From Tridacna crocea (Eukaryota; Mollusca; Bivalvia; Cardiida; Cardiidae), in contig OX031061.1 of the NCBI GenBank assembly GCA_943736015.1, positions 63,742,192-63,806,191 on the forward strand: a DNA stretch of 64,000 bases. The letters run 5' to 3'. Every line of letters begins with the position of its first letter. The stretch's first letter is position 1. The translations under genes were made by a program, and so were the position numbers. The notes under the pieces are model-generated. The model was not told the origin of the DNA, made no database searches, and worked only from the letters and a program-made list of their open reading frames with translations. Of the stretch, positions 1 through 64,000 are shown in pieces.

Positions 1-100
1 GTTCCTTTCTCAAAGCTGAACATATTTTCGGCAATGTTTCTGTGATACACTAAACAGTGTCTTAGAACAAGTTTTCGTGCGCGTATCAGTGAAAGAAACA

Positions 101-181
101 TAACGTCCGTTTACTTCAAAAACCACGTAACGTCCGTTTACTTCAAAAACCACGTAACGTCCGTTTACCTAAAAAACCACG
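101..181 (+). repeat. 27-bp x 3 tandem copy of a hairpin-element arm
   Basis: Three adjacent 27-bp units (101-127, 128-154, 155-181), each reading TAACGTCCGTTTACTTCAAA onward, followed by CTACAGCTTGTAAC. The same arm occurs once in the complete hairpin at 13938-14016 and in a shortened copy at 63643-63692, so here the left arm of that element has been triplicated and the right arm is missing. Confidence 0.8.
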
Positions 182-187
182 TAACTA

Positions 188-716
188 CAGCTTGTAACAG
201 GTTAAAGCATGGATATGTTCACGTGTCGTTGCGATATAGCCAAGAAAATGTAGAGAGCAGCGTTAATACCAAATACTAGTAAACAGATTGGTACTATATT
301 TTTGTTGAACAATACCTTAAGCTTTTAAGTATGAAATGCTAATGTACGTGGAAATTCATTAATGTATCAGATAAGGGTCGACTTCCCCTAAATCATCGGT
401 AAACATTGGGGTTTACGGAAAGACCATTCGGCCAACCTCGACAGTTTTCGTCTTTTAATATGGGACATAAGGACCAAAGACTTACTAACTTATCGATACA
501 ATTCGGCAGCTTCCGTCTTTTGAAAATGAGAGTAAGGGACGTGATTTACGTGAGTTGAAGACCGTGTGGAATTAAAGATTTTGAAAAAGCTGTATGAAAA
601 CAGAGAAAATGTTGATTTTTTTTCCCACAAATCTCTCTATCCTATCAGCGAGCAAAGATTAATTTGAGCAACATATGTGTAATCATCAGTAAAGGCTTTG
701 AATAGTTCAAAGTTCT
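188..716. other. No recognisable feature
   Basis: Unique-looking AT-rich sequence. No long ORF, tRNA or repeat end was recognised. Confidence 0.5.
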
Positions 717-934
717 GGAACCCTTTACCGAACAATGCCGACTTCTAACGGCCTTGAGAAAGAAGCCTTTTAAAAACATTGTGGAAAAAGGAGAAAATGG
801 TGATTATTAGCATTTTCTCCTTTTCCCATAATGTTTTCTACCCTATCATACAAAATTTCATCATTTAAGCAACGTCTGAATTATCATCTGCAAATATTTT
901 CAAATTGGAACAATTTGGCCTGGTAAACATTTAA
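717..934 (+). mobile_element. Family A TTAA hairpin element, copy A1
   Basis: Left end decayed to GGAACCCTTTACC, right end GGTAAACATTTAA. Central palindrome is imperfect (GTGGAAAAAGGAG left, CTCCTTTTCCCAT right). It shares its right TTAA (931-934) with the next copy. Confidence 0.8.
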
Positions 935-1157
935 TCCTACCAAATAATCCCTGGTTTTTACGACCCAGGAATAGAAGCTTTTCGAAAACATTGTGGGAAA
1001 AGGAGAAAATGCTGGTAACCAGCATTTTCTCCTTTTCCCACAATGTTTTCTACCCTGATGGAGACAAATTCTAATTTTTGAGTGACGCTTATTTTCTCGT
1101 CTGCCGGTGCTTTCTATTTGCACCAGTCTAAAACTTTGACGTTTCGTATAGAGTTAA
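931..1157 (+). mobile_element. Family A TTAA hairpin element, copy A2
   Basis: Complete element with a near-perfect central palindrome around 1016 (GGGAAAAGGAGAAAATGC and its complement). It abuts A1 on the left and the family B element on the right, sharing one TTAA at each junction. Confidence 0.85.
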
Positions 1158-1338
1158 CCCTTTACTCCACAGATACTCATTTCTACGCATTACTCGTCAC
1201 GAGCAATTTCACCTTTTGCCACAATGTTTTCCATGCCATCAGAAGGTGTCATATACACATAAGAAAAAAGTTCATCCTTGCTGTTATTTAGGGTCAATTA
1301 GAGATAACATAGAAATGCCTTATGGGGTAAAGGGTTAA
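1154..1338 (+). mobile_element. Family B TTAA element
   Basis: Bounded by TTAACCCTTTACTCCA and TGGGGTAAAGGGTTAA, a terminal inverted repeat of about 14 bp with one mismatch. The interior lacks the family A palindrome, though a short stretch (TTGCCACAATGTTTTC) recalls its right arm, so B may be an A derivative. Its right end recurs in the chimera at 59021-59171. Confidence 0.7.
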
Positions 1339-1654
1339 GCAGTTACCACTCACTGATCACTTTATTGTACCCACTAATCCTTGCGTACCGAAAATAAGTC
1401 GGGGGCGGTACCAGGAAAATCTGTACCAGGAAAGCTCCGATCTGTCTACATACATCTAACAAAGTCTTTATGATATGGAATACCATTGCTTTCATTGTAT
1501 TATGTTACTGAATTATTTCAAGGGCATATTTAGATTTTTTTATGTTTTTCGTGAATCTTCTCTGTTTTTTTTTTTTTTTTTTTTACACAGGTAAAATAAT
1601 ACTTTTTGTTTTCCCTTTTCCTTTGTAAATGTAAAGAAAGTAATAAAGTTTACA
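1339..1654. other. No gene seen; poly-T tract
   Basis: Non-coding AT-rich sequence with a ~20-base poly-T run near 1565-1584. Confidence 0.5.
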
Positions 1655-1884
1655 TTATCTCATTACCAAACGGTAAAACTTTAGGTTTGTCCAAATCAAA
1701 AGCATATGCAGATGACAAAATAAAAGTGACTGAAAATTTGTAATTTGTTTTGTGAAGGGTAGAAAACATTGTGGGAAAAGGAAAAAAATGTTGGTAACCT
1801 GTATTTTCTTCTTTCTCACATTGTTTTCTAAAGGCTTCTTTCTCAGAGTCTTCAAAATTAGAGATAGTGTGATAATGGGTTACT
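1655..1884 (-). mobile_element. Family A TTAA hairpin element, copy A3
   Basis: Full-length reverse copy whose flanking tetranucleotides have decayed (TTAT left, TTAC right). The palindrome has unpaired changes, consistent with an older copy. Confidence 0.8.
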
Positions 1885-1931
1885 TAATATCTGGCATAAA
1901 CGACAACGCATGTTACTGCTGACATGGCATC

Positions 1932-2055
1932 GTATCAGGACAATTCCCCCCGGGACTATTGCCCCCCCCCCCGGACAATTCTTTGTAATGGGCAATGGTC
2001 CGGGGGAATTGTCTTCGGGGGTAAATAGTCCAGGGGGAAGGAATTGTCCGGATAC
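1932..2055. mobile_element. Small G/C-run foldback element
   Basis: Ends are complementary: GTATCAGGACAATTCC at the left and GGAATTGTCCGGATAC at the right, one mismatch. The interior repeats GGACAATTCCCCC-type words on both strands, giving a nested hairpin with a long C run (about 1966-1976). Confidence 0.6.
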
Positions 2056-2500
2056 CTACCAGCATAGGCGGAACTCTGGTCCGTAACCTACATCTATCAT
2101 TAAGACGCTACGCGTCACTTTAAGGAAATACCATCAAAAGAAACCCTCTCACTTTCCCTTTTTTTTTTTACTTTTCATTGATTTATTGCGACTAGTGTCT
2201 TACTACATTCGGTGATGAAAAATATGCCCGCACAGTGTTCGAAATTTGGTATTGTTAAAAAAATCTTAATAGCCCACTTTAAAATTTTATCACACAAATT
2301 CAACAATTAATGTCGATTCAGTTAGCAGCCCCCGCAAATATTGATGGAAAAGGACCAATCGTTTTGTTACATGAGATTTTTTTGTTGGCAAAAACCTGCT
2401 TCAAACAATATCACTTAATGTCCCCCCCACTCCCGAACCTTTTCTAGATATTCCAATCTCATTTTTCCTGTTGAAAAGTCTACATAATTTTCCTAACAGT
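2056..2500. other. No recognisable feature
   Basis: AT-rich non-coding sequence with short homopolymers; nothing recognised. Confidence 0.4.
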
Positions 2501-2644
2501 GAAGATATAGATTAGACGGCACAGAACGTGAAGTCTGACCTCGGTCTAAACCGTGCCATAAGATACGAATGGACTAGAAAATCACAAAGTTAGCAGCCAA
2601 AAGCAAATATATATGCTAGAAATTCATTCGTCGTATCGGAAATC

Positions 2645-2700
2645 ATAGATCTAAGATCAGACTGTGTATTATATGCAGTCTGATCTTGATCTGCACTTTC
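2645..2700. repeat. Family H palindrome (GATCAGACTGC hairpin)
   Basis: AGATCTAAGATCAGACTG at left pairs with CAGTCTGATCTTGATCT at right around a short AT loop. Same family as 18333-18397 and 62318-62380. A more decayed copy lies at about 2505-2560. Confidence 0.65.
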
Positions 2701-2740
2701 CATAAAAGCACACAAAGGTCGCACCTAACGGCCCAAATCT

Positions 2741-2937
2741 GGGTCCGTATTCACCAACCATTCTTCAGAACATTCTAAGTCTTATTCTTCAGAATTTTGG
2801 CAATGTGAAAGTAACAGAACTTTTGATTGGCTAAACCATATGGTTTAGCCAATCAGAAGTTCAGTTATTTTCACTGCCAGAAAATTTTGAAGAATAAGAC
2901 AAAGAACGTTCTTATGAATGGTTGGTGAATATTGACC
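2741..2937. mobile_element. Palindromic element (CACCAACCATTC hairpin)
   Basis: Nearly the whole ~197-bp element is one palindrome: left arm from GTATTCACCAACCATTC to TTGGCTAAACC, centre ATATGGTT, right arm back to GAATGGTTGGTGAATA. A right-arm half copy is at 22313-22405, fused to a broken family A element. Confidence 0.75.
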
Positions 2938-3068
2938 TTGAACTAGTTATAGAGAGAAAACAAACTCTTTGAAGCTGATATCATGTGTGTGGTAATCTAA
3001 CTGATATTATATCTCGTTGTGGTGATTTTTAATAATTTTTTTTTCGTCGCTTTTCCTTGTTCCTCCAG

Positions 3069-3220
3069 AATTTTTACGAGTAGATATTGATGGCACCAAT
3101 GAAACAAGAGGCTACTTTTGTCCAACTCGAGCACGACACATGCAACCAACGGAACGTAAATACAAAGGACTGAATTTAAACAACTATCGTAGACGACAAG
3201 TTAAATGTGGCACAAAATGA
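3069..3220 (+). CDS. Possible terminal coding exon of an unrecognised gene
   Basis: A pyrimidine-rich tract ending CCTTGTTCCTCCAG (AG at 3067-3068) is followed by 49 sense codons and a TGA stop at 3218-3220. The peptide starts FLRVDIDGTNETRGYF, contains CPTRARHMQ and ends RRRQVKCGTK; it is basic and has no low-complexity bias. The first two bases (AA) complete a split codon, so this would be a phase-1 last exon. No family was recognised and no upstream exon was identified. Confidence 0.4.
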
Positions 3221-3224
3221 AATG

Positions 3225-3375
3225 ATGAAGTACTGTATCCAAGGGTAATATAAAACCTGTATGGAAACAGGGAAAAAAAATCAGCACAAGCATTTTCTTC
3301 TTTTCCTGGAATGTTTTCATGCGGCTACTTCCATAGGGTTAATAACGGCAATGGTAAGTAAGGTAAAGAGTTAAT
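3225..3375 (+). mobile_element. Very decayed family A-like remnant
   Basis: GCATTTTCTTCTTTTCCTGGAATGTTTTC (3288-3318 region) recalls the right palindrome arm and GGTAAAGAGTTAA (3362-3374) recalls the right end. The left arm is gone. Confidence 0.35.
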
Positions 3376-3602
3376 TTTGAACTTGGCTATTTGAGAGTTT
3401 TTTACACACAGTAAATCAAAGAGAGCTAAACTAATGGAACTTGTCGTAGAAGGGTATTGAAGTAAATCAAGGCAGAAAAGTGTGCACTTCCAAAGGCAAA
3501 TGATATCATTTGAATAAGATGTGTCGGCTGCTAATGCTTTCAATTTTGATTCATTGATTGACTGATCGATTGATCGATCGATCGATTCACTGATTCATTG
3601 GT

Positions 3603-3871
3603 GTTTAGCACCGTTACATCCCGGCGGACAGTGCACCTATCCATGTTTTCCTGGAGTCTCTATTACTAGTAATTAGCACACTACTCTTTCCAAGCCACTG
3701 GCTGCTTTCCCACATAACCATCGTCAAAACAACGGTCAGCGATGACAGAAGAATGAATCCTGTTGCAATGACTATCATCAATCCTCGGAGAGAAATAGGC
3801 CGAGCCAGAGATCAAACCCACTACCTCCTGTTTTGTACTCCTATACGCTACTGACTGAGCTATCGGGGCTT
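3603..3871 (-). repeat. tRNA-derived SINE, family B-type core (minus)
   Basis: On the minus strand a tRNA-like head (CCGATAGCTCAGTCAGTAGC as box A near 3850-3870, GGTTTGATC as a weak box B) is followed by a conserved core including CAGTGGCTTGGAAAGAGTAG and a CCAGGAAAACATGGATAGGTGCAC stretch. Related copies lie at 22965-23176 (minus) and 32998-33250 (plus). Confidence 0.65.
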
Positions 3872-3909
3872 GGCTTTGAATGTGGATTAGTTATAATTTT
3901 GTCATATGG

Positions 3910-4138
3910 TTAACCCATTACCACACAATCCCTACTTTCGACGCCCATGAGAAAGAAGCCTTTAGAAAACATTGTGGGAAAAGGAGAAAATGCTGGTAAC
4001 CAGTATTTTCTCCTTTTCCCAAAATGTTTTCTACCCTTCACAAAACAAATTGCAAATTTTCAGTCACTGTCACTTTGTTGTCTGCAAATGCTTTCAATTT
4101 GAACCAGTCTATAATTGTGTCGTTTGGTAAAGAGTTAA
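3910..4138 (+). mobile_element. Family A TTAA hairpin element, copy A4
   Basis: Complete, intact TTAA at both ends (TTAACCCATTACCACACAAT ... GGTAAAGAGTTAA) and a nearly perfect palindrome. Confidence 0.9.
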
Positions 4139-4533
4139 ACAGCTAAAAATAAGTTTCCATAGCAGCATCTTACCTTTTGTTCTATAAATTATTTATGTTA
4201 AATCCACACAAAAATAGAAAAAAACACTCTTAATGTCTATGTTTAGTCCACAAAAACAACATTACAACGAATTGACGAATGTAAAAAAAACACCAGCTGC
4301 ATTCAGTCACAGTGGAAGTACAAATTGAAACGTATATCAAACTAGTCAGTATTATTCAATTAAATAAAATAAAAGACACATATAAAAAAAAAACCACAGC
4401 TCGCATTGACACTTTATTGACAGGACCTTTAAGATTGGTTTCAAAGCCTAATGATTTGACCCTGTGATGATCTGTTTGTTGTATCGTAGATTTGATCTCT
4501 TGGCTTTTGTAACATTGTTTTGTTTCTTTTTGA
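4139..4533. other. No recognisable feature
   Basis: AT-rich sequence with poly-A runs; nothing recognised. Confidence 0.4.
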
Positions 4534-4759
4534 TTAATCCTTTACCTAACGATCCCTGATTTTTACTACCCTGAGATAGAAATCTTTTGAAATCAATGTG
4601 GAAAAAGAAGAAAAAGCTGATAAGCAACATTTTCTCCTTTTTCCCACAATGTTTTCTACCCTGCCGGAAACAAATTTCAATGTTTGAGTTACGTTTATTT
4701 TGTTGCCTGCAAGTAAAATTTGGACCATTCTAGAATTCTGTCGTTTGGTAAAGAGTTAA
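4534..4759 (+). mobile_element. Family A TTAA hairpin element, copy A5
   Basis: TTAA at both ends. The palindrome is degraded on the left arm (GTGGAAAAAGAAGAAAAAGC) but intact on the right. Confidence 0.85.
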
Positions 4760-4796
4760 AAAGTTGTATCATAGTATTAGTAACTTTTACACTTTA

Positions 4797-5153
4797 TTGA
4801 ATAATCCCGGGCTTTAACGGGTTTTGGCGATGATGCCTTTTGAAAAAACATTATGGGAAAAGGAGAAAATAAAAATCCCGGGATTTAACGATCCGGCCGA
4901 TGATGCCTTTTGGAAAGATTATGGGAAAAGGAGAAAATATAAATCCCGGATTAAATGATCCCGACGATGCCTTTTGATAACATTATGGGAAAAGGAAAAA
5001 ATGCTTGTACATCAGATTTTCTCCCTTTCCCACAACGTTTTGTACCCTTTCAAAAGACAAATTCCATCATTTTTGGACACATTTTTAAATTATCGTTGTC
5101 GAATCCTTTCAATTTGGACATGTATAAAGATTCGTTTTTTGGTAAACTATTAG
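4797..5153 (+). mobile_element. Family A element with triplicated left arm, copy A6
   Basis: The left segment (AATCCCGG ... GATGCCTTTTG ... GGGAAAAGGAGAAAAT) occurs three times in tandem at about 4803-4872, 4873-4940 and 4941-5000, units of about 70 bp, before a single right arm and a single decayed right end (GGTAAACTATTAG). Confidence 0.8.
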
Positions 5154-5329
5154 CACGGCCTTCTTTAAATTTTCCCACCGTATTGTGAATAAGTTCGACC
5201 GTTTAAGAAGTCTGCAATATATTAAGGATAAGTACCCTAATGTTATTCGTGTGACATCGCCTTCCATCGCCGAAAATCGTAAGGATTCGGCTAAGACTCT
5301 GATAATTGAGCTCGGCACTTTGTACAAAG
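5154..5329 (+). CDS. Possible internal coding exon, unrecognised
   Basis: An open frame runs from about 5146 to a TAA at 5356-5358. It is flanked by AG at 5152-5153 and a good donor, AAAG followed by GTAAAAG at 5330. The encoded peptide includes KFDRLRSLQYIKDKYPN and VIRVTSPSIAENRKDSAKT. The YPN...ELGTLYKG spacing faintly recalls the start of M14 zinc carboxypeptidase domains, but no catalytic residue lies in this exon and I do not claim the family. It directly follows the right end of element A6. Confidence 0.3.
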
Positions 5330-5589
5330 GTAAAAGCGAAAGAGTGCACCATGTATAATGGCCGTATCGTATAATCACAACCCATAGTGTTTGATAACTA
5401 GATATACCATCATTTATTATCTTTTAAAAAAGAAAACAATTAAAATCAGGGTTAAAAAAAAACAATCCCTGAGATTTCAAGTTCTCTAAGAATTTCAAGG
5501 GACGAAATTCGGGACCAAAAGTTCAATGGACTATATTCACGTAACACACGATAGAAAATTTCGGATATTTCTCTACCATAACATCTCAA

Positions 5590-5760
5590 GTATTGGAAAT
5601 CCTGTGGAAGGAGACTGTGAAAAATATCATGGGAAAAGGAGAAAATCCTGGTAACCAGAATTTTTTCCTTTTCCCATAATATTTTACACCCTAAGGCAGA
5701 TATAAAGCTATTATTTCAGTTTTTACACACTTGTTGCCCACAAATATTTTTCCCCAGTTT
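5590..5760 (+). mobile_element. Decayed family A element, copy A7
   Basis: Palindrome at 5625-5690 retained, outer ends lost. Both arms share changes from the consensus (AAATAT and CATGGG/TATGGG in place of AAACAT and TGTGGG). Confidence 0.65.
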
Positions 5761-5826
5761 TTTTCCAACCCTTCCAAAAAAACAAATCTTAATCTTTGAA
5801 ACACATTTATATCATCTAAAAAAGCT

Positions 5827-6054
5827 TTAAGTCTTTACCAAACGACACAATTTTAGATTGGTAAAAATTGAAAGCATTTGCAGACGACAAAATAAATGTG
5901 ACTAAAGAATTGAAATTTGTTTTAAGAAGGAAAGAAACCATTGTGGAAAAAGGAGAAAATGCTGGTTACCAGCATTTTCTCCTTTTCCCACAATGTTTTT
6001 AAAAGGTTTTTTTCACAGAGGTGTTATAAGTCGAAATTGTGTGGTAAGGGGTAA
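5827..6054 (-). mobile_element. Family A TTAA hairpin element, copy A8
   Basis: TTAA left; right end decayed to GGTAAGGGGTAAAA. Good palindrome with one arm change (GTGGAAAAAGG). Confidence 0.85.
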
Positions 6055-6419
6055 AATGTGCACAAATCTAAAATCACAATAGTTAGTAATTAGTTAAGTC
6101 CTTTTTTTTTTTTAACAAATAATATAAATCCAATGAACAAATTATTTTTTTTTTGGTTATTTTTTCCACAAAAAAAATCCAATTCCACATAAAAACACAT
6201 TTTGTATTCTCTGAGATAGTCACACACGAAAGTTATTCAAAATATTATACAAAAAAAAAATCCACTGTCGTATTCGGATATCCCGAAATCAAGAAAGATT
6301 GAAGTGGATCTTCTTACACTATCTTCTCTCGAATAACTGTATACTTAAGACTTTGGGGTCGAATGAAATAGCCCCGATACGTAAGTTTTTTCCCTCGAAA
6401 CACTGACCCCCCACTGCAG
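6055..6419. other. No gene; homopolymer-rich
   Basis: Poly-T and poly-A runs, otherwise nothing recognised. Confidence 0.4.
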
Positions 6420-6815
6420 TTGCTTTAATTGATTGACTGATTGATTGGTTGGTTGGTTGGTTGGTTGGTTGGTTTGGTTGGTTGGTTGGTTACTTTGGTT
6501 TATTAGTTGGTTGGTTGGTTGGTTGGTTGGTTTATTGGTTGGTTGGTTGGTTGATTGATTGATTGACTGATTGATTGGTTGGTTGGTTGGTTGGTTGGTT
6601 GTGACTGATTGATTGATTTATTGCTTGGTTGCTTAATTGATTGATTGATTGTCTGAATGTGACTGATTGATAGATTTATTGATTGGTTGGTTGCTTGGTT
6701 GTTTGATGGATTGATTAATTGATTGGTCGATCGATCGGTTTGTCGGTCGGTCGGTCGGTCATTTAGTTTGTTGGTTGATTGACTTACTGATTGATTGATT
6801 GACTGACTTACTTCA
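6420..6815 (+). repeat. (TTGG)n / (TTGA)n microsatellite
   Basis: About 390 bp of TTGG and TGATTGAT tetramers with interruptions, then a short GGTC run near 6735-6760. Confidence 0.9.
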
Positions 6816-6850
6816 TCACGTATTTTATGACGTCATTTCAAAACAAGTCA

Positions 6851-7279
6851 TGGCGGACCTCTCTTTAATCATGCTTCAACGGGAAGAAATATTGGCGTAT
6901 CTTAAGATCAAAAGTTTGCGAGGAAATAGGGCGTCAGAAATTTTGCCTGCTGTTGCAAGATGTTGATCACAATTCTTCTTTAGGATTTAATACAGTTTGC
7001 AGGCGGGTGCAGAAATTCATATCTGGAAGATCCGAACTTTCACTCAAGCACAATTCTGGCACGCCTACAGTAGATCAGCAACTGATGGAATAAACACCGA
7101 GAAAGTGGCACGAATTTTGAAAAACTGATCGACGATTAACTTGTGATGAGATTTCTGACAAAGTTGGACTTAGTGGTGCATCAGTTTATAGAATTTTGAC
7201 GGAGAGTTTGGATATGAGAAAGATCGTCGCGCGATGGGTATCCCGTTTTTTATCGGAATTTGAAAAAACAATGGTGGGT
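6851..7279 (+). pseudogene. mariner/Tc1-class transposase N-terminal fragment (HTH domain), decayed
   Basis: Read across several frames the stretch carries the paired helix-turn-helix pattern of mariner transposases: LRGNRASEIL near 6915, a TCDEISDKVGLSGASVYRIL-like stretch at 7138-7197 and MRKIVARWVSRFL at 7214-7252, the usual end of the HTH_48-type domain. There are internal stops and frameshifts (for example near 6965 and 7125). No DDD catalytic domain follows; a family A element starts at 7340. The domain assignment rests on pattern recognition of the conserved MRK-ARW-RFL ending. Confidence 0.6.
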
Positions 7280-7339
7280 AATAATTTGCAAGGAATTACT
7301 GGCCAGGTACACGTATTTATGCATTTGATACTAAACGAG

Positions 7340-7501
7340 TTAACTCATTACCACACGAAAAGATTTCAGACCTGTTCTAGGGAAGGCTAGAAAACCTTGT
7401 GGGAAAAGTAGAAAATGCTGGTTACCAGCATTTTCTACTTTTCCCACAATGTTTTCAAAAGGCTTCTTTCTCTGGGTCATTAAAAGTCGGGAAAGAGTTA
7501 A
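7340..7501 (-). mobile_element. Family A TTAA hairpin element, shortened copy A9
   Basis: TTAA at both ends, left interior shortened by about 65 bp. Palindrome arms carry a paired change: AAAAGTAGAAAA on the left and TTTTCTACTTTT on the right, where the consensus has GGAG/CTCC. Confidence 0.85.
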
Positions 7502-7557
7502 ATCAATTGTGAATGTAGTTCACTTTCAACCTTTCTTTTAAAGCCGTGATCACAGCT

Positions 7558-8400
7558 TACGTATATAGTTGACCGTAGTGGGAAAAGACCGTAGTAAGCC
7601 GTAGTTGAAGGTTTTAAACGTAGTTGAACATAGTTAAACGTATTTCAACCCAATGATATGAACGTAGTTTGAAATTATGATTTGCCCATAGGAGGTATAT
7701 GTAAATAATTCTTGAACATGTTCAAAAATTGGTTCCGGTTAAGTACGATGTTGTGACCCTACTGTAACCGTAGTTTGGGCGTAGTTGACCATAATTAAGC
7801 GTAATTAACTCTACTCAACCGTCGCGTGTACTGTAGTTGACTGTAGTTTTAGAAAAACATACAAGGCTGTATGACCGAATAAGCAATCAGCAATTTCTGG
7901 CTCGCAAACTTCCAACAGCACAATGACTGTAGTTTACCCGTGCTGAGCAGGCGCAGCCACAATGGGTTACCATTTCATAACGCAGTTGAAACTAACTAAG
8001 CATAGTTGCGCGTATTTAAGACGTAGCTTATACGTAGTGTGACATAGTTACCCGTAGTTAGACATAGTGATGTCCTAGTTTACCCTAGCCCCTTTGCTCG
8101 CGGTTGAATATACTAGTAGTTGGCCGTTCTTACACGCAGTTCAACATACTATCTATATTTCATCTTATTACTATGTTTGAACCTACTTCGAACGTACCTC
8201 AACTTAGTTGACCGTAGTACCGCTACGGCAGACTATGTTTGAAATAAACTACAGACAATCATGGAATGATTGTAAATGTGATCTTGTCTTGAGGCTTTCT
8301 ATGTTTCTCCTTTTTGCCAATTTTGAACCTAATTCGAACCTACCTCAGCCTATTTGACAGTAGTAACAGTGGGGCTGACTACGTTCGAAATAAACTACGG
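7558..8400. repeat. Field of degenerate CGTAGTTGA words
   Basis: Dozens of loosely spaced words such as CGTAGTTGA, CATAGTTAA, CGTAGTTT and CGTAATTAA, densest at 7570-7650, 7760-7850 and 7990-8230. Phase and spacing vary, so it is not a simple tandem array. No ORF accompanies it. Confidence 0.65.
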
Positions 8401-8654
8401 ACAACTGCGTGCATGAGCTTTGATGTAACCATGGGCCAAGTATAAATAAGAGACTGGGACACAGACAAGGCCAAAGAGAAAGGGAGATTAACAGATAGAC
8501 TGGTAGACAGACATCAAGACAGACATGTCGAAATTTAGATTCAATTCTGTGTGTCTATGCTAGACAGTCTGGTACAGCAAGATCTAATTATATCTTAACT
8601 GTGATTGACATAATTGAGAGGTTTGGTCTGGACGTAATTGCATCGGTCATTTTC

Positions 8655-8879
8655 TCTAAGTCTACTACACGACAAAATTGTGGACTTGTCAAAATTGAAA
8701 GCATTAGCAAACGATGGTTTAAAAGTGGCTCAAATTATGGATTTTCTCTTTGAAAGAGTAGAAAACATTGTGAGAAAAGGAGAAAATGCTGGTTACCAGT
8801 AACCAGCATTTTCTCCTTTTCCCACAATATTTTCCAAATGCTTCTGCCTCGGGAATGACTTGCTTGGTGAAGGGGTAAT
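8655..8879 (-). mobile_element. Family A element with enlarged hairpin loop, copy A10
   Basis: Terminal TTAAs decayed. At the palindrome centre (about 8792-8806) GGTTACCAG is followed by TAACCAG, so the loop region is partly duplicated, giving GGTTACCAGTAACC. Confidence 0.8.
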
Positions 8880-8909
8880 AGACCGTGCACAACTATGACA
8901 GCAGACACA

Positions 8910-9246
8910 ACCATTATCTTCCGATAGATGGTATTCTACAAATACACGTCTACCTAATTTGGGCATTCTGGGTACAGAACCGGACTTCTTTTCCACGCAA
9001 CAACCTTTACTTTGAATTTCAAACTTAAATAAACGTTCACTCAATAAAATGCAATCTGGTGCAATTCATTCAGCTGTAATCAGCTTGCATGGAACCTATG
9101 CACCGGCCATATATTGAAACAGCCCCTACAGACTTGAGTACTAGCTTCGGTATAAGCCCTACTTTTCCCTAGTATATATGGGGTCGGTGATGCATCAAAG
9201 CAGACAGGTCGACTCTTCGAAGAATATGACATGCGCAGACAAAGTA
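8910..9246 (+). mobile_element. Foldback element, family G, copy G1
   Basis: Contains AAATACACGTCTACCTAATT, GGGTACAGAACCGGACT, AATAAACGTTCACTCAATAA and ends TTCGAAGAATATGACATGCGC. The same sequence recurs at 20563-20672, 21325-21490 (minus), 23831-24170 and 31517-31820 (minus). No coding capacity. Confidence 0.7.
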
Positions 9247-9598
9247 GACACAACTTGTTGGGATGTCCATCTCCATTTTTGCCTTGTTGGTGAAACAGAA
9301 GTAGATCTAACGTTTTATTGAAGCCCACTTGGGCTTCCAGCATTTTCTTTCCGTTTGCATTTGCCTGACAGTACCTATAGTGTCTAACTGTATGGGTGTT
9401 GAACTAAACTGAGTGGCTTGGTAAAAGTCAATGTTAACCTGAGCAATCTAACTTGGGTCGATAGTTTTTGTCATATAGAAATATCAAAGGATCGCAAAAT
9501 AAATCCATTTTATGCAACAACTTGCTTGATATATATAGGATCTGACATGAAATGGCTCTTGCTATAAGATTTTATAGAACGAATCTACGGAAATGTTA

Positions 9599-9827
9599 TT
9601 AACCCTTTCCCAAACGGCAAATTTTAGACCAGAACAAATTCAAAGCATTTTGCAGATGACAAATTAACAGTTGCTAAAAAGATGAGTTATCTATATGACA
9701 GGGCAGAAAACATTGTGGGAAAAGGAGAAAATGCTGGTTACCAGCATTTTCTCCTTTTCCCACAATGTTTTCAAACGGCTTCTACTCCTGACCGGTAAAA
9801 ATCAGGGATTGTTTGGTAAAGAGTTAA
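9599..9827 (-). mobile_element. Family A TTAA hairpin element, copy A11
   Basis: Intact TTAA at both ends. Central palindrome perfect over about 60 bp around 9740. Confidence 0.9.
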
Positions 9828-10059
9828 GCGATCCTTTGGCGAGCTTAATAACATTTTCCTTGACGAGTTTAATAAAATGTTATCTCATACGCCAACAAAT
9901 GTAAGATTCTTTTTATCACATTACGATAGTTCACAAAATATAGATCAGATGATGCAAAAACACGGTGCTTTCTATGAGACCCATTCACTTGTATGAAATG
10001 CGTACAAATTTACGTCAAAAATGACGTCACACAAATGAGAATTCAAACATGTATAAGAT

Positions 10060-10545
10060 AAGAAAATTTGTAATGGGTATATTACTCTGAAAACAAGGGA
10101 TGTTATGTGATAAAAGAAAATTCGTAATGAAAACAAGGGATGTTATGTGTTAACCCATTACCACACAATCCCTACTTTTGACGCCCCTGAGAAAGAAGCC
10201 TTTTGAAAACACTGTGGGAAAAGGAGAAAATGCTGGTAACCAGCATTTTCTCCTTTTCCCACAGTGTTTTCTACCCTTTTCAGAACAAATTTCTATTTTT
10301 CAGTCACCTTTATTTTTTCGTCTGCAAATGCTTTCAATTTGGACCAGTCCAAAATTTTCTCGTGTGGTAATGAGTTAAAAGAACATTCGTAATGGCGTAT
10401 ATTTCTCTGAAAACAAAGCATGTTATGTGATAAAAAGAAAATTCGTAAGGGCGTGTATTACTCTGAAAACAAGAGCGTTTATGTAATAAAAGAAAATTCG
10501 TAATCGGTATATAGCTCTGAAAACAAGGGAGATTATGTGAAATAA
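10060..10545. repeat. ~61-bp tandem repeat interrupted by a family A element
   Basis: Units containing AAATTCGTAATGGGTATA, CTCTGAAAACAAGG and TTATGTGATAAAAG occur before 10150 and again after 10378, about five units in all. The array continues on both sides of element A12. Confidence 0.7.
10150..10378 (+). mobile_element. Family A TTAA hairpin element, copy A12
   Basis: Intact ends and a perfect 67-bp palindrome. Both arms carry AACACTG/CAGTGTT where the consensus has AACATTG/CAATGTT, a paired change. It is inserted in a 61-bp tandem array. Confidence 0.92.
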
Positions 10546-10954
10546 CAGTTTTTCTTGACGAGTTAGATAAATTAATATCTCAAACGCCAACCAGTGTGAG
10601 ATTCTTTTTATCAAATAACTATATTCCACAAATCATAGATCTCAACAGATGCAAAGCCATCATCCATAGATCTATGCACCCGCGGTAACATTCATGAAAA
10701 TGTTGTCACACAATGCTGAAATCAAACATGTGTAGGATAAGACAATTCGTAAAGGGTATAATACACTGGTCAAAAACAAGGGAAGTAATGTGATAAAATG
10801 CATCAATAAAATGCTATTAAACCACGTTTCCCAGTGTACTGTTCGGACCCATAGGATCTGTTCAAAGATACTGCATTGCACTGACCACAAATTACGACGT
10901 CCATTGCACTTGTTTATGCATTCTTAGTAAATATTTATCAGAATTAATGATGAT
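10546..10954. other. No recognisable feature
   Basis: AT-rich sequence without ORF or repeat end. Confidence 0.4.
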
Positions 10955-11014
10955 GCCCCTTCAAAGCAAGTTGTGGGCTACCAGCATTTGCTCATTTTCC
11001 AACAATGATTTCAA
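10955..11014 (+). mobile_element. Family A fragment lacking most of the left arm
   Basis: TTGTGGGCTACCAGCATTTG shows the left arm cut after GTGGG and joined to the centre; the right arm follows. The same deletion form occurs at 56748-56939. Confidence 0.5.
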
Positions 11015-11247
11015 TTTTCGTAGCGGATCGTCCGAACATGAACTTGTTCAAACGAGTTTATAGATCACAATTAAACTGTTTTAAAAGGATTTGATAAATA
11101 CAATATTTAGTTGAATGGGTAGAAAACATTGTTGGAAAAGCAGAAAATGCTGGTTACCAGCATTTTCTGCTTTTCCCAAAATGTTTTCAAAAGCCTTCTT
11201 TTCTCGGGGCCGTTAAAACTCGGGATTGTTTGACAAAGGGTGGAACG
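11015..11247 (-). mobile_element. Family A hairpin element, copy A13
   Basis: Outer ends decayed. Arms carry a paired change: AAAAGCAGAAAATGC left, GCATTTTCTGCTTTT right (consensus GGAG/CTCC). Confidence 0.75.
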
Positions 11248-11462
11248 TTTGCAGGGTTAGTATTAATCACAGGTAATTATAATCAAATTAACAATTGTTT
11301 CCTTATCGCCGGTAGTATCTACACCTGTGAGTGCAGTATGAGTTACCATGTAAGGTCGATAGAGTTGTTCAACAGTAATCTACCCCTCCCACTGTCTATC
11401 TATGTATCCCTGTATACCAATGCCACATGTATCACTTGTCTTTGGGCGAGAGTTCGGACATT

Positions 11463-11520
11463 GTAGAGCAAAGATCAGACTACACTAAACGTGCAGTTTG
11501 ACCTTTGATCCACGCTTTCC
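11463..11520. repeat. Family H palindrome, decayed
   Basis: AAAGATCAGACTACAC and GTGCAGTTTGACCTTTGATC pair imperfectly. Confidence 0.5.
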
Positions 11521-11631
11521 TGAATTCATTCCTTTATTCATATTCTGCTAAAAAAAAGGTTTAAAATCATAAAATATGGACTTTATTGAACGTGGTAAAT
11601 TTATTTCTTTTTTAGATTACAAAGACAGGGT

Positions 11632-11835
11632 TTTACCCTGTACCTAACGATCCACAGATTTTCGATCCGTTCGGAGATGTAGCTTTTTTGTAAACATTGT
11701 CGGAAAAGGAGAAATTGCCGGTGACAATTGTTTTATACCCTTCATGGACAAACCCATTTATATTCTCAATTTGAAACCAGTAACATTCTGTCAATAAAGA
11801 TGTGTTTACAACTATAACCATCGGGTAAAGATTAA
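11632..11835 (+). mobile_element. Family A element, palindrome right arm mostly deleted, copy A14
   Basis: Left arm reaches GGAGAAATTGCCGGT and is followed directly by ACAATTGTTTTATACCC, so most of the right arm is missing. It shares TTAA 11832-11835 with the next copy. Confidence 0.75.
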
Positions 11836-12066
11836 AGTCTTTCCACAACGACAAAATGTTGCACTTGCCTACATCCAGAGCATTTGCACTGGAAAACTAA
11901 ACTTGCGTTATACGTCACGATTTTTTCAAGGATTGAAAGGCTAGAAAACATTGTTGGAAAAGGAGAAAATGCTGGTGACCAGCATTTTCTCCTTTTCCCA
12001 ACATTGTTTTCAAACCCCGTCCGTCGTCAATGACGTCATAACTAGGGTTTGTGCGGTAAGGGTTCA
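11832..12066 (-). mobile_element. Family A TTAA hairpin element, copy A15
   Basis: Abuts A14. The palindrome has GTTGGAAAAGG left and CCTTTTCCCAACATTG right. Right end decayed to GGTAAGGGTTCA. Confidence 0.85.
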
Positions 12067-12409
12067 AGACGTATCTATTAAGCCCTAGCTCTCATCCGTG
12101 TGAAATCAGCGGGCAGATGGTTGCGATAAGTGCCACTCGAAAAGGCGGGCAAGTATTGAATCTTTGTCTATACGCACAGGTAACTTCGGTACTTATCTAC
12201 GTCGATCGGGCCACGGATCAACGGCCCTGCGGTCTTTTCTGACCCTTGCATGTGACTCAATTAGCAGATTTTTTGTATGGGCTTTGATTGACGTGACCTC
12301 GGGTCGCGTTTAAGGACCACCCCGTTTCTCGAGTCAGTAGTTTCGATGAAACGTTGCCCATGTTTTGGTGTGGGACATGTTGAAAAACCAAAAGTGGTGA
12401 AATTGACAG
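12067..12409. other. No recognisable feature
   Basis: Mixed-composition sequence, somewhat GC-richer than its surroundings near 12180-12240; no gene or repeat recognised. Confidence 0.4.
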
Positions 12410-12548
12410 AGTTTGATTGTGAAAAGGTAGAATACAATTTGGGAAAAGGACAATGTTGCTAACCAACACTGTCTCCTTTTTTAAAATGTTATCAAAATTC
12501 TTTTTCCTCAGGAAGATAAATTCCAGTGATTGTTTGGTGAATGTAGAT
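12410..12548 (-). mobile_element. Decayed family A element, copy A16
   Basis: TTGGGAAAAGGACAATGTTGC and its partial complement remain, with TTTTTCCTCAGG and TTTGGTGAATG of the right end. Confidence 0.55.
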
Positions 12549-13260
12549 TGCATTTGATGGTTTGGGTACCTTTGAAACCGTCAAAGACAGAACTGATAAT
12601 AAATTCTGTTTCAGTTGTTGCAATTCTATATGTCTTGTCTTTAAAACGATTCAAATAGTCCCCGAGTTTAAGGTGGCCCTTCAGAATTTGGGACAAAAAT
12701 TTTACAAAAATACAAAAATATCATCCTTACTCTCCCAAAGCCTTATAATTATCATTCATAAAACTCCAGTTGTCGAAAGCCATCCAACAACAAGAGAAAT
12801 TAGAGACTTACTACGGCCCAGGTCGACATGGACGGGAAACACGTTCTATTTTTACATGAGCAACTCGCTCATGTACATACCGGAAATACACAGACGAAGC
12901 TTCAAATATAGCGTCCGAAGAAGATATTATGAAAAATAATTATTACATGTTTGTTATGTAATAGAATTTAAGCGTCATTAGTCACGTGCTAGTCACTTAA
13001 CATTCTCCCAATTTTTTTTTTTTTTTTTTAATTTTTGGCACAAAATCTAAAAATAGCTTAAGAGGCTACATAGCCTTTTAAGGGAATACCATCAGTTTCT
13101 TTTCTTTTTTCTTTTGTAATTTTATGATCTTTAATTATTGATGATTTGTATTGTTTTTTCATATAAATTTCAGTGATATATATATTTTTTTTATTTGTTT
13201 GATGTTAAAATTCTAAACACTCACCTTTAATGAACAGCGACAGTTACTATTTTTAAGAAG
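12549..13260. other. No supported gene
   Basis: One 125-codon frame (12562-12939) is open on the plus strand, but its composition resembles chance translation and no domain was seen. Poly-T tract near 13012-13030. Confidence 0.4.
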
Positions 13261-13382
13261 AAATCTTCTCTCTTTCGTGGTTTTTCGTTTAATGAACCAC
13301 AGCGATGAGTTGTGAGGCAAATAAATAATCCATGAGGACGATAGCCCGAGTGGTTTATTCATTGTGACTCACCACTCACAGT

Positions 13383-13674
13383 GTGGTTTATTGAACGATA
13401 AACCACGATAGACAGAAGATTATTTTGATTCTAACATGACCAACTCTTAATGAAAGGAAAACATGTTCATACTTGGAGTAAAATCGCAGATGCAGACTAT
13501 ATTCAAATGAATAACTTACTTACTTTATACAGAATGACGTCAAACTATAAAGAATGGCGTAGATTCTAACATGCTTTCGTTGCACTGTGTTTATAGAGCC
13601 GAATTCACGTGTCATGTTAGAATTAAGAAATAATCTTCTTTCTATGGTGGTTTATCGTTCAATAAACCACAGTT
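13383..13674. mobile_element. Inverted repeat with GTGGTTTAT palindromic ends
   Basis: GTGGTTTATTGAACGATAAA ... TTCTAACATGAC (13383-13441) is repeated inverted as GTCATGTTAGAATT ... ATCGTTCAATAAACCAC (13611-13674), arms about 60 bp, spacer about 170 bp. A further decayed arm copy lies near 13277-13305. The terminal 24 bp of each arm is itself palindromic. Confidence 0.65.
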
Positions 13675-13741
13675 GTTATTTATGAGGCACAATGGATAAT
13701 AGCCATTTAAATAGTTTAGGTCATATCATGGCAGTCGCTGA

Positions 13742-13927
13742 CACACCCACGTGTTTCCTGGCTTTCTCACACCAGTACTGACAGAACTTTCTTTCCAAAG
13801 CTACTGACTATACTCTCACATGCATCAGAGAAAATCGTTGGAAAGAAAGTTCGCCGGAACCGGGTATCGAACCAATAACCTCCAGGCCATCATTCCGATA
13901 TTCCAACCACTGAGCTACCCGGCTGGG
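13742..13927 (-). repeat. tRNA-derived SINE (minus)
   Basis: On the minus strand the head reads CCGGGTAGCTCAGTGGTTGG (box A) and TTGGTTCGATACCCGG (box B). The body contains AGAAAGCCAGGAAACACGTG. The same family is at 61893-62097 (minus) and 35633-35860 (plus). Confidence 0.7.
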
Positions 13928-13937
13928 CGAATGTATA

Positions 13938-14016
13938 TCGTCGGTTTACTTCAAAAACCTCGTAACTACAGCTTGAAACAAGCTGTAGTTACCAGATTTT
14001 AGAAGTAAACCGACGA
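13938..14016. repeat. Hairpin element CGTCGGTTTACTTC
   Basis: CGTCGGTTTACTTCAAAAAC ... AACTACAGCTT pairs with AAGCTGTAGTTACCAG ... GAAGTAAACCGACG around a GAAAC loop. Partial copies are at 101-200 and 63643-63692. Confidence 0.75.
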
Positions 14017-14440
14017 TTTGATTGCTGATAATTACACTACGTGGCTATTTAGTAACAATAAAATTCAATGCCAGCCGGTTGCTTCCATTTAGGAATCGTG
14101 TGTATGTCGACTTGTGTGTATTTCGACTACTGTTAATTAACCTCCATATCTCGAACATGCATTCATTCGAATACATCGCTTAATCGCTTAATTCGAATCA
14201 TTAGAAATAAATGTCTCCTACAGCGGCAGCATTTATTTGTCACTCAAATATCTCTATTAAAGAGTATATATCTGCGTCATAAAGTGGCAAAAGGTGGTTT
14301 TATGCCTCTTCGTGATATACTTTTCTAATCAATTCATCAAATAATCCATAATTACATAATTGATCCATAAAATCCCTTCAGTCTAATAATAGCAAGATCT
14401 GTAGCTTGAATAGTCCTTGCAAATAAAGGCATTTACAAAT
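14017..14440. other. No recognisable feature
   Basis: AT-rich non-coding sequence. Confidence 0.4.
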
Positions 14441-14502
14441 AGTAAAAGGTTTCAGCCCATGTAAACCTGCACAGGCTGACGTAGATGGACTTTTTTGCAG
14501 AT
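14441..14502 (+). repeat. Family I hairpin remnant at the edge of the minisatellite
   Basis: AGTAAAAGGTTTCAGCCCA ... CCTGCACAGGCTGAC ... GACTTTTTTGCAGATG matches the hairpin at 19652-19718 with a shortened loop. Its last bases merge into the first minisatellite unit. Confidence 0.6.
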
Positions 14503-16315
14503 GAAAGACATAGGGCGATACTTTTTGCAGATGGATTACATGATGAATACTCTAAGCAATTGGATGAAATAGATAGATACTTGAACCAGATGGATTACAT
14601 GGATAGATACTTTTAGCAGATGGATGACATGGATGGATTGATACTTTTAGCAGAATGACATAGATGTATATTTTTGCAGATGAATGACATGGATGGATAC
14701 TTTAAGCAGATGGATGACATGGATGGATTGATACTTTTTGCAGATGAATGACATGGATGCATACTTTTAGCAGACGGATGACATGGATGGATACTTTTAG
14801 CAGATGGGTGGCATGGATGGATTGATACTTTTTGCAGATGAATGACATGGATGGATACTTTTTGCAGATGGATGACAAGGATGGATACCTCTAGCAGATG
14901 GATGACATGGATGGATGGATACTTTTAGCAGATGAATGACATGCGTGGATACTTTTAGCAGATGGATGACATAGATGGATACTATTAAAAGGATACTTTT
15001 AGCAGATGAATTACATGTATGTATACCTTAAACAGATTATTGACATGGTTGGATCGATACTTTTTGCAGATGAATGACATGGATGTATATTTTTTGCACA
15101 TGAATGACATGGATGTAAACTTTAAGCAGATGAATGACATGGATGTATACTTTCAGCAGATGGATGACATGGTTGTATACTTTCAGCAGATGAATGACAT
15201 GGATGGATACTTTATGCAGATGGATGACTTAGATGAATACTTTTAGCAGATGGTCATCATGGATGAATATTTTTTGCAGATGGGTAACATGGATGGATAT
15301 TTTTAACAGATGGTCGACATGGATGGATATTTTTGCAGATGGATGACATAGTTGGGAACTTTATGCAGATGGATGACATGGATGGATATTTTTTTGCAGA
15401 TTGATGACATGGATGAATACTTTAGCAGATGAATGACATGGATCGATGGATGACATGAATGGATACTTCTTGCAGATGATGACATGGACGGATCCTTTAA
15501 GCAAATGGTCGACATGGATGAATACTTTAGCAGGTGGATAGCATGGATGGATACTTCATGCAGATGGATGACATGAATGGATACTTCTTGCAGATGATGA
15601 CATGGATGGATACTTTATACAGATGGTCGACATGGATGAACACTTTTAGCAGATGGGTATATGAGTAGATACTTTTTTTGCAGATGGATGACATACTTTT
15701 TTTCCAGATGGATGACATGAATGAATACTTTTTCTGCAGATGGATGGTACGGATGGATACTTCTGGCAGATGGACGACATGGATGGATACTTTCCGCAGA
15801 TGGCTGACACTGATGGATCCTTTCAGCAGATGGATGACATAGATAAATACTTTTAGCAGATGGATGGTATAGATTGATACTTATTGAAGATGGACGCCTT
15901 GGATGGATACTTGAAGCAGGTGGGTGACATGGAAGGATACTTTCAGCAGATGGCTGACACCGATGGATCCTTTCAGCAGATGGATGACATAGATAAATAC
16001 TTTTAGCAGATGGATAACATGGATAAATACTGTTAGCAGATGGGTGGTATAGATTGATACTTTTTGCAGATGGACGCCTTGGATGGATACTTGATGCAGA
16101 TGGATGACATGAATGGATACTTTTTGCAGTTGGATGACATGGACAGAACTTTCTAGCAGATGGATGACACGGATGGATACTTCTAGCAGAATGATGACAT
16201 GGATCGATATTTTTTGCAAATTGGTAACATGGATGGATATTTTTTGCAGATGGGCGACATGGATGGATACTTTTAGCAGCTGGATGACATGGATGGTTAC
16301 TTTTTGCATGTGCAA
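14482..16315. repeat. 30-bp minisatellite (GATACTTTTTGCAGATGGAT)
   Basis: About 60 units of roughly 30 bp with consensus GATGACATGGATGGATACTTTTTGCA, varying mainly at TTTTTGC/TTTTAGC/TTTCAGC. Because 30 is a multiple of three, long open frames appear on the minus strand (15615-16343, ten-residue SIHPCHPSAK-type repeats); these are a by-product of period, not evidence of a gene. Confidence 0.93.
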
Positions 16316-16600
16316 TAAAACCTTTGCACATAGAATAGCTCAAATATTACTCGATATTTGAGCCAACTATCATGAAGAAGAACAACATTATAAAGCAGAC
16401 AAAATACCTTGTATCTGTATCAGATCAGCCTGTAAATAATCTGCTTGAGTAAGAAGCTAGATACAGAGTGGTTAACGTTGAAACTGACCGTTTGATTGTT
16501 TCCTGTATCATCCTTTATCGATAGCATTTCCATGAATGGATAGGTTATCTTTACTTTCATCTATGTTTTTAATAGTGTTATACCTTCATATGTTTTTTTT
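16316..16600. other. No gene; partial family I end
   Basis: TGTATCAGATCAGCCTG near 16408-16434 recalls half of the family I hairpin, so the minisatellite may be bracketed by two pieces of that family. Confidence 0.35.
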
Positions 16601-16765
16601 TTTTTTTTTTTGGTTGGTTGGTTGGTTGTTTTGTTTGTTGGGTTGGTTGGTTGGTTGGGTTGGGTTGGACTGGATTGGATTGGATTGGATTGGATTGGAA
16701 ATGGGTTGGTTTGGTGGCTGCGTACATGGGTGCGTGGATTAATTGATTAATTGATTGGATTTGAT
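16588..16765 (+). repeat. Poly-T, (TTGG)n and (TTGGA)n microsatellite
   Basis: Poly-T (16592-16611) runs into TTGG and then GGATT repeats up to about 16700, followed by TTAATTGATT copies. Confidence 0.85.
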
Positions 16766-17314
16766 TAAAAATATTTGACTGATTGATTTTTCATTTTGTC
16801 TTTTTGATAGATCTTTTATTTGGTCTGTAAGTTGATTGGTTGGTTTGATGGTCGGGCGGGCGGTAAGTTATGAGTGTGGGCGGGTGAGTGATCTTCCATT
16901 AGCTCAAACATTCGGTTCGAGTACTGCTAACTGGTGTAGTTTCCAGGAGGCAGCAACGAGAGGGATTAGTACAAGTTGTAAACATTTGTTTCTCAATCGA
17001 TATAAAACAGACGTGTTTTAACTAGAACATTTAAGTCACATTTATAGGTATTTTGTATCAGTCTACATTTAAGACGAGCTTAAAATTTTGTCACCTTGCA
17101 TTTTTTTTTTTTTTTTTTTTTTTTTTCTGGAGGGGGAGGGGTGATTAGTTATATTTCAGGGCTACTCTGTGAAAAGAGCATTTAACGCATCTGCAGAAAA
17201 AATATCGACCCAGGTCAGTGTGTGAAATGTCTGCGAAAGTGTCTAGTGCCAAAAGTTGTTTTGCTTTTGGTATATACATCATTTGCATGACAAAGGACCA
17301 TTCTACCTTAATTT
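16766..17314. other. No gene; poly-T tract
   Basis: Contains a ~26-base poly-T run at 17101-17126. Nothing else recognised. Confidence 0.4.
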
Positions 17315-17527
17315 TTAATCCTTTACAGACTTTTATAGACCCTGGGAAAGAATCTTTTGAAAAACATTATGGGAAAAGGAGAAAATGCTGGTTACCAGCA
17401 TTTTCTTCTTTTCCCATAATGTTTTCTACCCTATCAAAGAAAGACTTCTCCATTTGAGCCATATTGAAACTTTGAAAATGTTCTCAATTTGAACCAGGCT
17501 AAAATTTTGTCGTCTGGTAAAGGGTAA
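17315..17527 (+). mobile_element. Family A TTAA hairpin element, copy A17
   Basis: TTAA left, GTAA right. Arms carry a paired change: ACATTATGGG left and CCCATAATGT right (consensus TTGTGGG/CCCACAA). Confidence 0.88.
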
Positions 17528-17624
17528 ACACTTGACCGGTTGTGAGACAAAACTGATAACATGGAATGATTTGAGATGATTTTCTTGACAAATACATTAC
17601 GAAAAATACCGCAATAGGCCTACA

Positions 17625-17854
17625 TTAACCCATTACCAAACGACACTATCGTAGACTGGTCCAAATTTAAAGCATTTGCAGACGACGAAATAAAAATGAC
17701 TGAATTTTTTAAATTTGTTTAGTGACGAGTAGAAAACATTGTGAGAAAAGGAGAAAATGCTGGGTAACCAGCATTTTCTCCTTTTCCCACAGTGTTTTCT
17801 CAAGGCTTCTTTCTCAGGGTCGTCAAAAGTAGGGATTGTGAGGTAATGGGTTAA
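17625..17854 (-). mobile_element. Family A TTAA hairpin element, copy A18
   Basis: Intact TTAA ends and TTAACCCATTACCAAACGAC left terminus. One unpaired arm change (GTGAGAAAAGG). Confidence 0.9.
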
Positions 17855-18071
17855 ACCCCAGTTTGCCAGAGGATGGCTAATTTCTTTTCGGGTTTTTAAG
17901 AAACTGAGTTTGTAGATCTTGATTACATTTGAGACATCAGCGATGACAAGAATGGCTTCTTTATCTAGAATTACGTGGGCGGATTAAGTCTTTATCCACT
18001 CAATAAATCGGATAGAAAAATCAATCCCTTGGTAAGCATCAAAATATTGCGATTCAAAAATTCATTTTTCG

Positions 18072-18314
18072 CCGGTGTAATGCAGAGAAATGACCCCCAT
18101 TACAAAATGACCCACGTTCATTTCTCGACGTAGAGGAATTACCCATGGGTCATTTCTCTACGTGGAGAAATGGCCCATGGGTCATTTCTCGACGTAGAAT
18201 AATGACACGGGTCATTTTTCTACGTCGAAAAATGACCCATGGGTCATTCCTCTACGTCGAGAAACGACCCGGGGATTATTTTGTAATGGGGGTCATTTTT
18301 CTGCATCACACCGG
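18072..18314. mobile_element. Foldback element with nested GACCCATGGGTC palindromes
   Basis: Ends CCGGTGTAATGCAGAGAAAT and its near complement ATTTTTCTGCATCACACCGG form a terminal inverted repeat of about 39 bp that also includes GACCCCCATTACAAAAT. Inside are repeated blocks of TCATTTCTCTACGT and GACCCATGGGTCATT, each itself palindromic. No ORF. Confidence 0.75.
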
Positions 18315-18332
18315 ATCAAATAACGGTGTATC

Positions 18333-18397
18333 GGACAGTGTAGATCCAAGATCAGACTGCACGTTCCGTGCAGTCTGATATTGACTCTACACTGTCC
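18333..18397. repeat. Family H palindrome
   Basis: GGACAGTGTAGATCCAAGAT ... GCACG pairs with CGTGC ... CTCTACACTGTCC, 65 bp, a few mismatches. Confidence 0.75.
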
Positions 18398-18399
18398 AG

Positions 18400-18930
18400 A
18401 AAAATCGCCTTGAGATGTGGTAAGCGTTTTGAAGGTTGATTCAAAAGTTACGGATAAATTACTTTTTACTTGAAATAAAATGAAATCGGAAAAAAGGCAT
18501 ACCTTGAAAGTTGCTTCCTACCTTCTTTTAGTAACCTTTTCAAACTTTCTACATGTATTCGCTGTTGTTCCTCTGAACGACAATTTCTTTACATATCAAG
18601 TTTGTCACTTAATTCAAAAACTCATAAATATCCTTTCTTTTTTTTTTTTTGTTTTTCCCCTCCACAGTTTTCCTTGATTGTAAAATCACTCACACATCAA
18701 AAATACGGATTCCAAACAATCACTGGATAATAAATGATATTGTCGGTCTGGGAAGCTCTCGTTTTTGTAAAAGGTTGTAATGCAAAGGTTTCCTTTAATA
18801 GAAGTTGGAATTACGTTTTGCATTCTTAGGATGGCGAGTGACGTTTTTCGTTGTAGACATCGCCTGTTTTTTGCCTGTTGTCTTTCTTCGAAATATTAGC
18901 AAGTCTATAGCCTCTTTGTTACATGTAACC
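18400..18930. other. No recognisable feature
   Basis: Non-coding, AT-rich; a short poly-T run near 18638. Confidence 0.4.
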
Positions 18931-18937
18931 GTTAACG

Positions 18938-18990
18938 GGAAGTGTGGATCAAGATGAGACTGCACAAAACTTGCAGTCTGATCCTAGAAC
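18938..18990. repeat. Family H palindrome, decayed
   Basis: GTGTGGATCAAGATGAGACTGCAC and CTTGCAGTCTGATCC pair partly; the right outer arm is lost. A poly-T tract follows (19003-19025). Confidence 0.5.
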
Positions 18991-19116
18991 AACGTTGTTC
19001 GATATTTTTTTTTTTTTTTTTTTTTATATTGTAAGAAAAAAAAATGAAAATTATCGTGAAATGGTATCACTGGACTTTGTTTTTAGTAAAATTGAAAAAT
19101 ACTATTCCATTTTGCA

Positions 19117-19337
19117 TGTCTTTACAAAACGACAAAATTTTAGACCTGACAAATCGTTAAAGCATTTTTCGACGAGAAATGAAATACGTTTATGCTAAAA
19201 TGTGATTTTGACATGCTGAAAAACATTTAGGGAAAAGGAATGGTGGTGTCCAGCCTTTAATTCTTTTCCCACATTGTTTTCAGAAAAGTCTTATTTCTCA
19301 GTTTTGTCAGAAAACGAGATTGTTTGATAAAGAGTTA
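19117..19337 (-). mobile_element. Decayed family A element, copy A19
   Basis: CTTTACAAAACGACAAAATT at left, TTTGATAAAGAGTTAG at right. Palindrome heavily altered (GGGAAAAGGAATGGTGGTGTCC). Confidence 0.7.
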
Positions 19338-19651
19338 GCACACTCGCACGTGCAACGGCGACTTTCATGCTCGCAACGGGCAATCTGATCTTGAATCTTA
19401 AGCAATGTCCGCTACCCGATATTAGTCCTTGCTCAAAGCCATCTATAGTTCCAGTGAAAATTATACTTTTAGTCCTCGGGTAAAGGAAAAAGAACAATAC
19501 TCCGACAAAAGGGGCTTTTTGCATACTCTTGATGCATTGTACCTAGCAACTCGTCATATAATTACAGTTCAACATAAAAATTCATTTCATCAAACAATGG
19601 GCTGAGTCCGTAGGTAGCACGGTCCCTGGATATGCAGAAAAATGACTAATA

Positions 19652-19718
19652 GCAAAAAGTGTCGACCCAGATCAGCCTGCGCAGATTGCGCAGGCTGACC
19701 TGGATCGATACTTTTTGC
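19652..19718. repeat. Family I hairpin (AGCCTGCGCA)
   Basis: GCAAAAAGTGTCGACCCAGA ... GCCTGCGCA pairs with TGCGCAGGC ... GATCGATACTTTTTGC, arms 32 bp with three mismatches, loop GAT. The tail GATACTTTTTGCAGATG equals the core of the minisatellite at 14482-16315. Confidence 0.75.
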
Positions 19719-19913
19719 AGATGCATGAATTTCCCCTTTTTACAGAGCATTTCTTGAAGTTAAAAAAAATGATTGTTTTGAAAATTAATTGCACTTACTG
19801 GTTTGTCTTAAAAGTCCAACTTTAAGAAACCCACCCTGCACTGACGGATTTGCTTAAAAGTCCTCTACGCACTTTGTACTGTCTATATAATGCTTCTATG
19901 ATTCCAAGAGATT
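19719..19913. other. No recognisable feature
   Basis: Non-coding sequence. Confidence 0.35.
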
Positions 19914-20145
19914 TTAACCCCTAACCACACAACAGAATAATAGACTATTCCATATTGACAGAATTTGCTGATCATAATTTAAAATTCAACTTCTAGAAAG
20001 AGTAGAAAAACATATAGGGAAAAAATGAAAATTTTTAAAAATTATAACTACACATTTCTTCTTTTTTCCCCCAAGATATTTCAAAAGTTTTCTATCTCAG
20101 GATCACTGACCAAAAAAAAACTAGAATTATTCGGTAAAGGGTTAT
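19914..20145 (-). mobile_element. Decayed family A element, copy A20
   Basis: TTAACCCCTAACCACACAAC left; GGTAAAGGGTTATA right. The palindrome is degraded but both arms remain. Confidence 0.7.
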
Positions 20146-20373
20146 AAAAAAAAATCTCAGCGATGACTAAAGTGAGGCCTGACAATGTCTCCAGACTTAA
20201 AGGCCCAGAAGAGCCGTTTATATTACCGTGCCAGACATCTAAGTGACAAATAGACATGACGTAGCTTAGTGCAACACCGTCCATATTCCCTGCTGTAACA
20301 GCATCCATTCTCTGTGGAACCCTTATTGTCTTATTTCATGATTTTCTTGGATTTGGTTAGGTCTCTGTGATAT

Positions 20374-20562
20374 TTAACCTTTTTTACCAGGCAATCCCGC
20401 GTTTCAACATGGGAAGGTACCCTTTGAAAACATTGCGGGTAAAATGAGAAAATGCTAGTTTACAAGCTTTTTCTCATTTTTCCCACAATGTTTTCTACAC
20501 TCGGAACACTCGAGTCACAGATAATTCGTCGACTGCGAATGCTTTTGATTTGGAAAATTCCA
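20374..20562 (+). mobile_element. Family A element truncated on the right, copy A21
   Basis: TTAA left; arms share a paired change (AAAATGAG left, CTCATTTT right). The right end is cut near 20562, where family G sequence begins. Confidence 0.75.
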
Positions 20563-20672
20563 GTATTTCCCGATAGATGGCATTCTACAAATACACATCT
20601 ATCTAATTTGGGCATTCTGAGTACAGAACCGGACTACTTTTCTACGCGACAACCGTTACTTTGAATTTCAAA
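20563..20672 (+). mobile_element. Family G foldback fragment, copy G2a
   Basis: CCCGATAGATGGCATTCTAC ... GTACAGAACCGGACTACTTT ... GAATTTCAAAC. An inverted partner lies at 21325-21490, so tRNA-like and SINE sequence is trapped between the two arms. Confidence 0.65.
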
Positions 20673-20718
20673 CTGTTTTTTTAAGGTCTCATCGGAAAGA
20701 CTATTAGTAACTTTAGAT

Positions 20719-20796
20719 GGCCAGCCGTGGGGGTCGAACCTACACCCTGATGATCACGAGTCCCGCGCTCTACCGACTGAGCTATGCAGGCTGGTC
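20719..20796 (-). repeat. tRNA-like sequence (SINE head or tRNA pseudogene)
   Basis: On the minus strand box A reads TAGCTCAGTCGGTAGAGC and box B GTAGGTTCGACCCC, with GCC/GGC pairing at the ends. The anticodon and T stems do not form canonically, so a functional tRNA is unlikely. Confidence 0.55.
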
Positions 20797-20833
20797 ACTA
20801 AGGAATCGAACAACTATCAAATCCTGTATTATG

Positions 20834-21300
20834 AGAGACCACTCCTTCATGCATGGCTTCGTCCCGATTTAAATGTAATACCTGACTACTGCGTTAGGAA
20901 GATATCTCTTTGGCTCAGTGGTTATGGTCTTGGTCTTTTAACTCATTACCACACAAGATTTTAGGTTTGTCCGAATCGAAAGCAACTGCAGAAAACAAAA
21001 CGAAAATGACTGAAAATTTAAAATTTGTTTTGTGAAGGGTAGAAAACATTGTGGGAAAAGGAGAAAATGCTGGTAACCAGCATTTTCTCCTTTTCCCACA
21101 ATGTTTTCTAAAAGCTTCTTTCACAGGGGCGTCAAAAGTAGGGATTGTGTGGTAAAGGGTTAAACCGCGAAAAAACGAGATGCTTGTCCGCCATTGGTTC
21201 GAATCCTGTCAGATGCGGTTTGTATTTCAGCTATGCATCTGTTCATCTGTTTCTTTGTTACGGACTTTGTTCGCAAGACCTTAGAAATCAGGCCTGTTTT
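20834..21300 (+). repeat. tRNA-derived SINE (family SA) split by a family A element
   Basis: GAGAGACCACTCCTTCATGC and GATATCTCTTTGGCTCAGTG (box A) lie before 20938; TTGGTTCGAATCC (box B) and TGTTTCTTTGTTACGGAC lie after 21163. The SINE is interrupted between its two Pol III boxes. Confidence 0.75.
20938..21163 (-). mobile_element. Family A TTAA hairpin element, copy A22
   Basis: Intact TTAA at both ends, consensus palindrome, inserted inside the SINE at 20834-21300. Confidence 0.92.
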
Positions 21301-21324
21301 AGCTCCAGGTTTCTCTACACTGCT

Positions 21325-21490
21325 AATCATAGCTGAATGAATCGCACCAGGTAGCGTATTATTGAGTAAACGTTTATAATTTTAGTTTGAAATTCAAGGT
21401 AACGGTTGTCGCGTAAAACAGTAGTCCGGTTCTGTACCCCGGATGCCCAAATTAGATAGGCGTGTATTTGTAGAATGCCATCTAGCGGAA
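21325..21490 (-). mobile_element. Family G foldback fragment, copy G2b
   Basis: Reverse complement of 20563-20672 and extending further (TTTATAATTTTAGTTTGAAATTC, AGTCCGGTTCTGTACC, AGATAGGCGTGTATTTG). Confidence 0.65.
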
Positions 21491-22009
21491 GATATTGAGG
21501 TTTTCTTCGTATATAAAATCAGAACCGAAGGTGTCACAACACTGGTTCTTGGCCATATTTTAAATAGAGTGAAATTGGCCATCTTTGAAGCTTCTCAGAT
21601 CGCTAAATGGCAAATATTTTGCTTTCCTGTCCCATGAAGTCTAAATTACGTCCTTAGCCCTTCACAAAAATGCATTAAAAACAACACGTCAACCGATTAC
21701 GTTTTTCGCTAAACTCCAAAAATAACGGGGACCCTAGAATTTCCCCCTCTCAAAAACACTTGGTCACCCCAATGACCCCAATTTTTTGTTCGTCTAGTGA
21801 CACAAAATAGTCCACTCAATATACAATAAAAACAGATCTAAGTGGTCCCCCAATGCCTAAATTTGAAGCAAATCTAAATTATATACCACCAAGCCCTCTT
21901 AGATCCATACAACAGTGCAACAATATTGCTACTGCGATTTTTAATAGGAACTACTTTACTACTATATAGTAACTACGTACCAGGAGCAGTCTCGCAGTGG
22001 TGCGACACC
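21491..22009. other. No recognisable feature
   Basis: Non-coding sequence; nothing recognised. Confidence 0.4.
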
Positions 22010-22145
22010 CTAACTATTGCGCTAGGGAGAATTCTCTATAGCTCAGTGGTTAGGGTGCGGGTGTTTTTAATCCTTAAACACTGAGGGGATTTTCTGCACA
22101 GGTTCGAATCCGAGTTTGTATTTCAGTTAAGCTTTTGTTTCGAAA
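22010..22145 (+). repeat. tRNA-derived SINE (family SA), decayed
   Basis: CTATAGCTCAGTGGTTAGGG (box A) and ACAGGTTCGAATCCG (box B) about 70 bases apart, then TTGTATTTCAG as in the copy at 20834. Confidence 0.65.
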
Positions 22146-22188
22146 AATCATAGATTTAGTTACTCAACCCATTTCCTGCTGTATAAGT

Positions 22189-22312
22189 ACAACCATTACC
22201 ACACAATCCCTATTTTTGACGACCCTGAAAAAGAAGCCATTAGAAAACATTGTGGGATAAGGAGAAAACGCTGGTGAGCAGCATTTTCCTTTTTTCCATC
22301 AATGTTTTCGTT
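22189..22312 (+). mobile_element. Family A left part fused to another palindromic element, copy A23
   Basis: Left end and palindrome present to about 22312, then TTTAGCCAGTCAGAAG, the centre of the element described at 2741-2937. Confidence 0.7.
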
Positions 22313-22405
22313 TAGCCAGTCAGAAGTTCTATTACTTCCACAGTCAGAAAATCTTGGAGAATAAGACAAAGAACGTTCCTAAGAATGGTTTGTGAATACG
22401 GACCC
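22313..22405 (+). mobile_element. Right half of the CACCAACCATTC palindromic element
   Basis: Matches 2846-2937 in order (AGTCAGAAGTTC, AATAAGACAAAGAACGTTC, GAATGGTT), ending ACGGACCC. Confidence 0.65.
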
Positions 22406-22964
22406 AGAATGCATGTTCTGACCTTTCTGGGCTCGACCTGTACTGTCCATAATATTACACAAACATGGTTTTTATCGGCAGGATTGCAATTTGTCTGTAC
22501 GGTGGACAGAATTATCATTCGGGATCTTTGCCCGTCTTGTACTGAACATCAATCTTCATTGTCTCACAGGATTTCTTTTTTTCTCATAAACAAAAACATG
22601 ATGCAAGTTATTCATTCTGATCGTTAAAGACCGGGAAACAATGAAAAAATGCACTTTTTGTTGACAATGTAGATCAAGATTATACTTCAAAGGATGTGTA
22701 ATCTGATCTTAATATCTATACTACAGTCCAGAGCTCCATATTAGAGGGAGTAACGATATTCTAAATCCATTATTTCTCTTCGAAACCCCTATGAGACGAT
22801 TCTAATGAGTACCCACAACATAGGGTTTAGTAGAGAATTACTGGTATTAATAGTTTCAACTTTGAAATCAAAACCACTCGCTCTGTCTGGAGCTCCGTCA
22901 CACAATAAGGTACAACAGGTAGTTGATGAATTGATTAATTAATTGATTGACTGTATGCTGTTTA
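22406..22964. other. No gene; decayed family H palindrome
   Basis: GTAGATCAAGATTATACTTC with AATCTGATCTTAATATCTATA at 22668-22730 is a worn family H copy. Confidence 0.4.
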
Positions 22965-23176
22965 ACGCCATTATCAACATTATTTCAGTTATATCGCGGT
23001 GGCCAGCACACCTATCCATACTTTTCTTGAGTCTCTTTTACAAGATCTTTGCACAATATTCTTTCAAAGTCACTGGCTGCTTTCCCACATTCCAAAATAA
23101 TTATCGTAGCCAGTGATCAAACCCACGACACCCTGTTCTCAAGTCATGCACGCTGTCGACTGAGGTACCGGGGATT
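22965..23176 (-). repeat. tRNA-derived SINE, B-type core (minus)
   Basis: Contains the core complement CAAAGTCACTGGCTGCTTTCC and AAAAGTATGGATAGGTGTGC (minus strand) with a worn tRNA-like head near 23110-23176. Confidence 0.6.
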
Positions 23177-23206
23177 TAATTAGATACTACGGCCAAATAT
23201 GTCTCC

Positions 23207-23560
23207 TTTATTTCATACTTTCCGGTAGGTTATCGAGAAACATAAGTGAAATAATTTTCGATATTTCATGGTTACGACCAGTGAAAATACCGATTTTTCA
23301 ATTCTAAATAGATGGGTCAAATGCGCGTGACGCTCAACCAGGTGGAAATATGACGTCATTTACCTTACATTTCTCACGTTTGACGTAATATTGCAACGCG
23401 TTCTTATGCGGAGGGGGAGTACGTTACGGGGAAGAACTGAAAAGACCTGTACTGGATTTTGATAAAGTTCCTCCCAGAAAAGGCTAAAAGCATGAAATAA
23501 AGATCTAAATTTATTTCATCTCGTGAACACCATCGGTAATATTTTCACTCGTGGCAGCGC
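23207..23560 (+). mobile_element. Family F repeat (ATTTCATGCTTT ends)
   Basis: Shares an ordered set of blocks with 56306-56745 in reverse: CGATATTTCATGG, CCAGTGAAAAT, TGACGTCATTTA, GAACTGAAAAGA, AAAGCATGAAATAAA and AAATTTATTTCATCTCGTG. No ORF. Confidence 0.6.
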
Positions 23561-23830
23561 CATATATATTCCAGGACCGTCTTGCGACGTCCATCATTTC
23601 CGTAAGAGATCTTTCATGTTTGCAATCCCCCTGAATGTATCGAAGCCATCACTCAGCCATAATAAAGTGGACAGACGTCTGAAGTGTTTGTATCAAATTC
23701 TGTCTGTCTGATAAGGAGTTAATTCGCTATTTTATGGTAACTGTATGTTTCTGTTTTGTTTATGGGGTCCCGATTACCATATTTGTCATGGGACGTCTAT
23801 CGTTTTTGCGAAATTCTCCGGACTAGCCCG

Positions 23831-24170
23831 TTGTCTGCGCATGTCATATTCTTCGAAGATTCGACCAGTCTACTATGACGCATCGCCATTATCTCCCGCT
23901 AGGTGGCATTCTACAAATATACATCTATCTAATTTGGGCATGCTGGGTACAGAAGCGGAGTAATTTTTCAAAACAACAACTGTTAATTTGAATTTTAAAT
24001 GAAATAAACGTTTATTCAATAAAATGCTACCTGGTGCCATTCATGAGGTTATGATTGGCTAGCATGTAACCTATGCACCGAACATTTATCAAACAGCCCC
24101 CACATGCTTCGACATAAGCCCTATACTTTTCCCAGTTAATGGAGGAATGGGTGATGCGTCGTAGCAGACA
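23831..24170 (+). mobile_element. Family G foldback element, left part, split by the LTR retrotransposon
   Basis: Begins TTGTCTGCGCATGTCATATT and ends ...GATGCGTCGTAGCAGACA at the LTR junction. By comparison with G1 (9180-9246) the expected continuation TTCGAAGAATATGACATGCGC is missing up to GAAAATAACATGCGCAGAC at 31513. Confidence 0.75.
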
Positions 24171-24701
24171 ATTCAAAGCTTTGTTCATATGTGTATCTAT
24201 TTTTGAATGGTTTTCCCCTGTTGCTATTTTTAGAACTGGATTCTCTTTTGTGGAATATTGCTCTGGAAGTTTCCGGGCCTTGTTACAATTTGATTACTAA
24301 GAATTATGCAACTGATTTTAACATGAATTTTCTGGAAGTTTCTCTGTTATTATAAAAGGAAAAGCTTTTTACATCTCGGCGTTCACTAGTTAATACATGA
24401 TTGCCAGACTACAGTGGGGATTATCTTGTGTCATAAGTGCTTGGATTACATTCAGTTTGGATTCGGATCAGACTAGACTAAAGTGAGGATTATTTCGTGT
24501 GATTGGATTACATTCAGTTTGGATCAGGATCAGATTGGAATTAAGACTGGAATAATTTGTCTTTTGAATTTAACGTCTAAGGTATTGTTTTGTACTATTG
24601 TAATATTGTCACTGTTTATTTGATATTTTTGTTAATAAATTCTGTTAATTGTTATCGTTTGTTGCTGGCTTCTACTTTCTAGTTACGCCTGACTCGTAAC
24701 A
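24171..24701 (+). repeat. 5' LTR, missing its first 20 bp
   Basis: Identical to 30982-31512. Ends ...CTGACTCGTAACA. The TGTTATGTACATACGCAGTT present at the start of the 3' LTR is absent and replaced by family G sequence. TATAAAAG at 24351 and AATAAA at 24634 are plausible promoter and polyadenylation signals. Confidence 0.93.
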
Positions 24702-24706
24702 GAAAT

Positions 24707-24724
24707 TGGGGGCTCGTCCGGGAT
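24707..24724 (+). promoter_or_regulatory. Primer binding site, tRNA-Pro type
   Basis: TGGGGGCTCGTCCGGGAT, 18 nt, five bases after the LTR end. It equals the proline-tRNA primer site known from gammaretroviruses and some vertebrate and invertebrate LTR elements. Confidence 0.9.
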
Positions 24725-25407
24725 TGGAAACTAGACTAACGCATTCGTTTTCCTTTTGGGATTAACCATCGATTGGAAAATAGACTAACGCATTCGTTTA
24801 CTAATCAGTAATACAATTTTGTACTTGAATCCAGCAACAAACAAACATGTCTTTTGACTTAGATAAATTTACGGCTGAACCGTCTGTGGAGTTATTGAAT
24901 TTGGGTAAAAAGACTGATTTGCTTAATCTTGCGAAGCACTATAAATTGTCTGAAATAAAATCTTTAATGCGTAAACATGAAATTAAGAACATTTTGGTAC
25001 AATATTTTGTTGATGAGGAGATTTTCAATGAAAATGCTCTTTCCCTGATAGTTGACGTTCAGTCAGTTTCAAGTTCGAAAGAACTTGAATTAAAACTTCA
25101 GATCAGACAGTTAGAAATAGAAAGAGAAAGGGAAAGACAGAGAGAAGAAAGAGTAGAGAGAGAGAAGGAAAGAGAAAGAGAAAGGGAGAGAGAAGAAAGA
25201 GAAAGGGAAAGAGAAAGGGAGAGAGAAGAAAGGGAAAGGGAAGAGAGAGAGAAGGAGAGAGAATTTCAATTAAGAATGAGGGAAATAGAAATGCAAGAAA
25301 GAGCAAATCAGCCCAAGCAAAAGATTGAATACAATTTCGATGTTACAAAACATATTAGGCTTGTTCCTCCATTTCAAGAAAAAGAAGTTGATAAATTGTT
25401 GAATTTC

Positions 25408-26024
25408 TGGAGAGTTAAAATGTGCAAAAGTTTTATGTCTGTTTAAATCCGTATTTATCAACTGTCAAGAAATTTTATGCCATTCTGCACTAGAAGTGTT
25501 ACGGGTTTACTACCTTAAGGTAAGACCTGTGTAATAGAAAACAGCTATTTCCACTGAAATATCATCCTGCAAAATTAGCTATAATTAAAAATGAGTATTA
25601 TTGAACTACTTTCACCTTTTCATTTTTTCCATTTTTTCCTTCTTTGAATTATCATTTATAAATCTAAAGCCGCTATATTCTCAATTCAAAAAGAGATCAT
25701 AATTACCTCCCTTTTCAGAAAACTAACAAAAGTATCAAAACATAATTTCAAGATAGACATAAACGGAATTTCTGATCCGTTAGAACTGTGCAAAAATATC
25801 ATTCCTGCATAAATCCTTTTTTATCCTTATTTATCAACCAATTAGAATTTTCACCGGAAGTACATTACACAGGTCTTACCTTAATATAAGTCCATGATTG
25901 TTTCCCTTAATATGTCACATGAAAGATCTGCCCATACTCAAGCAGTAAACTGTTTAACAAGAAGAGCGTTATACGTAGCTTTCAATATCATTTCAGTCAT
26001 ATTAGGGGGATACTCATTATTCAA
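25408..26024 (+). repeat. 617-bp block copied from 32358-32975, inserted in gag
   Basis: Starts GAATTTCTGGAGAGTT and ends CTCATTATTCAAGT. It matches the block downstream of the retrotransposon with one difference noticed by eye (AAAGAGATC versus AAAGATATC). It contains a complete family C element and pieces of host sequence on both sides, so it is a transplanted locus rather than a single transposon. Confidence 0.85.
25515..25884. mobile_element. Family C TTAA element, copy C1 (inside gag)
   Basis: 370 bp bounded by a perfect 21-bp inverted repeat beginning TTAAGGTAAGACCTGTG and ending with its complement, CACAGGTCTTACCTTAA. No ORF. Confidence 0.85.
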
Positions 26025-26350
26025 GTGAAAAAGTTGCAGAAAACTTAAATTGGCCAAGAGAGCATTGGACTTTGCTTCTGCAAATTGTTTTGATAGGCAA
26101 AGCTCGTGAAATTTATACACAACTAGGTGTTGAACAATGTCATCATTATGAGACTGTTAAAGAACTTATTCTCAAAGGTTATGAGCTGGTCCCAGAAGCA
26201 TATAGACAAAAATTTAGAAATTGTAAAAAAGATTCTAACCAGACTCATGTTGAATTTGCTAGAAACAAAGAACAGTTATTTGATAGATGGTGCTGTTCTA
26301 AGAAAATAGACCAAAATTTTGATAAACTCAGACAACTTATGTTCGTTGAA

Positions 26351-26882
26351 GATCTTACGAACGAAGTCCGTAACAAAGAAACAAATGAATAAATGCATGG
26401 CAGAAATAAGGATCGGAGCGGGATTCGAACTCCGAACTCCCGGACGCAAAGCCAATACCCTAACCACTGAGCCAAAGAGATATCTCCCTGACGCAGTAGC
26501 CAGGTATTGTATTTAAATCGGGAGTATGCCATGCAGGAAGGAGTGGTCTCCCGTAACACACCCCCTCTTAAAGTCATCATTTATTGATGACTCGAAGCCT
26601 TATTAGGCAGGAAGTCCGATTTCGGACAACAAATGGGACTAATGGCTCAATGGCCAATCCCGGACGAGCCCCCATCTTACGAACGAAGTCCGTAACAAAG
26701 AAACAAATGAATAAATGCATGGCAGAAATAAGGATCGGAGCGGGATTCGAACTCCGAACTCCCGGACGCAAAGCCAATACCGTAACCACTGAGCCAAGGA
26801 GATATCTCCCTGACGCAGTAGCCAGGTATTGTATTTAAATCGGGAGTATGCCATGCAGGAAGGAGTGGTCTCCCGTAACAAA
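26351..26882 (-). repeat. Dimeric tRNA-derived SINE (family SA) inserted in gag
   Basis: Two copies of a minus-strand SINE (about 26381-26567 and 26694-26882) joined by a ~125-bp spacer. Each has box A TTGGCTCAGTGGTTA, box B GAGTTCGAATCCC and a tail ATTTATTCATTTGTTTC (read on the minus strand). The same two-unit arrangement with the same spacer occurs at 57375-58125. The insertion shifts the gag frame by one, consistent with a ~532-bp insert. The spacer TTAA at 26568-26571 is unoccupied here but carries a family A element in the other copy. Confidence 0.85.
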
Positions 26883-29800
26883 GAATTCAAACGTTGTATT
26901 CAATTTGATGTTAAGACATTCTTAGACGAAAAACAAGTTGAAACTTTAGAAGAAGCAGCTCGTCTGGCTGATAATTACTATCTTACACATAAAGTTTCTT
27001 TTATTGCTAAAGCAAAACCTACTTCCTTACATCCCCAAAATAAATTTACGTCTGGTAATTCATCTGGCATGCCCAGTCAATCCAATACACCCAAACCCAA
27101 TTCTACTAGTGAAACCAAAAGTCAATATCCCTTATCTCGACCCACTTGTAACTATTGTAAGAAACCTGGTCACCTTGTTTCTGAATGTTTGAAATTAAAA
27201 AGGAAGTTAGAAAGTGATGAAACCAAACCAACAGGGCTCACCACTTTTAGGCCAAGGCCACAGTCTTCTATTAAAACCAATACAATTGACATAGTCACAA
27301 AACCCAAGTCTGATTCTACTATGGAGATTTTTGAACCATTTATGTTGAATGGTTTTCTATCACTTTCAGGTGATAATTGCCCACCTACCCCTATTAAAAT
27401 TTTAAGAGACACAGGAGCTTCTCAATCTCTTATTTTAGCAGATATACTGCCTTTTTCTGAGAAGACTTCTTCCGGTACTAGTGTCCTTATTCAGGGTGTA
27501 GAGTGTGGAACTGTTAATATCCCTCTCCATCATGTTAATTTGTCATCAGATTTGGTTACTGGGCCTGTGGTTATTGGTATTAAACCTTCCTTACCATTTA
27601 AAGGTATCCATTTACTGCTAGGCAATGACTTAGCTGGAGATAAGGTTGTGGTTAATCCACTTGTAACTGACACACCAAATATAGGTCAAACAGATGACCC
27701 TATCGAGCAGGAAATTCCTGACTTGTATCCTTCTTGTGCAGTTACCCGAGCTATGGCTAAAAAGGCCATTTTGAAAAACTCAAACTCTGACATTGACTTG
27801 ACAGATACTTTTATCGGTCAATATTTTAATAATGAGATTAAAAAGTCTCTTGATCCCAGTTTGTCTGATACTCAGACAGACTCGTCAATGTCTTGTCATT
27901 CACTTCCACGGTCTATTGACCAAGGTCATGACACGCTGTCAAAGTCACAGCTTATCCAGGAACAGCAAATTGATCCTGAGATTTCAAAATTAATTTTTAG
28001 GGCTTTACCTGAAGATGAAATTTCACAGGTCCCAATGTGTTACTATATAAAGAATGGGATTCTTATGAGAAAATGGCGACCATTTGATGTCCCAGCTGAT
28101 GATGAATGGGCTGTTTACCACCAAATCGTGGTTCCAAAGTCATATCGTCATGAAATACTAAGTATAGCCCATGAAAGTCCTATGTCAGGTCATCTAGGTA
28201 TAAACAAGACCTATCACAAAATTATTACTCATTTTTATTGGCCTGGTCTCAAATCAGATGTCTCTAAATATTGTAAAACTTGCCATACATGTCAGATGGT
28301 AGGTAAACCAAACCAAACCATTCCCAAAGCTCAATTACAACCTATTCCTGCTTTTGATGAACCTTTCAGTAGGATACTTATAGATTGTGTTGGTCCTTTA
28401 CCTCGAACCAAGTCAGGAAATGAGTATCTCTTAACAATTATGTGTACTTCTACACGTTTTCCTGAAGCCATTCCTTTAAGAAACATCAAAACAAAGTCAA
28501 TAGTCAAAGCTCTTATAAAATTTTTCACATTTGTTGGTCTTCCAAAATCAGTTCAGTCTGATCAAGGGTCAAATTTTATGTCTGGTATATTCCAACAGGT
28601 TATGCATGAATTAGGGATCAAGCAATATAGGTCATCCGCCTATCACCCTGAAAGTCAAGGTGCTTTAGAAAGATTTCACCAGACATTAAAAAATATGATA
28701 AGGTCATATTGCTTTGACACTGAAAAAGATTGGGATGAGGGCATCCATTTGTTACTATTTGCAACCAGAGAATCTGTACAAGAATCTCTTGGTTTCAGTC
28801 CTTTTGAATTAGTTTTTGGCCATTCTGTTCGTGGACCTTTAAAACTTTTGAAGGAGAAATTTCTCTCAAATGATGAAACACCTTTGAATTTACTACAGTA
28901 TGTTTCTGACTTCAGAAATAGACTGTCTAGGACATGTGAGGTTGCTAGGTCTAATCTTAAAACGTCTCAGGGCAAAATGAAAGCAAGATATGACAACCAT
29001 GTTATTGATAGAAAATTTAAACCAGGTGACAAAGTCCTTGCTCTTTTGCCAATACCTGGCAGACCTCTACAGGCAAGATATTTTGGACCCTACACTATTG
29101 ACAAGAAAACAAGTGATTTGAACTATATAATTAATACTCCAGGAAGGCGTAAAAACAAACAAATGTGTCATATAAATATGTTAAAGGAATACTTTGACAG
29201 AGATAGCTCTATTTCAAAACCAATTACAGTTGTAAACACTGTCCCACAAGAATCAAATGTATCTGATCTTGAAGTAAATTCGGACTTTATTGATAAATCT
29301 GATCCTGGTCCATCTAAACTTGAGAATTCTGATATTTTGAGAAACCTCGACAACAAACTTTCTCACTTGGAACTATCGCAGCAGGAAGAGCTGAAACAGT
29401 TGATACATGAATATAAACATTTATTTCCTGATATCCCCACAAGAACTGATAAAATCTATCATGATGTCATTGTGGAAGATTCTAAACCAATAAAGCAACA
29501 TCCATATAGAATGAATCCTCTGAAGCAGAAATACCTCCAGGATGAAGTAAAATACTTACTGGAAAATGACTTTATTGAACCTAGCCAGAGTAATTATAGT
29601 TCACCATGTATATTAGTACCTAAATCAAATGGAACTTATAGAATGTGTACTGACTATCGTAAAGTGAACTCTGTGACAAAAACAGACTCTTTTCCAATAC
29701 CAAGAATTGATAACTGTATTGACAAAGTTGGAAATTCTAAATATGTCAACAAATTTGACCTGCTAAAAGGATTCTGGCAAGTTCCACTGACTGATAGAGC

Positions 29801-30083
29801 AAAAGAAGTATCAGCCTTTGCTACTCCAAACGGTCTGTACCAGTACAAAGTTATGCCGTTTGGGATGAAAAATTCTCCTGCAACGTTTCAGCGACTTGTA
29901 AACAACGTTATATGCGGATTAGAGGGCTGTAATGCATGTATTGACGACGTCATTATCTACTCAGACAGTTGGAGTGACCACCTTCAAAGAATCAGGAAGT
30001 TCTTCGACCGACTCAGTAAAGCGAAACTGACTGTGAATCTTGCAAAAACTGAATTTTGTCATGCTACTGTAACATTTCTATGA
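26883..30083 (+). pseudogene. pol: gag C-terminus and pol (PR-IN-RT), ended by an internal stop
   Basis: The open frame extends back to 26829, but residues before about 26883 are SINE-derived. Counting from 26829: CCHC zinc knuckle CNYCKKPGHLVSEC at 107-120; aspartic protease DTGA at 194-197 and HLLLGNDL at 261-268; integrase H447, H455, C485, C488, then D519, D578 and E614 (35 residues between the last two) and a GPY/F module (FGPY 752-755); reverse transcriptase with D977 and the IDD box at 1038-1040. Integrase precedes RT. The frame ends at TGA 30081-30083, where related elements normally have glycine in the FLGH motif; GGA to TGA is a single change. Confidence 0.93.
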
Positions 30084-30740
30084 CATCTTGTGGGACAGGG
30101 TCAAGTTAAACCTTTAGAAGCTAAGGTCAATGCTATCTCTGAGTTTCCTGTGCCTAAATGTAAAAGACAGCTGATGCGATTTCTTGGTATGGCTGGCTAC
30201 TACAGGAAATTCTGTAAAAATTTCTCGGGTATTGCTGAACCTTTAACAAATTTGCTTAAGAAAAGCACAAAGTTCAAATGGAATGACAAATGTCAAGATG
30301 CATTTGATCGTCTAAAAGCCATACTAAAGAGCGCACCAGTTCTCTTGGCACCTGATTTTGACAAATGTTTCAAATTAGCTGTTGATGCAAGTGATGTTGG
30401 TATTGGTGCTGTTCTTTTACAAGAAGATAATAATGGTATTGATCACCCAGTTTGTTACTTTTCTAAGAAATTTAACAAACATCAGAAAAATTACTCTACC
30501 ATAGAAAAAGAGTGTCTTGCTTTAATTCTGGCAATCCAGCAGTTCGAAGTTTATTTAACCTCTTCAACTTCACCAATTGTTGTATTCAGTGATCATAACC
30601 CTTTAAGTTTTCTACACAAACTTAAGAATAAGAATCAAAGATTACTGAGGTGGAGTTTATTGCTTCAAGAGTTTAATCTTGACATAAGACACATAAAAGG
30701 GAAAGATAACATTATACCAGATGCTCTTTCAAGAGTTTGA
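30084..30740 (+). pseudogene. pol: pol, RT connection and RNase H, downstream of the stop
   Basis: Same frame as the preceding segment, separated only by the TGA. The ATG at 30090 is an internal codon, not a likely start. Numbering from it: RNase H acidic residues D99 (AVDAS), E141 (EKEC), D168 (FSDHNPL) and D211 (IPDALSRV), all present. No integrase or chromodomain follows, confirming that RNase H ends the polyprotein. Confidence 0.92.
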
Positions 30741-30950
30741 AATTCAAATAGTCATTTTCCCTAAATCATGTTCAAACTGAATTTTTAAATTGTACTTTCA
30801 TTACCTTGATTATTTTCATTAGTCTGAAATAATTAATATTTGAGTTTGTCATTTTTTCCTATGTATACTTCAGATAAGTATCATATACATGTATATAAAT
30901 AATATTGCAAAAAAGAAAGATTTATTTCATAAACCTTCCTTTTTCTTTTC

Positions 30951-30961
30951 AAGGGGGGAAG
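30951..30961 (+). promoter_or_regulatory. Polypurine tract
   Basis: AAGGGGGGAAG immediately before the 3' LTR; it would prime plus-strand synthesis. Confidence 0.9.
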
Positions 30962-31512
30962 TGTTATGTACATACGCAGTTATTCAAAGCTTTGTTCATA
31001 TGTGTATCTATTTTTGAATGGTTTTCCCCTGTTGCTATTTTTAGAACTGGATTCTCTTTTGTGGAATATTGCTCTGGAAGTTTCCGGGCCTTGTTACAAT
31101 TTGATTACTAAGAATTATGCAACTGATTTTAACATGAATTTTCTGGAAGTTTCTCTGTTATTATAAAAGGAAAAGCTTTTTACATCTCGGCGTTCACTAG
31201 TTAATACATGATTGCCAGACTACAGTGGGGATTATCTTGTGTCATAAGTGCTTGGATTACATTCAGTTTGGATTCGGATCAGACTAGACTAAAGTGAGGA
31301 TTATTTCGTGTGATTGGATTACATTCAGTTTGGATCAGGATCAGATTGGAATTAAGACTGGAATAATTTGTCTTTTGAATTTAACGTCTAAGGTATTGTT
31401 TTGTACTATTGTAATATTGTCACTGTTTATTTGATATTTTTGTTAATAAATTCTGTTAATTGTTATCGTTTGTTGCTGGCTTCTACTTTCTAGTTACGCC
31501 TGACTCGTAACA
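30962..31512 (+). repeat. 3' LTR, complete (551 bp)
   Basis: Starts TGTTATGTAC and ends ACTCGTAACA (TG...CA with TGTTA/TAACA inverted ends). TATAAAAG at 31162. Confidence 0.95.
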
Positions 31513-31830
31513 GAAAATAACATGCGCAGACAACGGAAGGATCGCCATCCCCGTATACCTGGGAAAAGTAGGTCTTATAACTAGGCCATTTGCCAAGCAT
31601 GTAGGGGCTGTTTTAATAAATGGGCCGGTGCATAGGTTACATGCTAGCCGATCATAGCTGAATGAATCGCATCAGGTACGGTGTTATTGAGTAAACGTTT
31701 ATGTCATTTTTTGCAATTCAATATAACGATTCTTTTTTTTTTAAGTAGTCCGGTTCTGTACCCAAAATGCTCAAATTAGATAGCCGTGTATTTGCAAAAT
31801 GTCATCGAGCGGGCGGTAATGCGTACTAAC
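31513..31830 (-). mobile_element. Family G foldback sequence after the LTR, reversed copy
   Basis: First ~18 bp (AATAACATGCGCAGACAACG) complete the element split by the LTR. The rest is the reverse complement of family G (GGGCTGTTTTAATAAATGGG, AGTCCGGTTCTGTACCC, TAGCCGTGTATTTG). The retrotransposon therefore lies between two inverted G copies. Confidence 0.7.
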
Positions 31831-31870
31831 CAGTCCTTTTGGCGGTAAGGAAACGTTTTCTGAACCCTTG

Positions 31871-32055
31871 TTAACTCTTTACCAAACGAGAAAATTTTGG
31901 ACTAGTCCACATCGAAAGCATTTGCAGACGATAACATAAATGTGAATCAGCAAATGATATATGATTTGGCAAAGGAAAAAAATGAGGGACAAGGAGAAAT
32001 TCAAAAGACGTCTTTTTCAGAGGGGTTAAGGTATGATAGTGTGGTAAAGTGTTAA
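31871..32055 (-). mobile_element. Family A element lacking the palindrome, copy A24
   Basis: TTAACTCTTTACCAAACGAG left, GGTAAAGTGTTAA right; the interior has AAGGAAAAAAATGAGGGACAAGGAG in place of the hairpin. Confidence 0.8.
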
Positions 32056-32119
32056 ATAAGTGAAATAAAACTTTCTAGCCGATAGTATAATCCCAAGTTT
32101 GGCAATTTCAAAATAATTG

Positions 32120-32472
32120 GAGGGCGAGGCAATCATTTCTGCTATTATATCATCCTACAAAATTTACTATGATTAAAAATGAGTAGTATTGTATTACTGT
32201 CACCGAGCCACTTTTTTTCTTTTTGTACGTCTTAGAATTATCATTTATAAATCTAAAACCGCTATATTCTCATTACAAAGGGAGATAGTAATTACCTCTT
32301 TTTTCTAGAAACTGACAAAAGTACCAACAAATAATTTCAAGATAGACATCAAGGGAATTTCTGGAGAGTTAAAATGTGCAAAAGTTTTATGTCTGTTTAA
32401 ATCCGTATTTATCAACTGTCAAGAAATTTTATGCCATTCTGCACTAGAAGTGTTACGGGTTTACTACCTTAA
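32120..32472. mobile_element. Old family C element, copy C2
   Basis: Diverged copy of C1/C3 (ATCATCCTACAAAATTTACT, AATTATCATTTATAAATCTA, AATTTCAAGATAGACATC). Its right end is worn (GTTACGGGTTTACTACCTTAA) and shares TTAA 32469-32472 with C3. Confidence 0.6.
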
Positions 32473-32838
32473 GGTAAGACCTGTGTAATAGAAAACAGCT
32501 ATTTCCACTGAAATATCATCCTGCAAAATTAGCTATAATTAAAAATGAGTATTATTGAACTACTTTCACCTTTTCATTTTTTCCATTTTTTCCTTCTTTG
32601 AATTATCATTTATAAATCTAAAGCCGCTATATTCTCAATTCAAAAAGATATCATAATTACCTCCCTTTTCAGAAAACTAACAAAAGTATCAAAACATAAT
32701 TTCAAGATAGACATAAACGGAATTTCTGATCCGTTAGAACTGTGCAAAAATATCATTCCTGCATAAATCCTTTTTTATCCTTATTTATCAACCAATTAGA
32801 ATTTTCACCGGAAGTACATTACACAGGTCTTACCTTAA
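32469..32838. mobile_element. Family C TTAA element, copy C3
   Basis: 370 bp, same perfect 21-bp ends as C1 at 25515-25884 and nearly identical throughout. Confidence 0.85.
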
Positions 32839-32997
32839 TATAAGTCCATGATTGTTTCCCTTAATATGTCACATGAAAGATCTGCCCATACTCAAGCAGT
32901 AAACTGTTTAACAAGAAGAGCGTTATACGTAGCTTTCAATATCATTTCAGTCATATTAGGGGGATACTCATTATTCAAGTTTCAGAAAACAATGAAG

Positions 32998-33250
32998 CCG
33001 AGCCCCGGTAGCTTGCTCGATAGCAAGGAGGACTTGAGAACAGGGAGTCGTAGGTTCCATCCCCGGTTCAGCCAATCTCTTGCCGAGGATTAATGAGAGC
33101 TACTACGACAGGATTCATTCCTCTCTCTAACTGATCATTTCTTTCAGCAATGATTGTGTGGGAAAGCAGTCAGTGACTTGAAAAGAATATTGTGCAGAGA
33201 ACTGGTAAAACGAACTCCAGGAATGCCTGGATAGGTGCCTTGGCCACCGC
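32998..33250 (+). repeat. tRNA-derived SINE, B-type core (plus)
   Basis: Head GAGCCCCGGTAGCTTGCTCG with GTAGGTTCCATCCCCGG as box B, then core GTCAGTGACTTGAAAAGAAT and CCAGGAATGCCTGGATAGG, ending GGCCACCGCGATTTAA. Confidence 0.7.
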
Positions 33251-33319
33251 GATTTAATTGAAATGATGCTGAAAATGGTGTAAAACATACAATTGATCAA
33301 TCTATATAAAATAATACTC

Positions 33320-33554
33320 TTAAACCCTTTACCATACAATGTCGACTTTTAATGACCCTAAGGAAGAGGCCTTTTGAAAACTTTGTGGGAAAAGGAGAAA
33401 ATGCTGGTAACCAGCATTTTCTTCTTTTCCCGCGAAGTTTTCAACCCTATCAAAGAAAAATTGCATCATTTGAGCCACTATGATACTATCCTCTACATAA
33501 TTATGCTTTCGAGTACTATAGGTTTAATATATTCTGCTGTGAGGAAAGGGTTAA
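33320..33554 (+). mobile_element. Family A TTAA hairpin element, copy A25
   Basis: TTAA ends. Arms share a paired change: GAAAACTTTG left and CGAAGTTTTC right (consensus ACATTG/CAATGT). Confidence 0.85.
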
Positions 33555-33650
33555 AATGTACTTTCTCTTTTTCCAACTCCTTTTCCAACAATGTTTTTAA
33601 AAGAGCTTTTTCCTCATGCTTCTTAGACATGTTTGGTAAAAGTTCATACT
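33551..33650 (-). mobile_element. Family A right-end remnant abutting A25
   Basis: CTCCTTTTCCAACAATGTTTTTAAAAG and TTTGGTAAAAG follow the shared TTAA; the left part is missing. Confidence 0.5.
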
Positions 33651-33798
33651 GAATACAGACACTTGCATCTAGATCTTGCAAGATTCAATTTTATGATCGG
33701 CTTATAGTACGAATTCACAAAGAATGACGACATTAATTTTGTCAAGGTAAGTTCTGTATAACAGAACATAAAGTTCTAGAGCTGTCACTAAATGTGAC

Positions 33799-34027
33799 TT
33801 AACCCATTACCAATTGACAATATCTTAGACTGGTCCAAATTGAAAGCCTTTGCAGACGACAAAATAAAAGTGAGTGAAAATTTGAAATTTGTTTTGTGAA
33901 GGGTAGAAAACATTGTGGGAAAAGGAGAAAATGCTGGTTACCAGCATTTTCTCCTTTTCCCACAATTTTTTCTAAAGGCTTCTTTCTCAGGGGTGTCAAA
34001 AGTAGGGATTGTGTGGTAATGGGTTAA
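33799..34027 (-). mobile_element. Family A TTAA hairpin element, copy A26
   Basis: Intact TTAACCCATTACC...GGTAATGGGTTAA ends and an almost perfect palindrome (right outer arm AATTTTTTC). Confidence 0.92.
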
Positions 34028-34059
34028 TACCCCTGCCAGCACTTTGACATAAAGTGTCA

Positions 34060-34370
34060 AGTTCAAGGGGAGATAATTCCTCAACCAGGAAGATTTGACG
34101 CTTGAAAATTGCCTCTTATAAATCTTTTAATATATAATCAATAAATGTGCCAAGTTTCAATACAATTGAAGGAAAACTGTAGGAGGAGTTTGCGACACAA
34201 AATTACTAGTATTTTGTACACCAACAGACACATGGACAGATACACGAATGGACACACGGACAGACAGGCTGTTTCCAGTATACCCCTGAAAACATTTGTT
34301 TTGCTGTGGTACAATTATAAGTCCATCCCTTCTGGACATGCAGGTACCATAGCATGAAGAAATCTTACTG
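34060..34370. repeat. Dispersed repeat with GACAGACA-type tail
   Basis: AGGGGAGATAATTCCT, GAAAACTGTAGGAG and ACGGACAGACAGGC appear here and again in part at 34635-34660 and 34970-35040; the CAGTATACCCCTG stretch is echoed at 55449-55475. Not classified. Confidence 0.4.
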
Positions 34371-34660
34371 TTCGAAGTCAAAACACCCATCAAAATTCTG
34401 TGAAAATACTAATTTCAGTTTGAATGAATGTATATATTGATATATTTTACAGCATGCATCTTCCACCAATTTTATTTTGTTACTGTTTGAATGTAATTTG
34501 GAAAGAATGTTCCACACATTACTGGTTGAACTAGAGCTATCACTAAACCTGATTATACCCCCTACCAGCTCCTTATCACAAAAATAGGCCTTTGTAACAG
34601 AATGCAAAATGGTTTAGTACAAAACTAAGAGTTAAAAAAAGTTCCAGGGGAGATAATTCT

Positions 34661-34890
34661 TTAACTCTTTACCACACAAGAAAATTTTAGACTGATCCAA
34701 ATTGAAAGCATTTGCATCCGACAAAATAAAGTTGCCTAACAAGTAGAAATTTGTTCTGGGAAGGGTGGAAAACACTGTGGGAAAAGGAGAAAATGCTGAT
34801 TACCAGCATTTTCTCCTTTTCACATAGTGTTTTCAAAAGGCTTCTTTCTCAGGGGCATCAAAAGTAGGGATTGTGTGGTAATGGGTTAAC
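34661..34890 (-). mobile_element. Family A TTAA hairpin element, copy A27
   Basis: Intact TTAA ends; inserted in the dispersed repeat that has AGATAATTCT before and AACAAATGGCAGC after. Arms share AACACTG/TAGTGTT, a paired change at one position. Confidence 0.9.
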
Positions 34891-34969
34891 AAATGGCAGC
34901 AGGGTCATGAAAATTGCACATGCACAACTTCATATATATATAGAAATCCTGTGTGTAAATCTGAGTTCA

Positions 34970-35130
34970 GTATGTGAAAAACTGTAGGAGTATTGCTCCG
35001 GACAAATTTGTCTCTACAGATAAACAGACAGGCTTCGTGGAGGTAGGCGATGCCCCCATAAGTAGGGGATGCCCCCACCATTCAGGTAGGCGATGCCCCC
35101 ATAACGGGACGATGCCTACCTATAGTGTTA
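34970..35130. repeat. GTAGGCGATGCCCCC tandem words
   Basis: GAGGTAGGCGATGCCCCCAT, AAGTAGGGGATGCCCCC, CAGGTAGGCGATGCCCCCAT and CGATGCCTACC lie within about 80 bases. The same word marks the inverted repeat at 54979-55216, and GTAGGCGATGCCTGCC marks the 37-42 kb macro-repeat. Confidence 0.6.
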
Positions 35131-35314
35131 CGCTTATCAGAGATGACATTTTAGCGTCTGCTAACTAACGCTTGATAGTTATTTTGTCATGACACAATTT
35201 CTAACCCTTCGTTCGTCCATATATGAGCCATACAGACTGTTCGTCCGGCTGCCTGTCCGTCGGTCTGTCTTCTGTTTTTTGTGACTTTTGTTTACTTTTT
35301 TTCCCCCAAAGAAC

Positions 35315-35506
35315 TCAACACTTTACCACACAGTTCCGAGTTTAAACATTCACGAGGAAAATATTAAGTAAACAGCATTTTCTTTATTTCCCACAATGTT
35401 TTCTACTCATAAAGAGACAAATCATATTATATAAACCACATTTAGTCTGTACATCTGCAAATGCTTTCAACTTGGCCAAGTCTGAAATTGTCTTGTGTAG
35501 GAGATA
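35315..35506 (+). mobile_element. Decayed family A element, copy A28
   Basis: CACTTTACCACACAGTTCCG left; the right arm survives (CATTTTCTTTATTTCCCACA), most of the left arm is lost. Confidence 0.65.
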
Positions 35507-35632
35507 ATAAACACATTTTTAAATCTCTTCCTTCTTTTAATGAATTACATGCAGCTTGAACAGCAATTAAAATATTGAGAGCTCAAATCACCTTTTCTAA
35601 CCCGACGAATAGGATCCATTGTATTTTGATGC

Positions 35633-35860
35633 CTGACCGGATAGCTCAATGGCTAGCGCATCTAACTCGTGACCTGGTGATTGCAATTTCTATAAACGTT
35701 TAAGGCGAACTTTCTTTCCGGGCTTTGTTCGCCTCTTACCTTTGTTTCGTGTGGGAAAAGTAGTCAGTAGTTTGGAAAGAAAAATGTGTCAAGAGTGACG
35801 TCAGAAAACCAGGAAACACATGCCTAGGTGCACTGACCGACATGATGATCTGAAGTTAAA
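35633..35860 (+). repeat. tRNA-derived SINE (plus)
   Basis: GCCTGACCGGATAGCTCAAT (box A) and a body with CGAACTTTCTTTCCGGGC, AGTAGTTTGGAAAGAAA and CCAGGAAACACATGCCTAGG; ends near GTGCACTGACCGACATGATG. The box B region is worn. Confidence 0.65.
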
Positions 35861-36550
35861 ATCCGATACAATACAACAGTCGAAATCGCTATAACATATT
35901 TTGATAGACAAATACATATAGTCAATGAATATAAGACTATTTTTTTCCGGCATCGTTGAAACTTGGTAACAACTTAGTAGAAGATTTATAGAAAAAACAC
36001 GAGAAAGAAATTTAAATATATTACATTATCTTTCTAACTAGGTGAACGATTTATGTAAATTCTATTGCACAGTTTTATGAACAGTCTGTTACACTCGCTT
36101 ATTGGCGGAGCCAAAATCCTTTTGACCAATGACAAAAAAGGGGCGGAGTTAAAAAATTCAGGTTGTTATAACCTTGCAATCATAATCATAATGGATAAGA
36201 TGATTGACATCTCCGATCAAGGAATATCTCGCTTCCAACCGTTCAGAATTGTGAATTATTTTTTAAAAAAATCATTAAACTTTGTATTACTGCCATGTGA
36301 CACAATTAAGCTTATCTATTTTTACTTTTTCCAAAATTTAAGATTTTGGAAGGAAACTATCTTGCATCCACGAAAGATTTATATTAGGAAAAAGCAGTTT
36401 CGACAAATTTAAAAAAAAAAAACACTACTTATGCTGCAAATGCTTGAAATGTTCAAAATGACCTTTTAAATCTGAAAAAAAAAAACAATATTTTCATATG
36501 TCTTTTACGTTATGCATGTGGAGACATTAAAATACTAAAGTATGAAAACT
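35861..36550. other. No supported gene
   Basis: AT-rich. A 115-codon open frame at 36065-36412 is mostly hydrophobic and Lys/Phe-rich with no recognisable domain; I do not call it a gene. Confidence 0.4.
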
Positions 36551-36639
36551 ACTACAATGTAACCATTCTGTGTCTCTCATTGTCTCTCTCCGGTTCTCTC
36601 TCCCTCATCTCTCTCCAAGATTTTCTTTTCGTTCTTTCC

Positions 36640-36780
36640 TCCTCTGAGTTTCGATTGTAAAGTCCAAGAGTCAATATAGCCTGTGCTCTATCGATACCCC
36701 ATGTAGAGAGACAATCAATAATCGATAATTGATCGCAGCGTGATGCCAGCAAACACAATGTTCCCTTTTTCTCCCTCCCT
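36640..36780 (+). repeat. CTACCGATACCCCATGTAG repeat, copy 1
   Basis: Contains GATACCCCATGTAGAGAGAC, AATCAATAATCGATAATTGA and GCCAGCAAACACAATGTTCC. Near-identical copies are at 38345-38480 and 39065-39205. Confidence 0.75.
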
Positions 36781-36915
36781 TAACTCTTTACCAAACGACA
36801 AAATGTTAGACTGGCCCAAATTGAAAACACTTGCAGACGACAAAATAAAAGTAACTCAAAAATTGAAGCTTGTTTCCAGTAGGGTTGAAAACATTATGGG
36901 AAAAGGAGAAAATGC
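36780..36915 (-). mobile_element. Family A left half only, copy A29
   Basis: TTAACTCTTTACCAAACGAC through GGGAAAAGGAGAAAATGC, then abruptly TTCTTGTGTCTAC, a sequence of the surrounding macro-repeat. The other copies of the macro-repeat have TTAACTCTTCC or AACTCTTTC at the same place. Confidence 0.75.
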
Positions 36916-37020
36916 TTCTTGTGTCTACATTAAGGAAAGAGTTCATTCTTTTTTCATTCATTCTTTATTTTTCTTCCTATCCTTCTCTCTCTCCCTCTCT
37001 TTCTTTCTTTTCTTTTCTTT

Positions 37021-37051
<31 letters not shown>

Positions 37052-38344
37052 CTCTTTCTTTCTTTCTTTTTCTTTCTTTCTTTCTTTCTTTTATTCTTTT
37101 ATTCTTTCTTTCTCTCATCCTGTCTTTCTGCGGTCTCATCTTGATCTATATTGTCCACAAAAGCATCTCGTGTCTACAGTAAAGAAGGAATTGATTCTTT
37201 CTTTCGTGCCTTCTGTCTTTCTTGCCTTCTTTCATTCTTGCTTTCTGCCGCGACTTTTGTAATCCGTACCTTCAGAATCCTGTCTGTCAGGGTATGCGAT
37301 GTCTGCCTGTCTGACATAGATCTTAGTAAAACAGATTATATTTTCGTCATGTCACCTATATTCAATGGTCCTTCCATCCTTCCTTCCTTCATTCCTTCCT
37401 TCCTTGTTACAAATCGCCAATGACTTTATGATGCTAACCGTCCAGAGTCGTGTCTGTCAGGGTAGGCGATGCCTGCCTGTCTGACACAGATCCTAAAAAA
37501 GAACGATTATAACAGATATCTCTTTCGTCTTGTTGACTATATATGCTGACGTTTTCTTTTCTTCCTTCCTTCCTTGATACCATTCGGCCATGACATTGTA
37601 ATGCTAACCGTCCGGAGTCGTGTCTGTCAGGGTAGGCGATGCCTGCCTGTCAGATACAGATCCTGGTGATACAGACTACATTCTCGACATGTCACCTATA
37701 TTCATTGGTAATTCCTTCCTTCCTTCCCATTTTCCCTTTCTTCTTTCTTCCTTTTTTTTCTTCTTTCCTTAAGGACGTTCTTTCTTTTTTCCTAAATTCC
37801 TTCCTCCCCCCATCCCTTCCTTCGTTCCATCTTTTCTCATTCCCCCCATCCCTTCCCTTCTATCGTTCTTAGCAAAAGTTAATATACTTAAAATGTAATC
37901 TTTCTTTCATTCTTTCTTTCTTTCGTCCCTTCCTTCCGTCTTTCCTTCCTTAGCAAAAGTCGGCGATTGCCTTTATGAAGCTAATCGTCCAGATTCCTGT
38001 CTGTCAGGGTATGCGATGCCTGCCTGTCAGACAAAGATCGCAATAAAAACGATTAAATTACTGTCGTCGTATTATCTATATTGCAAAAAAGGTGTTCTTT
38101 CTTTGTTTCTTTCTTTCTTTCTCAAGTGTAAATCGGCCGTGACTTTTTTGATACTTACCGACCAGAATCCTGTCTCTCAGGGTAGGCGATGCCTGCCTGT
38201 CAGATACACATTCTGTTGGAACAGAACATATGCTCATACCTGTATTTTAAAGTTCGTTCCTTCCTTCCTCCCATCCTTCCTTCCTTCTTTCCTCCCATCC
38301 TTCTTTCCTTCCTTCATTCATTCTTTCCTACCATGCTTCATTTT

Positions 38345-38480
38345 TCTTTGAAATTCCACTGTAAGTCCAACAGTCTATATGGCCTGTGCTCTACCGATAC
38401 CCCATGTAGAGAGACAATCAATAATCGATAATTGATCGCAGCGTGATGCCAGCAAACACAATGTTCCCTTTTTCTTCCTA
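38345..38480 (+). repeat. CTACCGATACCCCATGTAG repeat, copy 2
   Basis: Same sequence as copy 1, followed by AACTCTTTCACG and a family H palindrome (38574-38620). Confidence 0.75.
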
Positions 38481-38700
38481 CCATAACTCTTTCACGTATG
38501 AAATAATAAATTGCAGTTTTTCAAAGGCAAAAAATACGCCTCCTTTGTAAGATCAAGAAACAGTTCGGTCAGCTATCAGACTGCACCTTCTTTGCGGTCT
38601 AATCTTGATCTACATTGTCCACAAAAGCTTCTTGTGTCTACAATAAGGAAAGTGTTAATTCTTTTTTCATGCATTCTTTCTTTCTTATTTTTCTTCCTTT

Positions 38701-38750
<50 letters not shown>

Positions 38751-39064
38751 TCTCTTTTTCTATCTTTCTGCAGTCTGATCTTTTGCTACATTGTCCACAA
38801 AAGCTTCTTGTGTCTACAGTAAAAAAGGAATTGATTCTTTATTTCTTTCTTGCCTTCTTTCATTCTTGCTTCTTTCTTTCTTTTTTTATTTCATTTTTCT
38901 TTTTCTCTTTCTCTGTTTCTATGGTGTCTATCTATAATAGTGTATCTATGGTGTCAAACTTCTTACGTTCCAAGAGTCTGTTAGGTTAGGCGATGAACAG
39001 ACCACATTTTCATTATTTTTCTTACATAAAAATTGTCCGTCCTTCCTTCCTTCCTTCCTTCCTT

Positions 39065-39205
39065 CCTTTGAAATTCCACTGTAAATCCAAGAGTCTATAT
39101 GGCCTGTGCTCTACCGATACCCCATGTAGAGAGACAATCAATAATCGATAACTGATCGCAGCATGATGCCAGCAAATACAATGTTCCCTTTTCTCCCTCC
39201 CTTAA
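39065..39205 (+). repeat. CTACCGATACCCCATGTAG repeat, copy 3
   Basis: Same sequence as copies 1 and 2, followed by TTAACTCTTCCAC, AAATTGCATTTTTTCAAAGG and a family H palindrome (39332-39382). Confidence 0.75.
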
Positions 39206-39449
39206 CTCTTCCACTTCTAAAATTATAAATTGCATTTTTTCAAAGGCTAAAAATACGCCTCCTTTTTAAGATCAAGAAACAGTTCGGTCATAATCTAGAA
39301 TATATCAACAAATAGTACAGATCAGATATCAGACTGCACTTTCTTCGAGGTTTGATCCTGATCCACACTGTCCACAAACCTTCTTGTGTGTACAATAAAG
39401 AACGAGTTCTTTCTTTCTTTCTTTCTTTCTTTCTTGTAAATCTGCCATG

Positions 39450-39975
39450 GCCTTTGTTATGCCTACCGTTCAGGCTTTTTCAAAATGTTCATTACTGTTT
39501 TCATTAGTGCTAAAAAAGTTTTCACGGTTTAAAATAGCCTTTCGCAGCTACACAGTGATGTATAAAACTTTTCGATCGGCCGTAAATTTAGAACTACAGA
39601 GCTTGCAAAAGGTTTCTTCATCAGGTCGAATTTTTTTAATTTCCAGAATTCGGCATATTTTCAGAATAGTGTTTTCGACTTTTCCATACTGTGTTTATTA
39701 TTGCTAAAAACCTTTTAACGTTGTTTAAAATAGCCTTTCGCAGCTACACAGTAATGAATGAAACTTTTGGATCGGCCTAAATCTAAGAAGTGCTTGGCCT
39801 GCAAATGGTTTTTTCATCATGTCGAACTTTTGAATTTTCAGAAATCGGCACATTTTCAGAAAACTCTTATTTTGCTTTTTCCTTAATGTTTTGATTAGTG
39901 CTAAAAACTTTTAACAGTGTTTCACATTGGCTTTCTCAGCTACACAATGATATATAATTTTTTTCGATCGGCCTA
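39450..39975 (-). repeat. ~198-bp satellite monomers in reverse orientation, block 1
   Basis: GCAGCTACACAGTGATGTATAA, CGATCGGCC, AAAGGTTTCTTCATCAGGTCG and TTTTCGACTTTT, in the order expected for the reverse complement of the array at 42250-48650. Diverged copies, between two and three units. Confidence 0.7.
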
Positions 39976-40599
39976 ATGAGATCAAATATCAGGCTGCACT
40001 TTCTTTGCAGCCTGATCTTGATCTTTACAGTTCCCAACAAGAAGTTTCGTGTAGCTTTCTTAAATGAATAACGTTTTCTTTCTTTCTTTCTTTCTTTCTT
40101 TCGTTCTTGCTATCTAACTTACTTCCTTTCATATTAAAATAATTCGGCAATGACTTTATAATGCTAACCGTCCAGAGTCGTGTCTGTCAGGGTAGGCGAT
40201 GCCTGCCTGTCAGACACAGATCCCAAGAAGAATGATTATAACAGATATCTCTTTTGTCTTACATACTGAAGCTTTCTTTATTTCTCTCCTTCCTTCCTTG
40301 TTGCCATTTGGCAATGACATTGTGATGCTTACCGACCAGAGTCCTGTCTGTCAGGGTAGGCGATGCCTGCCTGTCAGACAGATCCCAACAAGACGTGGGA
40401 CCCACAAGACGTTTCCTGTAGTTTTCTTAGATAGTAAACGTTTTCTTTAATTCTTTCTTTCTTTCGTTCAGAGGCGTGTCTGTCAGACACAGATCCAAAT
40501 AGGACCGAATATAACAGATAAACTTTTCGTCTTGTTGTCTATATTATGCTGGCTCTTTCCTTTTTTTCCTTTCTTGATACCATTTAGCCATGACATTGT

Positions 40600-41050
40600 A
40601 ATGCTAACCGTCCAGAGTCGTGTCTGTCAGGGTAGGCGATGCCTGCCTGTCAGACACAGATCCCAACAAGAACATTCCTGTAGCTTTCTTTAATACATGT
40701 TAGTAACGATTTCTTCTTTCCTTCCTTCCGTCTTTTTGTTTTCTTTCCTTCCTCACTTCATTCCCTCCTTTTTTCTTTTCTTCCCCACTTCCTTTCTCCC
40801 TAGCGGAATTGTACCAAATGTAGTACATTTCCGCTGGTTTTGTTTAGCCTGACCATCAATATTTTCACACTGCATAACTTTGCTACTTTGTCCATACTGC
40901 TTTCATTAGAGCTAAAGAACTTTTAACACAGTTTCAAAGAGCCTTTCGCAGCTACACAGTGATGTATAAAACTTTTTGATCGGCCTGAATTTAAGAACTA
41001 CAGAGCTTGCGAAAGGTTTCTATATGAGGTAGAATTTTCTATTTTTCTTT
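40600..41050. repeat. Segment duplicated at 41800-42245
   Basis: From GTCCAGAGTCGTGTCTGTCA through AGCGGAATTGTACCAAATGT to the reversed satellite monomer, the two segments match closely with about 1.2 kb offset. Confidence 0.75.
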
Positions 41051-41245
41051 TTCAATTTTCAGATGTCGGCACATTTTCGGAATAGTTTTTTCGACTTTTT
41101 TTATACTGTTTTCACTAATGTTAATTTTTTTTAACGTTGATTGAAGTAGCCTTTCGCAGCTACACAGTAATGTATGAAACTTTTCGATCGGCCTAAATCT
41201 AAGACGTGCTTGGCCTGCAAAAGGTTTCTTTATCAGGTCGAGGTC
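40850..41245 (-). repeat. ~198-bp satellite monomers in reverse orientation, block 2
   Basis: About two diverged monomers, same motifs as 39450-39975. Confidence 0.7.
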
Positions 41246-41471
41246 TAAAAAGAACGATTATAACAGATAAATCTTTCATCTTGTTGACTGTATTATGCTA
41301 TCTCTTTCTCTTCTTTCTTCCTTCCTTCCTTCTTTCCTTCCATGATACCAATAACCTTGACATTGTAATGCTAACCGTCCAGAGTCGTGTCTGTCAGGGT
41401 AGGCGATGCCTGCCTGTCAGACACAGATCCCAACAAGGAGTTTCGTGTAGCTTCTTTAATAGTTTACGTTT

Positions 41472-41503
<32 letters not shown>

Positions 41504-42059
41504 TCCATCTTCTTTCCTTCCTTCCTATATAAATAACTTCATTTCCTATAAGTATGAATCGGCTATGACATTGTAATGCTAACCGTCCAGAGTCGTGTCT
41601 GTCAGGGTAGGCGATGCCTGCCTGTCAGACACAGATCCCAACAAGGAGTTTCGTGTAGCTTTCTTAAATAGTTTACGTTTTCTTTCTTTCTTTTTTTTCT
41701 GTTTATTTCTTTATATCTTTCCTTCTTTACATCTTCTTTCTTCCTTCCTATATAACTACCTTCCTTTCCTATTAATATAAATCGGCTATGACATTGCAAT
41801 GCTAACCGTCCAGAGTCGTGTCTGTCAAGGTAGGCGATGCCTGCCTGTCAGACACAGATCCCAACAAGAACATTCCTGTAGCTTTCTTTAATACATGTTA
41901 GTAACGATTTCTTCTTTCCTTCCTTCCGTCTTTTTGTTTTCTTTCCTTCCTCACTTCATTCCCTCCTTTTTTCTTTTCTTCCTCACTTCCTTCCTTCCTA
42001 GCGGAATTGTACCAAATGTAGTATATTTCCGCTGGTTTTGTTTGGCCTGACCATCAATA

Positions 42060-42245
42060 TTTTCACACTGCATTACTTTGCTACTTTGTCCATACTGCTT
42101 TCATTAGAGCTTAAAAACTTTTAAAAGAGTTTCAAAGAGACTTTTGCAGCTACACAGTGATGTATAAAACTTTTTGATCGGCCTAAATTTAAGAACTACA
42201 GAGCTTGCGAAAGGTTTCTATGTGAGGTCGAATTTTCTATTTTTC
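42060..42245 (-). repeat. ~198-bp satellite monomer in reverse orientation, block 3
   Basis: Ends CTATGTGAGGTCGAATTTTC at about 42236; forward monomers begin within the next ~15 bases. Confidence 0.7.
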
Positions 42246-42347
42246 TACAGCACTTAGATATAAGCTGATCGTAAAGTTTTATGCATCATTGTGTAGCTAA
42301 GAAAGCCTATTTGAAACTCTGTTAAAAAGGTTTAGCACTCCTGAAAA

Positions 42348-42520
42348 GCAGACGTTAACAATGGCGAGTTATTCAAGGGCAAGCCTAAAAAAATCCTCAG
42401 AAAAGGACATATTTTTGTATTTTTCCGCACAATTTTTACGTTTGCCTCTCGAAACCCTTTGACCTTATTTCCTGTGCTTAGTTTTAGATCGATCGCAATG
42501 TTTTAAATACTAGGTTGTAG
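42348..42520 (+). repeat. Non-monomer block inside the satellite, copy 1
   Basis: ~170-bp block with GGCAAGCCTAAAAA and TTTTTACGTTTGCC as imperfect inverted repeats. Further copies at 44944-45115, 46363-46535 and 48167-48340. Confidence 0.7.
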
Positions 42521-44943
42521 CCCAGGAAGTCTCTTTGAAACTCTGTTAAAAGTTTTTTAGCAGTACTAAAAACAGTGTGGAAAAAGTCGAAAAACCATTC
42601 CGAGAAGGAGCCGATTTCTGAAAAGACGAAAAATTCGACCTCATCAAGAAACCTTTCAGGGCCCTACAGCTCTTAAATTAAAGCGGATCTTAAAGTTCTA
42701 TGCATCATTCTGTAGCTGAGAATGTCTATTTCAATCGCCGTAAAAAGATTTTTGGAAACCACTGAAAACAGTATGGAAAAAGTCGAAAGACCATTTCGAA
42801 AATGGGCCGATTTCTCAAAAGTCGATAAAATCGATCTCTTCAAGAAACCTTTTCAGGGCCCTACAGCTCTTAAATATAAGCCGATCTTAGAGTTCTATGC
42901 ATTATTTTGTAGCTGAGAATGTCTATTTGAATCCCTGTGAAAAGGTGTTTCCCACTACTGAAAATAGTGTAGAAAAAGTCGAAAAACCAATCCGAAAATG
43001 GGCCGATTTTAGAAACGTAAAAAAATTCGACCTCTTCATGAAAACTTTCAGGGCCCTGCAGCTCTTAAATATATGCCAATCTTTAAGTTCTATGCATTAT
43101 TTTGCAGCTGAGATTGTTTATTTGATTCCCTGTGAAAAGGTTTTTGCCACTACTGAAAACAATGTGGAAAAAGTCGAAAAACCAATCCGAAAATGGGCCA
43201 ATTTTCGAAAAGTCGAAAAATTCGACCTCTTCAAGAAACCTTTTCAGGGCCCCGCAGTTTTTAAATATAAGCCGATCTTAAAGTTCTATGCATCATTGTG
43301 AAGCTGAGAATGTGTATTTGAATCTCTGTAAAAAAGTTTTTTTGCCACTACTAAAACCAGTGTGGAAAAAGTAGAAAATCCAATCCGAAAATGGGCCGAT
43401 ATCGGAAAAGACGAAAAATTCGACCTCATTAAAAAAGATTAACATTAACAAAAACATTACAGCTCTTAAATATAAGCCGATCTTAATGTTCTATGCATCA
43501 TTCTGTAGCTTACTACGTCTTTTTGAATCTCAATAAAAGGCTTTTTGGCACTACCGAAAATATTGTGGAAAAAGTCGAAAAACCATTCAGAAAATTGGTA
43601 GATTTCTCAAAAGTCGAAAAATTCGACCTCATCAAGAAACCTTTCAGGGCCCTACAGCTCTTAAATTAAAGCGGATCTTAAAGTTCTATGCATCATTCTG
43701 TAGCTGAGAATGTCTATTTCAATCGCCGTAAAAAGATTTTTGGAAACCGCTGAAAACAGTATGGAAAAAGTCGAAAGACCATTTCGAAAATGGGCCGATT
43801 TCTCAAAAGTCGATAAAATCGACCGCTTCAAGAAACCTTTTCAGGGCCCTACAGCTCTTAAATATAAGCCGATCTTAGAGTTCTATGCATCATTTTGTAG
43901 CTGAGAATGTCCATTTGAATCCCTGTGAAAAGGTGTTTCCCACTACTGAAAACAGTGTAGAAAAAGTCGAAAAACCAATCCGAAAATGGGACGATTTTAG
44001 AAACGTAAAAAAATTCGACCTCTTCAAGAAAACTTTCAGGGCCCTGCAGCTCTTAAATATATGCCAATCTTTAAGTTCTATGCATTATTTTGCAGCTGAG
44101 ATTGTTTATTTGATTCCCTGTGAAAAGGTTTTTGCCACTACTGAAAACAATGTGGAAAAAGTCGAAAAACCAATCCGAAAATGGGCCAATTTTCGAAAAG
44201 TCGAAAAATTCGACCTCTTCAAGAAACCTTTTCAGGGCCCCGCAGTTCTTAAATATAAGCCGATCTTAAAGTTCTATGCATCATTGTGAAGCTGAGAATG
44301 TGTATTTGAATCTCTGTAAAAAAGTTTTTTTGCCACTACTAAAACCAGTGTGGAAAAAGTAGAAAATCCAATCTGAAAATAGGCCGATATCGGAAAAGAC
44401 GAAAAATTCGACCTCATCAAGAAACATTAACCTTAACAAAAACGTTACAGCTCTTAAATATAAGCCGATCTTAATGTTCTATGCATCATTCTGTAGCTTA
44501 CTACGTCTTTTTGAATCTCAATAAAAGGCTTTTTTGCACTACTAAAAATATTGTGGAAAAAGTCGAAAAACCATTCAGAAAATTGGCAGATTTCTCAAAA
44601 GTCGAAAAATTCGACCTCATCAAGAAACCTTTTCAGTGCCCTACAGCTCTTAAATATAAGCAGATCTTAAAGTTCTATGCATCATTCTGTAGCTGAGTAT
44701 GTCTTTTTGAATCATCGTAAAAAGTTGTCTAGTACTAGTGTGGAAAAAGTCGAAGAACCATTCTGAATACGAGCCAATTTCTGTAAGTCGAGAAATTCGA
44801 CCTCATCAAGCAACCTTTTCAGGGCCCTACAGCTCTTAAATATAAGCTGATCTTAAAGATTTATGCATCATTGCGTATCTGAGAAAGCCTATTTGAAACT
44901 CTGTTAAAAAGGTTTTAGCACTACTGAAAACAGTATAGTAAAA

Positions 44944-45115
44944 GCAGGCGTTAGCAATGGCGAGTTATTCAAGGGCAAGCCTAAAAAATCCTCAGGCAAG
45001 GACATATTTTTGTATTTTTCCGCACAATTTTTACGCTTGCCTCTTAAAACCCTTTGATCTTATTTCCTGTGCTTGGTTTTAATCTGATTGCAAAGTTTGA
45101 AATACTATATTGTAG
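44944..45115 (+). repeat. Non-monomer block inside the satellite, copy 2
   Basis: GCAGGCGTTAGCAATGGCGA onward; inverted GGCAAGCCTAAAAA / TTTTTACGCTTGCC. Confidence 0.7.
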
Positions 45116-46362
45116 CCTAGGAAGCCATTTTGAATCCTTGTAAAAAGGTTTTTGCCACTACTGAAAACAGTGTGGAAAAAGTCGAAAAACCCTTCCGAAA
45201 ACGAGCCAATTTTTAAAAACTCCAAAAATTCGACCTCTTCAAGAAACCTTTCCAGGGCCCTACAACTCTTAGATATAAGCCGATCTTAGAGTTCTATGCA
45301 TCATTTTGTAGCTGAGAATGTCTATTTGAATCCCTGTGAAAAGGTGTTTCCCACTACTGAAAACAGTGTAGAAAAAGTCGAAAAACCAATCCGAAAATAG
45401 GCCGATTTCAGAAACGTAAAAAAAATCGACCTCTTCAAGAAACCTTTCAGGGCCCTGCAGCTCTTAAATATATGCCAATCTTTAAGTTCTATGCATTATT
45501 TTGCAGCTGAGATTGTTTATTTGATTCCCTGTGAAAATGTTTTGGCACTACTGAAAACAATGTGGAAAAAGTCGAAAAACCAATCCGAAAATGGGCCAAT
45601 TTTCGAAAAGTCGAAAAATTCGACCTCTTCAAGAAACCTTTTCAGGTGCCTGCAGTTCTTAAATATAAGCCGATCTTAAAGTTCTATGCATCATTGTGAA
45701 GCTGAGAATGTGTATTTGAATCTCTGTAAAAAAGTTTTTTTGCCACTACAAAAACCAGTGTGGAAAAAGTAGAAAATCCAATCCGAAAATGGGCCGATAT
45801 CGGAAAAGACGAAAAATTTGACCTCATCAAGAAACATTAACATTAACAAAAACGTTACAGCTCTTAGATATAAGCCGATCTTAATGTTCTATGCATCATT
45901 CTGTAGCTTACTACGTCTTTTTGAATCTCAATAAAAGGCTTTTTTGCACTACTGAAAATATTATGGAAAAAGTCGAAAAACCATTGAGAAAATTGGCAGA
46001 TTTCTCAAAAGTCGAAAAATTCGACCTCATCAAGAAACCTTTTCAGTGCCCTACAGCTCTAAAATATAAGCCGATCTTAAAGTTCTATGCATAATTTTGT
46101 AGCACAGAATGTGCATGTAAATCTCTGTAAAAAGGTTTTTGCCACTACTGAAAACAGTGTGGAAAAAGTCGAAGAACCATTCTGAATACGAGCCAATTTC
46201 TGAAAGTCGAAAAATTCGACCTCATCAAGCAACCTTTTCAGGGCCCTACAGCTCTTACATATAAGCCGATCTTAAAGATTTATGCATCATTGCGTAGCTG
46301 AGAAAGCCTATTTGAAACTCTGTTAAAAAGGTTTTAGCACTACTGAAAACAGTATAGTAAAA

Positions 46363-46535
46363 GCAGGCGTTAGCAATGGCGAGTTATTCAAGGGCAAGCC
46401 TAAAAAATCCTCAGACAAGGACATATTTTTGTATTTTTCCGCACAATTTTTACGCTTGCCTCTCAAAACCCTTTGATCTTATTTCCTGTGCTTGGTTTTA
46501 ATCCGACTGCAAAGTTTGAAATACTATATTGTAGC
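46363..46535 (+). repeat. Non-monomer block inside the satellite, copy 3
   Basis: As copy 2, nearly identical. Confidence 0.7.
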
Positions 46536-48166
46536 CTAGGAAGCCTTTTTGAATCCCTGTAAAAAGGTTTTTGCCACTACTGAAAACAGTGTGGAAAAAG
46601 TCGAAAAACCCTTCCGAAAACGAGCCAATTTTAAAAAACTCCAAAAATTCGACCTCATCAAGAAACCTTTTCAGGGCCCTACAACTCTTAAATATAAGCT
46701 GATCTTAAAGTTCTATACATCATTTTGTAGCTGAGAATGTTTATTTGAATCCCTGTGAAAAGGTATTTGGCACTACTGCAAACAGTGTAGAAAAAGTCGA
46801 AAAACAAATACGAAAATGGGCCTTTTTCTGAAAAGTCGAAAAATTCGACGTCATCAAGAAACCTTTTCAGGTTACTACAGCCCTTAAATATAAGCCGATC
46901 TTAAAGTTCTATGCATGATTTTGTAGCAGAGAATGTGCATTTGAATCTCTGTAAAAAGGTTTTTGCCACTACTGAAAACAGTGTAGAAAAAGTCGAAAAA
47001 CCCTTCCGAAAACGAGCCGATTTTTAAAAACTCCAAAAATTCGACCTCATGAAGAAACCTTTTCAGGGCCCTGAAACTCTTAAATATTAGCCGATCTTAA
47101 AGTTCTATGCATCATTTTGTAGCTGAGAATGTCTATTTGAATCCCTGTGAAAAGGTTTTTGGCACTACCGAAAACAGTGTGGAAAAGGTCGAAAAACAAA
47201 TACGAAAATGGGCCTTTTTCTGAAAAGTCGAAAAATTCGACGTCATCAAGAAACTTTTTCAGGTCCCTACAGCTCTTAAATATAAGCCGATCTTAAAGTT
47301 CTATGCATAATTTTGTAGCAAAGAATGTGCATTTGAATCTTTGTAAAAAGTTTTTTGCCACTACCGAAAACAGTGTGGAAAAAGTCGAAAAACCAATCCA
47401 AAAATGGGCCAATTTCTGAAAAGTCGAAAAATTCGACCTCATCAAAAAACCTTTTCAGAGCCCTACAGCTCTTAAATATAAGCCGATCTTAATGTTCTAT
47501 GCATCATTCTGTAGCTTACTACGTCTTTTTGAATCGCAATAAAAGGCTGTTTTACACTACCGAAAATATTGTGGAAAAAGTCGAAAAACCATTCAGAAAA
47601 TTGGCAGATTTCTCAAAAGTCGAAAAAATCGACCTCATCAAGAAACCTTTTCAGTGCCCTACAGCTCTTAAATATAAGCCGATCTTAAAGTTCTATGCAT
47701 AATTTTGTAGCAGAGAATGTGCATTTGAATCTCTGTAAAAAGTTTTTTGCCACTACTGAAAACAGTGTGGAAAAAGTCGAAAAACCAATCCGAAAATGGG
47801 CCTTTTTCTGAAAAGTCGAAAAATTCGACGTCATCAAGAAACCTTTTCAGGTCCCTACAGCTCTTAAATATAAGCCGATCTTAATGTTCTATGCATCATT
47901 CTGTAGCTGAGTATGTCTTTTTGAATCGTCGTAAAAAGTTGTCTAGCACTACTCAAAACAATATGGAAAAAAACGAAGAACCATTCTGAATACGAGCCAA
48001 TTTCTGAAAGTCGAAAAATTCGACCTCATCAAGCAACCTTTTCAGGGCCCTACAGCTCTTAAATATAAGCCGATCTTAAAGATTTATGCATCATTGCGTA
48101 GCTGAGAAAGCCTATTTGAAACTCTGTTAAAAAGGTTTTAGCACTACTGAAAACAGTATAGTAAAA

Positions 48167-48340
48167 GCAGGCGTTAGCAATGGCGAGTTATTCAAGGGCA
48201 AGCCTAAAAAATCCTCAGACAAGGACATATTTTTGTATTTTTCCGCACAATTTTTACGCTTGCCTCTCAAAACCCTTTGATCTTATTTCCTGTGCTTGGT
48301 TTTAATCTGATTGCAAAGTTTGAAATACTATATTGTAGCC
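48167..48340 (+). repeat. Non-monomer block inside the satellite, copy 4
   Basis: As copy 2, nearly identical. Confidence 0.7.
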
Positions 48341-48649
48341 TAGGAAGCCTTTTTGAATCCCTGTAAAAAGGTTTTTGCCACTACTGAAAACAGTGTGGAA
48401 AAAGTCGAAAAACCCTTCCGAAAACGAGCCGATTTCTGAAAAGTCGAAAAATTCGACGTAATTAAGAAACCTTTTCAGGGCCCTAAAGCTCTTAAATGTA
48501 AGCTGATCTTTAAGTTCTTGCATCATTCTGTAGCTGAGAATGTCTTTTTGAATCGCTGTAAAAAGTGTTTTGCCACTACTTAAAACAGTGTGGAAAAAGT
48601 CGAAAAAGCAATCCAAAAATGGGCCAATTTCTGAAAAGTCGAAAAGTTC

Positions 48650-51600
48650 ACCATTTTCAGTGGTCGAGTTCATTCAAATTTCACCTTATTTTTTAGCCCT
48701 GTTATCATGCTACAACATGGCAGTAAGGTTTTAGCTTATTCACCATTAATAAACGAGAAATTTACGGTATTTCTACACTACCCCCAAAAAAGGCGGAAAA
48801 AAGAAGCAATTGTCGGAGCTGACACGTTTTAAGGAGCAATACGGGTATCGAAAAGCTGTAAATTCATTTTCCGGCAAGGGTAGGGTAGGAAAATCGGATC
48901 GTACTCATAAATCCTCAATGTAAAATGGCGAAATTTAGCTTAAATACATTTTACAAAGTCTCTGCTTTAAGATGATACCAAGATTTCATCAATATCTCCA
49001 TCAATAAGGACTGAATGTTCTTCTAATTCGGTGTCGGGGTCACGGAAAAACGAAAGTAACTGGTTTTCGCGACGTAACCACCGCGCGCTGAAGAATTACA
49101 CCATTTTCAGTGGTTGAATTCATTTATATTTTTTCATTTTCAGGCTCTGTTATCTGGCTTCAAAATGGTTATAACAATTTAGCTTATTAACCTTTAATAA
49201 ATGACAAATTAACCATATCTCTACCCTACTCCCTAAAAAGGCGGAAAAAAGAATCAATTTTCGGAGCGCTTTCGGCCATTAATCCCACAAATAACATTTC
49301 TTTCCGTGGTCGAATTCATCTATTTTTTTTAGACCTGCTATTTGGCTACAACATGATAATGCAATTTTAGCTTAATAATCATTGATAAACGAGAAATTCA
49401 CTATATTTCTATCCTACCCCCTAAAAAGGCGAAAAAAAAGAAGCAATTTTCGGAGCAATTTCGGCCATAATTCCCACAAATAACATTTCTTGCCCCCTAA
49501 ACTCCGCCAGAATCTTAAGAACAATACCTCAAATTACTTGAAATCGATTTTTCTAGAAAAATAGACACATTTTAAGGAGCAATACGGGTATTGAAAAGCT
49601 GAAAATCCTTCATCAGGCAAGGGTAGGGTAGGCAAATCGGATCGTACACATAAATACCCAAGGTACAACGGCGAAATTTAGTTTAAATACATTTTACGAA
49701 GTCTCTGCTTTAAGACAATATCAAGATTTCATCAATATCTCCATTAATAAGGACAGAATGTTCTTCTAATTCGTTGTCGGGGTCCCGGTAATACGAAAAT
49801 CACGGGTTTTCGCGACGTAACCCCCGCACGCTGAAAAATTACACCGTTTTCAGTAGTCGAATTCATTTAATTTTTTTTATTTTGTAGCCCTGTTATCTGG
49901 CTACAACATGATAATACAATTTTAGCTTAATAATCATTAATAAACGAGAAATTTAAGATATTTCTACCCTACCCCCTAAAAAGGCGATAAAAAGAAGCAA
50001 TTTTCGGAGCGATTTCGGCCATAATTCCCACAAATAACATTTCTTCCCCCCGTAAACTCCGCCAGAATCTTAAGAACAATACCTCAAATTACTTGAATTT
50101 TTTTTTTAAGAAAAACTGACACGTTTTAAGGAGCAATATGGGTATCGAAAAGCTGTAAATTCATTTTCAGCCGACGGTAGGGTAGGGAAATCGCATCGTA
50201 CTCATAAATCCTCAATATAAAATCGCGAAATTTAGTTTAAATACATTTTACAAAGTCCCTGCTTTAAGACGATATCAAGATTTCATCAATATCTCCATTA
50301 ATAAGGACAGAATGTTCTTCTAATTCGTTGTCGGGGTCCCGGTAATACGAAAATCACGGGTTTTCGCGACGTAACCCCCGCACGCTGAAAAATTACACCG
50401 TTTTCAGTAGTCAAATTCATTTAATTTTTTTTTCATTTTGTAGCCCTGTTATCTGGCTACAATATTATAATACAATTTTAGCTTAATAATCATTAATAAA
50501 CGAGAAATTCACGATATTTCTACCCCACTCCCTAAAAAGGCGGAAAAAAGAAGCAATTTTCGGAGCGATTTCGGCCATAATTCCCACAAATAACATTTCT
50601 TTCCCCCTAAACTCCGCCAGAATCTTAAGAACAATACCTCAAATTACTTGAAATCGTTTCTCCAGAAAAACTGACACGTTTTAAGGAGCAATACGGGTAT
50701 CGAAAAGCTGTAAATCCATTTTTAGCCGAGGGTAGGGTAGGGAAATCGGCTCGTACTCATAAATCCTCAATGTAAAATGGCGAAATTTAGTTTAAATACA
50801 TTTTACAAAGTCCCTGCTTTAAGACGATATCAAGATTTCATCAATATCTCCATTAATAAGGACAGAATGTTCTTCTAATTCGTTGTCGGGGTCCCATTAA
50901 TACGAAAATCACGGGTTTTCGCGACGTATCCCCCGCACGCTGAAAAATTACACCGTTTTCAGTGGTCGAATTCATTTACTTTTTTTTTCATTTTGTAGCC
51001 CTATTATCTGGCTACAACATGGTAATACAATTTTAGCTTAATAATCATTAATAAACGAGAAACTCACGATATTTCTACCCCACTCCCTAAAAAGGCGAAA
51101 AAAAGAAGCAATTTTCGGAGGGATTTCGGCCATAATTCCCACAAATAACTTTTCTCCCCCCGTAAACTCCGCCAGAATCTTAAGAACAATACCTCAAATT
51201 ACTTGAAATTTTTTTTATAGAAAAACTGACACGTTTCAAGGAGCAATATGGGTATCGAAAAGCTGTAAATTCATTTTCAGCCGAGGGTAGGGTAGGGAAA
51301 TCGGATCGTACTCATAAATCCTCAATGTAAAACGGCGAAATTTAGTTTAAATACATTTTACAAAGTCCCTGCTTTGAGACGATATCAAGATTTCATCAAT
51401 ATCTCCATTAATAAGGACAGAATGTTCTTCTAATTCATTGTCGGGGTCCCGGTAATACGAAAATCACGGGTTTTCGCGACGTAACCCCCGCACTCTGAAA
51501 AATTACACCGTTTTCAGTAGTCCAATTCATTTAATTTTTCTTTTATTTTGTAGCCCTGCTATCTGGCTACAACATGATAATACAATTTTAGCTTAATAAT

Positions 51601-54440
51601 CATTAATAAACGAGAAATTTACGATATTTCTACCCCGCCCCCTAAAAAGGCGAAAAAAAGAAGCAATTTTCGGAGCGATTTCGGCCATAATTCCCACAAA
51701 TAACATTTCTTTCCCCCTAAACTCCGCCAGAATCTTAAGAACAATACCTCAAATTACTTGAAATCTTTTCTATAGAAAAACTGACACGTTTTAAGGAGCA
51801 ATATAGGTATCGAAAAGCTGTAAATCCATTTTTAGCCGAGGGTAGGGTAGGGAAATCGGATCGTACTCATAAATCCTCAATGTAAAATGGCGAAATTTAG
51901 TTTAAATACATTTTACAAAGTCCCTGCTTTAAGACGATATCAAGATTTCATCAACATCTCCATTAATAAGGACAGAATGTTCTTCTAATTCATTGTCGGG
52001 GTCCCGGTAATACGAAAATCACGGGTTTTCGCGACGTAACCCCCGCACGCTGAAAAATTACACCGTTTTCAGTAGTCGAATTCATTTACTTTTTTTTTTC
52101 ATTTTGTAGCCCTATTATCTGGCTACAACATGATAATACAATTTTAGCTTAATAATCATTAATAAACGAGAAATTCACGATATTTCTACCCCACTCCCTA
52201 AAAAGGCGGAAAAAAGAAGCAATTTTCGGAGCGATTTCGGCCATAATTCCCACAAATAACATTTCTTTCCCCCTAAACTCCGCCAGAATCTTAAGAACAA
52301 TACCTCAAATTACTTGAAATCGTTTTTCCAGAAAAACTGACACGTTTTAAGGAGCAATACGGGTATCGAAAAGCTGTAAATCCATTTTTAGCCGAGGGTA
52401 GGGTAGGGAAATCGGATCGTATTCATAAATCCTCAATGTAAAATGGCGAAATTTAGTTTAAATACATTTTACAAAGTCCCTGCTTTAAGACGATATCAAG
52501 ATTTCATCAATATCTCCATTAATAAGGACAGAATGTTCTTCTAATTCGTTGTCGGGGTCCCGGTAATACGAAAATCACGGGTTTTCGCGACGTATCCCCC
52601 GCACGCTGAAAAATTACACCGTTTTCAGTAGTCGAATTCATTTAATTTTTCTTTTATTTTGTAGCCCTGTTATCTGGCTACAATATTATAATACAATTTT
52701 AGCTTAATAATCATTAATAAACGAGAAATTCACGATATTTCTACCCCACTCCCTAAAAAGGCGGAAAAAAGAAGCAATTTTCGGAGCGATTTCGGCCATA
52801 ATTTCCACAAATAACATTTCTTCCCCCCTAAACTCCGCCAGAATCTTAAGAACAATACCTCAAATTACTTGAAATCGTTTTTATAGAAAAACTGACACGT
52901 TTTAAGGAGCAATATGGGTATCGAAAAGCTGTAAATTCATTTTCAGCCGAGGGTAGGGTAGGGAAATCGGATCGTACTCATAAATCCTCAATGTAAAACG
53001 GCGAAATTTAGTTTAAATACATTTTACAAAGTCCCTGCTTTGAGACGATATCAAGATTTCATCAATATCTCCATTAATAAGGACAGAATGTTCTTCTAAT
53101 TCATTGTCGGGGTCCCGGTAATACGAAAATCACGGGTTTTCGCGACGTAACCCCCGCACTCTGAAAAATTACACCGTTTTCAGTAGTCCAATTCATTTAA
53201 TTTTTCTTTTATTTTGTAGCCCTGCTATCTGGCTACAACATGATAATACAATTTTAGCTTAATAATCATTAATAAACGAGAAATTCACGATATTTCTACC
53301 CCACCCCTTAAAAAGGCGAAAAAAAGAAGCAATTTTCGGAGCGATTTCGGCCATAATTCCCACAAATAACATTTCTTTCCCCCTAAACTCCGCCAGAATC
53401 TTAAGAACAATACCTCAAATTACTTGAAATCGTTTTTCCAGAAAAACTGACACGTTTTAAGGAGCAATATGGGTATCGAAAAGCTGTAAATCCATTTTTA
53501 GCCGAGGGTAGGGTAGGGAAATCGGATCGTACTCATAAATCCTCAATGTAAAATGGCGAAATTTAGTTTAAATACATTTTACAAAGTCTCTGCTTTAAGA
53601 TGATACAAAGATTTCATCAATATCTGCATAAATAAGGGCAGAATGTTCTTCTAATTCGTTGTCGGGGTCCCGGTAATACGAAAATCACGGGTTTTCGCGA
53701 CGTAACCCCCGCACGCTGAAAAATTACACCGTTTTCAGTAGTCGAATTCATTTAATTTTTTTTTTATTTTGTAGCCCTGTTATCTGGCTACAACATGATA
53801 ATACAATTTTAGCTTAATAATCATTAATAAACGAGAAATTTACGATATTTCTACCCTACCCCCTAAAAAGGCGAAAAAAAGAAGCAATTTTCGGAGCGAT
53901 TTCGGCCATAATTCCCACAAATAACATTTCTTTCCCCCTAAACTCCGCCAGAATCTTAAGAACAATACCTCAAATTACTTGAAATCTTTTTTATAGAAAA
54001 ACTGACACGTTTTAAGGAGCAATATGGGTATCGAAAAGCTGTAAATCCATTTTCAGCCCAGGGTAGGGTAGGAAAATCGGATCGTATTCATAAATCCTCA
54101 ATGTAAAATGGCGAAATTTAGTTTAAATACATTTTACAAAGTCCCTGCTTTAAGATGATACCAAGATTTTATCAATATCTCCATTAATAAGGACGGAATT
54201 GTCTGCTAATTCGGTGTCAGGGTCACGGAAAAACGAAAATCACGGGTTTTCGCGACGTAAGACCCGCGCGCTGAAGAATTACACCATTTTACAGTGGTCG
54301 AATTCATTTATATTTTTTTCAATTTGTAGCCCTGCTATCTGGCTACAACATGGTAATGAAATCCTAGCTTAATAGCCATTACTAAACGAGAAATTCACAA
54401 TATTTCTACCCCTCCCCCTCCAAATTGCCGAAATGAAGCT
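48650..54440 (+). repeat. 555-bp satellite array
   Basis: The anchor GTCGGGGTCC(C/A) (GTCAGGGTCA in the last unit) occurs near 49035, 49776, 50330, 50885, 51440, 51995, 52551, 53106, 53661 and 54216: spacing 554-556 bp after the first interval. The first interval (741 bp) contains a partial duplication near 49300. Unit landmarks: TTTTCGCGACGTAACCCCCG, TCTGGCTACAACATGATAAT, CCCCCTAAACTCCGCCAGAA, GAGGGTAGGGTAGGGAAATC. First and last units are the most diverged. No ORF. Confidence 0.94.
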
Positions 54441-54978
54441 TTTTCCAGAGCGATTTTGGTACTAATTCTCACCGATTTTCTGTATATATTTTACTCAAAT
54501 GAAATCAAACCGATAGGGATTGAAGATATATTTAAAATTATCACATTTCCAGGTTGGTATCGATCTTTTTCTGCACCATATTTTAGTAATAAATTGGTCA
54601 TGCAATCCTCGCTCGATGGTGTTTGACAGACAGATATGCAAACCTCTGATATCAATGAAGCTTTTTTCCTTTCCTTTATTGCTCGGAAGACGCGTCAGAC
54701 ATCCTCAAAGTCGATCAAATACTTATTTTTCAAAAGATGATGACAGTTTTAGTTTTATGTGCAAAAATGCGCTCTTCTGTTTTTGTCTGTCTCTGTCTGC
54801 TTGACAGAAACTGTCTGTCAAAAATAATGAAAAAAAGAAAACCATATAACTTCAAAACCACCCAATGTTTTTTCATGAAACTTTTTGAAACTATTGTGCT
54901 CTACATGAAGTCGATGCCTGGTGAAAATTACGAAAAAATTCGATAAGGTTTTGGAGATAATTACAAAATGGTTTTTCT
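54441..54978. other. No supported gene
   Basis: AT-rich. A 94-codon frame (54520-54804) has no recognisable domain. Confidence 0.4.
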
Positions 54979-55216
54979 CTTAGTGGGGGCATCGCCTACC
55001 TCTGTCTGTCTATAAAGTGAGTGTCTGACTAAATTTGCGAAAAAATCAAATTGCAGTATTTTTGTAAATATTCAAAATTTTTGCACAAAACTTACATGCG
55101 TTACTAATTGAGTCATAAACAATCACTTCACGTAATTTTATCGAAGTGGAATATTTAGAAGGTTTGTAAATCGGGTCAGAAAGATTTTGAGAGAGGTAGG
55201 CGATGCCCCCACTAAG
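54979..55216. mobile_element. Element with perfect 25-bp inverted repeats
   Basis: CTTAGTGGGGGCATCGCC... (54979-55003) and its exact complement ...GGCGATGCCCCCACTAAG (55192-55216) bound 188 bp of AT-rich sequence without ORF. Confidence 0.6.
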
Positions 55217-55365
55217 CAAAATTTCGTTGCTGACAGACAGGGATAGGGACAAAAAATTTTAAAATTTAAAAGTCTTAAAATTGCCCAAAACATGTAAAAA
55301 AATGCAAAAAACCCGGAAAAAAAGTGACAAAAATTGGCGTCCCGAGGTCAAACGGTTTTGTCCCG

Positions 55366-55369
55366 AAGC

Positions 55370-55401
<32 letters not shown>

Positions 55402-55412
55402 GGACAGACAGA
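55366..55412 (+). repeat. (CAGA)n microsatellite
   Basis: GACAGACAGACAGACAGACA, about ten units with a CGGA interruption. Creates overlapping spurious frames on both strands. Confidence 0.9.
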
Positions 55413-55570
55413 TATGGACAGACGGAGAGACAGCCATGGAGATTCAAGTATACCCCCTCCACTACATTGTGGAGGGTATAATGAATACCCTGAATGTATT
55501 AACAGATACATTTTGTTGGAATACACCAAATTACAGAAATACTGATGAAAAACATTGATAACAGCAAACA

Positions 55571-55786
55571 TTGACCCTTTACCAAACAATCCCTGGTTTT
55601 TACGACCATGAGATAGAAAGAAGCCTTTTGAAAACATTGTGGGAAAAGGAGAAAATGCTGGTAACCAGCATTTTCTCATTTTTCTCACGTTTTCTACCCT
55701 GCTGGAAGCAAGTTTCAGTTTTTGGTCATCTGCAAGTACTTTCATTTGTCACTGGTCTAAAATTTTGTCGTTTGGGAAAGGGTTAA
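55571..55786 (+). mobile_element. Family A TTAA hairpin element, copy A30
   Basis: TTGA left, TTAA right (shared with A31). Right arm is shortened (CTCATTTTTCTCACGTTTTC). Confidence 0.85.
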
Positions 55787-55996
55787 CGCTTTACTACACA
55801 ATCCCGACGTTTAAAGACCCTAAGAAAGAGGACTTACGAAAACATTTTGAGAAAAGGAGAAAATGCTGGTAACCAGCATTTTCTCCTTTTCCAACAATGT
55901 TTTCTACTGTATCAACGAACAATTGCATCATCTGAGCCACATTGAAACTGTTTCAATTGGGATGGTGTTAGGATTTTGTCGTTGGGAAAGGGTTAA
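55783..55996 (+). mobile_element. Family A TTAA hairpin element, copy A31
   Basis: TTAACGCTTTACTACACAAT left, GGGAAAGGGTTAA right. Abuts A30 on a single TTAA. Confidence 0.87.
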
Positions 55997-56159
55997 AGTG
56001 TAAGAGAATTTTTTTTTAACTACCAAACACTAACCTTATAGGTCCATCAAATTCTACCCCATTGTCTCTACCTCTTCCTAAGTTTTTGCTTGGTCCTGAA
56101 ATTTTCAACAGACATGTTCAGAAGTTGAAGTAGAGGTCAAAAGCAAGAGTGAAATATTT

Positions 56160-56292
56160 CACCCATTTCTTATTCCAGCCTTTCAAGCATAAATCCCATC
56201 ATTTCAGTTCCTATTTTATCTATTGTCTGATCATGTGCATGTTTTCAACTTGGGTAAGTCTAAAACCTTGTTGTTTGGAAAAGATATAATGC
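56160..56292 (+). mobile_element. Family A right-half remnant
   Basis: CTGATCATGTGCATGTTTTC, GGTAAGTCTAAAACCTTG and TTTGGAAAAGATATAA recall the right third of family A; no palindrome. Confidence 0.4.
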
Positions 56293-56305
56293 ATATTTGT
56301 TCTTT

Positions 56306-56745
56306 TTGGTGAAAGATCGAAATTTATTTCATCTAATGAACATCATCGGAAATATTTTCACGAGTGGTGCAGCTACAAGTGGATATAATACTGATGGTGT
56401 TCGCAAGATGAAATAAATTTCGATCTTTCACAAAAAAAACCCCACAAATATTCTATTTATTTCATGCTTTTAACCCTTTCTGGAAGAAGCTTTATCAAAA
56501 TCCATTAGAGTTCTTTTCAGTTATTCCCGTTGCATACCCCCTCCGCATAGGAGCCCATTACAATATTACGTCAAGAAATGTACTTGATAAATGACATCAT
56601 ATTTCCATCTGGTTGTGAGTCACACGCATCTTACATAGGTAACTAGAATATAAAAATCGAAATTTTCACTGGCTGTACCCATGAAATATCGAAAAATATT
56701 TTTACGGCCATTTCTCGATATTCTAACAGAAAGCATGAAATAAAA
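56306..56745 (-). mobile_element. Family F repeat, reverse copy, with perfect 26-bp inverted repeat
   Basis: Reverse of 23207-23560. It contains an exact inverted repeat: GTGAAAGATCGAAATTTATT... (56309-56334) and its complement (56406-56431), spacer 71 bp. Confidence 0.65.
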
Positions 56746-56747
56746 CT

Positions 56748-56939
56748 TTTTATCCCTTCAACACAAAACAAAGTTTAGACTCATTTGTGGATGATAAAAT
56801 GCACCTGACTCAAATAATTAGATTTGTTTTTGAAAAGAAAACATTGTGGGCTACCAGCATTTTCTCCTTTCCCTGCAATGTTAGCAAAGACTCTTTCCTC
56901 AGGGTTGTTAAAACTCAGATTGAGAGGTAAAGTGTTTAA
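56748..56939 (-). mobile_element. Family A element lacking most of the left arm, copy A32
   Basis: ACATTGTGGGCTACCAGCAT shows the arm deleted between GTGGG and the centre; the right arm CTCCTTTCCCTGCAATG is kept. Confidence 0.75.
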
Positions 56940-56974
56940 TTATCTTGTATTTTCTACCTTTATTCAAATTGCTA

Positions 56975-57203
56975 TTAACTCTTTACCACACAATCCCGAC
57001 TTTTAACGACCCAGAAAAAGAAGCCTTTCGAAAACATTGTGAGAAAAGGAGAAAATGCTGGTAACCAGGATTTTCTCCTTTTCCCACAATGTTTTCTACC
57101 TATTCCAAATCAAATTTCAATTTTTGATTTGCATTTATTTTGTCGTCTGCAAATGCTTTGTATTTGGACTAGTCCAAAATTTTGTTGTTAGGTAAAGAAT
57201 TAA
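56975..57203 (+). mobile_element. Family A TTAA hairpin element, copy A33
   Basis: TTAACTCTTTACCACACAAT ... GGTAAAGAATTAA; near-consensus palindrome with scattered unpaired changes. Confidence 0.9.
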
Positions 57204-57374
57204 GGATGATATAGAGTGACATATAAAATATTTTACTGAAATTCAATTATTGAAAACATACCATTACCACTTGAAGTGGTGGCATCCTGGGTGTGTAAGT
57301 CCATTGGATTACAGACAGGCAGACTGAAATCAGTTAGAAAAGATTTGCTGAGGGTTAATCATGCAATACAATGT

Positions 57375-58125
57375 TCTTACGAACAAACTCCATAACAAAG
57401 AAACAAATGAACAAATGCATGGCAGAAATAAGGGACCACGCAGGATTTGAACCCTAGAACATCCGGACGAAAGGCAAATATCTTAACCACTGAGCCAAAG
57501 AGATATCTCCATAATGCAGAAGTTAGGTATTGTAATTAAACCAGGACAAAGCCATGCATGAAGGAGTGGTCTCCCATAACACATCCCTTCTTAACCCTTT
57601 ACTTAACAATCCCTGGTTTTTACCGGTCAGGAATAGAAGCCCTTTGAAAAAATTGTGGGAAAAAGAGAAAATGCTGGTAACCAGCATTTTTTCCTTTTCC
57701 CACAATGTTTTCTACCCTGTCATACAGAAAAATCATCTTTTTAGCACCTGTTAATTTGTCACCTGCAAAATGCTTTCAATTTGGTCAGGTCCAAAATTTG
57801 CCGTTTGGGAAAGGGTTAAAGTCATCATTTATCAATGACTAAAAGCCTTATTAGGCAGGAAGTCCCTTCTTGGATGACAAATGGGATTAATGACCAATCC
57901 CAGACGAGTCCCCATCTTACGAATAAAGTCCGTAACAAAGAAACAAATGAACAAAAGCGTGGCAGAAATAAGGGACAGGGCAGGATTCATACCTTAGAAT
58001 GCTCGGACTAGAGGCCAATACCTCAACCACTGTGCCAAAGGGATATCTCCCTAACACAGGTGTTAGATATTGTATTCAAATCAAAAGAAAGCCATGCATG
58101 AGGGAGTGGTCTTCTATAACAATAT
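57375..58125 (-). repeat. Dimeric tRNA-derived SINE (family SA), second copy
   Basis: Two minus-strand SINE units (about 57383-57590 and 57930-58125) joined by the same spacer as at 26351-26882 (AGTCATCATTTAT, AAGCCTTATTAGGCAGGAAG, GAGTCCCCATCTTACGAA). The spacer is interrupted by a family A element at 57591-57819. More diverged than the copy in gag. Confidence 0.8.
57591..57819 (+). mobile_element. Family A TTAA hairpin element, copy A34 (filled site)
   Basis: TTAACCCTTTACTTAACAAT ... GGGAAAGGGTTAA. Flanks CATCCCTTC and AGTCATCATTTAT match the empty site at 26568-26571, where a single TTAA is found. Confidence 0.95.
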
Positions 58126-59020
58126 CTTTAGTCTCTCCGTTTTTTTTTACTGAAAACAAGAGGTAAATATACATGAAAAACTATTTAAAGGAGGTGAGAG
58201 ACAGAGATTTAAAAAAAAAATAGTTTGAAAAGCTTTGTTAAATACATGTATCACAGACAATGCCTTAAGTACTCAAATTTCATGATGCTTCTAATCAGTG
58301 ATAATCAAACATGGAACAGAAGACAGACATTCAGACATTGGGTATTCTGAGTCACTCAGATAAGATAATAAGTATAGCTGCATATTAGTTTGCATGGGTA
58401 TCCAGTTGGAACTGCCGCTGCACTGTTTTCATAACACATGAACACTTGTATGAGGAAGAACAAACTGATAAGTACACATATTTATCTCTTGTTGCAGTTT
58501 CAAGAGAATTTTTTAATGTTTTAAACACAAATAAATTGGAAAGATTTGCCAATTTTAAAATAATTTAAGTTTTAATTATCTCAGTAGATAAATTCACATA
58601 TCAGAGAAGTATGAGATATTTCATGCAAAATGCATGTATTTTAAACTCTTTACAAAAAATAGCAAATTATTGCAGTGCAATGCACAAACATTAGTATGAA
58701 TGTCTTGCAGCGTTTGGTGTACACAATTTTCAAAGGTCATAAGATAAATCGCAGCAGTCTATGCATGTGCTTTGCAAACCATGAGGGTGTTGCTCAACGT
58801 GTCCAATGTAACTTTGCAATGTTTTACTATCATTGCACGATTTATTAGCTTCAATTTGCTATGCTTTGCCATTGACATATATAGCCTGTATAAGCATTTC
58901 TGTTTCAGACCACAACTGATCATATGCAATTATTTCAAAAACAGTTATGATGCAAATCGAAATTTATCAGTCGCAAGAATATTTTGTCACTTCTGCTCAT
59001 GCGCCAATTGTGAAAGCCCC
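58126..59020. other. No supported gene
   Basis: AT-rich sequence; a weak TTAAACTCTTTAC near 58642 may be a lone family A end. The 101-codon frame at 58772-59077 runs into a family A element and has no domain. Confidence 0.4.
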
Positions 59021-59171
59021 TTAACTCTTTACCACACAATTCCGACTTTTAGCAACCCTAAGAAAGTAGCCTTTTGAAAACATTGTGGGAAAAGGAGAAT
59101 GGTTTCATCCTTGCTGTTATTTAGGGTCAATTAGAGATACAATCGAAATGCCTTATGGGGTAAAGGGTTAA
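59021..59171 (+). mobile_element. Chimera: family A left end joined to family B right end
   Basis: TTAACTCTTTACCACACAAT to GTGGGAAAAGGAGAA (family A) continues directly as TGGTTTCATCCTTGCTGTTA ... ATGGGGTAAAGGGTTAA (family B, as at 1271-1338). Junction near 59099-59101. Confidence 0.8.
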
Positions 59172-59431
59172 ATATGTTTTAAAAAAAGATAATATGATCA
59201 CATTTTCAATGCATGAGATAAATCTGTATTATCTCTATTTTTATTGCTTTCATTTGTTTTTTAGATAAGTAGTAATTCTCATGACAAGCTTTGTTGATAA
59301 AAAACTTACTGATTGTTGCATCGAAACATGTTGATGCCATCAAAGCCCCCAATGGCCGTATCTCCAATAATATCAAGCATCTGGAAAGGTAAACGACATT
59401 TCTGTTAAGAAATTTTTAGATTTCAATACAG
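59172..59431. other. No recognisable feature
   Basis: AT-rich non-coding sequence. Confidence 0.4.
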
Positions 59432-59627
59432 TTAACTCTTAACCACACAACACCAAGTTTTAATGACAGCATTATGGGAAAATAACCAGCATTTTCTCCC
59501 TTTCCCACAATGTTTTCTACCCTTCCCAAATCAAATTTTGATTTTACAGTCACATTTATTTTGTCGTCTGCAAATGCTTTCAATATGGACCAGTCTATAA
59601 ATTTGTCATTTGGTAAAGAGATATTAA
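59432..59627 (+). mobile_element. Family A element with part of the left arm deleted, copy A35
   Basis: GCATTATGGGAAAATAACCA: the arm is cut from GGGAAAA to the centre; right arm complete. Confidence 0.8.
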
Positions 59628-59704
59628 CTAATGTTTCAAAAGTATGCAAACAGCAGTGTCAAAATATGATGTATTTCAAGAAATATTAGTATAAAAATTA
59701 CCCA

Positions 59705-59841
59705 TAAACCCTTTACCTCACAAAAGTTTTCTAACTTATCAAAAAAAGGAAAATTGCATCATGTAAGCCACTATAAAATTGTCGTCTGCAAATGCTTCCA
59801 ATTTGGATAGGTGTAAATTTTTTCCATTCAGTAACGGTTAA
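59705..59841 (+). mobile_element. Family A element with palindrome removed, copy A36
   Basis: ACCCTTTACCTCACAAAAG is followed directly by TTTTCTAACTTATC, then the right third and GTAACGGTTAA. Confidence 0.7.
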
Positions 59842-59932
59842 ACGAAGATGCAGAAAAAAAATAATTTACATGCTTTGTACTAACAGAAAGAAGTCTCAAA
59901 CAGTCTGGGAGTTAAAAAAATTCAATAATACT

Positions 59933-60162
59933 TTAACTTTTTACCAAACAATCCCTAGTTTTCATGACCCTGGGGACGAGGCCTTTTTAAAAGATTGTAA
60001 GAAAAGGAGAAAAAGCTGGTAACCAGCCTTTTCTCCTTTTCCCACAATGTTTTCTACACTTCCAAAAAACAAACTTCAATTTTTGAGTCATATTAATTTT
60101 GTCATGTGCAAATGCTTTAAAGTTGGATCAGTCTAAAATTTTACCATATGGTAAACAGTTAA
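59933..60162 (+). mobile_element. Family A TTAA hairpin element, copy A37
   Basis: TTAACTTTTTACCAAACAAT ... GGTAAACAGTTAA; the inner arm has AAAAAGCTGG/CCAGCCTTTT, an unpaired change. Confidence 0.85.
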
Positions 60163-60194
60163 GTAAACCATATTAATTTATTGATCATCAATTC

Positions 60195-60423
60195 TTTACC
60201 CTTTACCAAACAACCATATTTTGAACTCTCCAAAATGGTAAGAATTTGCTGACAACAACTTGAAAGTATCTAAAATGATGAAATTTGTATTTGAAAGGTT
60301 AGAAAGCATTGTGGGAAAAGGAGAAAATGCTGGTTACCAGCATTTCCTCCTTTTCCCACAATGCTTTCGTAAGGCTTCTCCATCAGGGTCGTTAAATCTC
60401 AAGATCTTGTGGTAAAGGGTTCA
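60195..60423 (-). mobile_element. Family A hairpin element, copy A38
   Basis: Ends worn (TTTACCC left, GGGTTCA right). Arms share a paired change: AGAAAGCATTG left, CAATGCTTTC right (consensus AAAACATTG). Confidence 0.85.
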
Positions 60424-60619
60424 GTGGGTTTTGGGGGGAAAGAGAAAGAGAGACCAAGCGAAAGAGCGAGAGACTGGCTGGTGATTGGTCAACTTTTGCA
60501 ACACATCTTTTTACATGTAAATTAATTTCAGTGGTATCATAGAGACAGCTGTCTGATACACATTTTCAGGCTTTCAACATCACTTGGCTATGGCTTCGAA
60601 AATCTTTAATGTAGAAACT

Positions 60620-60837
60620 TTAAACTCATTACTAAACGACAAAATTTTCGGCTTGTCCAAATCGAAAGCATTTGCAGGCGACCAAAAAAAGTCACTGAAA
60701 ATTTTGTGAAGGCTAGAAAACACAGTGGGAAGAGGAGAAAATACTGGCCACCATCATTTTCTCCTTTTCCCACAATGTTTCTCTAAGGCTTCTTTCTCAA
60801 GCTCATCAAAAGTAGAGATTGTGTGGTAATGGGTCAA
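60620..60837 (-). mobile_element. Family A hairpin element, copy A39
   Basis: TTAAACTCATTACTAAACGAC left, GGTAATGGGTCAA right; abuts the next copy at TCAA (60834-60837). Confidence 0.82.
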
Positions 60838-61041
60838 CTCTTTACCAAACAACAAAAATTTAGACTGGTACAAATCGAATGCATTTGCAGACGACAGATT
60901 AAATGTGATTAAAGAATTGAAATTTGTTTTAGGAAGGGATGAAAACAATGGTTACCAGCATTTTCTCCTTTTCCCACAATGTTTTCAAAAGGCCTCTTTC
61001 ACAGGGGTGTTTAAAGTCGGGATTGTGTGGCAAAAGCTTAA
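60834..61041 (-). mobile_element. Family A element without a left arm, copy A40
   Basis: GATGAAAACAATGGTTACCA shows the left arm missing; right arm and right end (GGCAAAAGCTTAA) present. Confidence 0.82.
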
Positions 61042-61107
61042 GAGGGAGAAAGAAATCTATGATTACATAATAGCCCTTCCCAAGTTTCAAATCTTGGGGC
61101 TGGTCCA

Positions 61108-61362
61108 CTACCTGTCAGATGAGATAGCCTTCTCTCTCTCTCTTTTCTTCAAGCCACTCTTTATATTGGACACTTTCTTTTTCACCTCTAACTGTCCCAG
61201 GTCACTGGCTCTGTGCGTTAACTCTAAGGATTTGGATAAAGATTTAGTCATAGAATTGGTCAGATGGCCCCCAAGAATGGAATGTCGTTTCAAATATGCA
61301 ACCCGGAGCTCCGCTGTCTCAGCTTTTGTCCAGTTTTCATTCTTTCGCCTTGCACCGTCCAT
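61108..61362 (-). CDS. Possible exon encoding a Myb/SANT-like DNA-binding domain
   Basis: An uninterrupted 84-codon frame from ATG at 61362. It begins MDGARRKNENWTKAETAEL, continues HSILGGHLTNS and ends KKKVSNIKSGLKKREREKA. Trp11 in a W-x3-E-x3-L arrangement followed by a V-KK(K/W)-x-NIKS-x2-KK stretch is the outline of the Myb/SANT-like (MADF-related) domains found in Harbinger-associated and derived proteins. A possible donor, CTGACAG followed by GTAGTG, lies at the 3' end (about 61112-61118, minus strand). No partner exon or transposase was found nearby. Confidence 0.35.
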   Translation of the reverse strand: MDGARRKNENWTKAETAELRVAYLKRHSILGGHLTNSMTKSLSKSLELTHRASDLGQLEVKKKVSNIKSGLKKREREKAISSDR

Positions 61363-61892
61363 TTCTCTATGCAGCAGACGATAGATTTATTGACATAAAG
61401 CGCGAGATCCGTCATTTTTTTCCTCCGTTTGAAGAGTGGGCCTAAAGTACCCAATGGAAAAATTATAGAGCAATGGGCGCAATGGAAAAGAAAGTATGCA
61501 ATGGAAATATATTACGCTTCTCTTATCAAATCAAATAACAATACTTGATTCCAAACGCGTTATTTGTACTCATTTATGTTAGATAAAATAGAGACACATG
61601 GAAACTAGAAAAAGTTCTATATACCTTAATTTGGACATTTTCAGATGACGAAATGGGAAATTTTCCAGATTCAAATTTATGTATACAAATCGTACCCAAA
61701 ACGTATCTTATAGTGTTTTGGTTTCAATGGCTAATTAGTGGATCCATGAATTCTGAAACTTTACTTATACCAGTGCAGATGTTTAAACTTCCTAGTAAAT
61801 TCTATTGCGCGGGACTGAGCAATGGAAAAGAAAGCTCGCAATGGATTTGGTTGGTTGCATTTGGGATTTAATGCCACTTTAACAGTTATGGT
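61363..61892. other. No recognisable feature
   Basis: Several GCAATGGAAAA words (61442-61525, 61820-61850) but no gene. Confidence 0.4.
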
Positions 61893-62097
61893 CATATCAT
61901 GGCGGTTGGTGACGCACCTGTGTTTCCTGGCTTTCTCTAATTTTTTCAAAAGCCACCGACTACTTTTCTCACTTGCTTCGGCAGAGGTGAGAGGCGAAAA
62001 TACGCCGGTAAGAAAGTTTGCCTCAACCGGGTATCGAACTCACAACCACCAGGTTATGAGTCCGACTTGCTCACCACTGAGCCACCCGGGCGGGCAG
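61893..62097 (-). repeat. tRNA-derived SINE (minus)
   Basis: Minus strand CCGGGTGGCTCAGTGGTGAG (box A) and GTGAGTTCGATACCCGG (box B). The body matches 13742-13927 (TGTTTCCTGGCTTTCTC on the plus strand). Confidence 0.75.
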
Positions 62098-62317
62098 ATC
62101 GCGATGGAAAAATATTTAAATGTATGTTATATTAAATGAAAAGAACTACGTACAAACTCAAGAATCGTTAGTAAAATGGTACCCGGGTTTGTTTATGGAT
62201 GTGCGGTTGGCTGGCGGCTTTTTTGGGGGGCTGGTGGCTTTTTAAAGATGGTGCGGATAATGCTGAGTGCTTAGATCAACTCTCGAGCTGCTAAGCACGA
62301 CTCAAAAACCCTTTGCA
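62098..62317. other. No recognisable feature
   Basis: Non-coding sequence. Confidence 0.35.
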
Positions 62318-62380
62318 GACAGTGTAGATCCATGATTAGACTGCACAGAACGTGCAGTCTGATCCTTGATCTACACTGTC
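62318..62380. repeat. Family H palindrome, best copy
   Basis: GACAGTGTAGATC ... AGACTGCACAG pairs with CGTGCAGTCT ... GATCTACACTGTC over 63 bp. Confidence 0.8.
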
Positions 62381-63394
62381 CAAAGAGGAGATTCTTCCCC
62401 CCCCCCCCCAAAAAAAAAAAAGAATTAACCGTTGAAATAGCAAAATTTGGTCTTTTTACTTTAGATTTAGGTTTGAAAGTTTCATTTTATTAAATACAGC
62501 AGAAAAAGAGTCAAAGAAAAGGGGGAAAATGTATGCCAATGCTCTGTTTGTGTTGGAGTGTGCGAAGGAGGGTGTCGTGTACTTAGTTTACTGGAATCAA
62601 CTTTTATTAAATTATCCCAGATTTGTCAGGAACTATTTTCGTGCACAAAACATTTTTTTTCATTCGCGTGTGTGCATTGTAAATAAACAAACTGAAATGA
62701 CAATGACTGATGTATACTACGGCTGACAAAGAGGACGAAATATTTGTTGATAATTGATAACCTGCGTTGGAGTGCGGGGGTCCTAAATTCCAAAATTGTC
62801 CCTGGAATAGACTTAATTACATTTTCTCATTTTGTAGCTCAAACCGTCTTTTTCATTCATACGTGCACTGTAAACAAACAAACTAAATTTAGTGACTCAG
62901 AGCTGTGTATTTTTGGTAAGTTTCAAGCGCATTGATATTCCTGGCGCACTAATTGCGTACTTGACATTGACCAGTCGGCCTTTCTACAAAGAGAAGTTCA
63001 AGGGTAATTGGCTTTCATCTTTTTTTTAAATAAAATCATTTTTCACATTCAAAAGAACAACTGAAGATAGTTCTAAACAATGGGGATACTTTCATCATCA
63101 TGTTTTGATCTATTTTAGTCTTTGTTCAGATCATTGGAAATCAATCGGCTTTGATACTTGTATGCCTCCCCCACCGCCGCCATTTATTGATTACCGGACT
63201 TGAAAATAGTCCCTCGTACCACGGCACCAACTTCATTTGACACCACTACAAAGATACACCACCGCTAAATGCACCGTCATGATACTATTGCGAATTCTAA
63301 ATTTAGTGCATAACCTCGATTTCACTCGTATTTGATACTAATTGTTGTTTACCATGCTATCTCTGTAGCTTTTCTCTAGATCTTTACTGCAGCG
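62381..63394. other. No supported gene
   Basis: C and A homopolymers at 62398-62420; two short frames (62529-62726, 62744-62935) share the word GTAAA(C/T)AAACAAACT but show no domain. Confidence 0.4.
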
Positions 63395-63603
63395 TTCCAC
63401 GCTCAAAGACCTTGAGAAAGGTATGTGAACATGTGCTTGGAAAAAATAGAACCTGGTGTTATCCAGCAATTTCTCATTTTCTATGAATGTTTTTCATTCT
63501 TTCAACGACTCATTAGATCACTTTGGCCATCCTTATGTCCTGGTCTGCAAATACTTTCAAACGGGAAAATTCTAAAATGCCGCCTGGTAAAGTGTTCAAT
63601 TAA
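63395..63603 (+). mobile_element. Decayed family A element, copy A41
   Basis: CAAAGACCTTGAGAAAGG, CAGCAATTTCTCATTTTCTA, CTGCAAATACTTTCAA and GGTAAAGTGTTCAATTAA remain. Confidence 0.6.
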
Positions 63604-63642
63604 TTGTCGAGTGACAAACTTGTCCGGTGGAGGTATAACATA

Positions 63643-63692
63643 ACGTCGATTTACTTCGAAAACTCGTAACTACAGCTTGTAACGAAGTAAAC
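63643..63692. repeat. Hairpin element CGTCGGTTTACTTC, shortened copy
   Basis: ACGTCGATTTACTTCGAAAA, CTCGTAACTACAGCTTG, then GAAGTAAACGACC; inner part of the right arm missing. Confidence 0.6.
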
Positions 63693-63904
63693 GACCATTG
63701 TACATGTTGCCTGCATTCCTATTGAAATAAGATTTTGGCTTCTTTTTTAGCTTCTACGTCATTCGTATGAAAAGAAGAAAATCCACATTTTTAAAAATCC
63801 ATGGCTGAAAAAGGAAGCCACCAAATATAGCAAAGGCTATGAAGCTCCATTGTTCTATCACATGAACATCCAAATATTCATTCTTCGATCATCAAACACT
63901 GTTA

Positions 63905-63950
63905 CTAACAAGAGAGCCACTGGCTCTGAAGCGCTCACCTGAGTAAAGTT
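63905..63950 (+). repeat. AGAGCCACTGGCTCTGAAGC repeat fragment
   Basis: GAGAGCCACTGGCTCTGAAG is a short palindrome followed by CGCTCACCTGAG. I recall similar wording as a common dispersed motif in bivalve DNA; not verifiable here. Confidence 0.35.
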
Positions 63951-63958
63951 ATCCATGC

Positions 63959-64000
63959 TTAACCCATTACCAAACGACAATATTTTAGACTGGTCCAAAT
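63959..64000 (-). mobile_element. Family A element cut by the window end, copy A42
   Basis: TTAACCCATTACCAAACGAC ... TTTTAGACTGGTCCAAAT, the standard first 40 bases of a reverse copy. Confidence 0.85.

Follow-up and report, generated by a model that had tools for sequence, protein, structure and literature searches.

Paired changes in the hairpin arms of a TTAA-flanked MITE of Tridacna crocea point to slow homogenization of the arms in place

Results

The element and its palindrome

The window analysed here, a stretch of 64,000 nucleotides of the Tridacna crocea genome (contig OX031061.1), contains repeated hairpins, each of which is the internal palindrome of a short TTAA-flanked MITE of 229 bases that is present in very many copies in the genome. 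One complete element of this family (family A) was read from the sequence at 10150..10378 (+ strand). It measures 229 bases including the TTAA that flanks it on both sides, has terminal inverted repeats, is equal in length to the L014 element and belongs to a young subfamily with C at pair 8. We take the family to be piggyBac-like or Kolobok-like. A pattern with TTAA at both ends gave 9,684 matches in the genome, and there are more than 100,000 scattered copies of the palindrome, based on the 114,471 copies with G/G at pair 20 and an otherwise perfect inner stem. The count of 6,745 for AACATTGTGGGNAAAAGGAG was rejected as a measure of family density, since this pattern requires one more base after GGG and before AAAA and thus represents an insertion variant. 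Rfam at gathering scores matched a tRNA at 20719-20791 only and gave no RNA family at the hairpins of the window.

The palindrome is near-perfect and consists of two 33-bp arms around one centre base (33+1+33). In the complete element it lies at 10205..10271 (+) and carries T>C at pair 8 in both arms. Copies with both arms unchanged were found at 984..1050 (+) and 21042..21108 (-). An earlier note, made from the letters of the window alone, had claimed that many copies carry complementary changes in mirrored positions. The pairs it quoted do exist; the coordinates it gave are element starts, and the hairpins are found some 30-110 bases further downstream. The automatic table listed complementary changes at pair 20 in two copies, G>T at 7390..7456 (-, with one single-arm change) and G>C at 11122..11188 (-, with two), at pair 10 (G>A) at 17361..17426 (+, two), at pair 5 (A>G) at 60302..60368 (-, one), and at pairs 6 (C>T) and 10 (G>A) together at 5621..5685 (+, two). 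Pair 19 (G>T) at 20426..20495 (+) was recognized by eye next to insertions, the indel having kept it out of the automatic count. The ACTTTG/CGAAGT reported for the element at 33320 corresponds to a true complementary pair 7 (A>T) in the palindrome at 33376..33442 (+; from the table, details by eye), but three other positions there differ in one arm. Similarly, AACACTG/CAGTGTT is present in the elements at 10150 and 34661, but as a shared subfamily allele (pair 8, T>C); the second of these palindromes, at 34768..34834 (-), also has three single-arm changes in the automatic table.

"Many" gave a misleading impression, as the quoted pairs were a selection. With pair 8 excluded, the 33 readable copies of the window have 122 single-arm changes (64 left-only and 58 right-only) against 9 in which both arms carry the complementary change and 8 in which both arms changed differently. 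The palindrome at 57646..57712 (+), with single-arm changes only, is an example of this majority behaviour. Run-length pairs were too few in the window (5/5 in 2 copies).

Paired and single-arm changes in the sampled copies

Window and genome together gave 366 readable copies, of which 343 remained after 23 family-B-like copies were removed; pair 8 was again excluded. In these 343 copies 967 cells were changed in one arm, 55 in both arms in the complementary way and 41 in both arms differently. Allowing for copy and site rates, 35.5 and 40.6 of the latter two classes were expected, and when right arms were permuted among copies of like divergence, 55 or more complementary pairs were reached in 0.15% of 2000 shuffles. 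Paired changes are thus commoner than chance, yet the large majority of changes are unpaired. Where a copy had just two inner changes, these were complementary and at one pair in 6 cases, with about 0.83 expected. Copies with one variant outside pair 20 comprised 3 paired and 55 single cases, so that at genome scale the excess can be claimed for pair 20 only. Polarity taken from the nearest neighbours by flank wrongly made pair 8 a derived C>T change, and was replaced by a fixed consensus together with permutation and tests on a tree.

Independent recurrent mutation, with double hits inflated by hot sites and by a mixture of ages, would cover most raw doubles in decayed copies: those with at least 8 changes had 21 complementary pairs, with 20.9 expected. 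It is extremely unlikely as the general explanation, because non-complementary doubles (41 vs 40.6) and off-mirror doubles (73 vs 58, see below) were near expectation, whereas complementary mirror doubles were not.

Subfamily alleles and pair 20

Some paired differences are the result of subfamily descent. C was found in both arms at pair 8 in 120 of the 366 copies, and family B alleles have both arms changed at pair 14 (8 copies), pair 21 (6), pair 26 (20) and pair 31 (16). For these alleles it is true that founders with two chance matching changes were amplified and that their copies inherited the pair. As the sole source of pairs, such descent is very unlikely. Pair 20 has two different paired alleles within the window alone, and genome-wide its paired copies do not group by flank. 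Of 20 A/A copies examined, the 19 placed on a flank tree required 18 parsimony steps, and their mean flank distance was 0.260, as compared to 0.134 for random inner-perfect copies. Since A/A copies have such dissimilar flanks, descent does not explain them, so the earlier note's own check, descent from a few subfamilies, accounts for part of the pairs and fails for these.

Genome-wide counts were made for pair 20 only, for G versus A in copies with an otherwise perfect inner stem. There were 114,471 G/G, 4,925 left-only A, 3,014 right-only A and 1,182 A/A copies; 130 A/A were expected under independence (odds ratio 9.12). As an off-mirror control, left-20A with right-28A was found 73 times against 58 expected from right-28A alone (1,348), an odds ratio of 1.26 for this one position pair. 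The two odds ratios differ 7.2-fold. It is possible that pair 20 is a hot spot. Under a simple model, copying at this pair in otherwise perfect stems would be about 12-fold faster than G>A mutation.

Ectopic gene conversion, in which whole inner stems, A/A included, are copied between elements with different flanks, would likewise leave A/A stems among many different flanks, and the flank test does not separate it from copying between arms. We consider it unlikely, as it requires A/A donors beforehand and as the one-arm states, which are equally copyable (4,925 and 3,014 against 1,182), amount to 4-7 times the expected partners per arm-state.

A paired difference between copies of one insertion

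L021 and L022 are duplicates of one insertion and differ at 8 of 845 bases, two of which are the mirrored bases of pair 20. Both copies share an outer mismatch at pair 10, and nothing else has changed near pair 20, so ectopic conversion would need a very short tract from the donor. In this one case the paired difference was made after insertion, in a resident copy; descent leaves it unexplained. Three duplicated pairs were found, and in the other two (L055/L080 and L069/L096) the stem differences are unpaired only.

If pairs instead arose while the element was transposing, on an intermediate that is single-stranded or folded as a hairpin, scattered independent pairs would be expected as well. 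This route is highly improbable: the L021/L022 difference postdates the segmental duplication, and the youngest copies (0-2 changes) had no excess of pairs (2 seen, 1.7 expected).

Flank-only tree and simulation

A tree was built from flanks only, and paired changes were counted with the five subfamily positions omitted. On terminal branches 28 complementary mirror co-changes were seen, whereas simulation without arm copying gave a mean of 8.6 (maximum 17) and none of 60 runs reached 28. Non-complementary mirror co-changes on the same branches were as simulated (21 vs 21.0). A specific complementary excess is left, and, obtained without the subfamily alleles, it also argues against descent only. 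The simulation fitted less well in two respects: about 150 internal-branch changes were predicted and 63 seen, and for mismatched parent states on terminal branches the prediction was 880-1,050 and the count 169. Averaged over pairs and copies, the modelled copying rate would exceed the site mutation rate by a factor of roughly 2-4. That the estimate is higher for pair 20 of otherwise perfect stems is only suggestive of a link to stem perfection. A maximum-likelihood estimate from 114 young copies, with 3 paired events, put the copying rate at 8, but its curve was flat and its time scale stood at the grid edge, and it was left unused.

Decay and constraint of the stem

The earlier note had described the palindrome as self-correcting while the rest of the element decays, but in that form this was not borne out. 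Singleton changes were as frequent in the stem (0.0041 and 0.0057) as in the flanks (0.0052 and 0.0050), two young subfamilies spread with a mismatch in one arm, and mismatched inner pairs per copy climbed from 0.34 to 2.86 of 21 as flank divergence grew. Arm copying does not keep most palindromes intact. In 114 young copies stem divergence (0.0155) was half that of the flank (0.0355); as singletons were equal in the larger flank-defined set, the difference sits in shared variants. Indeed, variants common to more than 3 copies reached 0.0000 and 0.0016 in the inner stem as compared to 0.024 and 0.039 in the flanks. Together with the few internal-branch stem changes, the rarity of shared stem variants indicates that the source lineages are constrained.

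Such constraint (rare shared variants, 63 vs about 150 internal-branch changes) would also be expected if selection for a paired stem, as a hairpin RNA or a DNA cruciform, kept or restored pairing. We find this quite unlikely, given that singletons are equally frequent in stems and flanks and that two young subfamilies (left-arm 10A and 12A) were amplified while carrying an unpaired, one-arm mismatch. Selection for RNA pairing, suggested in the earlier note, also found no support in the wobble comparison: stem changes had no plus-strand G-U preference (left and right counts 54 and 56 for A>G, 195 and 143 for G>A). A minus-strand preference may still hold, but the 10A and 12A subfamilies contribute much of the surplus of G>A in the left arm.

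In these left-mismatch subfamilies the mirror base was gained in 5 of 55 cases, as compared to 6 of 245 copy-positions without the mismatch. Whole-hairpin flips, which would turn a left 10A or 12A into a right one, were looked for in the 6 right-only copies, and the subfamily flank markers were present in none.

Discussion

The best reading of these results, to which we give a probability of about 0.7, is slow in-place homogenization of the inverted-repeat arms of a TTAA-flanked MITE. The earlier note's proposal that one arm is copied onto the other is supported by the mirror-specific odds ratio (9.1 vs 1.26), the many flank backgrounds and the one post-insertion paired difference. Against it count the youngest and the most decayed copies, in which no excess was seen, the 3 to 55 ratio outside pair 20, the partial misfit of the simulation and the unpaired differences in the two other duplicated pairs. 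After insertion, the arms would mutate independently and about neutrally, and occasionally one arm would template the other, possibly through template switching in replication or repair of an extruded hairpin. A one-arm mismatch would then become a matched pair, either by restoring the old base, which is invisible, or by spreading the new one, which is seen as a paired change. In addition, some paired differences come from subfamily descent, and the inner stem is better preserved in source lineages than in single copies.

More tentatively, and with some doubt on our side, compensatory evolution may proceed here in two steps. A source with a one-arm mismatch (10A, 12A) would be amplified, arm copying would complete the mirror base in some copies (the 5 of 55), and repaired copies could found the next paired subfamily. 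In near-perfect stems copying would then be about ten times as frequent as point mutation per site, and the MITE might allow germline template switching to be measured across the genome for each base pair.

How stems come to acquire matching changes has long been asked, and in animal germ lines the rate of template switching is hard to measure. Here one palindrome is present in more than 100,000 copies, each dated by its flanks, so that unpaired, paired and intermediate states can be tallied at each position, and off-mirror pairs provide a built-in control. The results also carry a warning: when changes in the stem of a transposon look "compensatory", a selected RNA does not have to be the cause.

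Arm homogenization, or quasipalindrome correction, is an already known process, to which the MITE hairpin adds a further case. In 2003 van Noort and others reportedly described such correction, which turns imperfect palindromes into perfect ones, as copying would do here. In the open-access literature searched we found no paper that treats template switching from one arm of a MITE stem to the other. In yeast genes, template switching homogenizes short inverted repeats (Abraham and Hazkani-Covo 2021, PMC8604942), and as in the MITE, copying makes one arm the exact complement of the other and the arms are short; the yeast changes form small clusters, as they may in the MITE. The yeast repeats are single-copy coding sequences compared between strains, whereas the MITE is a high-copy palindrome whose unpaired, paired and intermediate states were counted. 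RNA hairpins are likewise described as created and maintained by template switching (Monttinen and Loytynoja 2022, PMC8794818), with compensatory pairs arising by inter-arm copying without a selected intermediate; those are RNA genes under structural selection, whereas the decay of the stem in single MITE copies is close to neutral. For Nematomorpha, mitochondrial genes are described with inverted repeats whose arms stay identical though their sequence varies, and the authors suggest repeat conversion (PMC6649704). Most of those repeats above 30 bp are perfect, in contrast to the MITE, where most copies in older strata are mismatched. The stem of the Drosophila transposon DINE-1 also varies, between species, with pairing kept, for which the authors invoke compensatory mutations (PMC2374699). 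That stem spans 7-11 nt close to the 3' end and is described at the consensus level, whereas the MITE has 33-bp arms inside a TTAA element and was counted copy by copy.

Neighbouring paired changes, which may be tracts of several bases converted together, were found in a few copies, such as L125 at 167 (pairs 19 and 20) and L148 at 1158 (pairs 28, 31, 32 and 33). Inversion of the spacer would flip the centre base, which was A in 289, T in 25, G in 20 and C in 6 of the 343 non-B copies, with a gap in 3, so that A>T to A>G stood at 25:20 there, as compared to 72:110 among single-arm changes of stem A.

Paired and single-arm changes in the hairpin of family A

The family A element is a TTAA-flanked MITE of 229 bases, in which TTAA is followed by CCCATTACCACAC (left end), a palindrome with two arms of 33 bases and 1 centre base, GTGTGGTAATGAG (right end) and a second TTAA. 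The palindrome begins 55 bases from the left end, and the element is too short to have room for a transposase gene. Copies were counted in 1.05 Gb of genome (31 contigs, with the window at 63742192-63806191), where counts may fall short for large repeat families. The 28-base word of the right flank gave at least 271,782 matches with up to 3 mismatches allowed, and the inner 43 bases of the palindrome occurred at least 114,471 times in perfect form.

The earlier note had listed copies in which a change in one arm was accompanied by the complementary change at the mirrored base. These paired changes were present in the sequence but were a selection. With pair 8 excluded (pairs are numbered by the mirrored positions in the arms), changes in one arm numbered 122 in the 33 readable copies of the window, against 9 doubles that were complementary and 8 that were not. 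Two of the quoted examples represented a subfamily allele of pair 8, which 120 of the 366 readable copies have in both arms. The larger sample consisted of 403 distinct hairpins from the window and 175 fetched genomic loci (L001-L175). Hairpins with at least 26 of the 33 pairs were kept as readable (366 kept, 37 dropped), and removal of 23 family-B-like copies left 343. Again without pair 8, these copies had 967 cells changed in one arm and, among the doubles, 55 complementary and 41 other cases. A model in which rates vary by copy and by site, matched by off-mirror doubles (1,646 observed, 0.986 of the model), predicted 35.5 complementary and 40.6 other doubles. Swapping right arms among similarly diverged copies gave a mean of 36.0 complementary doubles, and 55 was reached in 0.15% of 2000 shuffles. 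Complementary doubles were thus more frequent than expected from independent change. The excess was confined to copies with 3-7 changes (32 observed, 12.3 expected), with none in copies with 0-2 changes (2 observed, 1.7 expected) or at least 8 changes (21 observed, 20.9 expected).

Shared descent of paired changes

Subfamily descent was examined on a tree built from flanks alone, with 336 of 424 elements (each with at least 130 flank bases), onto which stem changes were mapped for all pairs except 8, 14, 21, 26 and 31. There were 699 stem changes on terminal branches, with 28 complementary and 21 other mirror co-changes. Flanks and stems were then evolved on this tree, the tree re-inferred and the count repeated, in 60 runs per copying rate. 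Without arm copying the mean was 8.6 complementary co-changes (maximum 17), against the 28 observed. When copying ran 1, 2, 3 or 4 times as fast as site mutation, the means were 16.2, 24.9, 31.3 and 37.8 complementary co-changes; 28 was reached in 0 of 60 runs at rate 1, and 3 of 60 runs at rate 4 gave 28 or fewer. Other mirror co-changes were fitted at every rate (20.9-21.8). On internal branches the simulation gave about 150 changes, against 63 in the data; on terminal branches it gave 880-1,050 mismatched parent states, against 169. We read this misfit as reflecting constraint on source lineages, and since the simulation lacks this constraint, the estimated copying rate of 2-4 times the site mutation rate is rough.

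Genome-wide count at pair 20

In otherwise perfect inner 43-mers of the whole genome, pair 20 was G/G in 114,471 and A/A in 1,182 copies, and A was found only in the left arm in 4,925 and only in the right arm in 3,014, an excess on the left; arms were assigned by the centre base A, which holds for most copies, not all. Independence predicts 130 A/A copies (odds ratio 9.12). The off-mirror control, A at left 20 combined with A at right 28, gave 73 copies against 58 expected from right 28 A alone (1,348), an odds ratio of 1.26. The mirror to off-mirror ratio was 7.2 (approximate 95% interval 5.7-9.3), and in a simple model the rate of copying at pair 20 is about 12 times as high as that of G>A change. 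This pair may be a hot spot, and the ratio there perhaps not general. In copies where a single inner pair varied, pair 20 had 3 paired and 12 single-arm cases, and all other inner pairs together 3 paired (one family-B-like) and 55 single-arm cases.

The first 20 A/A copies listed on contig 1, L021 excepted, were compared with random sets of 20 from 125 inner-perfect copies. The 19 with enough flank required 18 steps on the flank tree. Mean flank distance was 0.260 among A/A copies and 0.134 in controls, and flank distance to the reference 0.173 and 0.081. Mismatched outer pairs per copy were 0.55 in A/A copies and 0.78 in controls, a value raised by the inclusion of subfamilies 10A and 12A.

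Changes in duplicated segments and young subfamilies

L021 and L022 carry the same 845-base segment in duplicate, with 8 differences between them. Two of these differences fall on the mirrored bases of pair 20, where L022 has the family consensus state, indicating a paired change made in place, after insertion. In the duplicated pairs L055/L080 and L069/L096 all stem differences were unpaired. 10A and 12A are young subfamilies that amplified with the right arm unchanged and the left arm mismatched at pair 10 or 12. Among 55 young copies so mismatched, 5 had the mirror base in the right arm as well; this right-arm base was also present in 6 of 245 copy-positions without the left mismatch, four of the six in copies diverged by eye. 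Both paired 12A copies carried both flank markers of their subfamily, and each 10A marker was present in two of the three paired 10A copies. Therefore amplification without pairing is possible and completion is slow.

Decay and constraint of the stem

Across 299 copies grouped by flank divergence into six strata, mismatched inner pairs rose from 0.34 to 2.86 per copy, of 21. In 150 young copies defined by flanks, singleton frequency was 0.0041 and 0.0057 in the arms and 0.0052 and 0.0050 in the flanks. Neither result supports a self-correcting palindrome in the form that had been proposed. Variants in more than 3 copies had frequencies of 0.0000 and 0.0016 in the inner stem, 0.031 and 0.016 in the outer stem and 0.024 and 0.039 in the flanks. 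As singletons were alike in arms and flanks and shared inner-stem variants rare, the data fit single copies that decay about neutrally and source lineages that are under constraint. The alternative to arm copying in the earlier note, selected pairing as RNA, found no favour on the plus strand, where wobble-preserving stem changes were not preferred.

Arm homogenization is a known process: the literature describes template switching between inverted-repeat arms in yeast and other organisms (PMC8604942) and proposes arm copying by template switching for RNA stems (PMC8794818) and homogenization for mitochondrial palindromes (PMC6649704). For DINE-1 stems, upkeep has been ascribed to compensatory mutations (PMC2374699). 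As far as literature searches show, what is new is the material studied: the stem of a high-copy MITE, with intermediates counted.

Other repeats in and around the window

The related family B palindrome differs at pairs 14, 21, 26 and 31 by G-C to C-G or A-T to T-A swaps, always in both arms, and some copies have a partial set of the four. Family B copies were found at 1193-1231 in the window and in L011 (2739), L019 (413), L024 (2429) and L026 (2520). In the window and long loci, 34 of 240 palindromes were not family A-like; these other palindromic families occur in the window at 2839, 13976, 18364, 19684 and 62348, and also in loci. No family A hairpins were found from 36916 to 55630. Self-comparison identified tandem arrays at 42245-48649 and 49301-54472 (period about 555 bases), and direct repeats at 24171-24705 and 30982-31516 (100% over 535 bases) and at 25401-26026 and 32355-32980 (99.84% over 626 bases). 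The direct repeats surround Gypsy-type open reading frames and represent a young LTR retrotransposon, perhaps with a rearranged end. Besides close unnamed relatives, a Gypsy-type polyprotein of the window has two named ones, with about 75% identity, in sequence bins of Thiodiazotropha, which are symbionts of lucinid clams; this suggests an animal host, perhaps a bivalve. A tRNA-like Rfam match (35.2 bits) on the minus strand at 20719-20791 is possibly a tRNA-derived repeat. Degenerate tandem repeats, about 75% alike, lie at 14474-16308, where the minus strand has an open reading frame of 242 residues that is repetitive as well.
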